DNA of 64,000 bases, taken from Dactylorhiza incarnata (Eukaryota; Streptophyta; Magnoliopsida; Asparagales; Orchidaceae). The notes beneath the pieces were generated by a model. It saw nothing but the letters and a program-made list of their open reading frames with translations. It did not search any database and was not told where the DNA came from. Positions 1 to 64,000 of the stretch are shown here, piece after piece. The DNA lies in contig JAWHQI010000079.1 in assembly GCA_033032865.1 (NCBI GenBank), forward strand, positions 9,800,501 through 9,864,500. The letters are read 5' to 3'. A program made the translations under genes and the position numbers. The first letter of the stretch is position 1; each line of letters opens with the position of its first letter.

Positions 1-1226
1 TAAAAAAAATAATTAATAATTACATTTATTAAAGCATTTGTATTTTTTGGGCCGTATAAGGAGTCTAAATGCAAAAAACGTTGAATATGAAAGTTGTGCA
101 TATCTGTGAGGAGCATCTCCAAATTTTTTTTGAGATTTTTATGTCATAATTTAGTATTTTTAATAATTAAAATACAGAGATATTTTAGGTTTTTGAATTA
201 ACAAAGACTCTTAATTCTGAGAAGCAAATTCTGGAAAATTCGAGGTAATGAAAAGGGCTTAGTTTTACCCTCTGTAATTCTTTGAGATTTTTTAACAATT
301 ATGTGTCATTTTGGCGATTTAATTAATATAGTCCCCTTCATTATAAAAATTCCAGGGAAATAACTGCTAGATTAAAACTTTTGAAATATTTATATACTGA
401 TTATTAGAGGATGACATAGCCCTTGAAAAAGAATCAGATTTTATTAAGAAATCCTGATATTTTTATAGATTTAAATGAGATAGAAATTACTGGTTTAATA
501 ATATCAGAGGCTTTTAACTTTGATATAAAAATATGAGCAAAATTTTGGGATGATAGTGGATCTGTTGTTTACCCACTGGAAAAGTTTGGTGATTTATCGA
601 AGGGTTAACTATTTTTGAGAAATTAATTTGTGGTCTCTTCATTATTTTAAATATTCCAGAGAGCTCCTACTTGGGGAAATGAGTTTGATAAAATTATGGA
701 AGCCTCCTTGTTTTAGTAAAAAACCTCATTCAAAAGTTGGCAATGTTTGGATTAGCAAAAGTATTTTTGGTATTTTAATATAATGGTTTATTTGAAGCGA
801 AAAATTTATCGGAGGCCAAAACAAGCTTAAAATCATTTGAGAAAATTATGGGGATTCTGTTAGGGCAAATACAACCCCAGGTTCAAGTTTCTTAAATTTC
901 AGACTCTCTTTGGTATTTGTTGAATAAAAGAGGTTTAAATCGGAAGAATTAATATCGATTGTAATACAAAAACTTGATTTGCCCTGGTGCAAATAATTGA
1001 GGTTAAAAGAGTTTGTGTTAAACCTATTACGGAGATTTAGAGTCTCAATAATTAAATCGGGTGTTTATTATAATGAGGCTTGGTATTATAATAAGCCTCG
1101 ATTGAAATCTTGTAATCTGATAATTCTCCCAAAACGGTGCAACTAAAAGTAATAATTGGATACAATCAATCAGGCGGACCCCAACTTGGTAAAATACTAA
1201 GAACTTGTCGCAGAATTGTTAACTTG

Positions 1227-1405
1227 CCTCCTTGGAATGGAGAAGTCTCCTATGAACAGAGTTGCCTCCTTGGAATGGAGAAGCCTCCTATAAACGTAGT
1301 TGCCTCCTTAGAATGGAGAAATCTTCTATGGACGGAGTTGCCTCATTGGAACAGAGAAGCTTCCTGGGAATGGAGAAAAGAACTGAACTCGCCTCCTTAA
1401 ATGGA
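1227..1405 (+). repeat. About 40-bp tandem repeat in E LTR
   Basis: The phrase TTGCCTCCTTGGAATGGAG recurs four to five times with drift at roughly 40-bp spacing. The same block is found in the 3' LTR at 58587-58740, so it is part of the LTR. A reading frame crosses it only because the unit lacks stops. Confidence 0.75.
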
Positions 1406-2670
1406 GAGGGAACTGGAAAACTGAGTTAATTCTTATTATGTTTTTATTCAGTAATTCAGTTACTTCACTACATTTCAGTAGTGCTCTTATTTCAGTTCAG
1501 TATTCTATTTACAACAGTTCATTTTAGTACTTCAATTTTTGTACTTTCCTTACAACAGCTTTCCTTTACCGCATATTAATTACTGCAATTTACTAACGAT
1601 TTCATTCTCGCACTTTTATTTCGGGTCCCGCTTAGATAAGCAGTTCATCTGGTTGAGCATTAGTTAGGGATATCTTGGAGATGATTTGCTCCTCCAAGGT
1701 TAGCCCTAAATAATAGGCTCCCTCGATTGCTACGCTCCTTGTCTAAAGTTGAGAGGTACGATCAAGCTCTACGGTCACCTGCCCAAATTATTTCGTGTCG
1801 AGTAAGACAAGCCACCGCAAACCCTGAAGGTGCCAGTTGGTTGCATTATTGAAATAATTGTAAATTGCTTGCGGTGAAAAGTAGCAGGTCGGTCATGCCC
1901 GCAAACCGATCATACCAGTATGGGATGGTTGACGACTCTAGGCAACAGGGAGAAGTGCACCCAGGGAGCTCGACTATGTTTTATGCCCCGCTGGGTCCCT
2001 CCGTTGGTTGGTCGGATAATTGTTAGAACTTGATGTCGCTCACATCCAGGAGTACACCATGATGTACGTTGAAGTCTGGGAAGTACTGTACTTCCACACC
2101 CAGAAGTGGCAGAACCAGCGCCTATCACCGACGTCCATATCGGTGAGGTCGACAGGGTTCGCTACCATGCTTGAAGAGAAGTGGTCAAACTATGTCGACA
2201 TAGGGTTGTTGCAGGTTGTGAACACCTGCGTGATTGTGCGCTAGCTAGTAGAGCTTAAATATCACTATTTAAATCATTGTTGCATTCCAGTTATTATTGT
2301 TGTGATTGTTCAGCTTCTCCTAGCTTACTACCTGTTATACATATATATACTGTTGTTACCATCGTTGCTTCGGCTATTGCTATTTATTAGAGGCTCACTC
2401 TCGCCCCCAAGACATATGGATCTTGGGGAGGAGGTGTAAATTCACTTAGTCTGTGACTAACGGTTAATGAATAACCATTCACATGAGATGGAGCGACGCA
2501 AAGTTCAAATAGTTTGTGAGAGCATACCTGCCTTAGAGCCTGCACGAGCAGACGCACCAGCATCGTCTCTGGACTTTAGAGATGTGAGCCTATAATACTT
2601 AGATGCAGCGACAGTAGAATGTAGTGGCTTAGCCCTGTTAGGGCATGATGTATAAACAGTTGGCTTCGAC

Positions 2671-2707
2671 CTGTGTGTGTGTGTGTGTGTGTGTCTATAT
2701 ATATATG
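2671..2707. repeat. (TG)n(AT)n microsatellite
   Basis: A run of TG dinucleotides is followed by AT dinucleotides. The matching place in the 3' LTR (60000-60057) has a longer and rearranged run, as expected of an unstable microsatellite. Confidence 0.9.
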
Positions 2708-2894
2708 GTTTAGTTTCTTATTTGCTTCAGCATTGCTGATCTGATGTAATGATTGACCAAAGCCTAACAAGGTGATCATTATATGCTTCGAGTGTGGGCA
2801 TGTTGCCACTTAGAAAGCATATGGTGGTTGTCTTGGGCGGTAAGGACCATCTCTGACCCAACCCAATTTCAGTTAGGGGAAGGGGGTCTTATAA

Positions 2895-2906
2895 TTGGAT
2901 CAGAGC
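2895..2906 (+). other. Primer binding site of element E (tRNA-iMet type)
   Basis: TTGGATCAGAGC differs by one missing base from the usual plant iMet primer site TTGGTATCAGAGC. It lies directly after the LTR-homologous sequence ends and sets the LTR boundary near 2894. Confidence 0.6.
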
Positions 2907-3149
2907 ATTCACGATCCGTTCATGTGGGGCAGCTTCAGAATCCTTCCTTCTCATGCTCTCTTTCTTGGTTCCGGATGAACCATGCAGCAAAAGCCTGGTG
3001 AACCCTTTAGGTAGTCATTTAAGGATTATAGGCTGCCCGTTTGCAAACCCGTACACACTCATTTACTCTCTAGTCAGTTCTATAACTTCCATTACTTTGC
3101 AAACTCCTGACTCTTCCCCTGTTACTTCTCCAAATATCTGAGTCGAGTA
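2907..3149 (+). other. E leader, no gene seen
   Basis: This untranslated leader lies between the primer site and the gag remnant. I find no extended reading frame or repeat in it. Confidence 0.5.
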
Positions 3150-3424
3150 ATGGGAGATCTACCTTGAGTGACCAGTACCACTCCATGACTCCACCACCTG
3201 CTCCTACTACTCCCTTTGTAGAGATGGAGCTGGGTTAGGCCCTCACAGCCTTGCTAGGCACATTCCAGACTGCTATTACCCAACAACAACAACTGTTCAT
3301 TCATAAGTATGACATGCTAACGACCTTCTGAGGGTTGAGACCTCCAAATTACCGAGGTTCTCAGACTTCTATGCAGACAAAATAGTGGGTAGAAAGATTC
3401 GAGGAACTGCTAGTAGGGATGAGA
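3150..3424 (+). pseudogene. E gag remnant, N-terminal part
   Basis: Reading across several stops gives fragments typical of chromovirus Gag, including a Gln run before a decayed RPPNYRGSQ-like stretch and VERFEELL. The frame is broken several times, so this is not a working gene. It is interrupted at 3425 by the Tekay-like insertion, and the Gag fold resumes at 12907. The residues expected between the two parts (about 14) are missing, so some of E was lost at the junction. Confidence 0.65.
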
Positions 3425-5405
3425 TGTAACATCCTGCCAGTACGAAGAGTATAACAGCAGGTCCGGCCGGGACCCCACGCCATACAAACCACACTAGCTA
3501 GTAGTTAAAAGGTGATAACCAGAAAAGTAACAACTAAACGAGAGTACAAAACGTAAGCGGAAGCATTAATTAAACCATTCAAATAGAACTGTCCACTATC
3601 ATAGGAATGTATCCTGAATAAGAGTTACGGCCTTAAGGCCTTACATTCATCCAATGCACAAAACTCCATAAGCATACATCGGCACGCAGGCCGGCCATAC
3701 ATGAATAACAGGAAAAGGGCTGGCCTTCGAGGGCCAACATTGCACTGGGCCATCGCCCGCTATTTCCCGCTAGGCTCACCTGCACCTGCATAAGAACATT
3801 CCACCAAGCGGTGGCAAACAAAGTAACGGTCAGCACAGCTGACCAAATTATAACGACCCCACCCCTTTTCCGGGGTGGCGGAGCTTCTACCCTGCAAGCA
3901 AGCCATACTAGCACAAGTACTAAATATAAAGAAAGTGCAAACTACACAAGGTGAGGTTTCAAGCACAATCAATCTTCTAGGTTGAGCATCAAAAGAGAGG
4001 GGAACCTAGGTATGCACATGATGTTGGTTGGGTTCACCCGAAGGTTCCCCACAACCGCCTAAGCAATCGCATGAGGCTAATCATAACATCCATTTCACAA
4101 AACACTCCACCGTAAGGGCCACAACCTTGGGTGGAAACAAGAGCTTTTGGTCGGTCTAGGTATGACACCTTCCACGACCTCTCCCATGATCACATGGCTT
4201 TCCTGAGGAAGGGACCTCTTACCGATCTGCATGGAAACGGGTTCGGTTTAGCTTTGCCCGTGCTCTAATCGTCGCGATCTATCGCACGACGCGGGTACGG
4301 CTTCGCCTCGGCCCGTAAGGGTTTAGCACTTTCAAGTGCTACACTAATTATACGCTACGCACCTAACCCCTTCACAAGGATCTAGGTTTCACGAATACTC
4401 AACAAGGGAGGTGCAACACGCTCCGCATCAATTTCGTGGTGAAGGTTTGCCTTCAACCAATCTCAAAGCATGGGGCTTTCGTTATCATCTTCACAAGACG
4501 CCTATACTTATTTCCCGCACTGCTATAGATGATTTCACGGAGTCATTCTCCGGCACGCATTCTAGGCCTAACCTAAATGCAACGTCGCAAATCAAGCATC
4601 ACCGATTCGGGCTCACGGCCACGAATAGGCTTCACACAAAATGCCTAAATCCGCACGACTACCGGATTTTCTACATGCAATAATGCCGGGGACGGACACA
4701 ATCTACCCGGAGTTCCGAAGAACTTGAGGAAATCCTACACATCACCCATTTGGTGAAAGGGATTCCTCATGCAAGCATAGAAAGAGGAATGAAAGGACAA
4801 ATACAAGTCCAAAGTTCGGGAGGAAGAATTGTTACCCTAGACGCGTTCTTTTTCTCCATAGATCCGAGATTCTACAAGGAGAGAAACGACCGCACCGGGC
4901 TGCACTCTCCAAATCTGGAAACGGCTCGCGAAACAGAGCTCCGGAGCTCCGTCAATGGCGGGATCTACCTTCTTCTTCCTTGGCTCCTCCTTCTTTCTCT
5001 AGGGTTTGGAGAGAGAATGGCTTAGAGAATATGAGGGTTTAACCCCCTCTCATCAGCCCTAAAGGTCTCCCGCAACTAAACCTAGCCGTTGGATCAATTT
5101 CCAAAAGATTTGGACGGTCCGATCTTCTTCTCCGCTCAAAATCGCGGAACAGAATAAACAGGGCGCACGATCGCTGGCGCACGATCACTGGTCGTGCGCG
5201 AAGAGGGAAATGGTCGTGCGCACTGTCCGAGACAGAACTCGATTCTCTTCTGAATTAACGCACGATCGCTGGCGCACGATCACTGGTCGTGCGCGAAGAG
5301 GGAAATGGTCGTGCGCTAAGAGCAGAAAGGGAAGATTTAGCCTGCTTCAAGTGCAGCACTACCACTCCGCCTACTTCGCTGAACCACGATTTTTGGGGTG
5401 TTACA
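3425..5405 (-). mobile_element. Tekay-like element, 3' LTR
   Basis: In element orientation it starts TGTAACACCCC and ends GGATGTTACA, giving terminal inverted TGTAACA/TGTTACA. It has the same length as the copy at 10158-12138. It carries a cluster of GCGCACGA/TCGTGCGC motifs near its U3 end (5163-5317). I could not find a convincing TATA box. Confidence 0.95.
5163..5317. repeat. Palindromic GCGCACGA motif cluster, Tekay 3' LTR
   Basis: GCGCACGATC, GCTGGCGCACG, CACTGGTCGTGCGC and AATGGTCGTGCGC occur twice as a near-identical block of about 60 bp (from 5163 and from about 5260). Forward and reverse-complement arms alternate, so hairpins are possible. The same arms fill the solo LTR at 19244-19602, which belongs to a different element. 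Confidence 0.85.
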
Positions 5406-5424
5406 ACTCCACCCCCCTTAAAAG
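5406..5424 (-). other. Polypurine tract of Tekay-like element
   Basis: The complement reads CTTTTAAGGGGGGTGGAGT immediately upstream of the 3' LTR, a typical plus-strand primer tract. The same sequence recurs at 12139-12157 beside the other LTR. Confidence 0.8.
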
Positions 5425-5469
5425 AATTTCGTCCCGAAATTTATAAAACAGAAATAGCAAGAAATTCAG

Positions 5470-7098
5470 CTATAAATTACCTGAGAGAAATAGCTCGGGG
5501 TACTCCGCAAGCATCGCTTGCTCTCTCTCCCAAGAGAGCTCCTCTCGGCCGCAATTATCCCATCAGACTTTTACCATCCGAATGGACTTGTTCCGCAGCT
5601 GCTTTACTTCGGTATCTTCGATGCGTAAGGGCTTGACCTTCGTCGACAACCCACTATCAACCGGAACTTTGCCGACCGCAACGATATGAGTAGGCTCTTG
5701 CACTGCCTTCCTCAACACTGAAATGTGAAACACGTCGTGCAGACCGCTCAGCTCTGCAGATAGTGCATGCCGATAAGCCGCATCACCAACACGCTCCACG
5801 ATCTCAAACGGTCCTAAGTACCTTGGACTGAGCTTTTTCAAGCGTCGGATCCTTGATACCCCTTTGCACGGTTTGATCTTCAAGTAAACCCGGTCACCGA
5901 CGACAAACTCTAGGTTCCTATGCTTGGCATTGAAATACTTTGCTTGCCTATCCTGGGCAACCAATAGCCTTTCACGTATAGTCCGGATCATCGAAGTTGC
6001 TTCTTCAACATCCTTTCGCTTCAATAGCTTAGTATCGCCCGTTTCCGCCCAAGACAACGGCGTACGACACTTCTTACCATAGAGGGCTTCGAAGGGAGCC
6101 ATCTTTATACTGGCTTGATAGCTATTATTGTAGGCGAACTCGATCATGTAGAGATGATCTTCCCACCTCTTTCCAAAATCTAGAGCGCACATTCGGAGCA
6201 TATCCTCCATAGTCCTGTTGGTTCTCTCGGTCTGTCCATCCGTTTGCGGGTGGAAGGCCGTGCTGAACTTCAATTTCGTGCCCAACAGTTCATGGATAAG
6301 CCTCCAATCTTTCGATGTGAAACGCCCATCACGATCGCTGACGATGCTACGAGGGATACCGTGCAGTCTCACAATACTATCAACATAGAGCTTTGCTAGC
6401 TTCTCTACAGAATCATCCTTCCGGTTCGGAATGAAGTGTGATACCTTTGTTAAACGGTCCACGATCACCCAGACGGCGTCGTTTCCATGTTGCGATCTCG
6501 GCAATCCGTGCACGAAATCCATCGAAATATCATCAAACTTCCATTCCGGAATCGGCAGGGACTTCAGAAACCCACCGGGACGTTGACATTCCGCTTTCAC
6601 CAACGCGCAAGTATGACACTTGGCCACGTAAAGGGCAATGTCTTTCTTCATACCCGGCCACCAGAAAAGCTTCTTCATATCCATAAACATTTTAGTGCTC
6701 CCCGGGTGGATTGAGTACTTGGTATGATGAGCCTCGTACATCAACTCTGCCCGTAGAGTGCCAACGTTTGGGATGCACAACCTTTCCTGTTTCCACATAA
6801 GGTCGTCTTCGAAGGAGAAATCAGCGTTTAACCCCTAAACGGTTTCCGCCTTATAGCGTTTCATGCTCTCGTCCAGCTCCAATGCTTGTCGAACTTGGTC
6901 GGCAAGGTCGTATTGAACCTCCGTCCAGTTCAAGCATGCTGAAGTAGACGTTCTCCTATCAATGCAAATGATCTCCATTTCTTCCAGCTCGCGGATTAGA
7001 CGCTCATCGTGCATCAAAATCCAATTTGCTTGAGCGGGAGCCCGACGACTCAGCGCGTCCGCTACTACGTTTCCCTTACCGGGAGTATAATTATGTCG
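5470..7098 (-). pseudogene. Tekay pol, RNase H end plus integrase and chromodomain (broken)
   Basis: The frame downstream of a frameshift near 7091-7098 starts in the linker [15 protein letters not shown] after RNase H. A TAG at 6835-6837 breaks it, and it then reads an integrase: an HHCC zinc region with CHTC, catalytic Asp in SMDFVHG and VSDRDGRF, and Glu in QTERTNRTME. The C-terminal part has LHDVFHISVLRKA and a chromodomain-like end, which in chromoviruses directs insertion to heterochromatin. A TGA at 5563-5565 cuts off the last residues; the matching sequence in the 12.2-kb copy stays open to 12203. The TGA arises at a CCGG in the other copy, consistent with deamination of methylated cytosines. 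Confidence 0.9.
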
Positions 7099-8854
7099 AA
7101 GGTGTAGTCCCCAAGGAACTCCATCCACCTCCTTTGACGCATATTCAACTCCCTTTGATCCAGCAAGTACTTGAGGCTCTTGTGGTCGGTAAAGATATCG
7201 ATCTTCACGCCATATAAATAATGCCTCCAAAGCTTAAGAGCAAATACCACGGCCGCTAGCTCCAAATCATGGACCGGGTAATTCCTCTCATGAACCTTCA
7301 GTTGCCGGGAGTCGTAGGCAATTACCTTCCCAAACTGCACTAGGACACAACCCAAACCACTTCCTGAGGTGTAGCTATAAATTTCGTAGCCTTCCGTACC
7401 TTGTGGCGAGCATTGAATGGGCGCCGTGGTCAGACGGCTCTTCAGTTCTTCAAAAGCTCGTGCGCACTCGGGCGACCAAACGAACTTATGATCCTTCCTA
7501 GTCAGTTTTGTGAGAGGAAGTGCGATCCTCGAGAAGTTTTCGACAAAGCGCCTATAATAGCCGGCAAGTCCTAAGAAACTTCGGACTTCCGCTACGTTTT
7601 TCAACAAAGGCCACGCTCGGATCGCTTCTATCTTCGACGGATCAACTGCAATTCCTTCTCCACTAACGACATGACCAAGGAATGCTACTGACGGTAGCCA
7701 AAACTCGCACTTGGAGAATTTGGCATATAGCTGACTCCTCCTCAAGGTGCTCAGAACTGCGTGCAGATGCCCTACATGCTCCTCTTCCGACTGAGAGTAT
7801 ACCAAAATGTCGTCGATGAAGACGATCACAAATTGATCCAAATACTCACGGAACGTCCTGTTCATTAAGTCCATGAATACCGACGGTGCATTGGACAGAC
7901 CGAACGGCATCACCGTGAACTCATAGTGCCCAAAACGGGTACTGAACGCTGTTTTTGGAATGTCACATTCCCTTATCCGCAGTTGGTAATAGCCGGACCT
8001 TAGGTTCAGCTTGGAGTAAACCGTCGACCCCACCAGTTGGTCGAATAGATCATCGATTCTTGGAATCGGATATCGGTTCTTCTCGGTCAACTTGTTCAGC
8101 TCTCGATAATCAATACATAGACGCAAGCTCCCGTCCTTCTTTTTCACAAAGAGGACCGGTGCACTCCAAGGCGATGAACTTGGACGTACGTAGCCTTGCT
8201 CTAGCAGCTCTTGCAATTGAACCTTCAGCTCTGCCAATTCCTTTGGCGCTATCCGGTACGGTGAGCGGGCCACAGGTTTGGCACCTGGCACCAACTCGAT
8301 ACAGAAATCGATCTCCCGCTGAGGCGGAGCCCCAGGGAGTTCGTTAGGAAACACGTCGGCGTACTCCGCTACAACTGGGACATCACATAACCTGGGCATT
8401 GGCTCTGAAGTCTCCAACAAGGTGAAGAACAACTCGGCGCCTTTTCTCACCGCCTTAACCACCTGGAGAGCAGACATCAGCGTCTTGCTCGCTCCTCGCA
8501 TACCGGCGAACATGGTTTCTCCTTCGGTGTTCCTTCCCAGAGTGATCTCCTTTGTATTGCAATCTAAGCATGCCCGCTGCTCCGAGAGCCAGTCCATGCC
8601 GAAGATCACATCAAATTCAGCTAACGGTAATAACGACGCTTCCAAGTCGAAATCCTGACTTCCGATCCGCACCTTCACACGGCTCTTCCTATCCGCACTC
8701 ATTCGAGATCCATTGGGTAGCACTACTTCCAATCTATCCTCTACGAAGGTAGACGGCACTCCGATTCGCACAACGAAGTCCTCGGACAGAAAAGAGTGCG
8801 ATGCACCCGTATCAAATAGAGCTCTCGCCGGATAGTTGAAAATTAGGACTAAAC
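7065..8854 (-). pseudogene. Tekay pol, protease-RT-RNase H part (frameshifted at its end)
   Basis: Order of domains from the N terminus: aspartic protease (FDTGASHSF, about residues 15-25), reverse transcriptase with [28 protein letters not shown] and the catalytic FIDD motif ([13 protein letters not shown]), then RNase H with a damaged start ([13 protein letters not shown], where a conserved Asp is expected) and [11 protein letters not shown]. The frame leaves the true path near 7091-7098 and stops at 7065. The upstream 83 bp (8855-8937) look like an intron; without splicing this frame has no gag attached. It copies element RNA into DNA in the virus-like particle. As it stands it cannot give a complete Pol. 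Confidence 0.9.
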
Positions 8855-8937
8855 CTAATTGCACACAAATAAAGCATATAGTCGTACCACAGTATGAATT
8901 ATATATATAGCTGAAAAAGCTAACTTCTAATTCGTAC
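8855..8937 (-). other. Candidate 83-bp intron between gag and pol (Tekay)
   Basis: On the minus strand the segment begins CAG|GTACGAATT (8937) and ends TGCAATTAG|GTTT (8855), is visibly richer in A/T than its surroundings, and has in-frame stops. Its length is not a multiple of three. Removing it joins the Gag end (VVTG) to the protease start ([14 protein letters not shown]) in frame, which is how related elements read gag-pol as one frame. Splicing is inferred from these signals alone. The alternative is decay by insertion. Confidence 0.45.
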
Positions 8938-9931
8938 CTGTGACGACATCAGTTTGTCGTATAGCTTCTTGTTGGCCAAGCGAATAGACTCTCGGCTGAG
9001 TCGGAATGTGCTGGGAAGCCGAAGACTCCGCAACTTTACCCTTTTCGGCAGCACGAGCATAAACCACCGCTCGATTACCAGCCTTCGGGGGACCACTTCG
9101 ACACACCGCAGCTTTGTGTCCCACCTTCCCGCAGGTGAAACACGTAATAGGAGTCCGCGCGGTCGTGGCTCCCGAAACATTTGAAGGAGCTGGTTCCGCC
9201 TGTTTGAACTTCCTTTTGTTCCTTCTGAAATCCGACTTGGACTGAGAGGCCGGCGCATGAAACTCAGGTTTCTTTACAACACCCCTTGCTTGTACCCTCT
9301 TCATGTCCAACTCCAAAGATCTGGCAGTTTTCACCATCACTTGGAAGCCAAACGTCATAGGGCCTGCAAGGAGCAGCCTCAACTCGTCCCGAAGCCCTTC
9401 ATAGAACTTATGCAGCTCCTGCTCTTCCCACCACAGCACAGCCTCTCCATCAAGAAGGAAAGTGGCTAAGGTGACCATCATGGCTTCGTCCGTCGCTGTC
9501 GCCCTCAGAGTTCTTCTAACTCTTGACAACCAGTCTTCTGCCTCCGTTGGGGACTCAGATCCCGAGAAGGTAGGAGGATTAAAGCTCAGGAAATGCTTTA
9601 ATTGCTGGTCACGCGCTCGCCCCGCAACTACTTGCGCAACTTGAGGTTCCACCCTCGGCGCTACCGCAGGTTCTACTGCAGCTACAGGCACAGGGGCCTC
9701 CACCCTTGGTTCCGCCGTAGGTTCCACTGCAGCAACAGCCTCAAGGGCCACATCCGGAGTAGGAGTAACAGGCTGGACCAGCCTTTGGGGTTGAGCGTTG
9801 ATCATCGCGAAGACCGCTTCTGCGACTAATTTGATCATTTCAGCAGAAGGAGTGGTCGCTGGCACTTCAGCCGACCCACTACTTTCAGCGGTGTTACGGG
9901 GTCGAGACTGCCCCGCAGCACTTCTAGTCAC
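8927..9931 (-). CDS. Tekay Gag (CCHC zinc-knuckle protein)
   Basis: About 334 residues. The N-terminal third has repeated Ala/Val/Glu/Pro segments ([19 protein letters not shown]), then a capsid-like helical region ([21 protein letters not shown]) and a CCHC zinc knuckle [14 protein letters not shown] near residue 265 for RNA packaging. The capsid region looks shortened: between [20 protein letters not shown] the usual spacer is missing. There is no ATG; the frame opens at GTG (9931) right after an in-frame TAG and an acceptor-like TTATAG, so either the start codon was lost or an upstream exon supplies it. It ends at TAG 8927-8929, inside the putative intron. Confidence 0.8.
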
Positions 9932-9982
9932 CTATAATCATGCAAAGCACAATTTAGTGACCCAAAACATATCAAACATCAA

Positions 9983-10060
9983 TCATGGAACGCTCAGGTT
10001 CCGCAAACAAGTATGTTTTCTTTTCATTCCTAAGTGGACATTCTTATTAGTTTTTGTCAT
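9983..10060 (-). CDS. Small leader ORF in Tekay element (25 aa)
   Basis: An ATG in context CACCTAAAATGACAAA opens a 25-residue basic peptide frame ending at 9983, between the primer site and gag. The same ATG context, CCCTAAAATGACAAA, appears in the leader of the related element G at 63974, so this leader segment is conserved. Coding is unproven; it may be a regulatory upstream ORF or a first exon. Confidence 0.3.
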   Translation of the reverse strand: MTKTNKNVHLGMKRKHTCLRNLSVP

Positions 10061-10141
10061 TTTAGGTGAATGCACAACCCGTGCGCACCACCCCTTAAAA
10101 GGAATTCGTCCCGAATTCGCTGAACTACGGATCGACGCCTT

Positions 10142-10157
10142 AAGTCCGATACCAAAT
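10142..10157 (-). other. Primer binding site region, Tekay-like element
   Basis: Directly after the 5' LTR the minus strand reads ATTTGGTATCGGACTT, which resembles the iMet site TTGGTATCAGAGC with mismatches. Element G has TTTGGTATCATACTTT at the same place. Confidence 0.6.
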
Positions 10158-12138
10158 TGTAACATCCTGCCAGTACGAAGAGTATAACAGCAGGTCCGGC
10201 CGGGACCCCACGCCATACAAACCACACTAGCTAGGAGTTAAAAGGTGATAACCAGAAAAGTAACAACTAAACGAGAGTACAAAACGTAAGCGGAAGCATT
10301 AATTAAACCATTCAAATAGAACTGTCCACTATCATAGGAATGTATCCTGAATAAGAGTTACGGCCTTAAGGCCTTACATTCATCCAATGCACAAAACTCC
10401 ATAAGCATACATCGGCACGCAGGCCGGCCATACATGAATAACAGGAAAAAGGCTGGCCTTCGAGGGCCAACATTGCAAAGGGCCATCGCCCGCTATTTCC
10501 CGCTAGGCTCACCTGCACCTGCATAAGAACATTCAACCAAGCGGTGGCAAACAAAGTAACGGTCAGCACAGCTGACCAAATTATAACGACCCCACCCCTT
10601 TTCCGGGGTGGCGGAGCTTCTACCCTGCAAGCAAGCCATACTAGCACAAGTACTAAATATAAAGAAAGTGCAAAATACACAAGGTGAGGTTTCAAGCACA
10701 ATCAATCTTCTAGGTTGAGCATCAAAAGAGAGGGGAACCTAGGTATGCACATGATGTTGGTTGGGTTCACCCGAAGGTTCCCCACAACCGCCTAAGCAAT
10801 CGCATGAGGCTAATCATAACATCCATTTCACAAAACACTCCACCGTAAGGGCCACAACCTTGGGTGGAAACAAGAGCTTTTGGTCGGTCTAGGTATGACA
10901 CCTTCCATGACCTCTCCCATGATCACACGGCTTTCCTGAGGAAGGGACCTCTTACCGATCTGCATGGAAACGGGTTCGGTTTAGCTTTGCCCGTGCTCTA
11001 ATCGTCGCAATCTATCGCACGACGCGGGTACGGCTTCGCCTCGGCCCGTAAGGGTTTAGCACTTTCAAGTGCTACACTAATTATACGCTACACACCTAAC
11101 CCCTTCACAAGGATCTAGGTTTCACGAATACTCAACAAGGGAGGTGCAACACGCTCCGCATCAATTTCGTGGTGAAGGTTTGCCTTCAACCAATCTCAAA
11201 GCATGGGGCTTTCGTTAGCATCTTCACAAGACGCCTATACTTATTTCCCGCACTGCTATAGATGATTTCACGGAGTCATTCTCCAGCACGCATTCTAGGC
11301 TTAACCTAAATGCAACGTCGCAAATCAAGCATCACCGATTCGGGCTCACGGCCACGAATAGGCTTCACACAAAATGCCTAAATCTGCACGACTACTGGAT
11401 TTTCTACATGCAATAATGCCGGGGACGGACACAATCTACCCGGAGTTCCGAAGAACTTGAGGAAATCCTACACATCACCCATTTGGTGAAAGGGATTCCG
11501 CATGCAAGCATAGAAAGAGGAATGAAAGGACAAATACAAGTCCAAAGTTCGGGAGGAAGAATCGTTACCCTAGACGCGTTCTTTTTCTCCATAGATCCGA
11601 GATTCTACACGGAGAGAAACGACCGCACTGGGCTGCACTCTCCAAATCTGGAAACGGCTCGCGAAACGGAGCTCCGGAGCTCCGTCAATGGCGGGATCTA
11701 CCTTCTTCTTCCTTGGCTCCTCCTTTTTTCTCTAGGGTTTGGAGAGAGAATGGCTTAGAGAATATGAGGGTTTAACCCCCTCTCATCAGCCCTAAAGGTC
11801 TCCCGCAACTAAACCTAGCCGTTGGATCAATTTCCAAAAGATTTGGACGGTCCGATCTTCTTCTCCGCTCAAAATCGCGGAACAGAATAAACAGGGCGCA
11901 CGATCGCTGGCGCACGATCACTGGTCGTGCGCGAAGAGGGAAATGGTCGTGCGCACTGTCCGAGACAGAACTCGATTCTCTTCTGAATTAACGCACGATC
12001 GCTGGCGCACGATCACTGGTCGTGCGCGAAGAGGGAAATGGTCGTGCGCTAAGAGCAGAAAGGGAAGATTTAGCCTGCTTCAAGTGCAGCACTACCACTC
12101 CACCTACTTCGCTGAACCACGATTTTTGGGGTGTTACA
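10158..12138 (-). mobile_element. Tekay-like element, 5' LTR (shared by the second copy)
   Basis: 1981 bp, the same length and termini as 3425-5405. It acts as the 5' LTR of the complete internal region on its left and as the 3' LTR of the truncated copy on its right. Differences from the other LTR are mostly transitions. Confidence 0.95.
11896..12049. repeat. Palindromic GCGCACGA motif cluster, Tekay 5' LTR
   Basis: This is the counterpart of 5163-5317, with the same two blocks of GCGCACGATC and TGGTCGTGCGC arms. Despite being CpG-rich, the motifs I compared are unchanged between the two LTRs. Confidence 0.85.
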
Positions 12139-12202
12139 ACTCCACCCCCCTTAAAAGAATTTCGTCCCGAAATTTATAAAACAGAAATAGCAAGAAATTC
12201 AG

Positions 12203-12906
12203 CTATAAATTACCTGAGAGAAATAGCTCGGGGTACTCCGCAAGCATCGCTTGCTCTCTCTCCCAAGAGAGCTCCTCTCGGCCGCAATTATCCCACCGGA
12301 CTTTTACCATCCGAATGGACTTGTTCCGCAGCTGCTTTACTTCGGTATCTTCGATGCGTAAGGGCTTGACCTTCATCGACAACCCACTATCAACCGGAAC
12401 TTTGCCTACCGCAACGATATGAGTAGGCTCTTGCACTGCCTTCCTCAACACTGAAATGTGAAACACGTCGTGCAGACCGCTCAGCTCTGCAGATAGTGCA
12501 AGCCGATAAGCCGCATCACCAACACGCTCCACGATCTCAAACGGTCCTAAGTACCTTGGACTGAGCTTTTTCAAGCGTCGGATCCTTGATACCCCTTTGC
12601 ACGATTTGATCTTCAAGTAAACCCGGTCACCGACGGCAAACTCTAGGTTCCTATGCTTGGCATTGAAATACTTTGCTTGCCTATCCTGGGCAACCAATAG
12701 CCTTTCACGTATAGTCCGGATCATCGAAGTTGCTTCTTCAACATCCTTTCGCTTCAATAGCTTAGTATCGCCCGTTTCCGCCCAAGACAACGGCGTACGA
12801 CACTTCTTACCATAGAGGGCTTCGAAGGGAGCCATCTTTATACTGGCTTGATAGCTATTATTGTAGGCGAACTCGATCATGTAGAGATGATCTTCCCACC
12901 TCTTTC
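12203..12906 (-). pseudogene. Integrase C-terminus of truncated second Tekay copy
   Basis: About 225 residues identical or nearly so to the end of the integrase at 5470-6174: IEFAYNNSYQASIKMAPFEAL, LHDVFHIS, then a chromodomain-like tail ending with LSWEREQAM at 12203. Unlike the first copy, the tail has no premature stop. Sequence identity ends abruptly at 12906, where E gag begins in the other orientation. The catalytic core is absent. Confidence 0.9.
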
Positions 12907-13690
12907 CCGGCTTAAGGAATATGCCCGTGACTGGTGGCGGGCAACTATTCGTTTTACTTTTATAGGAGGCCCACTCATTACTATTCTATGTGGAGAATTT
13001 TTGGAGGCATTTTTAGAACACTTCATACCCGATGCTGACCGAGCCGAGCTGCAGGAGTGCTTTCTGCAGATTCGTCAAGGAGATTTGACGATACAAGAAT
13101 ACCAGGGAGAGTTTATCCACTTTGCCCATTTTGTAGGAATACTGGCGATGATAGATAAAGACAAAGCTTCTAGGTTCTACTGAGGTCTGCGCGGTGACCT
13201 CCGCCAGGCCCTAATTATGATAGCACAGAATTCATTCCACAACATCACCACCCACACCACTGCACTAGAGATGGACCAGATTATAGTAGCCCAATGACGG
13301 AGGAAACTTATAGAGACATTGTTTGCATCACGAGGATGGGGGAGGGTAGTTTCTCTTCGACAACAACTTCATGATAGAATACACCATCACCGCCACTAAC
13401 CATACCGACCAGCACCCTAGCCAGCAGTAGTAGTGCGACGAGATGTACCCTTCGCAGGGAACTCTTTCTATGCCATCTGCCCGAACATATCCAAGCTTTC
13501 TAACCAGAGTTCGTGGAGAGGCCTGGACTAGGAGCTGTTCAGGGAGCTGCAGATAAAGGACGAGAGCAGCATAGGAACGTCAGAGATGCACCTCTGGAGA
13601 CTTATGCTCTGGGCTTACAGCAAGGAACTACTTAAGATATAGTTATCGATATATAATTTCTCAGTGGTGCTTATCTTTTAGCTTGATGTA
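12907..13690 (+). pseudogene. E gag, C-terminal part, into protease remnant
   Basis: The first 270 bp encode a chromovirus capsid fragment: RLKEYARDWWRATI, FIPDADRAELQECFLQIRQG and IQEYQGEF. Past a TGA at about 13182 the same frame continues with GLRGDLRQALI, then falls apart with several stops. Around 13595-13640 a relic of the Gag-protease join (ETYALGLQQG) can be read. It continues the frame interrupted at 3424 and shows that the Tekay unit sits inside E. Confidence 0.7.
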
Positions 13691-13909
13691 ATCTCGGTTG
13701 TTATAAACAGTGTTATAAGATAAATAACTCTTTCTAGGATTACTTATGATAAGAGGTCAACCTGCCAAAAACCAATTTAATACAAGAACCACACACTCTT
13801 TTTTATCATGATACTTTGTTTCTTCAAAGACCAACATCATCCGATCGGCCGGAATGTCAATACGTATTTGACTTTCGGATGGATCAGATATAAACTTTAT
13901 GGAGAAGTG
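13691..13909. other. Unassigned segment left of element C
   Basis: AT-rich sequence between the E remnant and the C LTR. A 65-codon minus-strand frame (13757-13954) runs into the C LTR and shows no family motif. It does not match E integrase, which resumes at 54921, so part of E was deleted here. Confidence 0.4.
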
Positions 13910-14067
13910 TGTTGGAACACGGTCTTCCGCATCTCCTAGGTTTGAGAATAACAAATCCTATGTGTATGTGATCTTATGTGTTTAAGTGTGTAGGAAATAA
14001 TGTCATATGACTTAAGGATAACATAAAAAGGTTGCCCCTAAGTTTGAAGCCAAATTCCAGTAAGGTC

Positions 14068-14296
14068 ACTAACGCCGGCGGTAGCCAATAGCGCATGCGC
14101 TAGACTTGATTAGGAAATTCTGGGAAGCAATTATAGAAGGAGGTAGCATCGGTGGTAGCGGCTAGCACAGGCGGTAGCCCGACGCACAAGAGGAATTTCA
14201 GCAGGGTTTCCTTAGAATGAAAGATACACACACACACACGAAATATTGCCTAAATCGGGATAACATCGGCGGTAGAGATAGCGTCAGCGGTAGCTC
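14068..14296. repeat. CpG-rich motif cluster of element C LTR
   Basis: GCCGGCGGTAGC, AGCGCATGCGCT, GGTAGCGGCTAGC, GGCGGTAGCCCGACGC, CATCGGCGGTAG and CAGCGGTAGC occur within 230 bp, ending a few bases before the TATA box. AGCGCATGCGCT is a perfect palindrome. The 3' LTR keeps a decayed version at 46510-46685. Confidence 0.75.
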
Positions 14297-14302
14297 CAAG
14301 GA

Positions 14303-14310
14303 TATAAAAA
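14303..14310 (+). promoter_or_regulatory. TATA box, element C 5' LTR
   Basis: TATAAAAA lies directly downstream of the motif cluster and about 390 bp into the LTR. The 3' LTR has TATAAAAA at 46692. This fits the U3/R border of a plant LTR promoter. Confidence 0.7.
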
Positions 14311-14781
14311 GGACCCCTTGGCTCCGTCTTCTTCATCCACTTACACCCCTAAATTCCAGAGCTTCGTGCCACATCATATAGAGGAAGTTTTAGAGAGATA
14401 CTCCTATAAATCTATGAAGGCTTAAGGAGATCCGTGGAGAAGATTTCAAGATGCTTCATCATCGTGACGAAAGACCGCATTGACTATGATCATATTCCGC
14501 GGGACTTCATCCACTTCTTCAAGAGATCCACATAGGGAGTTTTTACATTTTTGTTGTTTCATTACTTTAAACTTTTGTACTCGTGCAGTAAATTTACCTC
14601 GTGTTAGCGACTAGGTCTAGGGTATAGATATAGGGGGTGCTCGTGGCCGTATTCGGGGGAGGATTGGCTAGAGAGGCTTGAGGCCATATCCGAGGAGGAT
14701 AGGCTAAAGCCATTGGTTCACGGGGATATGAGTAGGGATTGAAAACAAAAGGACATTTTACTTTTCTCCTTTGATTTCTTG

Positions 14782-14786
14782 CGTCA
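14782..14786 (+). repeat. Target site duplication of copia A, left copy
   Basis: CGTCA directly precedes the 5' LTR of copia A and is repeated at 41181-41185 directly after its 3' LTR. Confidence 0.95.
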
Positions 14787-14928
14787 TGTTGGAACAACCC
14801 TATTACTGTTTTGGGCTAGGATCACTATGTTTTAACTAAGGATCATGTTGACCCCACTGTATAACTTAAGGGTCAAGTCTTTAGGCTGATTGATTAGCTA
14901 GAACTTAAGGAATATTTAAGTTCCCAGG

Positions 14929-15119
14929 ATTCGTCAAATGGCGAGTGGCGTTCGACGAATGTATAGCTTCGTTCGACAAATTCTTCTCAGCAGACTGAAG
15001 AATTATAGCCAGTTCCAGCGCTCGACATTCTCTGAGCAGCGTTCGACAAATGGCAAGCAGCGTTCGATGAATTCCAGCCAGAGCTCGACAAATTCTATAT
15101 TAAAGCTCAATTCGACAAA
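14929..15119. repeat. TTCGACGAAT-type motif cluster, copia A 5' LTR
   Basis: At least eight variants of GTTCGACAAAT, GTTCGACGAAT, GCTCGACA and ATTCGTCAAAT lie within 190 bp. The core TCGA is self-complementary. The 3' LTR has the same array at 39756-39946. Further clusters of the same motif are inside the element at 18180-18350 and 36293-36434. Confidence 0.85.
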
Positions 15120-15455
15120 TACACGTCCAGATTAGTTATATCAGTTATTTTGTCAACTCTCTGAACACAGATCGACGACCTTAACGGATCTATTCAAGTA
15201 CTTTTGGACGTATTCAGTCAGTTTAGTAAGGACTTCTTATTCATTTATTATATTCTTTTATTCCTTCTATTCCAAGACAAGAATAGCCGTTGACATTTAA
15301 TGCTACGACATCTTTCACGACAAAGGAATCAAAAAGGACCTGCCAAAATCGTTATGGTGGCTGTTACAGTTCTAAGAAGGATTTAAGCCAGAATAATATA
15401 TTCCTTAAAAACATATGATTTGAATTTCAAATCAGAAAGCTATCAAAGAAGGAAG

Positions 15456-15462
15456 TATATAC
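15456..15462 (+). promoter_or_regulatory. Possible TATA box, copia A 5' LTR
   Basis: GAAGTATATACAAAAATAG is the best TATA-like element downstream of the motif cluster; the 3' LTR has it unchanged near 40285. Confidence 0.45.
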
Positions 15463-15935
15463 AAAAATAGTTGTACTCCTTTAGAGTGACACAGAATTCA
15501 CAGTTATTTTTCCAAGTCTCTCAGAAATACAGTTCCTTCAGAACAACAAGAATACAGAAGGATTTAGAGAAAGCAGCAGAAGAAGAAAACATATACAGAG
15601 AACATATACTTTCAGTCTTCTTCTTCCAAAAGGCACCATCTTCATCTCTCTGAGAACAACATTCATTCTCTCAGATCTGCTGCAATTTCAAATCTTCCAA
15701 AGTGCAACAACAATCTGAAGATTTACTTCTTCCAGATTAATCTGCTACAGAAGATTTTTGTTTTAGTGAAAGCTTCATCCTCAAGCTGTCAACAACTCCA
15801 ACAGACAGGGGGAGCTTTCATCCTCAACATCCTTTGTCTTCTCTCAGAAATATTGATAGAGAAGAACACTCTAAACCTTCTTTCCTTATCTTGTACAGGG
15901 TTAATTCTCCCTTCAAAAGTTTACACAGTGGTGGC

Positions 15936-16080
15936 AAGACACCTTATCAAAAAATCCTTGTGTGGTTTTTAAGCACCTTATCAAAAGCTTATTGGTGTGT
16001 GGACACCTTATCAAAAAACCCCTGGTCTTGAGCACCTTATCAAAAGCTCTGTGGTGTGTGGACACCTTATCAAAAACTCC
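15936..16080 (+). repeat. CACCTTATCAAAA short repeats in copia A LTR
   Basis: ACACCTTATCAAAAA or GCACCTTATCAAAAG occurs five times in both LTRs (second set 40776-40912). Short frames across them are chance. Confidence 0.8.
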
Positions 16081-16346
16081 TAGTGGATGTCCTACCAGCT
16101 GTGGTAGAAGAGTAGACGTACCCAGATTTATTGGGGAACGACTATAATTCCTTGTGTCCCCTGTGCTTGTGATTTTTCTGTATTGTTTCTGTGCTGTGTG
16201 CTTTCTTTATTCAAATTATATAACACACACTGCATTACACATATATATACATCAGTATTTTAATTCCGCTTTAAAAACTAATAAAAAGTTTTAATACTCT
16301 ATTCACCCCCCCTCTAGAGTAACTTAATATCCAACCTCCACTTTCA

Positions 16347-16364
16347 ATTAGTATCAGAGGCAGG
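16347..16364 (+). other. Primer binding site, copia A
   Basis: ATTAGTATCAGAGGCAGG follows the LTR and is a two- to three-mismatch form of the iMet primer site TTGGTATCAGAGC. Confidence 0.75.
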
Positions 16365-16458
16365 TTGATTCTTTACAGGCTAACACCTGAATCACAAAGA
16401 TCAATTAGATCTTAAATTTATCTAGAGTTTTTGTTTATCTTTTTTTTGTTAAAAACTC

Positions 16459-17574
16459 ATGACACAAAACAAGGAATACTCAAGCTCAAGTCCTCCAATG
16501 TGCAACCTTAGCAAGTTTGCACTTTGGAAAGCAAAGATTAGGCTTTATATGAACTCCATTGATGAAGAGATTTTTAATGTTATTCTGACAGGGCCTCCAG
16601 CACCTACAACATCAACCAGCACTGAAGCTATAGGAAATAATCATGTCGTCCCACCTCCTGAGTGGACAGAAACTCAAAAGAAGCAAATAAATGCAGATGC
16701 TAAGGCCATGAACATATTGGCTCAAACTATGTCTGATGACATATTTCAAAAAGTGGTTGAATGTACTTCAGCCAGAGAGATTTGGATCTCACTAAATAAC
16801 ATGGTTGCAGGTTCTACAGATGAGAGAAAAGACAGAAGATCACACTTGATCTCTCTGTATGAAAACTTCAAGAAAGGAGACACAGAGACAGTGGCTGACA
16901 TGTACAACAGACTCAGTCTCATAATAAATGAGCTGAAGACCTTGGACAAAGTGATTTCTATCACTGAAATAAATGACAAGATCTTAATGTGCTTCCCCAG
17001 CACATGGGACTCAAGAATCTGGCCAATCAAGGATGCCAGGAGTCTCAATGAGATTACCACAGAAGCACTATTGGGCAAGCTCAAATCTTATGAGCAGCTC
17101 ATCAAGTCCAGGGAAGCAGATTCATCCACTACATCTCCAACAACAAGGAAAGAAAAGAGCATAGCTTTCAAAGCAGCTGATGCAGAAGAAGGAAAAACTC
17201 CTGACAATGAGGAGATCATGAGTTTGATAGCCAAAAGATTTTACAAGATGGCTAAGAAAGACATCAAGAAAAAGTTGTCCAGAAGCTATGACAAGCCAAG
17301 GTATGACAAAAATCATGCTAATGAAATTATATGTTTTGTTTGCAGGAAACCAGGACACATTGCACCTGATTGTCCAGAAAATCAAAACAAGAAGGACAAG
17401 AAGGAAAAGAGAAAAGAAAAGGAAGAAAAGAGAAACTCCAGCAAATCTTCCTCCCACCGTCACAAAAAGAAAGGGAGAGGATTTGTGGCAAAATCCTGGA
17501 GTGAAACAGAATCTGAATCAGAATCTTCATCCTGCTCTTCTGATGAAGAAACAAAAGAAATGACCAATGCTTAA
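16459..17574 (+). CDS. Copia A Gag
   Basis: 371 residues from an ATG just after the leader. The N-terminal half is a copia capsid: LSKFALWKAKIRLYMNS, AKAMNILAQTMSDD, REIWISLNNM and LKTLDKVISITEINDKILMCF. A CCHC knuckle CFVCRKPGHIAPDC is near residue 290, followed by Lys/Glu-rich and Ser-rich tails. Gag forms the particle and packages RNA. The frame ends in TAA overlapping an ATG (TAATGG), and the acidic continuation lies in another frame, so a frameshift probably separates it from the rest of gag-pol. Confidence 0.9.
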   Translation: MTQNKEYSSSSPPMCNLSKFALWKAKIRLYMNSIDEEIFNVILTGPPAPTTSTSTEAIGNNHVVPPPEWTETQKKQINADAKAMNILAQTMSDDIFQKVVECTSAREIWISLNNMVAGSTDERKDRRSHLISLYENFKKGDTETVADMYNRLSLIINELKTLDKVISITEINDKILMCFPSTWDSRIWPIKDARSLNEITTEALLGKLKSYEQLIKSREADSSTTSPTTRKEKSIAFKAADAEEGKTPDNEEIMSLIAKRFYKMAKKDIKKKLSRSYDKPRYDKNHANEIICFVCRKPGHIAPDCPENQNKKDKKEKRKEKEEKRNSSKSSSHRHKKKGRGFVAKSWSETESESESSSCSSDEETKEMTNA

Positions 17575-18239
17575 TGGCCATTTATGACTCAGACAATGAG
17601 TCAGGACATGCTTCTTCATCCAGCTCTAATGATGATGAAGAAGAGAAGAATTTCTGCATGATGGCAATCAATGCCTCAGCCAACAATTCTGATGAAGAAA
17701 AATCAGAATCAGAAGCAGAAGATGATGCTGATCAGGTAATACCTAACTTTGATTTTACTTCCATTGAATTCAAGGATGAATTCAATGTTCTTTGCCTAGA
17801 CTTAATTAAATCTGAGAAGGAAATAATCTCACTCAGACTTAAGCTAGCTGAAATGAATAACTTAAGTGAAGAAAATGCTACTCTTAAGAAAGAGTTGGCA
17901 GCCTCCAGAGAACATACTATTCTCATTGAGAATAAATTATTTGAGGCCAAGTGATTTGAAGAATCCATAAATGGGAGAAGTATCAAACTGATGAACATCA
18001 CAAGCACTGTCAATGCTAGACTCAATAACAAACTGGGCTTGGGTGCTTCATCAAGTGAGCCACCTCTAATTAAGAAAAACATCCTCTCTACACCCATAAA
18101 ATTCGTCTCTGCTAAAGGCAAACAGGTTACTGAAGTCAATAAAGATGTTTCAAGCAAGAATATTAAGAATAAAAGAATTCAGAAGAATTCGTCGAATGGA
18201 GATCGACAAAAAGACTTCAATTTGTCAAACGGAGATTGA
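17574..18239 (+). pseudogene. Copia A gag-pol continuation, acidic coiled-coil linker (broken)
   Basis: The frame 17574-17954 is acidic and Ser-rich (SGHASSSSSNDDEEEKN), then a Leu-heptad coiled coil (LRLKLAEMNNLSEENATLKKEL). Copia elements of this type have such a stretch between the knuckle and protease. It ends in TGA; a second piece (17991-18239) carries on with further stops. It runs into the TTTGTCGA motif cluster. Confidence 0.7.
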
Positions 18240-18350
18240 TGAAAATTGAGAACAGACTTTCAGTATAGTTATCATATGGATGGCGCTCGACAAAATCATG
18301 CACATTCGTCGAACGGCGGTCGACGAATTTACCCAAATTTGTCGAACAGA
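18180..18350. repeat. TTTGTCGA/TCGACAAA motif cluster at copia A gag/pol junction
   Basis: AATTCGTCGAATGG, AGATCGACAAAA, TTTGTCAAACGGAG, GCTCGACAAAAT, ATTCGTCGAACG, GGTCGACGAATTT and TTTGTCGAAC occur here. Pairs such as ATTCGTCGA and TCGACGAAT face each other across a GC-rich spacer. The cluster precedes protease by about 200 bp and an acceptor-like TCATTGCAG at 18545-18553. Confidence 0.85.
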
Positions 18351-18548
18351 TATTATACATAAAGTTCTAAGATTTCTAATTCTAAATATGCTAAAAATCC
18401 TTTTACTGAGTGGGTAATACCTCCAATGAGATTCCACCCACAAGGCTATAAGGATCAGCCTGAAATATCCTTTATTTCTGAATTTTGTGGTAAGACAAAA
18501 GGACCCAAGGTAGTCTGGGTCAAAAACAACTAGTTTATTTTACTGTCA

Positions 18549-18980
18549 TTGCAGGTACACAGCTATCCAAGAATAAATGAAAAGTGGTATCTGGATAGTG
18601 GCTGCTCAAAGCATACGACAGGAAACAAGGCCAACCTGAACAACTACAAGGCAAAGCTTGGACCAAAGGTTGTATTTGGAGACTCCAACTGTGGACAGAC
18701 CAAAGGCTATGGAAAAGTCAAGGTTGGAGAAGTCACCTTCAAAGAGGTAGCTTATGTGAAAGGACTAAAGCACGCCCTCATCAGCATAAGTCAATTAAGT
18801 GATGAAGGGTATCAGGTAACTTTTAATAAATTGAATTGCCTTATTAAATCTACTGATAATACTACTGTTTTATCAGGTATCAGGCAAGGTAATATATATT
18901 TAGTGAATTTCAATTCATCTACTTCAGAAGTTTGTTTATTTAGTGATGGAAGCAAATCTAGTAACTTTGGCATAAGAGAT
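18549..18980 (+). pseudogene. Copia A protease and start of GAG-pre-integrase region
   Basis: Reads WYLDSGCSKHTTGNKANL, the catalytic DSG motif of copia aspartic protease, then VVFGDSNCGQTKGYGKV and LKHALISISQLSDEGY. The frame is good to about 18950; then the conserved WH..RLGH stretch is read in another frame, so there is a one-base change just before the solo LTR. There is no ATG near the start, as expected inside a polyprotein. Confidence 0.85.
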
Positions 18981-19243
18981 TGATGAGTCCTCATCATATA
19001 CACTTTTATGGACTCATCTGGGCCGTTTAGTTAGTCATTTCACTGCACTTTAGCCCTGTTTTAGTTTATATTTGATATTCTATGCTAGGTGCACTTTTAG
19101 GCCTATTTTGGTGTGATTTCATTGCTATCTTCATTAGTAGTTTTCATGTGCGGTTAAGTGTCACTTTCAGTGGCTAGATTAGTGTTGTACGCTGGAACAG
19201 TAGTCGTGCAGGTGTTCCCGGTGCAATTCTGCACAGGAACACT

Positions 19244-19602
19244 GCGCACGATCACTGGTTCTACTGCGCACGACCACTGGTCGTGCGCCACTGATCGTGC
19301 GCATTTAATGCCTTTTTCATAAGTTCTGTTTGGAGCAGTGCGCACGTCTATCGATGCTAGTGCGCACGACCACCGGTCGTGCGCCACTGCTCGTGCGCAC
19401 TTATCATTAAAATTCTGAGTTCTGTTTGCTGTATTGCGCACGACCACCGACGATAGTGCGCACGACCACCGGTCGTGCGCCACTGGTCGTGCGAACATTT
19501 TATTTTATAATTTCTGTCTTTGCAGGTTCCGTCCAGGCAGAGCGCACGATCACAGGATTCTAATGCGCACGACCGCTGGTCGTGCGCCACTGACCGTGCG
19601 CA
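19244..19602. repeat. Palindromic GCGCACGACCA/TGGTCGTGCGC cluster in solo LTR
   Basis: Four or five rounds of GCGCACGACCA followed within 1-6 bases by its complement TGGTCGTGCGC, plus a CACTG(A/C)TCGTGCGCA form, at roughly 75-110 bp spacing. The array ends 18 bp before the TATA box. The same arms occur in the Tekay LTRs. Confidence 0.9.
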
Positions 19603-19620
19603 CTGTTTAATTCTAGCGCC

Positions 19621-19628
19621 TATAAAAT
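19621..19628 (+). promoter_or_regulatory. TATA box of solo LTR
   Basis: GCCTATAAAATCC is a strong plant TATA box, immediately downstream of the motif cluster. Confidence 0.75.
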
Positions 19629-20244
19629 CCGCTGCTCGCGATTTAGGTCGGATCGCTCGCCCGACTCCGCCGTTTTCTGCTCCCGTCCGCCTGGTTTCGC
19701 TCCTCCATCGCCGCCCACCTTAGGGAGGATCTCCGGGCAAGCTTTCAACGCCAAATCTTCGCCGGAGTTTCCTCTCGGCCTCCTCCTTCATCCAAGAGCT
19801 CCAAAGGAAGACCTAGCCGCTATCTCCATCGAGCAAGAGGAAGTTTGCAACCTCTACCGGATCGTGACACGAAGAAGACGGGTCCATTGGAGAGTCGTGA
19901 CAGCTCTCTCTACCCCGGACGTAGTTGTGGACCGAGCTTGGACGCGGATTGACAACCCGGCGATTCCAACCGTGAATCTTCAACGAGCCTTCGGATTCGG
20001 TCGATTTCTTGCCTTGTTCTCCTTTTATTGATTGTTGTAATAGCTAGATCTTGTATATTTTGATGAAGTTGCACTTGAACTAGTTTGTATTTCCATATAT
20101 TTCATATGATTGTGAAATATTTGTTATTTGTGTGCTTGAGGAGCGCCACCATCCATTTTCCATCCCACGATCGTGTCCGGTGCCGCACTAGCAATTGCTA
20201 GTGGCGTGCTTGTCGAAGAGGTGCTTGCGACCCTCATCCCGTTA

Positions 20245-20447
20245 GCCTACTCGTCCACCCGCCTACCGAAGCGTGGCATCGCGGCCCGTATTCCATCCCG
20301 CCTAACGAAGCAGCGCGCTCAAGGCCTGCATAGTTCGATCCAATAGCCTACTCGTCCATCCGCCTACCGAAGCGTGGCATCGCGGCCCGTATTCCATCCC
20401 GCCTTACGAAGCAGCGCGCTCAAGGCCTGCATTGTTCAATTCCGCTT
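20245..20447 (+). repeat. 101-bp tandem duplication in solo LTR
   Basis: The unit starting GCCTACTCGTCCA repeats from 20245 to 20346 with few changes (CCGAAGCGTGGCATCGCGG, then AAGCAGCGCGCTCAAGGCC). A partial third copy follows to about 20500. Confidence 0.85.
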
Positions 20448-20786
20448 GCCTTCTCGTCCATCCGCCCTTGCGACGCAGCGCGCTCAAGGCCTGCCTAGTC
20501 TCCATCCCGCCAAGCGAAGCATTGCATAGCGGCATTGCATAGGAGTAGTTGATAGCTTTTATTTTATTTTCCAAAAGCCAACCCAACTCCCCCGCATTCC
20601 ATCCGACGTTAAGGACTTCAATCTCAAGTCCTACCTCGAACGTTAACTCCACCTTACTGTGTTCCTTGAGAGATTCGATACTCGGGGATTACTCCTCGTT
20701 TTATATTACTTGAACGATCGGTACACTGCCGTTTCGTGTCGCAGTCGAGCTACCGCCTATAGCGGTGTGTGAGATTTGCGCCATCA

Positions 20787-21943
20787 GAGATTAGGACATG
20801 TAAACCTTAGGACCATTGCTAAACTATCTAAGGACAATCTTGTTAGAGTATTACCCTCAGGTTCATACAAGAAAGAAGGTCTTTGTAGGGCATGTCAACT
20901 AGGTAAGCAAACTAAAAATAGTTTTAAATCATTATCTAAAAGTGATTCACCTAGAATCTTATATTTGCTACATATGGACCACTTTGGACCTATAACAACA
21001 CAGAGTTTAGGGGGGAAGTCTTACACTCTAGTTATTGTAGATGACTTCTCTAGATTCACCTGTGTGTTCTTTTTGAGAGAAAAGTCATATAACTTTAAAG
21101 TTCTTACAGACTTTCTTAAGAGCATACAGATTGAGTACTCTACTGTAGTTCGTTGCATTGATCAGAAGTGATCATGGTACTGAGTTTGAGTCTCTTCTTA
21201 TGCAAGAATTCTGTGAGAAGGAAGGTATCAGGCATTGTTTCTCAGCTCTTAGAACTCCTCAACAAAATGGGGTAGTTGAAAGGAAAAATTGAACTCTAAT
21301 TGAATCAGCAAGAACATTGCTTGCAGATGCTAATCTGTCCCTATCCTTTTGGGCAGAGGCTGTTAGCACAGCAAATTATGTTCTGAATAGAAGTTTGATA
21401 CACAAACTTAAGGGAAAGACTCCTTATGAATTACTTAAAAGGAAGAAACCTAAAGTTAACTATTTTAGAACATTTGGCTGTAGATGTTATATTCACAATA
21501 ATGATAAGAAATACCTTAGGAAATTTGAACCAAAATCAGATGAAGGAATTTTCTTAGGTTATTCTCAAATCAGTAAAGCATATAGGATTTATAATAAATC
21601 CACTTTTAAAATAGAAGAATCTATGCATGTCTCTTTTGATGAAACCAACATGTTTTACAAGGAGAAGATTCCTTCAACCATAGAAAATCTGCAGGTACCT
21701 ATATTATGTGAGCAGCTACATCAATTAGCTCTACATAAAGAAGGAACTCTGAATCTTGAACAGCAGAATGATGAAGAGAGTGAAGAAGAAAATTTCCCAG
21801 TTTTTGCTGAAAATTCAGAACAGACAACAGCAGATCACTCTTCACAAGATATAGCAGCTGAACAAATTCCCCAAGTGGTTACAATTGCTGAACCAACTCT
21901 TACTGTTAACCTCATCACAGTTAGAGATCATCCAATTTCATAA
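20787..21943 (+). pseudogene. Copia A integrase (broken)
   Basis: Starts with the zinc region QRLGHVNLRTIAKL and CRACQLGK, then catalytic-core blocks LLHMDHFGPI and VIVDDFSRF. A frameshift near 21165 moves the second catalytic region (DHGTEF) to another frame, and a TGA at about 21288 interrupts the Glu block PQQNGVVERKN. From 21317 the C-terminal part is open (FWAEAVSTANYVLNRS, FGCRCYIHNND) and leads to an acidic linker before RT. It cannot give a whole enzyme. Confidence 0.9.
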
Positions 21944-22505
21944 GTGATTGGAGATATTTCAACAGGTGTTCAAACAAGTCATCAACTACACCAAAATCAG
22001 ATGCATACTTGCTTTCTATCACAAGTTGAACCTCAAACCATAAAAGATGCAGAACAAGATCCAAATTGGATTCTTGCAATGCAAGAGGAGCTCAACCAAT
22101 TTGAAAGGAACAAGGTTTGTGATTTGGTTCCAAGACCAAAGAACTATCCAGTGATTGGAACCAAATGGATCTACAGGAACAAGCTGGATGAAGAGGGAAA
22201 TATTATGAGAAACAAAGCTAGGCTAGTAGCTCAAGGATACTCACAGGAAGAATGGATAGACTATGATCAGACATTTGCACCAGTTGCAAGGTTAGAAGCA
22301 ATCAGGTTCTTCCTTGCATTTGCTGTATACAAAAGATTCAAAGTCTATCAAATGGATGTAAAGAGTGCATTCCTAAATGGAGAAATTAAAGAAGAAGTTT
22401 ATGTGAAACAACCACCAGGTTTCATCTCTCCAACTCAACCCTCCTTTGTATTTAAGCTTAAGAAAGCTCTCTATGGTCTCAAACAAGCTCCTAGAGCATG
22501 GTATG
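21944..22505 (+). pseudogene. Copia A reverse transcriptase, 5' part
   Basis: Copia RT blocks in order: [82 protein letters not shown] and [16 protein letters not shown]. The Tat gypsy is inserted right after AWY; RT resumes at 35207 in the same frame. Confidence 0.9.
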
Positions 22506-22997
22506 TGTTGGTGCCAAAAATGGTACCTCCAAAATTCACACTAAAAGGGATGGGAGAAAACTGCGAAGTGCAGGTTACTAAGACAGAAGATGCTGGAAAC
22601 AAAAGGAAAAACGATCACGAAATGGCGATCACGAAGAAATGAGACCGCTTACACAGGTTGTAAGCTGGAGCCTCGGAGCCAAAAGTGCTTTTCTGGTACC
22701 GCTACCCCTCTATTTATAGACGAGGGGGCTGCCCAAACGGGCAGAACTGAAAACTACGGGCTGCCCGGGGTACAGGAGAGCCGGGGCAGGGAAATGGAGT
22801 ACAAATAACAAAAATAACAAAAACAAGAAAAACGACCAGACCGCTTGAGTCGGCGATCTCGCACCATCTTGATCGCTGGGTACTTGGAAAATCAGACCAG
22901 GCCGAAGGCTGGCGATCTCGGCGATCACCTAACTTGAGACCGCTGAGACCAGGAAAAACGAACGACGAGAGGAGGTCGCGGGCTTTCTGGGCAAACA
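22506..22997 (-). mobile_element. Tat element 3' LTR
   Basis: 492 bp, starting TGTTTGCCCAG and ending CACCAACA in element orientation. Motifs GGTCTCAGCGGTCTC, GATCGCCGAGATCGCC and AAGCGGTCTGG lie upstream of TATAAATA (complement of 22711-22718). Confidence 0.95.
22711..22718 (-). promoter_or_regulatory. TATA box of Tat 3' LTR
   Basis: The minus strand reads GTCTATAAATAGAGG, downstream of the GAGACC/GATCGC motifs. The 5' LTR has the same at 34915-34922. Confidence 0.8.
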
Positions 22998-23012
22998 TAA
23001 TCCCCGCACATT
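22998..23012 (-). other. Polypurine tract of Tat element
   Basis: Next to the 3' LTR the minus strand reads AATGTGCGGGGATTA, the short G-rich tract usual for Tat-type gypsy. Confidence 0.7.
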
Positions 23013-23088
23013 TTTAAGTTGCACCTGGAACTTCAAAAATGTAAGCTTTGACCGCTGAGACCGCGACCACCATTAATGCGGCTTGGTC

Positions 23089-23096
23089 TATAAATA
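23089..23096 (+). promoter_or_regulatory. TATA box of antisense gene 1
   Basis: TATAAATA lies 98 bp before the ATG of antisense gene 1, with GACCGCTGAGACCGCGACC just upstream. It points opposite to the element's own transcription. Confidence 0.65.
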
Positions 23097-23186
23097 CCGG
23101 CTGAAAACTTCATTTTGCAAGATATTGTGATACTCCAAACTTTGAGCGGTCTTTGATAATTGAGCAGGTGCGACCTTCTTGCAAAG

Positions 23187-25417
23187 ATGACCATGCTCGA
23201 TCTCTTAAAAGCTCTCCCATCGAAAGCGAACTCTCCTGGAAAAAAGGAAAGTGTCAGCTCAAAGAAAGGAAAGAAGGCGCCGAAGATCTTAACAAAAGTG
23301 AGCACTTCAAAGGAGACCGCCCGATCTCCGATAAAGAAAACTGAGCTTCCTGAGGGCTTGATTGTGCCGGTCTCTGTTGCTTCTGACCCGTCTAATACTT
23401 CTTCAGATCCTGTATGGAAATTGTCTGACTTCTCCATTTCTTTTAATTGTCAGAAATCCCTGGAGGCACTGGGTCAGACATCTTCCAAGCTTCCTGAGAC
23501 CGTCTCCACCGAGGTCATCCTGGCTGGGCTGCGTCAGAAGGGGGCTGAGGCCGAATCCTTGAGGCAGAAGATCGCTGACCAGGAGATCGTTGCAAAGGGC
23601 AAGAAGAGAAAAAATACAAGTCCATCTAGCTTGACTTATAAGAGGAGCAGAAGAAATGAGGAAGGAAAAGATGTGACCGCCATGGAGGCGACTAGATTTT
23701 CTGAATCCATCGACCTGGAAGACTCCGCTGAGTTTCAGAAGGTGAATGCTAAGGGCGATCTCCCCTTCCCTCCCGCGGTCTCAACCTTACCAAGAGAGGA
23801 TGATTCTGGATTAATCGCCTACCTTGATGAGGTTTCTTCTAACAATTCATCTTTTTCATCATTGCAGGTGTTGGATCCCCTAGAGGCTTCAGCTCTCAGA
23901 AATGCTGCCGTTGACGAGGAGATCGCGGACAGGGAGAAGGAGATCGCCGACGCAGCGATCAAGGCAAAAGAAGAGGAAAGGAAAAAGATTGAAATGGAAG
24001 AAATGGTGAAGAGGAGGAAAGAAAAAGAGGTAGAGGAACAGAGGAAAAAAGAAGAGAGTGAAAAGGAGAAAGAAGAAAAAGATAAGAAAGAAAAGAGGGA
24101 GAAGAAGGAGAAGAAAAAGAGGGAGGACGAGGAGAAGAAGAAAGACAAGGAGAAGAAAGAGAGAAAGGAAAGAGAGGAAGAGGAGAAGAGGAGAGAGGCG
24201 GCTAAGTCCGTCGAGGAGGAGAAGAAGGAGGCGGTCAGAGTTGCTGAGGAGAAAGCGGCTCTGATCGCTGAGGAGAGGAAGAAAGAAGCGGTCAGGGTTG
24301 CTGAGGAAAAGGCGGCCCTGATCGCTGAAGAGAGGGAAAAGGCTGAGGTCTTGAAAACTTCGGACAAAAACGGTGAGGAGATCGCAGAGAAGCTGCAGAT
24401 CGCTAAGGAGAAAGCTGTACTTTCTAGCTGTCTCCCGGATGATTCTCTTCAGGGAGATCGCTCGAACAAGGCTGCAGCAGATCGTGCGGCGGCGGTCTCG
24501 ATTTCACGAGCTGGTAAGAATAAAATGATTCTCCAGTCAGCTGAGTTCCTTCCATTACCTACAGTTTGTTTTGCTTCTCCTGAAAGAAAACACGATATCG
24601 TTTTTATTGAGACCGATGATATTCTCTTAAGTAACGAAGAATTAAAAAGGAGAAGAAAAGAGGGAGAAAAAGCGCAGAAAAGAGGTTTGGAAAGAATGGA
24701 TCTGGAGCGCTTAAGGGGATTAGATCGTCTTTCTCTAACTGCAGATCCCGCGGTCACTAAAGATATCAGAAGAGCTTTACGTGACTGCGGTCTCGACTTC
24801 TTTCCAAGTACTCTTTCTGTTTATTTAAAAAGCTTATCTGATCATATGCTCATGATTGACATAACCCATCTCCTATGACCGCAGACAACAAAAATGCTGA
24901 GATCGAGGAGGGAGAACTTCCTCAGCCCATCGAGATCTCCCCTCAGTTAACCAACATCCTTAACCCCATGTTTGAGGATGTTCGTTCTATGCTGATGAGG
25001 GAGCGGACTCAGAACGATCAGATCCGTGATCTCGAAGAAAGATTGCGTTCCAATGAGAAGAGGATTTGTGAGGAATGCGATCTGAGGGTTGTCGAGATCG
25101 CGCGAGCTCTGAAGAAGGCTGAAAAAGAGGCTGAATACTATAGGGGGAAAGCTACGGCGCTGTCCGCGGAAAATGAGAGCCTGAGGAGCGGTCACGGAAA
25201 GATGCTGATGCGACCGGGTACCTCTAGCGATCATCCAGCGGAGAGACCGCAACCTGAAATTGTACTGATCCCCATGGAGCAGGTGGACAAAGAAATGTCG
25301 AAAATCCACCGGTCTGCAATGCTGGCTAATCACAGCCTGGTGTCGGTTATGGCTGCAGTGAACGATATGCAAGATGTCGCAGCTCATGTAGGAAGAAACA
25401 TGCCTCCCAGGAGATGA
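23187..25417 (+). CDS. Antisense gene 1 of Tat element, coiled-coil protein (two exons)
   Basis: Coding parts 23187-24807 and 24885-25417 give about 717 residues if the 77-bp intron is removed. From ATG (AAAGATGACC) the start is basic and Ser/Pro-rich (KKGKKAPKIL). A stretch rich in Lys and Glu, about residues 250-400, is a long single helix or coiled coil (EKEIADAAIKAKEEERKK, then two copies of AVRVAEEKAALIAEE). The part after the intron has EIEEGELPQPIEI and a second coiled coil with a heptad pattern. No enzyme motif is seen. Read without splicing, the two frames overlap at ATGA. The sequence is full of GAGACCG and GCGATC motifs. Function unknown; a structural or nuclear role is a guess. 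Confidence 0.6.
24808..24884 (+). other. Candidate intron of antisense gene 1 (77 bp)
   Basis: Donor CCAA|GTACTC at 24808, acceptor ACCGCAG|AC ending 24884, AT-rich inside, with the frame stop TGA near its end. Exon 1 ends in phase 1 and exon 2 enters the frame of the downstream ORF exactly. Confidence 0.5.
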
Positions 25418-25428
25418 ACATTTAACTT

Positions 25429-25444
25429 GAGACCGAGCGGTCTC
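25429..25444. repeat. 16-bp palindrome after antisense gene 1
   Basis: GAGACCGAGCGGTCTC (7-bp arms, 2-bp loop) starts 12 bp after the stop codon. The identical 16-mer follows antisense gene 2 at 27520. Confidence 0.9.
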
Positions 25445-25713
25445 TAGATTTAAACAATATGTTTTGTAAAATTTTACTGTTATTTTTCTATATATTTGTG
25501 GCTGTTTTGATTTTAATGTTTTGTGCGGTCTTGATTTGTTAAGTTCTGATCTCTTTATGCCTGGGTTGCTTGTATTGCTGCTGTGTTTTTTATTGATTGA
25601 GATCGCCAACTATAGTATGCTGTCATATAACTTTGCATAGGTCGAGCGGTCTGAACATGTTTTGGCTGGGCGGTCTTCAAGATGTAATGATTACGAAATG
25701 ACCCTTCGTCTTC

Positions 25714-25722
25714 TATAAATAG
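25714..25722 (+). promoter_or_regulatory. TATA box of antisense gene 2
   Basis: TATAAATAG, 79 bp before ATG 25793. GAGCGGTCTGAAC and GGGCGGTCTTCAA lie 40-75 bp upstream. Confidence 0.65.
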
Positions 25723-25756
25723 CCGTCTTCATGACCTTTATTTTACGCTTTCTTGA

Positions 25757-27488
25757 ATGCGCTCTAAACACCGATCTCATCGATCGCTAAAAATGGTGTC
25801 CGCTCGTGCTTCTTCTACCACCATCTTTCTGAATGCCGATCACAAACAAGGTCGTCTATCAAAGGATGAATATATCGAGTTTATAAAGAAATATATGATC
25901 CAAACTCAGGTAGTTGTGAGACCGCCAACTGAACAAGAAAGGTTGAACTTTGCGGAGGAGAAAAAGTTTATTATTCCCATCGATCACTTTGAAAATGGGT
26001 TGAGGATTCCCCTCCCATGGGAATGGCTTGAGATCCTGAATTATTACGGCTTCGTGCTTGCCCAGCTGGCCCCGAACTCCACCGGCCTAGTTAATGTCTT
26101 CATCAATTACTTGAGATCGGAAAGAGTGAAGTTTACAATGAATTTGTTCCGCGCAACCTTCACCGCAAAGATCTTGAAGGAAGGCAGAAAGAAGGAAGAG
26201 TTCAAAGGGTTGATGTACTTTTCAGCAGACGGAATAAATATCCTGAACCTTCCAAATAAAATCTCTTTTTGGACAGAGAGATTTCTTGTCTTTAAAGGTG
26301 ACCTTGGCGGTCTCAAAAACTCGCCTTCTCCGCGACCTGACAGTATTTTTAAGAAGATAAAAGCGGTCTCAGAAGAGGAGCTGAAAATCCTGGCTTTCTT
26401 GGCGGGCAAGAGGATCGATCTTGTTCATTATCTAGCGATCTGGCCCGAGATCGCCGAGATTATTCCGGCTGAAAGTAAGCTTTTCTTGCGGTCTCGAGTA
26501 ATTTCCTTTCATACCTTTTGTATGCTTTCCTAACTTTTTCCCGCTCTTTAGCGACCTTTGCGGTCCCTGTTCAAGATCCTATCTCCCCAGCTGCAGAGGT
26601 TCTTACACAGAGGGAGAGGAGGCTGAAGCGTGAGGCCGACGTGTTCGGCACTACCTCTGAGACCGTCGAGCGAGATTTCCCTTTGATCGGTTTCAAAAGA
26701 AGAATGAAGGATATCAAAGGAAAACCCCTCCTCAAATGGGCGGCCAAAGGAAAGTCTGTGAAGGTGTCCACTGATCTGCCCCTGTGGAGCGGAAAGGTGA
26801 CCCGTCACGCATATGCGGTCACTTCGGCTCTGTATGGGAAAAAGAATACAAATGAAATACTGAATATAGAGACCGATGCGCTCCCCGACCTCTGTGCCCA
26901 AGTGACCGCTAGAAGTACAATCTTAAATCACCATATGGGGCGGTCTCTTCGCAGCGCTCTGGATGAAATAACTGCCTTGCAAGAAGAAAGAAAAGTGAGA
27001 ATTTTATTTATATCTTACGAACGCGTTACCTATGATCGCGCGGTCTAACATATATCTCTTTTTTTTTGTAGCAATTTTAAAAAGCAGCTTATGACCCTGA
27101 AAATCCAACTTTTCAGAGGGCTATGATGCATCACATTAAAGAGACCGCCGACCAGGTGCTGAACGAGGTTCGAGGCCGAGGTGGATTCACCGAAGAATAT
27201 AAGGATGTTACGTTTGCCGATCTCTTCCCTGACGTGGCACAGAGGATTGAAGAGCAATCTGCAACTGCTGAAGAGACCGCGGATGTTGCTGATGAGACCG
27301 CTGGCCAAGACGAAGATGTTGTGATCGAAGATGAAGAAAGCGGAAGCCGCTATACCCTGGGTCTGGATTCCAGTTTGAGCTCAAGCTCTGGATCTAGAAT
27401 TCCAGGGAAAAGCTTAGAAGAATCTTCCGCAGAAACTGATTCTTCTTCTTCAAGCGAGCGGTCTTCTAAGAGATCAAAGAGAGAGTGA
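25757..27488 (+). CDS. Antisense gene 2 of Tat element, plant-transposon-domain protein (three exons)
   Basis: Exons 25757-26474, 26552-26994 and 27117-27488 join in frame to about 510 residues. ATG 25793 (AAAAATGG) has the better start context. Residues 60-200 resemble the plant 'putative gypsy type transposon' domain (Pfam Transposase_28): FENGLRIPLPWEWLEILNYY, LAQLAPNS, then a Trp-bearing block ISFWTERFLVFKGDL. Exon 2 is basic (FKRRMKDIKGKPLLKW). Exon 3 is acidic, then Ser-rich, ending in a basic SKRSKRE that could be a nuclear signal. The family name is a legacy; no transposase activity is known. Role in the element is unknown. Identification is by eye. Confidence 0.65.
26475..26551 (+). 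other. Candidate intron 1 of antisense gene 2 (77 bp)
   Basis: Donor GAAA|GTAAGC at 26475, branch-like TCCTAACTT, pyrimidine run, acceptor CTCTTTAG|CG ending 26551. Removing it joins two frames in phase 1 without a stop. This is the clearest of the introns in the window. Confidence 0.7.
26995..27116 (+). other. Candidate intron 2 of antisense gene 2 (122 bp)
   Basis: Donor AAAA|GTGAGA at 26995 and acceptor CAACTTTTCAG|AG ending 27116 keep the frame open. An earlier acceptor (TTTTTGTAG, 27071) looks strong but brings in a TAA at 27078, so the later one is preferred. Confidence 0.55.
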
Positions 27489-27519
27489 ATTGTACAAACT
27501 TTCCTTTTTTCCCCTTTTG

Positions 27520-27535
27520 GAGACCGAGCGGTCTC
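27520..27535. repeat. 16-bp palindrome after antisense gene 2
   Basis: GAGACCGAGCGGTCTC, identical to 25429-25444, 31 bp after the stop codon. Confidence 0.9.
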
Positions 27536-28251
27536 GTTGTAATTGAAAATTCAGAATATATATAAAAATTAGATTCTGTTATGTTGTCTGTGGATGAGTT
27601 TATTTTTGATGCATATATTTGTTCCTCTGAGTTTGAACTCGACATTCGATCTCAATGCCTTAGGCTTGTTACAATTTTATATCATCGTTAAAGGATTTCA
27701 GGTGGCGATCTCTTGGAAAAAACAAAAAGGATCTTGAAAGAAAGACTAATACTTTGTATAAATAAAAATACTCTGCGATCTCGAGATAATCAGATCATTG
27801 AAAGACATTCAGTAACTCGACTGTGATCAGAAAACCAACTTATTTGCAATAGTCATGCGGTCTCACATTATACGAATCGCAACATAAGGAAACTACAATC
27901 CGAAGATGATTTGAAGAAATTAAACTTTTGGGTGTTCGGTGCCCAAATGACTGGAAATCCGTCTGACGACCCCTTTGATAACCAAAACTATTACTTGAAA
28001 AGAAAAATGATAACTCTTCATGAATCTCCAATTTAGCGATCACATTATATTCAGACCGCCCTTTTTGAAGAAAAATCCCAACTCACTTGATGGGAAACAG
28101 AGCATCAAGATTATTCCATGTAACTTTGAATAACGGGGAATACCAGAATCTCGATCTTACTGAGACCGGGTCGAGCTCTGTCAAGTCAGCATAAGAGCTT
28201 TCTGAATAGCGACCTCAATTGTCCTGAAAAAGTCATGTCCGGCGATCGTAA

Positions 28252-28575
28252 ATGACTCATCACTCTTTGGAGAAAGTTGGAAAGAAAAACATGCGGTCTT
28301 ACAAATTTCTGACCGCCGGATCCCAGTACAAAGGGATGAATAAGATTTTTCTTTCTGAAGTAAGAAGATATGAAAATGGGATCTCTAAGAATGATCCAAA
28401 AGGAATGTGTGGTCATGCCGCGGAGGCTATACCGCCATTGCCTCTCTTTTTAAACAAAGGATTACTGAGTTTACTACAAACATGCCAATCTAAGGTTCAG
28501 GCGACGGTCACGGATGTTCCTGACCGCCCCTTAACCACGCTTCAACGAGTATTCGAGAGTTACAGATCAAAATGA
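28252..28575 (+). CDS. Hypothetical 107-aa ORF in Tat 3' region
   Basis: It opens with ATG after GATCGTAA and runs to TGA. It is basic at the start (KVGKKNMRSYKFL) and Leu-rich later. I recognise no family. It includes the first copy of the 24-bp direct repeat and lacks a TATA box of its own. It may be chance or a further exon. Confidence 0.2.
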   Translation: MTHHSLEKVGKKNMRSYKFLTAGSQYKGMNKIFLSEVRRYENGISKNDPKGMCGHAAEAIPPLPLFLNKGLLSLLQTCQSKVQATVTDVPDRPLTTLQRVFESYRSK

Positions 28576-28615
28576 TCGGTAGGGCAGGTATGGTCATGCC
28601 GCGGAGGCTATACCG
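28411..28615 (+). repeat. 24-bp direct repeat pair in Tat 3' region
   Basis: A perfect 24-mer beginning GGTCATGCCGCGG and ending CTATACCG occurs at 28411-28434 and 28592-28615. Its centre CCGCGG is palindromic. Confidence 0.85.
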
Positions 28616-29023
28616 ACATTGCTTTCCCTGAAAGATCATTAAGATCATAACAATGTCCTTCTTAATGCATGACAGAGCTGAGCCAGCCACCTAGACCCCC
28701 TTGAAATGCTGAGGTGTGCCAGATGTCAGCAAGGACCCGGTATCCTAAACTTCCACCACTCAAGCTTGGCGAGCTACTGCTACACAGATTCGAAATCTCC
28801 CCGACATCTGTGGTCCTGGCAGGATTACACGTCGAGCTAACAAGTCGAGGGGGAAGATAGTAGGATCCGTCGATGTCTCATTTGACAGGTTTTTGGTTTT
28901 TCAAAAAATAACATGCTTAAAACTTGTCACCCATCGCTCATATTGCGAATGCTTTGATAATACATGCATGACATTTGAGAGGGAAAAAATGAGAAAAAGA
29001 ATGAGTGAATCGGATACGAACAT

Positions 29024-32000
29024 TTAAGAAAAGAAGAGTTTGAGATCATCTCCGCTCCATGAATGAGGCAATTCTTTCCCTTCATAAGTTTGAAGATGGT
29101 AAGCGCCATTTTTAAGCACGCTCTTCAGCACAAACGGCCCCGCCCAATTTGGGTTAAGCTTTCCAACTGAACCAGCTCTTGCTGCTGAATCTACTTTCTT
29201 CAGGACTAGATCCCCAACAGCGAACTCTTTGGTTCTTACATTTTTGTTGAATAGCCTCGCCGTTCTTCTCTTCACCTCTTCTTGCCTGATGATTGCCGTA
29301 TCCCTCAACTCCTCAATTAAATCAAGGCTGCATTTTAACTCCTCATCGTTTCCTTCCATCCAGCCAATTTGACTCTGTTGCGCCAATAATACTCTTGGGC
29401 TTTTCACTTCAAATTCCACCGGAATAAGGGCTTCGGAACCGTGTGATAATTTGAATGGAGTTTCTCCAGTAGCAGAACTTGGAGTTGTCCTCAAGGCCCA
29501 TAAGACGGAAGGTAGTTGTTCTGCCCAGTTGCCCCTGACATTTTCTACCTTCTTTTTCAAGAGATTTATGATGAGTTTGTTGGCGGCCTCTACCTGCCCA
29601 TTGCTTCTTGGATGATGCACGGAAGCGAAACGTAGCTCAACGCCAATTTGCTTACAAAAATTAATAAGAATTGAATTGTTGAACTGGGAACCGTTATCCG
29701 TGATGATTGCCATCGGGATTCCGTGCCGACATACTATCTCTCCCCAAATAAAATTTTTCACGGCTTGAGTCGTAATCTTGGCCAATGCCTTTGCTTCTAT
29801 CCATTTGCTGAAGTAGTCAATCATAACTATAATATATCGACGTTGCCCACTTGCCATAGGAAAAGGCCCAATTAAATCCATTCCCCAAACTGCAAACGGC
29901 CATGGAGTTGCTATCGACTTGAGTTGTTGAGCCGGCTGATTTTGGAGAGGGGCAAACTTCTGGCACTTCACGCATTTCTTGGCAAATTTTTCCGCATCCT
30001 TCCTCATTTGAGGCCAAAAATAGCCTTGCCTTAGAATTCTTTTTTCCAACGTTCTGGCTCCCGAGTGACTTCCACATTCTCCAGAATGGACCTCCTGAAG
30101 GACCGCTGGAATCTCCTCCTCCGAAACACACCGTGCTAATGGTGAAAGGAAAGTTCTCCTATAAAGCACTCCTGCAACAAGATAATAGTTAGCCGCTTTC
30201 CGTTTAAACCTTTTCCTATCCTTTATTGATGAATGGAGCTCTCCAGTTGAAAGATAAAGAACAAACGGATCCATCCAAGATGGATGTTGATCAATCTCCA
30301 TGAACTCTCCTTCTTCAATCGCCGGGCGAAACAACTCCGAAGTTGTTCCCCCTGAGAGAAGCCCAAATTTTGCCAACTCGTCTGCTTCCACGTTCTCACC
30401 TCTTGGAATATGATTGATAGTAAAGCTTTTGAACTTCCCAGCCTCAATTTTTACCAGGGTTAAATACTGCTTTAAAATACTATCTCTAGTTTCGAAAGTC
30501 CCATTTACTTGAGAAGCCATCACCAAAGAATTTGTGAAAACTTCGACATCATCAATTCCCAGCTCCCTAGCAAACTTGAGACCGGCTAGCAAAGCCTCAT
30601 ATTCCGCCTGATTGTTTGTTACTTGAAAATAGAACTTCAGCGCTTGATCCAGCCTTACTCCATTTGGGTTGACTAAGACAAATCCTGCTCCGGAAGAATT
30701 TTTCCCTGAAGCTCCGTCCACGAAGATTTTCCAGGCAAGGGGCACTCCGACCCCCTTCTGTGACTCAACTTCTTTGGCATCCACCATGAAGTCTGCTAAG
30801 ACCTGAGCTTTGATTGCCATCCTTGGAACATAGGATATGTCAAACTCACTGAGCTCTATTGCCCACTTTGCCAACCTGCCTGAATGCTCCGGCTTCTCCA
30901 AGACACTTTTCAATGGAAGATCAGTAACGACTAGAATTGAGTGAGCTTGAAAATATGGCCTTAATCTTCTTGCTGAAGTTATAAGCATTAAAGCCAACTT
31001 TTCGAGAATAGGATAACGAGTCTCTGCATTCTTCAGGATTCGACTTACGTAATAGACTGGGAATTGCCTCCTTTTCTCCTCTCGGACCAAAACAGAGCTT
31101 ATGGCATCAGTTCTGACTCCCATATATAGGAAAAGATTTTCTCCCTCTCGCGGGCTTTGGAGCAAAGGAGTTGATGTCAATTGCTTCTTCAGCTGAGTGA
31201 AAGCATCATCACATTCCTTTGTCCACTCGAACCTACTCCCTCCCCGGAGGGTTTTAAAGAAAGGTGCACTCTTATCTCCTGAACGGGAGATAAAGCGACT
31301 TAAACCTGCCATCCTCCCTCCCAGCTGCTGAATTTCTTTTGGGGACTTGGGAGGTGGCATTTCCAGAATAGCTTTCACTTTGTCAGGATTGGGTTCCAGC
31401 CCTTCTGGAGTAAGGAGATGACCCAGGAATTTTCCTTTACTTGCCCCGAAAACACACTTCAACGGATTCAACCTCATATTAAAAGTTCGAAGGGTTACAA
31501 AAGTTTCCGAGAGGTCTCTAAGATGAGAAGAAAACAGTTTACTTTTTACCAAGAGGTCATCAACATATATCTCGAGGTTTCTTCCTTTTTGACTTCTGAA
31601 CACTGTGTCCATCATTTTCTGATAGGTTGCACCAGCATTCTTTAGCCCGAAAGGCATTATGAGATAACAGAAGCAACCATCATTTGTGATAAATGAAGTA
31701 TGGGGTATATCTGGTTTATGCATTCTGATTTGATGATAACCTGAAAAGGCATCTAAAAAACTCATAAAAGAATAACCTACCGCATAATCTACAAAAGAAT
31801 CTATCCGAGGCAAGGGGTAGCAATCCTTGGGGCAAGCTTTATTGAGTTTGGTAAAGTCGACACACATCCTCCACTTTCCACCCGACTTCTTTACCATTAC
31901 AACGTTTGACACCCATTCCGGGTATTGAATTGGTTGGATGAACTTTGCCTTCAGGAGCTTCTCTATCTCTTCACGGATAGGCTGTGCTAGAGTAGTTGCA

Positions 32001-34654
32001 ACAGACCTCTTCTTCTGCTGGATTGGGATGAAGTTTGGGTCAAGATTGAGATGATGGCAAGCAACATCTGGGTCCACTCCGGGCATGTCATCTGCCGACC
32101 AAGCGAAGATATCTAGATTTTGCAGAAGGCAAGAGATGAGCTGACCCTTGTCAGCTTCGGATAACTCAGCGTTGATGGAGAGGCTCTTGCTCTCATCTTC
32201 CTCGCTGATCCGGACTTCTTGAGTTGCTTGGGCAGGTTCCAAGCGCACTCCATCTCTTGCATCCTCCTCAATTTCTTCTGCAACTGGAACTTGTTCAGGA
32301 GCTTCGATTGATTCAGCTATCATGATTTCTTGGGGAGGAGAGGATACGATCATGTTGACCGTCTTTACATAGCATTCCCTGGCTTTCCTTGGGTCGCTCC
32401 TGATTCGGTGTTGTTTGCCGTTCAAGGCGAACTTCACCGCTTGATGATAGGTGGAGACGATGGCTTGATAGGCATTCAAGAAGGGTCTTCCAAAGATGGC
32501 GTTGTAGCTACTGGGAGCATCAACGACTATAAATTTGACCAGCTTCACTATCCCTCCCAGAATCACAGAAAGAGTGACGAGCCCTTCTACTTCTTTCTTC
32601 TCTCCTGAAAAACCATAGAGGGGGCCTTCAGTCGAAAGGAGGGTTTTACCTGTCTTCAATGCCTCGAAGGCGGGTTTGAAGAGCACATTGACTGAACTTC
32701 CCGTGTCAATCAGAATCTTCTCTACTGTATAATTTTCAATTATGGCTTTGATGACGACTGCGTCGTCAAAAGGATTCGCGGTCTGAAGAAGGTCTTTGTC
32801 ACCGAAAGTGACCGTTCCCCGGACCGGAGCTGAAGAGGTGGCAGCAACCTCTGATTGATAAACCCTTTTCACACTCGCCTTTCTTGAAGATTCTGGACCT
32901 GCGCCCCCGTGGATGCAGAAGAGATTGCCCAAGGCGCCTTCGTCATCAGCATCCACGCATTCATTGGGAAAGCCGATATTGCCGAGATGGCCAATATCGT
33001 CCACTTCTTCGCATTCCCAATGGACTTCCGCTACTTCCTTAGCCTTGGAGGTTGAGACTTTGGAAGAATCATTCTTCTGGATGAGATCTCGAAGCTTACC
33101 CTCCTTCAGAAGCTTCTCTAAGAACAGGCGGAGAGCTCTACAATCCTCTGTCAAATGACCCCTATCTCTGTGATATTCACAATAGAGAGTTGGGTTTCTG
33201 GTTTTCGGGTCAGAATTTAGCGGAGCTGGCCTCTTAAAAAAGGGCTGCTTCTGAAGTACTTGAAGCACTTCATTCATAGAAACGCCAAAGTCCGTGAAGG
33301 ACTCTTGGGATTCATTGTAAAGTGAAGGAATGGGTAGAAGAGGAGGTTGAGCACGCTGGATCTGGTGGATGGGGGTGACTTGCGGAGCAGGAGTAGCGGG
33401 AATTTGAAGAAATGAATTTTGAAGTGGGAAGGATTGATTACCTCGGTTGAAGCGGCTGTTGCGGTAATTCTTACCTCTTGGAGCCGGAGGTGGGAGCTCT
33501 TGTCGGGGCTTAGAGGAAGACGGAGCCGGATAAAATCCCGCAGAGCCTTTCTGAGTGGCCCTGTTTGTCAAATTGCTCACATAGGTGGGGTTGTTGATCT
33601 CCCCTTCTATGTAGCGATTGGCAATGCTGATCAGCTCCTGATAGGAGCTAGGCTCCTTGGTTGTGACTTTGAATTTCAGAGGACCCTCCTGCAGACCGCT
33701 GATCAAAGCCACCATGTAGAGCTCGGGGTCCATATCCCTAACTCCCAAGATCTCCTTCTGAAAACGGTCAACGAAATGCGCTGCAGTTTCGTTGTCCCCT
33801 TGCCTGATCTTGAAGAGGGTCGCAGGACCACTCTTCCTCTTCTTTGCGGTGGCGAACCTCAGGAGGAGCTCTTGCCTAAGGGCAGCAAAGCTTGGGATAG
33901 ATTGACAAGGCAGCTTATAGAACCATTCCATGGCTGACCCATCGAAGGAGGTGACCATCAGCTTGCACCTCACTCCATCTGAAATGTTCCTGAGAGCCAC
34001 AGCAGACTCGAAGGCTTGAAGATGGCACATTGGGTCGGTTTCTCCTGTATACACCGAAAGGCGAGGTTCTCTGAATCCATGAGGAATCGGATCCCGACGA
34101 ATCTCATCGGTAAAGGGGGAAGGCTCCCCGAAAACAGAAGGTCCTGGAGGAGGAAGAAAAGAGGCAGGAGGATCTTGAGGGTAAGCAAATCCTTCTTCAA
34201 AATTCAGGGTCTGGGCCGGAGGCCCCTGTGCTGCGGCTCGAAAAGAGTTACGACGGGCGATGAACTCCTCATGCTGAGATCACTGAGGAGCTGCGGGCTG
34301 GAGGACGGGGTGATCGCTCGGGTGACCGCCTGCCATGCGGTCTGGAGTGGCGACCTGAGAGGTTTGAGGAAGGATCTTCTGGGAGATCGCGGCTAGAACC
34401 TGGTTCATAGCTTCAATCTGCTTCGCAGACTCTTGCTGAGCCCGGACAACTTCTTGCCGATCTCGAGCGCCCTCTTGCTGAGACCGCGCGATCTCCTGCT
34501 GAACAGAGGTGGCGTCCTGCCTGGCTCGGGCGGCCTCACGGAGAGCTTGTTCAATACGAAGCTCGAAGCGGCGCTCAAGCGCTTCTAACGGGTTGTGATT
34601 GGAAGGGGGAACGCTGGGAGATCGCAAGGGACGACCTCTACGGCGATCAACCAT
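29024..34654 (-). CDS. Tat element Gag-Pol (one in-frame TGA)
   Basis: About 1,877 codons from ATG 34654, open except for TGA at 34280-34282 in the Gag N-terminus (CAG-TGA). Order: coiled-coil Gag start with Arg/Gln/Glu repeats; capsid (FESAVALRNISDGVRCKLM, ATLFKIRQGDNETAAHFVDR); a degenerate knuckle (CEYHRDRGHLTEDCRAL); protease DTGSS; RT with CPKDCYPLPRID and catalytic YVDD; RNase H; a second, archaeal-type RNase H (WKIFVDGASG, NNQAEYEALLAGL) that marks the Tat lineage; integrase with HHCC, GMDLIGPF, TDNGSQF and NGQVEAANK. Ends in LPHSWSGDDLKLFFS. All catalytic residues look present. The motif GAGACCG/GCGATC is dense in the first 400 bp and rare in pol. Confidence 0.9.
34250..34650. repeat. 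GATCGC/GAGACCG motif-rich start of Tat gag
   Basis: GATCGCTCGGG, GACCGCCTGCCATGCGGTCTGG, GGGAGATCGCGG, CCGATCTCGAGCG, GAGACCGCGCGATCTCC and GGAGATCGCAAGG occur within 400 coding bases, much denser than in the following 5 kb. Confidence 0.75.
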
Positions 34655-34709
34655 CTTGGAAGTCTGGATTTCACCTGACACTTCGGATCTGAAGGTCGCG
34701 TGTTCGTTC

Positions 34710-35201
34710 TGTTGGTGCCAAAAATGATACCTCCAAAATTCACACTAAAAGGGATGGGAGAAAACTGCGAAGTGCAGGTTACTAAGACAGAAGATGCTGG
34801 AAACAAAAGGAAAAACGATCACGAAATGGCGATCACGAAGAAATGAGACCGCTTACACAGGTTGTAAGCTGGAGCCTCGGAGCCAAAAGTGCTGATCTGG
34901 TACCCCTACCCCTCTATTTATAGACGAGGGGGCTGCCCAAACGGGCAGAACTGAAAACTACGGGCTGCTCGGGGTACAGGAGAGCCGGGGCAGGGAAATG
35001 GAGTACAAATAACAAAAATAACAAAAACAAGAAAAATGACCAGACCGCTTGAGTCGGCGATCTCGCACCATCTTGATCGCTGGGTACTTGGAAAATCAGA
35101 CCAGGCTGAAGGCTGGCGATCTCGGCGATCACCTAACTTGAGACCGCTGAGACCGGGAAAAATGAACGACGAGAGGAGGTCACGGGCTTTCTGGGCAAAC
35201 A
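34710..35201 (-). mobile_element. Tat element 5' LTR
   Basis: 492 bp, matches 22506-22997. Drives the minus-strand gag-pol from TATAAATA (complement of 34915-34922). Followed downstream (34709 leftward) by GAACGAACACGCGACC, presumably the primer site, but I cannot name the tRNA. Confidence 0.95.
34915..34922 (-). promoter_or_regulatory. TATA box of Tat 5' LTR
   Basis: The minus strand reads CGTCTATAAATAGAGG. Upstream (34985-35150) are AGCGGTCT, GATCGCC and GAGACC motifs. Confidence 0.8.
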
Positions 35202-35206
35202 GTATG

Positions 35207-36263
35207 AAACATTAGCTAGTTCTCTTTTGGAAAACAATTTATGTAGAGGCATAGTAGACAAAACCTTATTTTACAAAGTACATAAAAATCAAACTTTGCT
35301 AGTTCAAATATATGTAGATGACATTATCTTTGGTTCTACTGATTCAAATTTGTGCAAAAGATTTTCCAATCTAATGCAATCAAGATTTGAAATGAGTAGT
35401 ATGGGTGAGTTGTCATACTTCCTTGGTCTTCAAGTGAAGCAAACTCCAAATGGAATCTTCATATCCCAATCTAAGTATGCTAAGGAATTAGTGAAAAGAT
35501 TTGGTATGTCTGATTCTTCCACCATGAAAACACCCATGCCCTCAAATGCTATTGTTGTTAATGATGAATCAGGGAAACCCGTTGATTCAAAAGTATACAG
35601 AGCAATTGTTGGCTCACTACTTTATCTAACAGCTAGTAGACCTGACATAATGTTTGCTACCTGTATTTATGCTAGATTTCAAGTTAACCCCAAATAATCT
35701 CACTTAATTTTATTAAAAAGGATATTGAGATATATAAAGGGTTGCCCTAATCTAGGACTCTGGTATCCAACAACATCTGAATTTGAATTAACTGGATTCT
35801 CAGATTCAGATTATGCTGGATGTAGAGTAGACAGGAAAAGCACATCAGGAACTTGTCAGTTTCTTGGTGATAGGCTTGTGTCTTGGTTTTGTAAAAAGCA
35901 AACATCTGTGTCTACATCAACAGCTGAAGCTGAATACATGGCTGCTGGCAGTTGCTGCTCATAGATGTTGTGGATACAAATCAGCTCCTAGACTATGGTA
36001 TCAACTTAAATAAATCAACTATATTTTGTGATAATACAAGTGCAATATCTATAGCACAAAATCCAGTTCTCCATAGTAGGACTAAACACATAGAGATTAG
36101 GCACCACTTCCTTAGGGATAATGTGGATAAAAATAAAATTTGCCTACAACTCATTTCTACTGATTTACAAAGAGCTGACATTTTCACCAAGCCCTTGGAT
36201 GAAAAGAAGCACATCTTCTTTATAAATCAACTAGGAATGATAGATGGAGATTCAATATGTTAA
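35207..36263 (+). pseudogene. Copia A reverse transcriptase 3' part and RNase H (broken)
   Basis: Continues RT from 22505: VQIYVDDIIFGST (catalytic YVDD), YFLGLQVKQTPNGIF, VGSLLYLTASRPDI. A TAA at 35695-35697 interrupts, then RNase H follows in the same frame: GFSDSDYAGCRVDRKSTSGT and STAEAEYMAA. A frameshift near 35955 moves the end (IFCDNTSAISIAQNP, HIEIRHHFLRD, RADIFTKPLDE) to another frame. Two lesions make it inactive. Confidence 0.9.
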
Positions 36264-36292
36264 AAATTAATATTTCTATTTATCCCCTAAAT

Positions 36293-36434
36293 TCGTCGAG
36301 CGGAGGACGACGAATTTGAACCATTTGTCGAACGACGGTCGACAAACCTGTTGACTTCAGAATCGATAAAGACAATTTCATTTGTCGAACGGTGGTCGAC
36401 GAAAATGATATTTTTGTCGAACGCTGTCTGACGG
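36293..36434. repeat. TTTGTCGA motif cluster after copia A pol
   Basis: AATTCGTCGAGCGG, GGACGACGAATTT, TTTGTCGAACGACGG, GGTCGACAAACC, TTTGTCGAACGGTGG, GGTCGACGAAAA and TTTGTCGAACGC lie in 140 bp just after RNase H and before ORF3. This is the third cluster of the same motif in copia A. Confidence 0.85.
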
Positions 36435-36613
36435 AGACCTAAAGTCTTTTCGACTTCTATTTTTATTAGGTTTTTGTCGTACCCCGCTCCTCAAATGCGC
36501 CTCCTTCTCCGGTCTATATAATATCTTTTTCTATTTCGTAATAGGTTGCGCCTACAGAAATCGTTTCCCTCTAGTTCCTCTCTGCACTTGATCTTTCTCT
36601 CTTGCAGGTACAA

Positions 36614-39385
36614 ATGGCGATTTCTCAAGCTGCGCTACATTCGATGAAGTTTGATGCCGGGTTTGACATCGACATGGAATCGTTCACTCAATCTGACCAA
36701 ATCTTCAAGGATATTCTTCAACTGTTTAAAGAGCAGCAGTTAAAGAAGTTAATGAGCATGAGGATAAAGCTGCACACAGCAGAAATCAAGGAATGGTGTT
36801 TTACAGCTAAGCAGGAAGATGAAAGTCTGACAGGAACTATCTCAGGACACCAGGTCTCTCTTACCTCTACCATTTCAACTGAGGTTTTTGGTTTTGTTAA
36901 TGATGATGATGAAATAGAGCTCAGCTCTGTTGAAACTGGTGAAGCACTGATTAAAATGGGTCATTCCACTAGAAACCCTAATCACCTGCTTAAGAAGAAC
37001 TTATCTGTGGAATATAAGTTTCTTTCTGATATAGTTGGCAAAGTGTTGTTAGGGAAAACAACATGACATGATTATATTAATAGGCACCAATTTATGTTGA
37101 TGGTGGCCATAATGGAAAAGAAGAAAGTGAACTGGGGATCAATCTTCTTTGGATTGATTAAGAAGAAGATTTCAAAGGAAAATGTCTGCTTTGGAAGGAT
37201 TATAGGAATTGTTTTGCAGGAAAGACACCAAGACCTTATGGTCTCTCCCAAGGTGACCATTAATGCTAGCAAGAAGCTGACCTTAGCTCTCTTTGCTAAA
37301 TGGGACAGGGTGTTTATCAAGAAGAACACAGGAGCAGTTACAAAGAAGAAAACTTCTGAAGGCACAAGGACTGATCGTGTCACTCCCTCACCCATTCTAG
37401 AAGCTTCTTCTCCTCCTCCTATTGTTTCTTCTCCTCCTCTCCCATCTCCACCTCAAAATATTTCCCCTGCACAATCTCCACCTCCAAACTCTCCCACACT
37501 CATTGATGACATTCCATCCTCATCTACCCTTCTAACCACACATACTTCTCCACCTCTATCTCCAATGCATGATGACTATCATTCACCCATCAATCACTCT
37601 TGCCCCATTCATTCTAACATCCCTCAACAACATGCAAATGTTGCAAACATTTTTGTACCAACTTCTATTCCTTCCACTTCTCAACCATCTTCATCTCATC
37701 CACCTGAAATGCTATTTCTACATTTCCACACTGTTGCAGATCAAATTCTTGACTATATTCTTCCCAAGATTGATCAAATCCTGGATGCAAAACTTGCTCC
37801 AGTCTATAACATTCTTTCTACTCTTGACTCCACATTGGATGCAAAAATTTCTCCAATTCTTCAAGCAACCTCTGAACTATCTTCTACTATATCTTCAATT
37901 CATTCCTCTATCTCTGTCCCTTCTTCTAGGGGCCTAGATTCAGGTTTACCTGAAGCTAGGCAGGGGCAGATGCCTCATGAAGAAGTTCCAGAAGCTCAAA
38001 TTTCAGAGGATACAGTTTTTGATACAGATACAGTTTTTGCTGAAGAGGATAATGAAGAAACAGTTCAAACTTCTGATGTAGATATATTTGAAGAAGCTCC
38101 AGAAGTACCAATCATAGAAAAGTTAAATAATATTTATATCCATCCCTCCCTAGATATTATTTCCTTATTTTCTAAGTTCAATCCTATTTACTCTATTCTG
38201 CCAAAACAACATAATTGTTCTAGAGCAATTGTTCCTTATACTGCTCCAATTGACAAAGTTTTGTTGAAAAAGATCATCAACAGCTTTGCAATTCAAAGAG
38301 AAGTTCCAGCCCTTGTTCCAGTTCCAGTTCAAAGTCTTGCAGATGAATCAGTTAAAATTTCAGAAGAAATTATCAATAATTTTGAATTCTCAACTTTTGT
38401 GCTTGATGAATCACCTATTCCAGACTTTGATGAAATCTGGAAAGCAGAGGATGAAGCTTATGAAGCTGAAGAGCAAAGAATCAAAGCTCTTAAAATGATC
38501 AATGATTTATATGATAATCCAATTCCTTCTTCTGACTCTAATGAAGAAGATAATGGAAGTGATTCTGATAATACTTTGTCAAGGAAGAGAAAGAAAAGAA
38601 AAGCAAAGTCAAAGGCTGTTCCCAAGCCTCCAAATCCTGAGAATGATATCCCTTATTATGTTCTTCATAATATTTCTCCTGACAAAGATACACCACATTG
38701 GATGAAATTCTCAAGGAATGAGAATAAAAGAAGAAAGAAGATGAGGAAGACTGGTTACTATTCTGACAAGCCTGTCAAATATAACCATCCTCCTCCTCCT
38801 CCTCCTCCAGCAGGATCAGCAGGCTCAGCAAGACCTTTTTCTACTTCTCAGAAGCCCAGCTCTCAGTACTCAAGGAAATCTGGTAGTTCCAGTGGATCTC
38901 AAGTGTCAGGATCAGCCAGTAATCCTCCTTCTAAGAAATCAGCAGTTGCTTCACAAGAAAGTCCAGTCATTATTTCACCTCAAATATCTTCAGAATACAT
39001 GCTTCTTATTTCTGATGGATCTTTTCACAAGATCAAAAATTCTCAAAGTGATCATCAAGATCAAGTTGATATTTCAGAATATGTTCCCTATCTTCCAGAT
39101 CCTGAAGAGGAAAGATTATCTCAAATGGAAAGACTCAAAGAAACAATTTCTTATGCCCAGATTATCAAAGCAAAATCAGAAGGTAAAGATTTTACAAACA
39201 TTTCTACCATGTCTGATTACAGAAGGAAAGAGCTTGACAAGTACAATTCCAAAGAGTTATTCAATGCTGAAGAATATCTTGAAAAGCACCCAGAAGCTTT
39301 TGTCCCTCATGTCAAATCTCAAACTTTACTGGGAGCTCAAGATCTCTACATAAGCAAGAAGAAGTCTGAAGATCAAACAGGATAA
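36614..39385 (+). pseudogene. Copia A extra 3' ORF (function unknown, one stop)
   Basis: From ATG 36614, after an acceptor-like CTCTTGCAG, the frame runs about 923 codons to 39385, broken once by TGA at 37064-37066. The first 250 residues look like a globular domain seen beside plant retroelement pol genes (LSVEYKFLSDIVGKVLLGK, FMLMVAIMEKKKVNWGSIFF). Then come a Pro/Ser-rich stretch (SPPPIVSSPPLPSPPQ), a weak coiled coil, an acidic region and a basic/Ser-rich tail (RKRKKRKAKSK). I see no signal peptide or clear membrane segment, so an envelope role is unlikely. Extra ORFs here are known in Sirevirus-type copia. Confidence 0.6.
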
Positions 39386-39603
39386 TCATCTTCAAACCTC
39401 CATCAGCAAAGAAGTAAAAGAGGTTCAGACTTAGTTATTTTTGTTATTGTTAAACATTTTGATTGTAATGAACTCATAACACTATCTTTATTCAATCTGC
39501 TGAAATGAATTTTCATTCTGTCAGATATATATTTTATGCTCTGCTGTTTATGTTTTCTATTGTACTTATTTGATTAATTGTCAAATAGTATCCTAACCCA
39601 AAT

Positions 39604-39613
39604 AGGGGGAGAT
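39604..39613 (+). other. Polypurine tract of copia A
   Basis: AGGGGGAGAT directly precedes the 3' LTR TGTTGG, the usual copia arrangement. Confidence 0.9.
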
Positions 39614-41180
39614 TGTTGGAACAACCCTATTACTGTTTTGGGCTAGGATCACTATGTTTTAACTAAGGATCATGTTGACCCCACTGTATAGCTTAAGGGT
39701 CAAGTCTTTAGGCTGAATGATTAGCTAGAACTTAAGGAATATTTAAGTTCCCAGCATTCGTCAAATGGCGAGTGGCGTTCGACGAATGTCTAGCTTCGTT
39801 CGACAAATTCTTCTCAGCAGACTGAAGAATTATAGCCAGTTCCAGCGCTCGACATTCTCTGAGCAGCGTTCGACAAATGGCAAGCAACGTTCAACGAATT
39901 CCAGCCAGAGCTCGACAAATTCTATATTAAAGCTCAGTTCGATAAATACACGTCCAGATTATTTATATCAGTTATTTTGTCAACTCTCTGAACACAGATC
40001 GACGACCTTAACGAATCTATTCAAGTACTTTTGGACGTATTCAGTCAGTTTAGTAAGGAGATCTTATTCATTTATTATATTCTTTTATTCCTTCTATTCC
40101 AAGACAAGAATAGCCGTTGACATTTAATGCTACGACATCTTTCACGACAAAGGAATCAAAAAGGACCTGCCAAAATCGTTTTGTTGGCTGTTACAGTTCT
40201 AAGAAGGATTTAAGCCAGAATAATATATTCCTTAAAAACAGATGATTTGAATTTCAAATCAGAAAGCTATCAAAGAAGGAAGTATATACAAAAATAGTTG
40301 TACTCCTTTAGAGTGACACAGAATTCACAGTTATTTTTCCAAGTCTCTCAGAAATACATTTCCTTCAGAACAATAAGAATACAGAAGGATATAGAGAAAG
40401 CAGTAGAAGAAGTAAACACATACAGAGAACATATACTTTCTGTCTTCTTCTTCCAAAAGGCAGCATCTTCATCTCTCTGAGAACTACATTCATTCTCTCA
40501 GATCTGCTGCAAGTTCAAATCTTCCAAAGAGCAACAACAATCTGAAGATTTACTTCTTCCAGATTAATTTGCTACAGAAGATTTCTGTTTTAGTGAAAGC
40601 TTCATCCTCAAGCTGTTAACAACTCCAAACAGACAGGGGGAGCTTTCATCCTCAACATCCTTTGTCTTCTCTCAGAAATATTGACAGAGAAGAACACTCT
40701 AAACCTTCTTACCTTATCTTATACTGGGTTAATTCTCCCTTCAAAAGTTTACACAGTGGTGGCAAGACACCTTATCAAAAAATCCTTGTGTGGTTTTTAA
40801 GCACCTTATCAAAAAGCTTATTAGTGTGTGTACACCTTATCAAAAAACCCCTGGTCTTGAGCACCTTATCAAAAGCTCTGTGGTGTGTGGACACCTTATC
40901 AAAAACTCCTAGTGGATGTCCTACCAGCTATGGTAGAAGAGTAGACGTACCCAGATTTATTGGGGAACTACTATAATTCCTTGTGTCCCTTGTGCTTGTG
41001 ATTTTTCTGTATTCTTTCTGTGCTGTGTGCTTTTTTTTATTCAAATTATATAACACACTCTGCATTACACATATATATATATATCAGTATTTTAATTCCG
41101 CTTTAAAAACTAATAAAAAGTTTTAATACTCTATTCCCCCCCCCCCTCTAGAGTAACTTAAGATCCAACCTCCACTTTCA
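39614..41180 (+). mobile_element. Copia A 3' LTR
   Basis: 1567 bp, collinear with 14787-16346. It ends CTCCACTTTCA and is followed by CGTCA. The length difference comes from short runs such as the C tract near 41135 and the TA tract near 41074. Confidence 0.95.
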
Positions 41181-41185
41181 CGTCA
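41181..41185 (+). repeat. Target site duplication of copia A, right copy
   Basis: CGTCA, matching 14782-14786. Confidence 0.95.
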
Positions 41186-41370
41186 TAAGAAATCAAGTTT
41201 TGTACTCGTATATTTCAAGTTAATAAAATCATGTCTCTATTTTATTTCACTTGATTTGTTTGGATTTTCACTATTTCAATCTACTAAGTTTTCAAGTCAT
41301 TCAAAATATAATATAATTTTTTAAAACCCTTATTCACCCCCCCCCTTTAAGGGCGCCTGCAGATCCAACA
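41186..41370 (+). mobile_element. Copia C 5' LTR, part 2
   Basis: Resumes TAAGAAATCAAGTTTTG, as in the C 3' LTR at 47186, and ends ...AGATCCAACA before the primer site TGGTATCAGAGC (41373-41384). With part 1 the LTR is about 1.06 kb. Confidence 0.9.
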
Positions 41371-41372
41371 AG

Positions 41373-41384
41373 TGGTATCAGAGC
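41373..41384 (+). other. Primer binding site, element C
   Basis: TGGTATCAGAGC is an exact iMet primer site, directly after the C 5' LTR. Confidence 0.9.
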
Positions 41385-41419
41385 TAGGTTATTCCAAATC
41401 GGCTTAACAACCGGGAATA

Positions 41420-42343
41420 ATGGTGTCTCATGATCTTGCTTCTATTAGTGGGGGAAATTTTTATGAAGAAGGAAAATCTCTTGCACCACCTTTATTTGAA
41501 GGAAGAAATCATAAAGGGTGGAAAATTTTAATGGAAAAGTTTATTAGAACTTTAGATATCGAAGCATGGCATATAGCAACAGTAAGACCAACAGATGAAT
41601 CAAATAAATAAGAATGTCACCTAAATGCAAAGGCTTTGAATTGTATTTTTTGTGCTTTATCTCAAGATATTTTCAAATTGATATATTATTTTTCTAGTGC
41701 ATATAAAGTTTTGAAATTTCTTGATGAGATATATAATCTTCCGTGTGCAGGTATGGATGGAACACAAGAGGATATGGACATACAAGCATCCACCATTATT
41801 CAAGGAGATCTCCCTCGTAGAAAAACAATGGATATCATGGAAATTGACTTAGACGAAGAGAGCAATTCATCAAGAGAAAACGAAGATGAAAATTCATCTA
41901 TGAAGGAGGAAGGCCTAGAAGACGACAAAGGAACATCATGTTAACATCTTGTCTCTTCCGATAGCGCTGTGAGAAAGTCTAATTCTTCTTCTTGTGTGAT
42001 AACTTCTATCTCTACTTTCCATATACTAAAAATGGCTAAACGTAAAATCAAGAAATTGAAAATTGCTAATAAAAAATTACGTTTAGAAAATAAAAGGTTA
42101 AAAGCTAATGTTAATTCAGAATCTAATTATGATGTGGCTTCTCCATCTTGCTCTCTAATTGAAATCTCAAAGCTTTGTTTTGATTGTAATGATATTAAAG
42201 AAAAATCTTTTATTTCTAGTTTATCATCAAACATGTGTAGAACTTCTACTAGTATTTTAAAATATATTAAAGATGCACCAAGTAGAATGTTTAATCACAC
42301 AAACATAATGAATTCTAACCCTCATTATGTATCTCCCAAATAA
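41420..42343 (+). pseudogene. Element C gag remnant
   Basis: One frame with stops at 41609 and 41942. It starts with the copia Gag N-terminus (LAPPLFEGRNHKGWKILMEKF), then ALSQDIFKLIYYFSSAYKVL, an acidic Ser/Glu linker and a basic coiled coil (KRKIKKLKIANKKLRLENKRL). The zinc knuckle is missing, so an internal deletion joined capsid to linker. Ends at TAA 42341. Confidence 0.8.
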
Positions 42344-44099
42344 AATTTAAATGTGCAAAAATTTCCTATGAAAATAATTTCAAAAGTTATATTATTTTAA
42401 GCCTAAGTTTAATGAATATGGAAATTTGATGCATAATTATAACAATAAACTTAAGAATGAGTGGTGACCCAAAATTAATGATGAAACATTAACTCCACTT
42501 GAAAGGGTTCATTCATTCTCATCTCCCCAAAATTCATCCCGCTATATTTGGGTACCCAAAGGAATCGTTACACTTGGTTCCCTTTGGATACCTAAATCTC
42601 TTATTCATTAGGTATCATCAAATGCATGAAGTAGAATCTTTTCAAAATGAAATATACAAATTTCTATTTTATGATATGCTTCAATGTCTTTTTTATTTTT
42701 ATTTTTGTTTTCTTATTTTTAAGCTATCATGTCATGGTCATATTATATATTATTGGAAATATGATTTTATCTCTTAAAGCTTAATGAGTTTATAAATCAA
42801 ATTGATCAAAATTAAAAGTCATATTTTATTTTGGTGACCTATCTATCTTTCTTAAATTCATTGCCTATAAATATCTCATATTATCCATATAGATCTAATT
42901 CTAAATTTTCTATGAGATATTTATCTAGATTAATGAAATCATGAACTTCAATTTTTCTCTTTTGGGAAAATGTTAAGTCTATAAATTTTAAATATTAAGT
43001 ATGGGTAGCAGCCAATAACACTTAAATATCTTAAGAAAGGGAGATTTGGGATGCCACCCCATCACATATCCTAGTACCGGTGTGAACCCTTTACAGGGTA
43101 GACCTCGGGAAGTCCAAGATCCACTTTAAATTTCTATGTCCAACTAAAGTCTATCAAAGATCAAATTAATTATAGACTCATGCGTACTCTTGCAATAACT
43201 GAAAAAGAAAACTATCATTATCTTGCCCTTCAGATAAGTATATATATTCATAATTTGTGAATAAAAATAAAATCACAAAAGTCATATTGAAAGAATGTAT
43301 TATCATACTAATATTGTATCCTAATGAATATTATTAGTTATCATTCTAATCTCATGCACTATTAGTTATCATATGTTTATCAAGATATAAAAATAGAAAA
43401 TTTGGAACATAGAATTCATGATAGCTATGAGGTTTTATATTATCATTCTAAAAATTCAAATAAACTCATAGTCTATAAATCATTCATAAACATAGAACTC
43501 ATTATATGCCCATGATCATATACCAATATTATATGTCTCACAATAGCGGGGGCATATGATTGCATGCATTAGAGACCTAACCTCCAAGTCATGTCTTGTC
43601 CTTAACCAGGGAGGGTTCTAGTGGGGCCTTGCGAGGCACTGGGGGAAAGAGTGCTAGGTTGAGAGTTATCTAGTGTATGCATATGGGAGTAACGCCCCAA
43701 CCTACGGCATGTGTGCAACTCCACATGCCCATCAGTCACTTAGTACGGGGCCAGAGTGTAGATATATAGTCTGTGTATTTTTATCTAGGGTATTCCTATT
43801 TTTATTTTATGCATAAACATTATTTTTATACAATCACTAAAATCATGCATATTTGATTTATTCAATCATGTCTTCTTTGTTTGCATATCCTATCATACTA
43901 AGCTTAAATGATTGTATAAAACTCAAGTTGTTTAAAAAGGTAGAATTAAGTTTTTGGAAGATCGGGGACTAAAATTTTAACTTTTCCAACTTTTTGTGAT
44001 TTCTTCTCGTCTTTTCACTTTATTAGATAGGTCTTACTTGGCACAAACATAATTGAGTAAAATCGAAAGTGAAATCAAAGAAAATTTGGGCTATACGAT
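42344..44099. other. Element C internal noncoding region, pol deleted
   Basis: No pol motif is found. Around 42530-42610 is a relic matching the gag-protease linker of B (TGGGTACCCAAAGGAATC). The rest is AT-rich; a more GC-rich part (43020-43130, 43550-43760) has short direct phrases but no reading frame. Source unknown. Confidence 0.5.
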
Positions 44100-46343
44100 T
44101 AAAATAAGCACTCTCTATGAGCTAACGCAAGCGCTAGGACATACCGCCGACGCTAGCTCCATGATTCAAGACTCAGTGCTTCAAATTTCTGAAAAATTTA
44201 TAAAAATATAATCTTATAATTTTTCTACTTATTTCTGTGTTTTGGGAATTTTTGTTTTTGTATTTCTTTGTTTCATGAAAAATCAAAAATAAAATTTCAA
44301 AATACAAAAATATGTTTTGCTTATTTTTATATGTTTCTGCAAAGCTTTATTAAAATAACAAGATTTCTATGTTTCATTACTTTGGTAAAAATAAAAAAGT
44401 TTGTTCTTTTGGATTTGGGTAAAATGTTTAATTTAAAATCTCAAATATTTTAAAAATTATTTCGGCTTATCATGCTTAGTTTTTAATCTTGTTATGTGCA
44501 ATAAAAAAGTCTATGGTGAATTGTATATGATTGCTTTAGTATGCCTCTAAGTATGAGTAATGTGTTATGTTAGATAATGATCTCTTTACACTCACATTTG
44601 TGGTAGACTACATGTTTCTAGTATTCTTACCCCGACATGATTGTGTAGTGTAGTAGCTTACAATATTAAGATGTCTATCTCTATACCTACACATTATTCA
44701 ATATTATTTTGCACATATATACGTGAAATTTCAAAATTATAAGTGTTTGCAAAAACAAGTGAATTCAGAGAACTTTGTCTTACTCAAAAATAAAATCAAA
44801 AATAAAATGACAAAGATAACTCCACCAAGCACTACTTAAAACTCCTAATAAGTCTTCATAAGCATTGTGAGCTTGTGCACCTTGGAAAGAATTGTAAAGT
44901 GTCTTATGCAAACTACTTTAATACACTTCTATTTTGTACACCGGATCACAAAAAGCTCTTATTGAAAATAAAATATGTGATCCCCCAAGCACCACTTCGC
45001 TCCCTAATAAGTCTTAATGAGCATTGTGTGGGTGAAGCACCTCAATAGTTGTACTTTTTATGAGTTTTGTATCAAATCTAGAATTGATGTGTAGAAGTAG
45101 TTAAAAAGATTACATGCTTAATAATGTTTCTACTTCACTATATAAGTTATGTATTTTGGATTATATCACATGTATACTTTTATCAAAACACCTTTTATAC
45201 ACATCATTATCTCTCATAAAACTTCTACTCATGATAATTGGACTCCAATGCTTCTTTACATTAATTCTCTAGAAAGCTTTAGTAAAAGCACTAGATTGCA
45301 ATGCATGATCTCTACAATGTTTTCATAACTTGAAATGCAAATTAATAACATTGTAGTTATTATCTTCTAGAATATGTGCAATCATGCTTGCCATAGTAGT
45401 TTTTGAAAAATAGAACTCCTTGCCTATTGTCATGAAAACTTTACCTTACTTGCTAACGAAAAATATTTCTTAAAAATATTATCTTAAACTTGGATGTTTA
45501 TATAAGAATGGATTTATCCAAATAACTTCACTTTTATTGCACACCATCTCTTATTTCTATTATAATCTTTGAACTTCCAAAAAGATGTTTTCTTTGGATA
45601 AACAATTTTATAACCTTTTCGCTTGTGATAAAACTCTAATTTATCTTCATTGAAATCTTTCAAAAATTAAGCTATAACTCTTAAAATTTTGAACTCCAAA
45701 ATAGCTTCTTATGTTTGGACTTAAACTCATATTTACTCTTATGATTTTTCATGTTCACAAAAAGATGTTTCTTGTATTTCTATAAGTCTTCCGCAACATT
45801 ACCATATAATTTTTTTACCTTGCTTTTTCATGCTTATTTAAAGTCTTTTGGAGTGTATCATCACTTGAATCTCAAAATTCCTTTTTCTTCAACGAGTGGT
45901 AGTCTTGCTTGGTAAAGTTTATATTGGTTGTTCTAACATGCATATTACTTTTATGCTAAAAACTTTGATGTTTTTGAAAAAATTTATGCTAAAAACTCAT
46001 TATCATTTCATTTCCTCTAAAAGTTTGATCATGCCTTATCTATTTATCAAAATCCCCGTTCTATGTCTTTTGCTTCCTTAACCCACTTTTGTTGATAACA
46101 AAAGTGGGAGAACTAACATGATAAATAAAAACGCTATCAAATGGGAAAACTGATTAATGATTAAGAAGATAGCCTACACATAAGGGGAGTATTCATATAG
46201 GGGGAGCATGCATTTAGGGGGAGATCTTCTAAATATCAAAATCGACAATTGTCCTAAGTCATCATTCACATACACACAAGTAGGATTTGTCATGCTTTAT
46301 GTATTAATGCTCTGATTTATCATTAATAGATTTGTTATTATCA
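44100..46343 (+). other. Element C 3' noncoding region
   Basis: Homologous, in reverse orientation, to 53464-54830 in B, so it is a conserved 3' region between pol and LTR. It starts with motifs GAGCTAACGCAAGCGCTAGG and ACCGCCGACGCTAGCTCC (44115-44160). Two copies of an about 65-bp phrase (AAGCACTACTT..., 44820 and 44982) lie 162 bp apart. Near 46178-46230 are three AGGGGGAG-type tracts, as in Sireviruses. Confidence 0.65.
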
Positions 46344-46355
46344 ATAGGGGGAGTT
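46344..46355 (+). other. Polypurine tract of element C
   Basis: ATAGGGGGAGTT immediately precedes TGTTGG of the 3' LTR; extra tracts lie 120-180 bp upstream. Confidence 0.85.
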
Positions 46356-47236
46356 TGTTGGAACATGGTCTTTCGCATCTCCTAGGTTTGAGAATAGCAA
46401 ATCCTATGTGTATTTGATGTTGTGTGTTTAAGTGTGCAGGAAATAATTCCATATGATTTAAGGATAACATAAGAAGGTTGCCCCTAAGTTTGAAGCCAAA
46501 TTCCAACATGGTCACTACCGCAGTTAAAGAAGGACATATCGTCGGCGGTGGCGGCTAGCGTAGGCAGTAGCCCGACGCACAAGAGGAATTTTGGCAGGGT
46601 TTCCTTGGAATGAAAGATACGCACACACGAAATATTGCCTAAACTAGGATAGTGTCGGCGGTAGCGATAGTGCCAATGGTAGCTCCAAGGCTATAAAAAG
46701 GACCCCTTGGCTCCGACTTCTTCATCCTCTCACACCCCTAAATTCCAGAGCTTCATGCCACATCATATAGAAGAAGTTTTAGAGAGATACTCACACAAAT
46801 CCAGGAAGGCTTAAGGAGATCCGTGCCGAAGATTTCAACACGCTTCATCATCGTGATGAAAGACAACATCGACTATGATCATACTCTACGGGACTTCTTC
46901 CACTTCTTCAAGAGATCCACATAGGGAGTTTTTTATATTGCTATTGTTTCATTTCTTTACTCTTTTATACACATGCAGTGAATTCACCTCGTATTGGCGA
47001 CTAGGTCTGGGTAGGACTTAGGGCAGAAATTCACCTCGTGTTGGCGACTAGGTCTAGGGTGTAGATCTAGGGGGTGCTTAAGGCCGTATCCGGGGAGGAT
47101 AGGCTAAAGCCACCGGTTCGTGGGGATATGAGTCGGGATAGAAAACAAAGAGACATTTTACTTTTCGCCTTCGATTTCTAGTGTCATAAGAAATCAAGTT
47201 TTGTAATCGAATATTTCAAGTTAATAAAATTTTCTC
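46356..47236 (+). mobile_element. Element C 3' LTR, fused at its end to B
   Basis: TGTTGGAACATGG through TTTCTCTATTTTGT aligns with the 5' LTR. About 150 bp of the 3' end are missing: at 47236 it changes to TAAGTAGTTAACGCC of the B LTR. TATAAAAA at 46692-46699. Confidence 0.8.
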
Positions 47237-47237
47237 T

Positions 47238-47512
47238 ATTTTGTTAAGTAGTTAACGCCCCGCATTAAGTAGTTAACGCCCCGCATTAAGTAGTTAATGC
47301 CCTGCGTTAACCTATAGTTGAAGAGGGATGATGTCGAGAAGGGAATAACATGGAGAAGATATTGCGTCAAGAAGCAAGTGACAACACCAGTGTTGACACT
47401 TAACGCATGCATTGAGTCCACAAACTGCCACGTTCTCGATGGTTGCACGATGTCAGCGGTTGCTATACACAATCACTAACGCTGGCGTTAAATCTCTTAA
47501 CGCCATGTGTTA
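47238..47512. repeat. TTAACGCC/GGCGTTAA motif cluster, B 5' LTR
   Basis: Three tandem copies of TAAGTAGTTAACGCCCCGCAT (last one drifted) are followed by ACTAACGCTGGCGTTAAA and CTTAACGCCATGTGTTAG. The cluster stops 12 bp before TATTTAAAG (47524-47532). A second cluster is at 48149-48190. Confidence 0.85.
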
Positions 47513-47523
47513 GCTCTCGTGCC

Positions 47524-47532
47524 TATTTAAAG
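47524..47532 (+). promoter_or_regulatory. TATA box of B 5' LTR
   Basis: GCCTATTTAAAGAGCC, directly downstream of the motif cluster. Confidence 0.6.
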
Positions 47533-48290
47533 AGCCGATTTCGTTTGATCAAGTGGTATGCATTCCAAGCCTTCATTATATACTTCAGATAGAGCATTTC
47601 ATCCCAAATTTAGAGAGCACTCCCAACACCACCATTGAGGAACAAGAGTGAGAAGGAGATATCAACATCAAATTTGATGAAGGATGCTCTCTTCAACTCC
47701 GATGATGGTCATTGCGTATCTTCAACATCTCTTTCAGCACTCTTCAATCTAGCGAGTCTTTTGTTCTGATTTTAACTTTATCTTTTCATATTTTCTTGTA
47801 ACGGTAGTGAATTCGCCGCCTTGCATGTAGCGACTAGAATGGGTTCGGTTTAGGGGGAAATTTGCCACCTTGTGCATGGCGACTAGGTCTAGGGTAGATC
47901 TAGGGGTGGCTAGAGGCCTTTTCTAGGAAAGATAGGCTATAGCCAACCGGTCCTTGGGAGAAGCACCGGTGATGGAACAAAAAGTGAATTTTACTCTGTC
48001 GCCTTTAATTTCAAGCGTTATTGAAATTCTATCTTTGTAATCATCTTTGTGAAATATAAAATTCATTTTTATTATATCGAATTTTCTGGAATTGTATTTC
48101 ACAAGTAAATTCACTTTGGATATTTTTGTAAAAATATTATATGGAGAGATAACGCCCGACGTTAACTATCTAACGCAAGGCGTTAGCGACAGAACCAAAA
48201 GGTTTCTGCTTTCTCTAAAATCTATCAGTTTATCTCAAAAATAGTAAACCCCTTATCCCCCCCCCTCTAAGGGCTCCATCAGATCCAACA

Positions 48291-48304
48291 CTTGGTATCA
48301 TAGC
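48291..48304 (+). other. Primer binding site, element B
   Basis: CTTGGTATCATAGC differs by one base from the iMet site and directly follows the LTR. Confidence 0.85.
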
Positions 48305-48339
48305 TAGGTTACTCCAAAACAGTTTTACCACCGGGAGTA

Positions 48340-49907
48340 ATGGCGCATAACGATCATTCATTTGTAGAGGGTCAATGGATTAGTCGACCAACTTAACGGG
48401 CACGGACTATAACTATTGGAAAACTTGTATGTGTTGTTTTCTAATTGCACTAGATATTGAAGTCTGGTACTTGGTAGAGACAAGTTATACTCCACCGACA
48501 TTAGTCGTTGATAGTGTAACATTGGATAAGCCCAAGGATAATTGGGTTGATAATGATAAGTTAAAATGTAAGAATAACGCAAAAGCAATGAACGCTCTTT
48601 TCTGTGTGTTAGATAGAAATGAGTTTAATAGAGTATATGAATGTAAAACTGCATATGTAATTTGGAATTTATTAGAAGTTACTCATGAAGGTACCTCGCA
48701 GGTGAAGGACTCCAAACTATTCCAACTCGAATAAAAATTTGAAAAGTTCATAATGGAAGTTGATGATGACATTGATACGATGTACACCAGATTTACAAAG
48801 ATCGTCAACAATTCCAAAGTCCTTGGAAAGAACTTTTCCAATGGAGATTTAGTTAGAAAAATCTTAAGATCACTTCCACCAAAGTTCAATATGAAAGTGA
48901 CTGTCATCTTGCAATCTCATGACCTTAAGACTCTTCAATTAGAGAGTTTAATTGGAAACTTGAAGACACATGAAGTTGAATTCAAAATCCAACAACAAGA
49001 GTACAATGTGGAGCAAAAGAAGAAGGCCTTGGCATTAACATCAAAGAAGGAGGCTAACAGAGATAATGATGAAGAGGATGAGGAGAGCCTTTGTATGATG
49101 AAGTTCAAAAGGTTTATGAAGAATCTGAAAAGGAGAAACACCTTCCCGAAATATCTCATGAAGAAGGGATCTTCATCGAAGAAAGGAAAAGGTAACAACG
49201 AAGACGATGATGAGCGACCACCACCGAAGTGCTACCATTGCAGAAATACTGGATACATCCGGAGCCGGTGCAAAAAATATCTGAAAGAGCGTAAAGAAAA
49301 GTGGCACAAGGAAAAAGAGAAAAAGAAGGTCCTAAAAGCGGCTACTTGGGATGATTCCTCCAACAAATCAAGCAGCTCATCCTCCAGGAGTGAAGAAGAA
49401 GCAAATGTGTGCGTCATGATGAAGAGCAACACACTATCTAATGATGAATTCAGTGTCCAAAATGACATTGAGGTAATTCTTCCTACCACTTATGATGGTT
49501 TATATATTGAGTATTACCAAACATGCAAATTTTTTGATAAAAGTTTAAAGGATATTGATCTTCTAAATTCTGAAAATAAACTTTTGTTAAAAGAAAACAA
49601 AAAATTATCTAAACAATTAGGGAAAGAAAAGGTATCTTGCCAGGAGTGCAATCACTCCTTGGCAAGAGTGAAAGAACTTGAAGAAGCTCTTTCTAAATCC
49701 CACTCCAATATCAAAATTCTCACCAAGGAGAAGGGGGATTTAGAAAGAACTTTAAAAACCTCCATTTCTCAAATAGAAGAAGGAAAGCAAAGTTTTGCGA
49801 ATCGGTGCGTTATGTTGGTACTGGAAAACACCTTTCTCAAAGCTCGTATTCATGATTTAAATTTGGCTATTAAGAAATTGGAGTTGGGCAAAGATCTCCA
49901 GACATGA
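48340..49907 (+). pseudogene. Element B Gag (broken near its start)
   Basis: ATG 48340 (AHNDHSFVEGQWISRP) is closed by a stop after 18 codons; a frameshift near 48400 leads into the main frame (YNYWKTCMCCFLIALD). A TAA at 48732 follows LFQLE, then 384 open codons: TRFTKIVNNSKVLGKNFSN, KILRSLPPKFNMKVT, and a zinc knuckle CYHCRNTGYIRSRC in which the conserved His is Tyr. The C-terminus is an acidic Ser-rich linker and a coiled coil. Three lesions make it inactive. Confidence 0.85.
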
Positions 49908-49964
49908 TCTTGGCCAACACATGCCATGGTAGTGTCAAATATGGCGTTGGATATGTTATTGGGA

Positions 49965-50010
49965 GCTATCGCTAGGCGTTAAATCCTAACGTTGGCGTTA
50001 GCAATAAATC
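49965..50010. repeat. GGCGTTA motif cluster at B gag/pol junction
   Basis: TCGCTAGGCGTTAAATCC and TAACGTTGGCGTTAGC lie just after gag and 300 bp before protease, a place equivalent to the copia A cluster at 18180-18350. Confidence 0.75.
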
Positions 50011-50307
50011 CAAAAAGTTTATTTCTGTTAATAAAAAATCTCTTCAAAATTCAAATGTTACCTCATCTCATCATCCAACAAGAGTTTATCCAAAACTCCA
50101 AAAAGGGTTTCATCCCCTTTTATATTGTGTGCCAAATGTCATATATTTGGACACACCTAAGACTCATGTAGGAAGAAGGGTTGTAGTGCTATAAAGCAAA
50201 TCTGGGTGCCCAAGGTTTCCACATATTTTATGGAAGGAACCTCTTGGGTATCCGGATCTTTACTCTCATCTCCTTTTTAGGTATGTTGATAGGCTAAGGA
50301 TAAAAAG

Positions 50308-51868
50308 GACGTGAGGTATTTGGACTCGGGATGCTCCAAACACATGACAGACAACAAAGCAACGTTTCTTAGCCTTGAGATGAAGATAGGAGGTTTGGTG
50401 ACATTTGGTGATAACGAAAAAGGAAGGACATGGGCATCGACACAATGGGTAACGATTCTTTCTCATTCTCAAATGTTTTATTTGTAGATGGTGTAAAACA
50501 TAATTTAATTTCAATTAATCAATTATGTGATAAAGGTTTAAATATATTATTTGAATCATCTACAAATCTTTGCAAAATCATAAATTCTACAACAAATGAT
50601 GTCGTACTCACCGCACCTAAGATGCATAATGTTTATATGATTACTTTTAATGATCTTTCAAATTCTTCTTTAAAATGTTTTATCTTTAAAAATGAAGAAT
50701 TAGAACTTTGGCATAGGCGCCTTGGTCACTCTAGCACCAACCTTATTTTGAAATTGTCAAAAGATAAATTAATTATAGGTTTACCTATGCTTAATGAGAA
50801 TTTATCTTCTCATTGTACGCCTTGCCAAAAAGGAAAATTTTCAAAAAATTCTTTTAAAAGCAAAAATGTAATTTCTACCACTAGACCATTTCAACTAATT
50901 CATATGGATTTATTTGGACCGGTTAGCACTTCTAGTCTAGGAGGTAGAAAATATACTTTTGTAATAATTGATGATTATTATAGATGTTGTTGGACTTTAT
51001 TTCTATCTTCCAAATCTGATCCATTTATTGAATTTACTAAGCTATGCATTCATATTCAAAATGAACATGAACTAAAAATTAAATGCATACGCTCAGATCG
51101 TGGAGGAGAATTGGAAAATGATAAGTTTTCTTTTTTGTAATGATTTAGGAATTAAACATGAATTTGATGAAAAATGAATTTTCCTCTCCCCGCACCCCAC
51201 AACAAAATTGTGTAGTGGAGAGGAAAAATAGAACCCTTCAAGAGCTAGCACGCACTACGCTTTGTGAATATGGGTTGCTTAAATCATTTTGGGCCGAAGC
51301 GGTTAATACATTATATTATATCATTAATCGTGTCATGCTTTGCCCTATTTTAAAATTAACACCTTATGAGCTTTACTTTAAAAGAAAACCTAATGTATCT
51401 TATTTTCATGTGTTTGGTTGTAAGTGCTTTATTTTAAACACTAGATATGCACTAGGAAAATTTGATGAAAAATGTGATGAGGGAATTTTCATTGGTTACT
51501 CTTCAACTAGTAAGGCTTATAGAATATATAATAAAAGAACTAAAATAGTTGAAGAGTCTATTCATGTAAGTTTTGATGAGTTTGTTCCTTGTATAGAAAC
51601 TAATAATACAGGAAACGAAGACGAACGACCTTCCCCTTTGGAGCATGAGGATGATGAATCGCTTGGAGAAAAAGAAGAGGAGAAAGAAGAAGAACAAGTG
51701 GAATATATTCCTCCAAGTGTGCTACAATTTTCAAAGGATCATCCGAGGGAGCTTGTCATAGGAGAACCATCAAAAGGGGTAAGTACTCATTCTTCTTTAC
51801 TTGAGTCTTTTTCAAACCTTTGTTTTATATCTGAAATAGAACCAAAAAAAATGTTTCAACCGCTTTAA
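50308..51868 (+). pseudogene. Element B protease and integrase (broken)
   Basis: YLDSGCSKHMTDNKA (protease, about 50310-50360) is followed by a frameshift near 50425. The frame 50430-51140 gives the GAG-pre-integrase region (ELWHRRLGHSSTNLI, CTPCQKGKFSK) and the integrase core (LIHMDLFGPVSTSSLGG, VIIDDYYRC, IRSDRGGELEN). After a frameshift near 51135, PQQNCVVERKNRT and FWAEAVNTLYYIINR follow to an acidic linker. No complete enzyme can be made. Confidence 0.9.
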
Positions 51869-51891
51869 ATGATGAATTTCGGTTTTTAGCT

Positions 51892-53262
51892 TTGAATGAT
51901 GAATTAAATCAATTTGAATGTAATAAAGCTTGGAATTTAGTAGACAGACCATCTAATCATTCGGTTATAGGAGTCAAATGGATTTTCAAAAATAAACTAG
52001 ATGGTGACTCTATGATAACAAGGAATAAAGCTAGACTAGTTGCACAAGGATATTCACAAATCGAAGGGGGTAAATTTGATGAAACTTTTGCATTCGTTGC
52101 TCGTCTAGAATCAATTAGAATATTTCTTGCATTTGCAAGTTTTAAAAGATTTAAATTATTTTAAATGGATGTTAAAAGTGCATTTTTGAATGGGATTATA
52201 AAAGAAGAAGTTTATGTAGAACAACCCCCCGGTCTTGTGAGTGAAAAATTTCTTAATCATGTGTATAAGTTAGAAAAAGCGCTTTATGGATTATAGCAAG
52301 TGCCACGTGCTTGGTATGATAGATTAACATTATTTTTAATAAAGCATATTTATAAAATGGGAACTACAGATAATACACTCTTCTTTAAGCATGTAAATAA
52401 TGATTTGATTATATTGCAAATTTATGTGGATGATATTATTTTTGGAGCCACTAATGAAGAGTTATCTAATGAAGTAATTTTAGTGATGAAAAATGAATTT
52501 GAAATGAGCTTGGTAGGAGAACTCACTTATTTTTTAGGATATCAAATCTCTCAAAAACTAGATGGTATATTTATTTGTCAAACTAAATATATTCAAGATA
52601 TTCTAAAAAGATTTGGATTTGAAAACCCACAACAAGCTAATACACCAATTAGTGCATCACTAAAGCTAGGAAAAGATGAAGCCGGTATTTCAATTGATCC
52701 AACATTATATAGAGGAATGATAGGCTCGTTGCTATATTTAAGAGCATCTAAACCCGATATTATGTTTTCCGTTTGTTTATGTGCTAGATTTCAAGCTAAC
52801 CCAAAAGAATCACATTTAAAAGCGGTTAAACGTATTTTTAGATATCTAATCGGAACAACTAGATTAAGCTTATGGTATCCACATAATGATTATTTAATTT
52901 TATACGGTTTTTCTAATTCGGACTATGCAGGATATTTATTAGATCGTAAGAGCACTAGTGACACGTGTCATTTTATAGGCCCATCAATCATATCATGGTC
53001 AAGTAGGAAACAAAATTTTGTTGCCCTCTTCACCACCGAGGCCAAATATATCGCACTAGGTAGTTGTTGTGCACAAGCTTTATGGATGACCCAAATGTTA
53101 GAGGACTTTGGTGTTTATCTAAATAACATAGAATTAAAGTGTGACAACAAGAGCGCTATAGAACTCACAAACAATCTCATTTATCATTCTAGATCTAAAC
53201 ATATAGATGCCCGACTTCATTTTATTAGAGATCATATTAAGAAGGAACATGTTAAAATTACT
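51892..53262 (+). pseudogene. Element B reverse transcriptase and RNase H (broken)
   Basis: RT blocks [28 protein letters not shown] and SIRIFLAFASFKRF, a TAA at 52162 before [10 protein letters not shown], a TAG near 52294 in the YGL.Q block, then LQIYVDDIIFGAT and GSLLYLRASKPDI. RNase H: GFSNSDYAGYLLDRKSTS, TTEAKYIALGSC, LKCDNKSAIEL. It runs into the inversion breakpoint at 53263, so the last residues (the usual DIFTKPL part) are missing. Confidence 0.9.
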
Positions 53263-53271
53263 TTTTAGTTC

Positions 53272-53318
53272 TGTCGCTAACACCTGGCGTTAGGTAGTTA
53301 ACGCGGGGTGTTAACTCT
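53272..53318. repeat. TAACGCC motif cluster in inverted B LTR
   Basis: CGCTAACACCTGGCGTTAGG and AGTTAACGCGGGGTGTTAAC, matching 48149-48190 in the 5' LTR on the other strand. Confidence 0.8.
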
Positions 53319-54545
53319 CTTTTTAGAGAATCATCATTAATCAGCATCCTGTTCATAGGGTTATTTAACTATAATACCTGCACAATATAAACACAAGCAA
53401 GATCAAATGCATAATGTGATTTGTTATTCTCAAACTAAGAGATGTGGAACAGAAGCTCCAGCAATCTCCCCCTTTTGATAATAACGGATCCATTAATAAG
53501 AAATAAAACACAATTAGAGTAGTGTTTATAGTATATGTTAAGCGTGATAATCATGCATACTCCCCCTACATGAATGCATTTTCTAATGTACTCCCCCTAA
53601 ATCATAGATTTCTCTAATTTATTTCTTCAATTTATTCTCCCCCTTTTGTTATAATCAAAAGGAGGTGGGTTAGAGTAGTTGCAATATGAAATGTTATGCA
53701 TTAAGTAGAAATAATAGCAACTTTTTTGAAAAATAGCAATAGCAATTTGTAACGTATTTTAGAAATTGTAAGTACAAAATATAATAAGCGTTTAAATCAA
53801 ATAAGTAGATGTTTTGAAATTTTAGAAACAAAAGTTGCAAGTTCATTTGTAATTTGTAATAAAAAGTAGCAAGCAAGATTATAAAAATATCAAGTAAAGA
53901 TATTTTTACAATGTAAATAAATTTGCATTTCAAGTATGCACAAACATTGTAGAGATCATGCTTTGCTATCTAGTGCATTTAATCATGATTTTAGAGAATA
54001 ATGTAGATAAGCTTTAGGTCCAATTCTCATGAGTGGAAGCATTATAAATGATAATGATGTGTTTAATAAAGGTGTTTCGTCAAAGTATACAAGTGTATAA
54101 ATCAAACCACATGATAGTATGTAATTTTAAGAACATAACTTGAATTGAACATAAATAACTTTACTTCCACAAATTTCAATGCACATAAAGATTTTCATTT
54201 TTAAGAGAAGTGGTCAAAATTCTTAGAGGCATGTAAAAAAAATTCTACACATGTAATCTACAACCAAATTCTTTGCATATTTTAAAATATTATTCAAGGC
54301 ATGATAAAAGCAAAACATTGTTTCTAAGAAACTTGAAGGTTTAAATTAAATATTGTAAATAATCTTTAAACAATATATATAATCATCCTTGAAATAAGCA
54401 GTTAAGCACATATTAAATTTTTTGTTTTTAATTTTTGGAAGTAAATAACAAAAAAAAAATAAAAAAACTGAGAATTAAAACAAAATACTGCAATAAAATA
54501 ATACCAATAATATTTCAATAAAACAAAATTTTTTTGTAGCATAGA

Positions 54546-54577
54546 GGCTAACGCCCGGCGTTAGCTTCTTAACGCGA
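54546..54577. repeat. Perfect GCTAACGCC/GGCGTTAGC palindrome, B 3' region
   Basis: GCTAACGCCCGGCGTTAGC (9-bp arms, one-base centre), followed by CTTAACGCGAG. It is the start of the 3' noncoding region, equivalent to 44115-44160 in C. Confidence 0.85.
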
Positions 54578-54831
54578 GACAAGACACTAAATTTTGACTT
54601 TTTGAAAAATGTCTTTCATGATTCATTTGTATTATAAAGAGACCTCCTTACAGTTGAAATTTCAGACATTTTGGAGTTGATTTGAAGGCTCTTTTAGTAT
54701 ATTTTTGGTGGTTTTTCAATAGTTTTTATATTTTTATTGATTTTGAATTAAAAAAAAAGCGAACAAATATAACAAAGTATATAAGATAATTTTGATAGCT
54801 TTTTATAAAGGTTGAAGTCACATTTCTAAAA

Positions 54832-54920
54832 GTTTCTGCTTTCTCTAAAATCTGTCAGTTTATCTCAAAAATAGTAAACCCCTTATTCACCCCCCTCTCA
54901 GGGCACCATCAGATCCAATA
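54832..54920 (+). mobile_element. Element B 3' LTR, terminal part
   Basis: GTTTCTGCTTTCTCTAAAATC to AGATCCAATA aligns with 48202-48290. With the inverted start the LTR is only about 290 bp, against more than 1 kb on the 5' side, so its middle is deleted. Confidence 0.8.
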
Positions 54921-55400
54921 CAAATGACCCTATATGAAGCCCTCTATGGTATACACTGTCGAACACCCTTATCATGGGCACATGATGAAGATCCTGAGGC
55001 ACTAGGTATGTCGTATATTGATGACACCACCGCAGCAATAAGGTTGATCCGAGACCGAATGCTGGAGACATAGAGCAGACATGCTAAATATTATGATGCT
55101 CTACCTCGACTGGTAGAGTTTAGCGTATGAGATAAGGTTTCTTGAATATCAAGCATATGCATGGTATCTCCCGAATAAAGAGGCAAAATAAGTTAGAACC
55201 ACGCTATTTGGGCTTTTATCCAATCGTCGAATGGGTTGAACTAGTTGCATACTGATTAGCTCTACCACCAGAATTAGGGAATCTACACGACGTCTTCAAC
55301 ATCTCTTCTTTGCGACATGCCCTTCAATAACCCGATCAACATCTTCCTATACCCCCAGTACCCATGTAGTCTGACATATCTCTACAGTTAGAGCATGTGT
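54921..55400 (+). pseudogene. E integrase C-terminal remnant
   Basis: Reads QMTLYEALYGIHCRTPLSWA, then SRHAKYYDALPRLVEFSV and, in shifted frames, YRLALPPELGNLHDVFHIS, the conserved chromovirus integrase tail. It has several stops and frameshifts. The catalytic core and RT of E are absent from the window, so they were deleted near the B/C insertion. It faces the same way as E gag. Confidence 0.8.
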
Positions 55401-55616
55401 GAATGGTTAACTTAAAAATTAAGAATCTGTGAAATAAAGCCATAACAATTGTTAAGATATTATGGTCAAATCACCGTTGTAAAGAATACACTTGGAAAGC
55501 AGAGAGCCTCATCAGAGAAAAGTACCCATAACTTTTTACCCATGTATGTTACATTTTCAAACTCCCCCTACTTTGAGCAATTTTCGGGGACGAAAATCCT
55601 CTTATTTTTGTTGGAT
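55401..55616 (+). other. E 3' untranslated region with polypurine tract
   Basis: TTTTCGGGGACGAAAATCCTC (55581-55601) is the typical chromovirus tract upstream of a TGTAACA LTR start. No gene seen. Confidence 0.6.
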
Positions 55617-55725
55617 TGTAACATCTCAACTTTTATTGGTCCACTAGGACCCTAGATGACCCAATAAAAGTTTACCCAATCACTTATAGGGTACGTACCC
55701 TAGAAGCTAGTCGGTAAACCATGTT

Positions 55726-56620
55726 GTATATTGAGCGTATGTGCTTTGAATTAACTTTCCTCAGTTGTGTTGGACTCGTATAGTTGATACGAGTGCAACA
55801 GAACTTGTTTCATTCTGATCCACGGTCGTTTAGAGTAAACGACCATTTTGAGTATCGTAGTGTGTCACGACGATGAAGTTTTAGTATATTGAGTATATAT
55901 GCTCCGAATCGACTTCCATCAGTTGCATTAGACTCACATAGTTGAGACGAGTGTAACAGAACGTTTTTCACCTTGATCCGTGATCATTTAGAGAAAATGA
56001 CCATTTTGAGTATCGTAGTGCGTCACGACGACGATGTTTTAGTATATTGAGCATATGTGCTCCGAATTGACTTTTGTCAGTTGCATTAGACTCGTATAGT
56101 TGATATGAGTGCAATGGAACATGTTTCATCTTGATCTGAGGTTGTTGAGAGAAAAAAAACCATTTTGAGTATCATTGTGCGTCACGACAATATCGTTTTA
56201 GTATATTGAGCATACGTGCTCCGAATCAACTTCAGTCAGTTGCATTAGACTCGTATAGTTGATACGAGTGCAACAGAGCTTGTTTCGCCTCGATCCAAGG
56301 TAATTTAGAGAAAACAACCATTTTGAGTATATTAGCATGTCACGACGACGCCATTTTAGTATATTGAACATACGATCTCTGAATCGACTTTTGTAAGTTG
56401 CATTAGACACGTATAGTTGATATGAGTGCAATAGAACTCGTTTCGTCTTGATCTAAGGTCATTTAGAGAAAACGAACATTTTGAGTATCATAGCGCATCA
56501 CGACAACACAATTTTAGTATATTAAGATAATGAACTCAAAATTGACTCAAATCAGTTGCAGTGGACTCGTATGGATATGAGAGCAACATAATTTGTTACG
56601 CTCAATTATGACACCATTTG
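55726..56620 (+). repeat. 158-bp tandem array in E LTR U3
   Basis: AGTATATTGAGCATA starts units at 55726, 55884, 56042, 56201, 56359 and 56517, spaced 158-159 bp. Each has TCAGTTGCATTAGACTCGTA, AACGACCATTTTGAGTATC and CGTCACGACGA. The last unit is degenerate. The unit length is near that of a nucleosome. Confidence 0.9.
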
Positions 56621-57109
56621 GTTGAGTAATAAAAATATAATGCATAAAAATATACGGTGGCTCAAAAAACATGAACGCTTGAGTTTGACCCCACACATCA
56701 AAAATAGCTCGGCACTTGATGACTTGGACCTACATTGACCTTGACTCACCTAGGAGTCCCACCATAGGGTTGACTTTGGTAAAACCTCTATAGAAAGCCT
56801 TATTTTGGATTATTCAAAAAATGGACCCTCCACTAATGCCCCACCATGGGCCCAATATCAGCCTAAATAGGCTTTGGTTTGTGCATTATTGGTTGAACCC
56901 AAGGTGGAGAGAGGAAGCAAAGGGGTCACTCTCTCTCTCTCCCTCCCTCACTCTTTCCCCACATGGTGAAATAACCTAGGCTTAACCCTATAGGCAAGTA
57001 CACACCTCCTATAGAGGAGTGACAACTGCCAACCATGGTTGGGTAACCCAACCATGGTTCCATCCTCCCCTTGGCTGAGAAAGGAGGAGGGAGGGATCTC
57101 CCCTCCCTC

Positions 57110-57117
57110 TATAAAAT
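57110..57117 (+). promoter_or_regulatory. TATA box of E 3' LTR
   Basis: CCCTCTATAAAATAACCCC, about 1.5 kb into the LTR and downstream of the tandem array. Confidence 0.6.
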
Positions 57118-58586
57118 AACCCCTCCAGCTTTTCTTCAGCTCTCAGCCCTCTTTCCAAGCTCAGTCGAGCCCAAGCTAGCCCCTGCTGGAGCCCCACCTC
57201 GCCGGAAAATGCATGTCGAGCTCCACCACCCTCCACCACCTTCCATGGTGGATCTCACCGAGAGCTCCCGGAGGCCTCCAAACCAGGTGGGGCCTCCTCC
57301 TCTCCTTCCTCCCTACCTTTTGGATGTGTCGCATGTGAAGTACTATCTCCAGAGCGCCGCCACCAGCATCCGCTCTCCATTCTGAAAAAAATAGCTCCGG
57401 CGGTGGCTGGCGCGGTAGGCCACTGGACCACCTCCGGAGGGAGTACCGACTCCTGTAAGTCGGTTGGGGGTGAAGCAACGACCAGCCGGTGGCCGGCCAC
57501 TGGCGAAAAGAGCTCGTAAGGGGGGCGTACAAGAAACTCTATTTTTTCTATAAAATTTTATAATTGTTTTTATTATAGCTTTTGTTTTTTCTGGGCCTTA
57601 TTTGAAGCCTAAATGCAAAAACGTTGAATATGAAAGTCGTGCATATTAGTGAGTAGCATCTCCAAAACTTTTCTGAGATTCTTATGTCATAATTTAGTAT
57701 TTTAATAATTAAAATACAGAGATATTTGAGGTTTTTGAATTAACAGAGACTCTTAATTCTGAGGAAACAATTCTGGAAAATTCGAGGTAATGACCAAGGC
57801 TTAGTGTTACCTTGTGTAATTATTTGAGATTTTTTAACAATTATGTGGCATTTTGGCGATTTAATTAATATAGTTCTCTTTATTATATAAATTCCAGGGA
57901 AATATTTGCTCGATTAAAACTTCTCAAATTTTTATATGGTGATAATTAAAGGATGACAAAGCCCTTAAAAATTATCAGATTTTATTTGGCAATCATGATA
58001 TTTTTAAAGATTTAAATGAGGTAGAAATTACAGGTTTAATAATATCAGAGGCTTTTAACTTTGGTATACAAATCTAACAAAAATCTCTAGATGACAATGG
58101 ATCTGGTGTTTACCAACTAGAAAAGTTTAGTGATTTATTGAAGGGTTATTTATTTTTGAGAAATTAATTTGTCGTCTCTTTATTATTGTAAATAATCTAG
58201 AGAGCTCCTACTTGGCAAAATGAGTCTGACAAAATTATGGAAGCCTCCTTGTTGTAGTATAAACCTTTATTCAAAATTTGGCACTTTTTGGATTAACAAA
58301 AGTATTTTTGGTATTTTAATATAAGGGTTTATTCGAGGCGAATAATTTATCAGAGGCCAAAACAAGCTTGAAATCATTTGAGAAAATTATGGGGATTCTG
58401 TTATGGCAAATACAACCTCGGGTTCAAGTTTCTTAAATTTCAAACTCACTTTGGTATTTGTTGAATAAAAGAGGTTTAAATCAGAAGAATTAATATCGGT
58501 TGTAATACAAAAACATGATTCGCTCTGGTGCAAGAAATTGAGGTTACATGGTAAAATACTAAGAACTCGCCACAGAATTGTGAACT

Positions 58587-58740
58587 TGCCTCCTTGGAGC
58601 GGAGAAGCCTCCTATGAACGAAGTTGCCTCCTTGTAACGTAGAAACCTTATATGGACAGAGTTGCCTCCTTGAAAGAGAGAAGCCTCCTGGGAACGGAGA
58701 GAAGAACTGAACTCACCTCCCTAAATGGAGAGGAAACTAC
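58587..58740 (+). repeat. About 40-bp tandem repeat in E 3' LTR
   Basis: TTGCCTCCTTGGAGCGGAG variants, as at 1227-1405. Confidence 0.75.
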
Positions 58741-59998
58741 AAAATGAGATAATTCTCATTCTGTTCTTTATTCAGTAATTCAGTTACTGCATTACATTTC
58801 AATACTGCTCTTATTTCAGTTCAACATTCTATTTACAGCGGTTCATTTCAGTACTTTAATTTTTGTACTTTCCTTAGAGCGGCTTTCCTTTACTGCACTT
58901 TAATTACTGCAATTTACTAATGATTTCATTCCCGCACTTTTATTTTGGGTCTCTCTCGGATAAGCAGTTTATCTGGTTGAGCATTAGTTAGGGATTACTT
59001 GGAGATGATTTGTTCCTCCAAGGCTAGCCCTAAATAATAAGCTCCCTTGATTGCTATGCTCCTTGTCTAAAGTTGAGCAGTACGATCAAGCTCTACGGTC
59101 GCCTGCCCGAATTATTTCATGTAAAGTAAGGCAAACCACCACAGACCCGGATGGTACCAGTTGGTTGCTTTATTGAAATGATTGTAAATTGCTTGCAATG
59201 AAAAGTGGCGGGTCGGTCATGCCCGCAAATTGTTTGTACCGGTATGAGAAGGTTGATGCCTCTAAGAAAAAGGGAGAAGTGCACCCAGGAAGCTCGACCA
59301 TATTTTTTGCCTCGCTGGGTCCCTCCACTGGATTGCCGGATAACAGATATCATCGGATGTCTCTCACATCTAGGAGTATACCTTCATATACACCGGGGCC
59401 TGGGTTGTGCGGTGCGGCCATACCCAGAAGTGGCAAAACCGGCCACTGTCACCGATGGCCGCATCGGTGAGGACTGCAGTGTTCGCTACCTTGCTGTAAG
59501 AGAAGCGGTCAAACTATGCCGACATAGGGTGTTGTTGCAGGTTGCGAACACTTGTGTGATTGTGCGCTAGCTAGTAGAGATCAAATATTACTGTTTAATT
59601 AATTATTGCATTCCAGTTACTACTGTTGTGATTGTTCAGCTTGCTCCTATCTTACTACATGTTATACATATATATACTACTACTAACATCGTTGCTTCAT
59701 CTATTGCTATTTGTTAGTGGCTCACTCTCGCCCCCAAGCCTTAGGGATCTTGGGGAGGAGGTGTAAATCCACTTAGTCCATGACTAACGGTTATTGAATA
59801 ACCATTCATAGGAGATGGAGCAGCGCGGAGTTCATTTAGCGCGTGAGAGCATACCTGCCTTAGAGCCTGCACGAGAAGATGCACCAACATCGTCTCTTGA
59901 CTTTAGAGACGTGAGCCAATAATACATAGATGCAGTGAGAGTATAATGTAGTGGTTTAGCACTATTAGGGCATGATTTATAAACAGTTGGCTTTGGCC

Positions 59999-59999
<1 letters not shown>

Positions 60000-60029
<30 letters not shown>

Positions 60030-60057
60030 TTGTGTGTTTGTGTGCGTGTGTGTGTGT
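60000..60057. repeat. (TA)n(TG)n microsatellite in E 3' LTR
   Basis: TA run then interrupted TG run; order is reversed relative to 2671-2707. Confidence 0.9.
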
Positions 60058-60399
60058 TTTGGTATCTGATTTGCTTCCGCATTGCTGATCTGATGTAATG
60101 ATTGACCAAAGCCTAACAAGGAGATCATTCTACGCTGGAGAGTGGGAATGTTGCCACTCAGAAAGCATAGGGTGTCCGTCTTGGGCGGTATGGACTGTCT
60201 CCGACCTAACCCGGTTGCGGTTAGGGGAGGGGGTTCATATAACTTAGACCAAGTACTTACTCATGATATATGATCTATGACAAACTGGCATTTATCTTGA
60301 AGACTCTATTTGGAAAAATCAAGGAGATTTACAGAATTCAGGAAGCAGAGAAAAACAGGTTGCTATTATGTCAAAATCGATGAGATGGCCTGACGATCG

Positions 60400-60592
60400 A
60401 ACCAAAAGTATCGATAGGAAGATAAGTCAACATGAAAAATTGACTAGACAGACTATCTATTCTGAAGTCACTTATTTTCTTCCAAGGAAAAATCGACTAG
60501 ACGGACTATATATTCTGCAAGTCGACTAGACAGGGAATCGACTGTATTACTGTCGATCAACGGGATGATCTTCATGTCGACTGGACAGTCTT
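60400..60592. repeat. TCGACTAGAC motif cluster in F
   Basis: TTGACTAGACAGACTAT, ATCGACTAGACGGACTAT, GTCGACTAGACAGGG, ATCGACTGTATTACTGTCGAT and GTCGACTGGACAGTC. The same GTCGACTAGA core recurs in G. Confidence 0.8.
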
Positions 60593-60883
60593 CAAATCAT
60601 CCAGATTTCTTCTAAGTGATTGCAGAGTGCGTGTTATTAATATATTTCCAATTTCTTCATGCAAATCTAGACGCACTTCATGGGTACACTTATAGAATTC
60701 CTTAATGAATTAAAATCGTTGGAGGAATGCTTATGGAATCATTTACTGAATTATTACCATTGGAAGAATTTCCAATTTAAGTCAAATCAGTGTATTCCTT
60801 TTTGATCATATTCGAAAATTCAAATTCAGTTTTAATTGTCACATCCCTTGATTTTTGTCCTTTCCTTTTCAAGTATGCATCAC

Positions 60884-60891
60884 TATAAAAG
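60884..60891 (+). promoter_or_regulatory. TATA box of F
   Basis: TCACTATAAAAGGCG, about 300 bp downstream of the motif cluster. Confidence 0.65.
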
Positions 60892-61236
60892 GCGAAAGAT
60901 TATTCTTGTTGCTGCTAATGATCTGAGGAATACAAATTCGAGAGTAATTTCTTAAGTCAATTATTCTACTACCTCTCAAGAGAAAATTCAGTACAACAGT
61001 TTTTATCTCTCAAGAGTACCACCGATCCTGATCCTAAAGAAGTCTTCAACTTTCAACCAACTATAATGGATTTTTGTTGCTCATTTCCTTGATCCAGATC
61101 TGTTCTCACAAGTTTTATTCTACTATAAATCAGGGAAGAAGAAGCTTGCTGCTAGGTTTCTATTGAAAACTCAAGATCCATGTCTTAATCTTTTTAAGTC
61201 CACTCTTGTAAAAACTATATTTCTATAAATAGTTAT

Positions 61237-61368
61237 GTAAGATCTTTGTGATCTGAGTGTAAGATCTTTGTGATATGAGTGTAAGATCTTAGTGATCTGA
61301 GTGTAAGATCTTTTTGATTTGAGTGTAAGATCTTTATGATCTGAGTGTATGATCATTGTGGTCTGAGG
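61237..61368 (+). repeat. 22-bp tandem repeat in F
   Basis: GTAAGATCTTTGTGATCTGA starts at 61237, 61259, 61281, 61303, 61325 and 61347, exactly 22 bp apart, with 1-3 changes per unit. Confidence 0.95.
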
Positions 61369-61650
61369 TAGATCTATTTGTAGATCTGAGTGTATGTCTT
61401 GTATTGTAAAAGACTGAGGTAGGAACTCTATGCGAGTTCTGAGTTTTTGGAGGAGTTATGCCTTATCAAGCACACTGCTTGAAAGGTGTCGGGAAAGTGG
61501 ATGTACCCAATTCTTGGGGAACCACAATAAATCCCTATGTGCTTTACTGTGGTTGTTTGTTCTGTGATTTTATTTTAAAAAGATCTGATAAATCACAAAT
61601 CCACTGTTCACCCACCCTCTTGGTGTGATCTTAGTCATTCCTCTAGAATA

Positions 61651-63879
61651 ACACTTATATACTAAAAAGTCTATGCAAATCGACTAGAAAGTCTGTGCAT
61701 GTCGACTAGAAGAAATCAACATGTAGAGTAGTGGTCTAGTCGACATAAATTATATGTCATCTTGAAGGAAGCAAGCCATGTCAACTAGAGGTCTCTACAT
61801 AAGCTGCATATCGCATAGAGCTCTAGTCGACATAAGCAGTTATCATCTAGAAGAAGAAAATCATCTTATCGACTAGAGGTCTAGCCAACATAAGATGTAT
61901 GTCGCCTAATCTCTAGTCGACATACCTAACAGGCATACGATGTTCTGTTTCGCAATTTATTCTATCAAATCTTCTTGGAACTCATGCCTATTGGATAGGA
62001 TTTGTTTATATACTGATGAGGATAAGACTGTAGTTCATTTTGCCTTAGCTTTTCACTCTCCAAGATCGAGATAAAAGAAAGTCGAAGGAGAAGAAGGGTT
62101 CTTTCATCCATTGTTGGAGCTTCGGAGCTCCGAATAGCGAGTCGAGTCTAGATCCACGGAGAGGAATCCACAATGGTCATTTCCATCCGACTTAAACCTT
62201 GGATTCATGTCACCAAAGAGATCTACAATGGTAGCAATCCTTGTCCCCGGTCTTAGGACATGTTTGGTCCTTTCATACACTTTATATGCTTGCATAGGGT
62301 TTGTATTCTCCTCTAATTAGTGGAGTGCATGACTCTCTTTGGTTCTTTAGAACCCCAGGTAGATTGTCTCCGTCCCAAACATTTATTGCATATAAAAGTC
62401 TGGTAGGCGTACTAATTTAGGCATTTTGTGTAAAGTATACTCATGTCCGTTAGCCCGGATGGGTGATAATTGATTGTGATGTTTCATTTAGGTTAAACCT
62501 AAAATGCATGTTGGAGAATGACTCAGTGGAATATATCATCGTATCACGGGACTTGAGATTTAGGTGTCTCTTGGAGTACCTAACGGAAGCCTCATGATTG
62601 TGATGTGGTTGAATGCAAACCTTCACCATAAATTCATAGTGGAGTTAACTTGGACCTCCTATGCTGTTTGTTCTTGCGAAGCCTAAATCTTCTTGTATGG
62701 ATTAGGTGTGTTGCTAGATATTTTGGTAGCACTTTTATGTGTTAAATAATGTGATTGAATGTAAACCTTCACCACAGATTTGTAGTGGAGTTGACTTGGA
62801 CCTCCACATCGGTTGTGCTTGTGAAGCTTATGTCCTCTTGTATGGAATATGTGCGTAGCTAGATATTCTGGTAGCACTTGTATGTGTTAAATACTTACGG
62901 GCCGAGGTGAAGCCATACTTGCATCGTTGCTAGTTGATCACGATGACCTGAGCATGGGCAAATTTGATCGAAACCCATTTCCATGCAGATCGGTGCGAGG
63001 TCTTAACCTCTTGTACGTCGTATGTTCATGGGAGAGTCCGTGGAAGGTATGTTAGACTAGAATGACAAAAGCTTATTTCCCACCTAAGTTTGCATAAGTT
63101 AGGGTGGTGTAGGTACTCATGAGAGAGTACATTGGAAGCATTCCTTGAGTGCATGAAATGTGTGGTCGTGAGTACCCACGTTTATGATATGATGAATTGA
63201 TGTTATGTTAGCCTCATGAGTGCTTCTTAGGCTTTTGTGGGGAACCTCCGGGTGAAACCAACTGACATCATTTGCATACCTAGGTTCCCCTTTCTTGTTG
63301 CTCAACCTAGAAGATTAATTGTGTTTGAAACCTCACCTTGTGTAGAGTAGATGCACTTTTTTTTATATTACATATTGCATGTGCGGCTTCCTTGCAGGTG
63401 ACCGGTGCCCCGCCCCTTAGCCGTTTAGAATGGTTGGGGGGTGGGATCGTTACACTATTTTGGTCAGCTTATAGCTGACCCTCGTTTACCTCTTATTTAT
63501 GGATGGTGCAGGTGTTGGTAAGCCGAGAGGGAAATAGCGGATTGAAGTCCAAAGCTTTGTTGTCCCTCGATGGCTAGATAATTTAATACTTTTCATGTGT
63601 TACCGACCTACATGTTGATGTATGCTTGTCATAATTTAGAGTTTGGGACATTTGATGAATGTAAAGCCTTTAGTCCATTAATCAATTTGGTTAACACTCC
63701 AGAGTATGTGGACATTCTATTATATTTGCTTTTAAAACAAGCTTCTGTTGTGACGTCTTTATTCTGATTAGAGCATGTTTCTGTTTTTCATTTTACTAAT
63801 GTCTAGCTTGTGTGTTAAATATGATGTGGGGTCCCGGCCGGACATATTGTTATTTTTTTTGTATAGGCAGGGTGTTAAA
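61651..63879 (+). mobile_element. Gypsy element G, 5' LTR (Tekay-related)
   Basis: From about 62085 it aligns with the reverse complement of the 3425-5405 LTR: GGAGCTTCGGAGCTCCG, CCCAGGTAGATTGTCTCCGTCC, ATTTAGGCATTTTGTGT, GGTCAGCTTATAGCTGACC, TGTGGGGTCCCGGCCGGAC. It ends GGGTGTTA before a primer-like site. The first 430 bp differ and carry GTCGACTAGA motifs instead of GCGCACGA. The start is uncertain; AATAACACTT at 61648 may be a decayed TGTAACACCC. Confidence 0.7.
61680..61930. repeat. TCGACTAGA/TCTAGTCGA motif cluster in G LTR
   Basis: ATCGACTAGAAAGTC, GTCGACTAGAAG, GGTCTAGTCGACATAA, TCAACTAGAGGTCT, GCTCTAGTCGACATAAG, ATCGACTAGAGGTCTAG and CTCTAGTCGACATAC. Opposed arms alternate. It takes the place that GCGCACGA motifs have in the related Tekay LTR. 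Confidence 0.85.
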
Positions 63880-64000
63880 ATTTGGTATCATACTTTAGGA
63901 GACGATCCGTGGTTTTTAGAATTCAAGGCCGAGTTCCTTTGTAAGGGGTGGAGTGCACGTGATGTGCATTCCCCTAAAATGACAAATGCTTATTTGCAGA
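63880..64000 (+). other. G leader with primer binding site
   Basis: TTTGGTATCATACTTT follows the LTR end, similar to the iMet site. GAATTCAAGGCCGAGTTCC and CATTCCCCTAAAATGACAAA match the Tekay leader. The internal region lies beyond the window. Confidence 0.65.

Follow-up and report, generated by a model that had tools for sequence, protein, structure and literature searches.

The window analysed here was one 64,000-nt stretch of Dactylorhiza incarnata contig JAWHQI010000079.1, and its elements were labelled E1-E8. The gypsy LTRs E1 and E7 and the solo LTR E6 come with the following clusters of short repeated words:

5162-5316, minus strand: U3 cluster of the E1 3' LTR (LTR at about 3425-5405)
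11895-12049, minus strand: matching cluster in the second LTR copy of E1 (LTR at about 10158-12138)
18981-20786, plus strand: E6, a solo LTR inserted in E2, with the 5-bp target duplication GAGAT
19243-19606, plus strand: U3 cluster of E6, four ~96-bp units with the arm order of E1
19621-19627, plus strand: TATA box of E6
61680-61921, plus strand: cluster of TCGACTAGA / TCTAGTCGA, directly upstream of the E1-homologous part of LTR E7

The integrase end of E1 showed a clear SH3_Tf2-1 domain and a weak Chromo match (E=0.044, below the Pfam cut-off). In a protein search with its pol, 7975 candidates were scored; among the best 120, the top identities were 74-80% (the orchid Platanthera zijinensis), and the matches were to plants wherever a species was named. 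The E1 3' LTR cluster consists of two ~96-bp units with the arms A, A, A', A' (GCGCACGACCA / GATCGTGCGC), and its sequence has zero differences between the two LTR copies. The cluster stretches have a CpG observed/expected ratio of 1.35-1.37, and the block sits in the 5' part of the LTR. Both E1 clusters (5.2-5.3 and 11.9-12.0 kb) lie beyond the coordinates given by the initial annotation. The ~96-bp four-arm cassette is common to E1 and E6, though the E6 LTR is otherwise unalignable to E1, and the two have convergent spacings of 5, 19 and 27 and tandem spacings of 7 and 15 in common. E7 is an E1-homologous LTR, but different words stand upstream of its homologous part. The cluster at 61680-61921 may be part of E7 or of a remnant adjoining E8, and its sharing of TCGACTAGA with E8 was therefore not taken as exchange between superfamilies.

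E2, which hosts the nested E6 and E3, is a Ty1/copia element by its Retrotran_gag_2 and RVT_2 domains, and E4, E5 and E8 look like members of the same Sirevirus group:

14070-14294, plus strand: words of the E4 5' LTR (GGCGGTAGC type, direct repeats), before the TATA box at 14303
14787-41180, plus strand: E2, a Sirevirus-like copia element with gag, RVT_2 and an env-like ORF; target duplication CGTCA
14930-15180, plus strand: word cluster of the E2 5' LTR (TTTGTCGA, mostly one orientation)
18188-18348, plus strand: word cluster at the E2 gag-protease junction
36292-36480, plus strand: E2 pre-env cluster, lying after pol and ahead of the env-like ORF; its dyads have a 7-bp gap
36515-36521, plus strand: TATATAA, downstream of the pre-env cluster and upstream of the ATG at 36614
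36614-39385, plus strand: env-like reading frame of E2, one in-frame stop at 37064-37066
39757-40007, plus strand: matching cluster in the E2 3' LTR
46542-46686, plus strand: decayed counterpart in the E4 3' LTR, TATA at 46692
47251-47515, plus strand: words GGCGTTA / TAACGCC in the U3 of E5, TATTTAA at 47524
48150-48187, plus strand: E5 words towards the 3' end of the 5' LTR
49975-50001, plus strand: E5 words between gag and protease
60493-60585, plus strand: words TCGACTAGA/GTCGACT of E8, a Sirevirus-like LTR, as direct repeats

The 7-bp gap was found in all four close convergent pairs of the internal E2 dyads. A protein search with the env-like ORF gave no match at E<=0.001, and a sigma-70-type scan of 36280-36620, a kind of scan ill-suited to plants, gave no promoter. 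The PPT octamer AGGGGGAG occurs once before the E2 3' LTR and three times before the E4 3' LTR.

Exact counts in the window, forward and reverse complement, were 4 and 10 for GCGCACGACCA, 4 and 11 for TTTGTCGA, 22 and 11 for GAGACCG, 1 and 3 for GCTAACGCC, 3 and 1 for GGCGGTAGC, and 5 and 3 for TCGACTAGA. AGCGCATGCGCT, which is its own complement, was dropped as a repeated word because it stands at a single place. Inverted and direct 7-mer pairs were then compared with 1000 dinucleotide shuffles per stretch in 15 candidate and 8 control stretches. Inverted pairs were in excess (p<=0.005) in 7 of the 15 candidates: both copies of the E1 cluster (29 and 28 pairs, shuffle means 2.3 and 2.4), E6 (242, mean 7.9), E7 (49, mean 3.5), E5 U3 (19, mean 2.3), E2 gag-protease (12, mean 1.9) and E2 pre-env (13, mean 3.3). 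The U5 tail of E5 gave p=0.015. The excess was not significant in another seven, namely the E2 5' and 3' LTRs (p=0.227 and 0.052), the E3 LTRs (0.49/0.55), the E4 LTRs (0.11/0.10) and E8 (0.21). Direct pairs reached p<=0.02 in 14 of the 15, so that the LTRs of E2, E3, E4 and E8 were significant for direct repetition only. The controls were not clean: two of the 8 showed an inverted excess (p 0.014 and 0.032), and four a direct one (p 0.001 in three, 0.045 in the fourth). Of 12 stretches from LTRs or outside pol, 10 had a commonest CpG 7-mer with p<=0.015 against 200 shuffles, E8 and the E4 3' LTR being the exceptions; this 7-mer was significant in none of 5 controls.

These results partly confirmed the initial annotation, which had given each element a private word built from two complementary arms. 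Element-specific CpG words are repeated beyond chance. They are not strictly private, since one is common to E1 and E6 and another to the 60.5-kb and 61.7-61.9-kb clusters; paired arms beat the shuffles in the seven stretches named, and the test ruled them out as a feature of every listed word, several of which are direct repeats. The inverted excess, the direct repetition and the CpG 7-mers argue for arrays of binding sites, as do the spacings and ~96-bp unit common to E1 and E6 and the constant gap in E2. The non-significant arms and the excess in some controls argue against them.

Measured from the last word, a TATA-like box lay 9 bp away in the E4 5' LTR and 19 bp away in both E6 and E5, as the initial annotation had it (5-20 bp), and with word patterns loosened by eye it lay 6 bp away in the E4 3' LTR and 35 bp away before the env-like ORF of E2. 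In E7, the E2 5' LTR and E8 the distance was 85-87, 277 and 301 bp, and no TATA-like box was found downstream of the E1 cluster; the overall range is 6-301 bp. The short distances of 6-35 bp, seen in 5 of the 9 measured clusters, speak for a promoter cassette, and the remaining four clusters speak against one.

The CpGs had also been said to stay sharp. Those not common to both LTR copies numbered 0 of 24 inside the cluster and 13 of 92 outside it in E1, 2 of 19 and 1 of 9 in E2, and 9 of 16 and 22 of 30 in the old element E4, where the claim fails. After this comparison, sharp CpGs alone were dropped as a sign of selection. That the E4 clusters decay like the rest of the LTR argues against a promoter cassette and agrees with the view that the short CpG-rich units are by-products without present function, which gene conversion and replication slippage have multiplied within a fast-changing U3. 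The tandem units, the youth of E1 and E2, and the modular, fast change of U3 in Tnt1 (PMC1838419) fit this view too. We consider it rather unlikely; it does not account for one word recurring at separate places within E2 and likewise within E5, for the E1 unit in the otherwise unalignable E6, or for the dispersed, non-tandem copies in E3 described below.

The favoured explanation, to which we give a probability of about one half, sees the U3 and pre-env clusters as arrays to which a sequence-specific and probably dimeric DNA-binding protein would attach, so that each cluster would serve as a CpG-island cassette and an enhancer close to the promoter. The predicted reader would most simply be a host transcription factor, and a family would change its word by replacing or re-amplifying the cassette as a whole. 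The words exceed composition, lie between LTR start and TATA box in most LTRs and keep fixed half-site layouts. In addition, the E2 word is reused before a second TATA-like box, and one layout is common to E1 and E6. From this we infer protein binding, dimerisation, activation and the passing of cassettes from one family to another. The same mechanism has been proposed for the repeated motifs of Sireviruses (PMC2829016) and is extended here to gypsy LTRs. The promoter-module reading of the initial annotation is kept as the best for most clusters, and its observation that gypsy and copia elements have a common layout with different words was borne out. Any of its three candidate roles (host dimeric factor, anti-silencing, hairpin RNA) may apply. 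The copies in the gag-protease region and in the U5 of E5 are unexplained by one upstream promoter and count against this explanation.

Such internal copies, together with those in the 3' U3, would be transcribed, and their role or liability might lie in RNA hairpins serving packaging or gag/pol recoding, or attracting host small RNAs. Among eight segments, folding z-scores were -5.8 and -5.0 for E6, -4.9 for E7, -7.6 for E5 and -3.8 for E2 pre-env. Palindromes of maize Sireviruses are described as small-RNA hotspots (PMC5311732 and PMC10760457, citing a 2016 Genome Research paper), and a conserved inverted repeat is mentioned at the Sirevirus gag/pol boundary (PMC2829016). Folding is not common to the clusters, because z was +0.4 in the E2 LTR, 0.0 in E4 and -1.8 in E2 gag-protease, and hairpins would not need fixed short gaps or repeated direct copies. 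We regard an RNA-level role as distinctly unlikely.

The binding-site explanation leaves out the dispersed word of E3:

22506-35201, minus strand: E3, a Retand-like gypsy element with the target duplication CATAC
25757-26533, plus strand: antisense ORF of E3 with Transposase_28 (TRP28, PF04195; E=1.3e-8, above the cut-off)

GAGACCG had been listed among the U3/TATA clusters. This was not borne out, since 32 of its 33 exact copies are dispersed through E3, a distribution that differs altogether from the others. The wider GAGAYCG occurs 58 times in the single E3 copy of the window, with one of the 58 in pol, and 7 times in the other 51.3 kb. In the 3' region of E3 the word is spaced more evenly than expected at random (cv 0.70 against 0.97; fraction 0.009), and of the 6 convergent pairs lying within 40 bp, 4 leave exactly 2 bp between their halves. 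The TRP28 ORF sits between pol and the 3' LTR, a region of 6026 bp (22998-29023) inside the Retand range of 2,933-6,566 bp; TRP28 is found in 97% of the Retand clusters surveyed, and its domain is predicted to bind DNA (PMC11963269).

The word counts, the spacing and the TRP28 ORF would fit a reader encoded by the element itself. The E3 word, and perhaps the word of the env-carrying Sirevirus, would be recognised by the element's own extra protein, which would activate or de-silence it as VANC does for VANDAL transposons; VANC motifs are likewise element-specific and mostly non-coding (PMC5735166). We hold this to be very unlikely. The words cross the antisense ORFs (22 copies: 15 in ORF572, 7 in the TRP28 ORF), one codon phase is common to 7 of the 8 copies that run forward in ORF572, and orientation is mixed (33 forward, 25 reverse), unlike the single orientation of VANC motifs (PMC5735166). 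The TRP28 search gave no homologue at E<=0.001, and its single-sequence structure model was unusable (mean pLDDT 37). An equally improbable extension would make GAGAYCG(C) an element-wide address code that avoids pol, consists of single sites together with dyads spaced by 2 bp, and is read by the TRP28 protein to control or protect E3. This would be an LTR-retrotransposon counterpart of VANC, with the neighbouring Sirevirus-like and chromovirus-like arrays as variants and cassettes exchanged between families.

Promoter words that differ from family to family would reveal how related retrotransposons part their regulation and evade shared silencing. If LTR families truly exchange the cassette, promoter evolution is modular, and if the Retand protein reads its private word, the role of TRP28 becomes directly testable.

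Pattern and protein scans of viral contigs and of genome contigs found no relatives. The initial annotation knew of no described system of this form, but one is described for copia Sireviruses (PMC2829016) and 5' CpG islands for gypsy Del (PMC4029996). Sirevirus LTRs carry element-specific palindromic motifs that form CpG islands, on average 37 bp before the TATA box, with further copies upstream of the env-like gene (PMC2829016). E2 resembles these repeated motifs (RM boxes) in its element-specific, CpG-rich repeated dyad in U3 and upstream of the env-like gene, followed by TATA. It differs in its TCGA core instead of CGG-CCG (also missing from one of 13 published motifs, Tnd-1), in LTR words of mostly one orientation, in a TATA distance of 277 bp in the LTR, the pre-env cluster being close to the average, and in a gag-protease cluster absent from the available part of that account. 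The block of E1 and E7 recalls Del (Tekay) LTRs, which have variable 5' CpG islands and a better conserved downstream part (PMC4029996), but it is built of a palindromic word, and 'palindrom' is absent from that paper. As in Tnt1 (PMC1838419), related LTRs (E1 and E7, E4 and E5) differ in U3 with the rest conserved, whereas here one cassette also stands in the unalignable E6. E3 matches Retand antisense TRP28 elements (PMC11963269) in its antisense PF04195 ORF and long pol-3'LTR region; the available part of that paper does not speak of a private word scattered through the element. With VANDAL/VANC (PMC5735166) it has in common a short motif, dense in E3 and sparse in the rest of this window, and a candidate self-encoded DNA-binding protein, but VANDAL is a DNA transposon with motifs in one orientation, and the words of E3 are mixed and also lie inside antisense ORFs. 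The additions to the described systems are the E1/E6 cassette set against the E7 words, the gag-protease words of E2 and E5, and the dispersed GAGAYCG of E3 together with its antisense TRP28 ORF.

The window is occupied by nested plant LTR retrotransposons (E1-E8), with lineage names based on domains, polypurine tracts (PPT) and layout rather than on trees. Three insertions are bounded by target duplications:

14787-41180: E2, Sirevirus-like copia element, inserted in the LTR of E4; target duplication CGTCA
18981-20786: E6, solo LTR, inserted in E2; target duplication GAGAT
22506-35201: E3, Retand-like gypsy element, inserted in E2; target duplication CATAC

In the chromovirus-like gypsy element E1 (3425-12985), the integrase C-terminus and LTR are present twice in succession (98.9% identity over 2750 bp), the arrangement that unequal recombination would leave, with one LTR common to a complete and a truncated copy. 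At 47240, the 3' LTR of E4, which lacks its 3' end, adjoins the 5' LTR of E5, which lacks its 5' end, and this junction is probably a deletion fusing two related LTRs. The PPT octamer AGGGGGAG occurs four times on the minus strand past E5 pol (53466-53644), adjoining sequence inverted relative to the E4 end. A further repeat, containing a 38-bp tandem array, was present in two copies (6-2894 and 57552-60242; 84-88% identity).

The repetition of short CpG-rich words was evaluated by counting 7-mer pairs in 15 candidate and 8 control stretches against 1000 dinucleotide shuffles. Direct pairs exceeded the shuffles in 14 of the 15 candidates (p ≤ 0.02), which bore out the repeated CpG words of the initial annotation; p was 0.001 in three of the eight controls and 0.045 in a fourth. 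The top CpG 7-mer was significant in 10/12 LTR or non-pol stretches vs 0/5 controls. The self-complementarity claimed for these words held only in part: inverted pairs were in excess at p ≤ 0.005 in seven candidates and at p = 0.015 in one more, while the other seven of the 15 showed no significant excess over the 1000 shuffles, and two of the eight controls reached 0.014 and 0.032. When 637 windows of 400 bp were scanned with 40 shuffles each, 94 had more inverted pairs than every one of their shuffles. The E6 cluster was by far the maximum (217 pairs vs a shuffle mean of 7.4), followed by the cluster at 61.6-62.0 kb and then E1, but high ranks also went to stretches that almost lack CpG, the 22-bp array at 61.2 kb among them. 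This array (61236-61394, within the LTR E8) has seven copies with AGATCT-like arms and almost no CpG. Another tandem array, at 55726-56523, consists of five 158-bp units and contains inverted arms, for example ACTCGTAT/ATACGAGT. Most words were concentrated in particular elements.

Word specificity (matches inside the named element(s)/all matches in the window)
GCACGAY: 38/41 in E1 and E6
GAGAYCG: 58/65 in E3
TYGTCGA: 23/34 in E2
GCGTTA: 20/26 in E5
GGYGGTAGC: 4/5 in E4
CGACTAG: only 8/16 in E7 and E8

In E3, whose antisense TRP28 (PF04195) ORF and 6026-bp pol-3'LTR region fit Retand, the word is dispersed. GAGAYCG occurs there 58 times, once in pol, vs 7 times in the other 51.3 kb. Without the 5' LTR copy (53 of the 58 sites kept), its density was 4.6-11.6 per kb in the 3' LTR, leader and 3' subregions vs 0.19 in pol. 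CGGTCTC on either strand was found 25 times in the pol-3'LTR region, compared with a mean of 0.58 and a maximum of 4 in 200 shuffles. The only addition in the flanks was a C favoured after the word, four of the six convergent pairs within 40 bp had exactly 2 bp between the halves, and copies in the 3' region were spaced more regularly than at random (cv 0.70 vs 0.97, fraction 0.009). These copies may be binding sites, but they traverse antisense ORFs, 22 of them lying in two, and seven of the eight forward copies in ORF572 share one codon phase, which argues against that reading. ORF572 is an antisense, charged, coiled-coil-like frame of 572 aa, found together with the TRP28 ORF at 22998-26533.

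The clusters of E1 and the solo LTR E6 share a unit of about 96 bp with arm order A, A, A', A' (A', reverse complement of A) and identical half-site spacings. By BLAST the clusters matched over 146 bp (70%, E = 3e-7), while the only hit between the rest of the E6 LTR and the LTR of E1 spanned 10 bp and was not meaningful (E = 0.71). Modest linker similarity extended outside the arms, at p = 0.0025, 0.0115 and 0.077 for three E6 linkers, which are not independent. The LTRs of E1 and E7 share homology on the downstream side of the clusters (60-bp identity mostly 0.5-0.9) and fall to 0.32-0.46 across them. R and U5 can likewise be aligned between the LTRs of E4 and E5, but the U3 words of the two, GGCGGTAGC and GGCGTTAGC, differ by one base. 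From these three comparisons, with one copy per family, we infer that U3 cassettes may have been swapped out as whole units.

The initial annotation placed a TATA box 5-20 bp after the cluster in several cases; measured from the end of the last word, a TATA-like box followed at 6-19 bp in four of nine clusters (both E4 LTRs, E6 and E5). For the pre-env cluster of E2 the gap was 35 bp, for E7 85-87 bp, for the E2 5' LTR 277 bp and for E8 301 bp, and no TATA-like box was found for E1. Words also occur outside U3. E5 has its words in U3, close to the U5 end, in the gag-protease interval, past pol and around 54.55 kb, there ahead of a further copy of that LTR end; those of E2 occupy the LTR, the boundary of gag and protease, and the interval from pol to the env-like ORF. 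Downstream of these pre-env words come TATATAA (36515) and an ATG (36614). An internal promoter for env was not conclusively identified by the authors of PMC2829016, so 36515-36614 is a candidate internal promoter. The bases directly before the ATG resemble, by eye, a splice acceptor, so expression from a spliced RNA is an alternative to the internal promoter. The start of the env-like frame (36614-37063) had a weak, below-cut-off match to Transposase_32, a putative plant transposon protein (E = 0.016).

According to the initial annotation, the cluster CpGs stay sharp where decay would be expected. Counting CpG sites not common to both LTR copies, E1 leans towards protection (0/24 inside vs 13/92 outside the cluster), E2 had 2/19 vs 1/9, and the old LTR pair of E4 shows plain decay (9/16 vs 22/30). 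Local CG methylation drops are described for SIRE, Retand and other lineages of sunflower in PMC12844716; this pattern is compatible with local protection, yet is no evidence for protection here. Among eight folded segments, RNA folding z was -5.8 and -5.0 in E6, -4.9 in E7, -7.6 in E5, -3.8 and -1.8 in the pre-env and gag-protease clusters of E2, +0.4 in the E2 LTR and 0.0 in E4. RNA hairpins are possible for some clusters and are no property common to all.

The initial annotation knew of no described system of this form, which does not stand: the copia part is described in PMC2829016 and gypsy 5' CpG islands in PMC4029996, the word "palindrome" being absent from the latter. For Tnt1, PMC1838419 describes U3 change of a modular kind. 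Among the open-licence literature listings searched, we found no report of palindromic U3 cassettes in gypsy chromoviruses or of a dispersed private word in Retand. The CpG word arrays are a real feature, mostly of known type, and the additions to the known system are the cassette common to two unrelated-looking LTRs, the words repeated where gag meets protease, and the word scattered through Retand-like E3.
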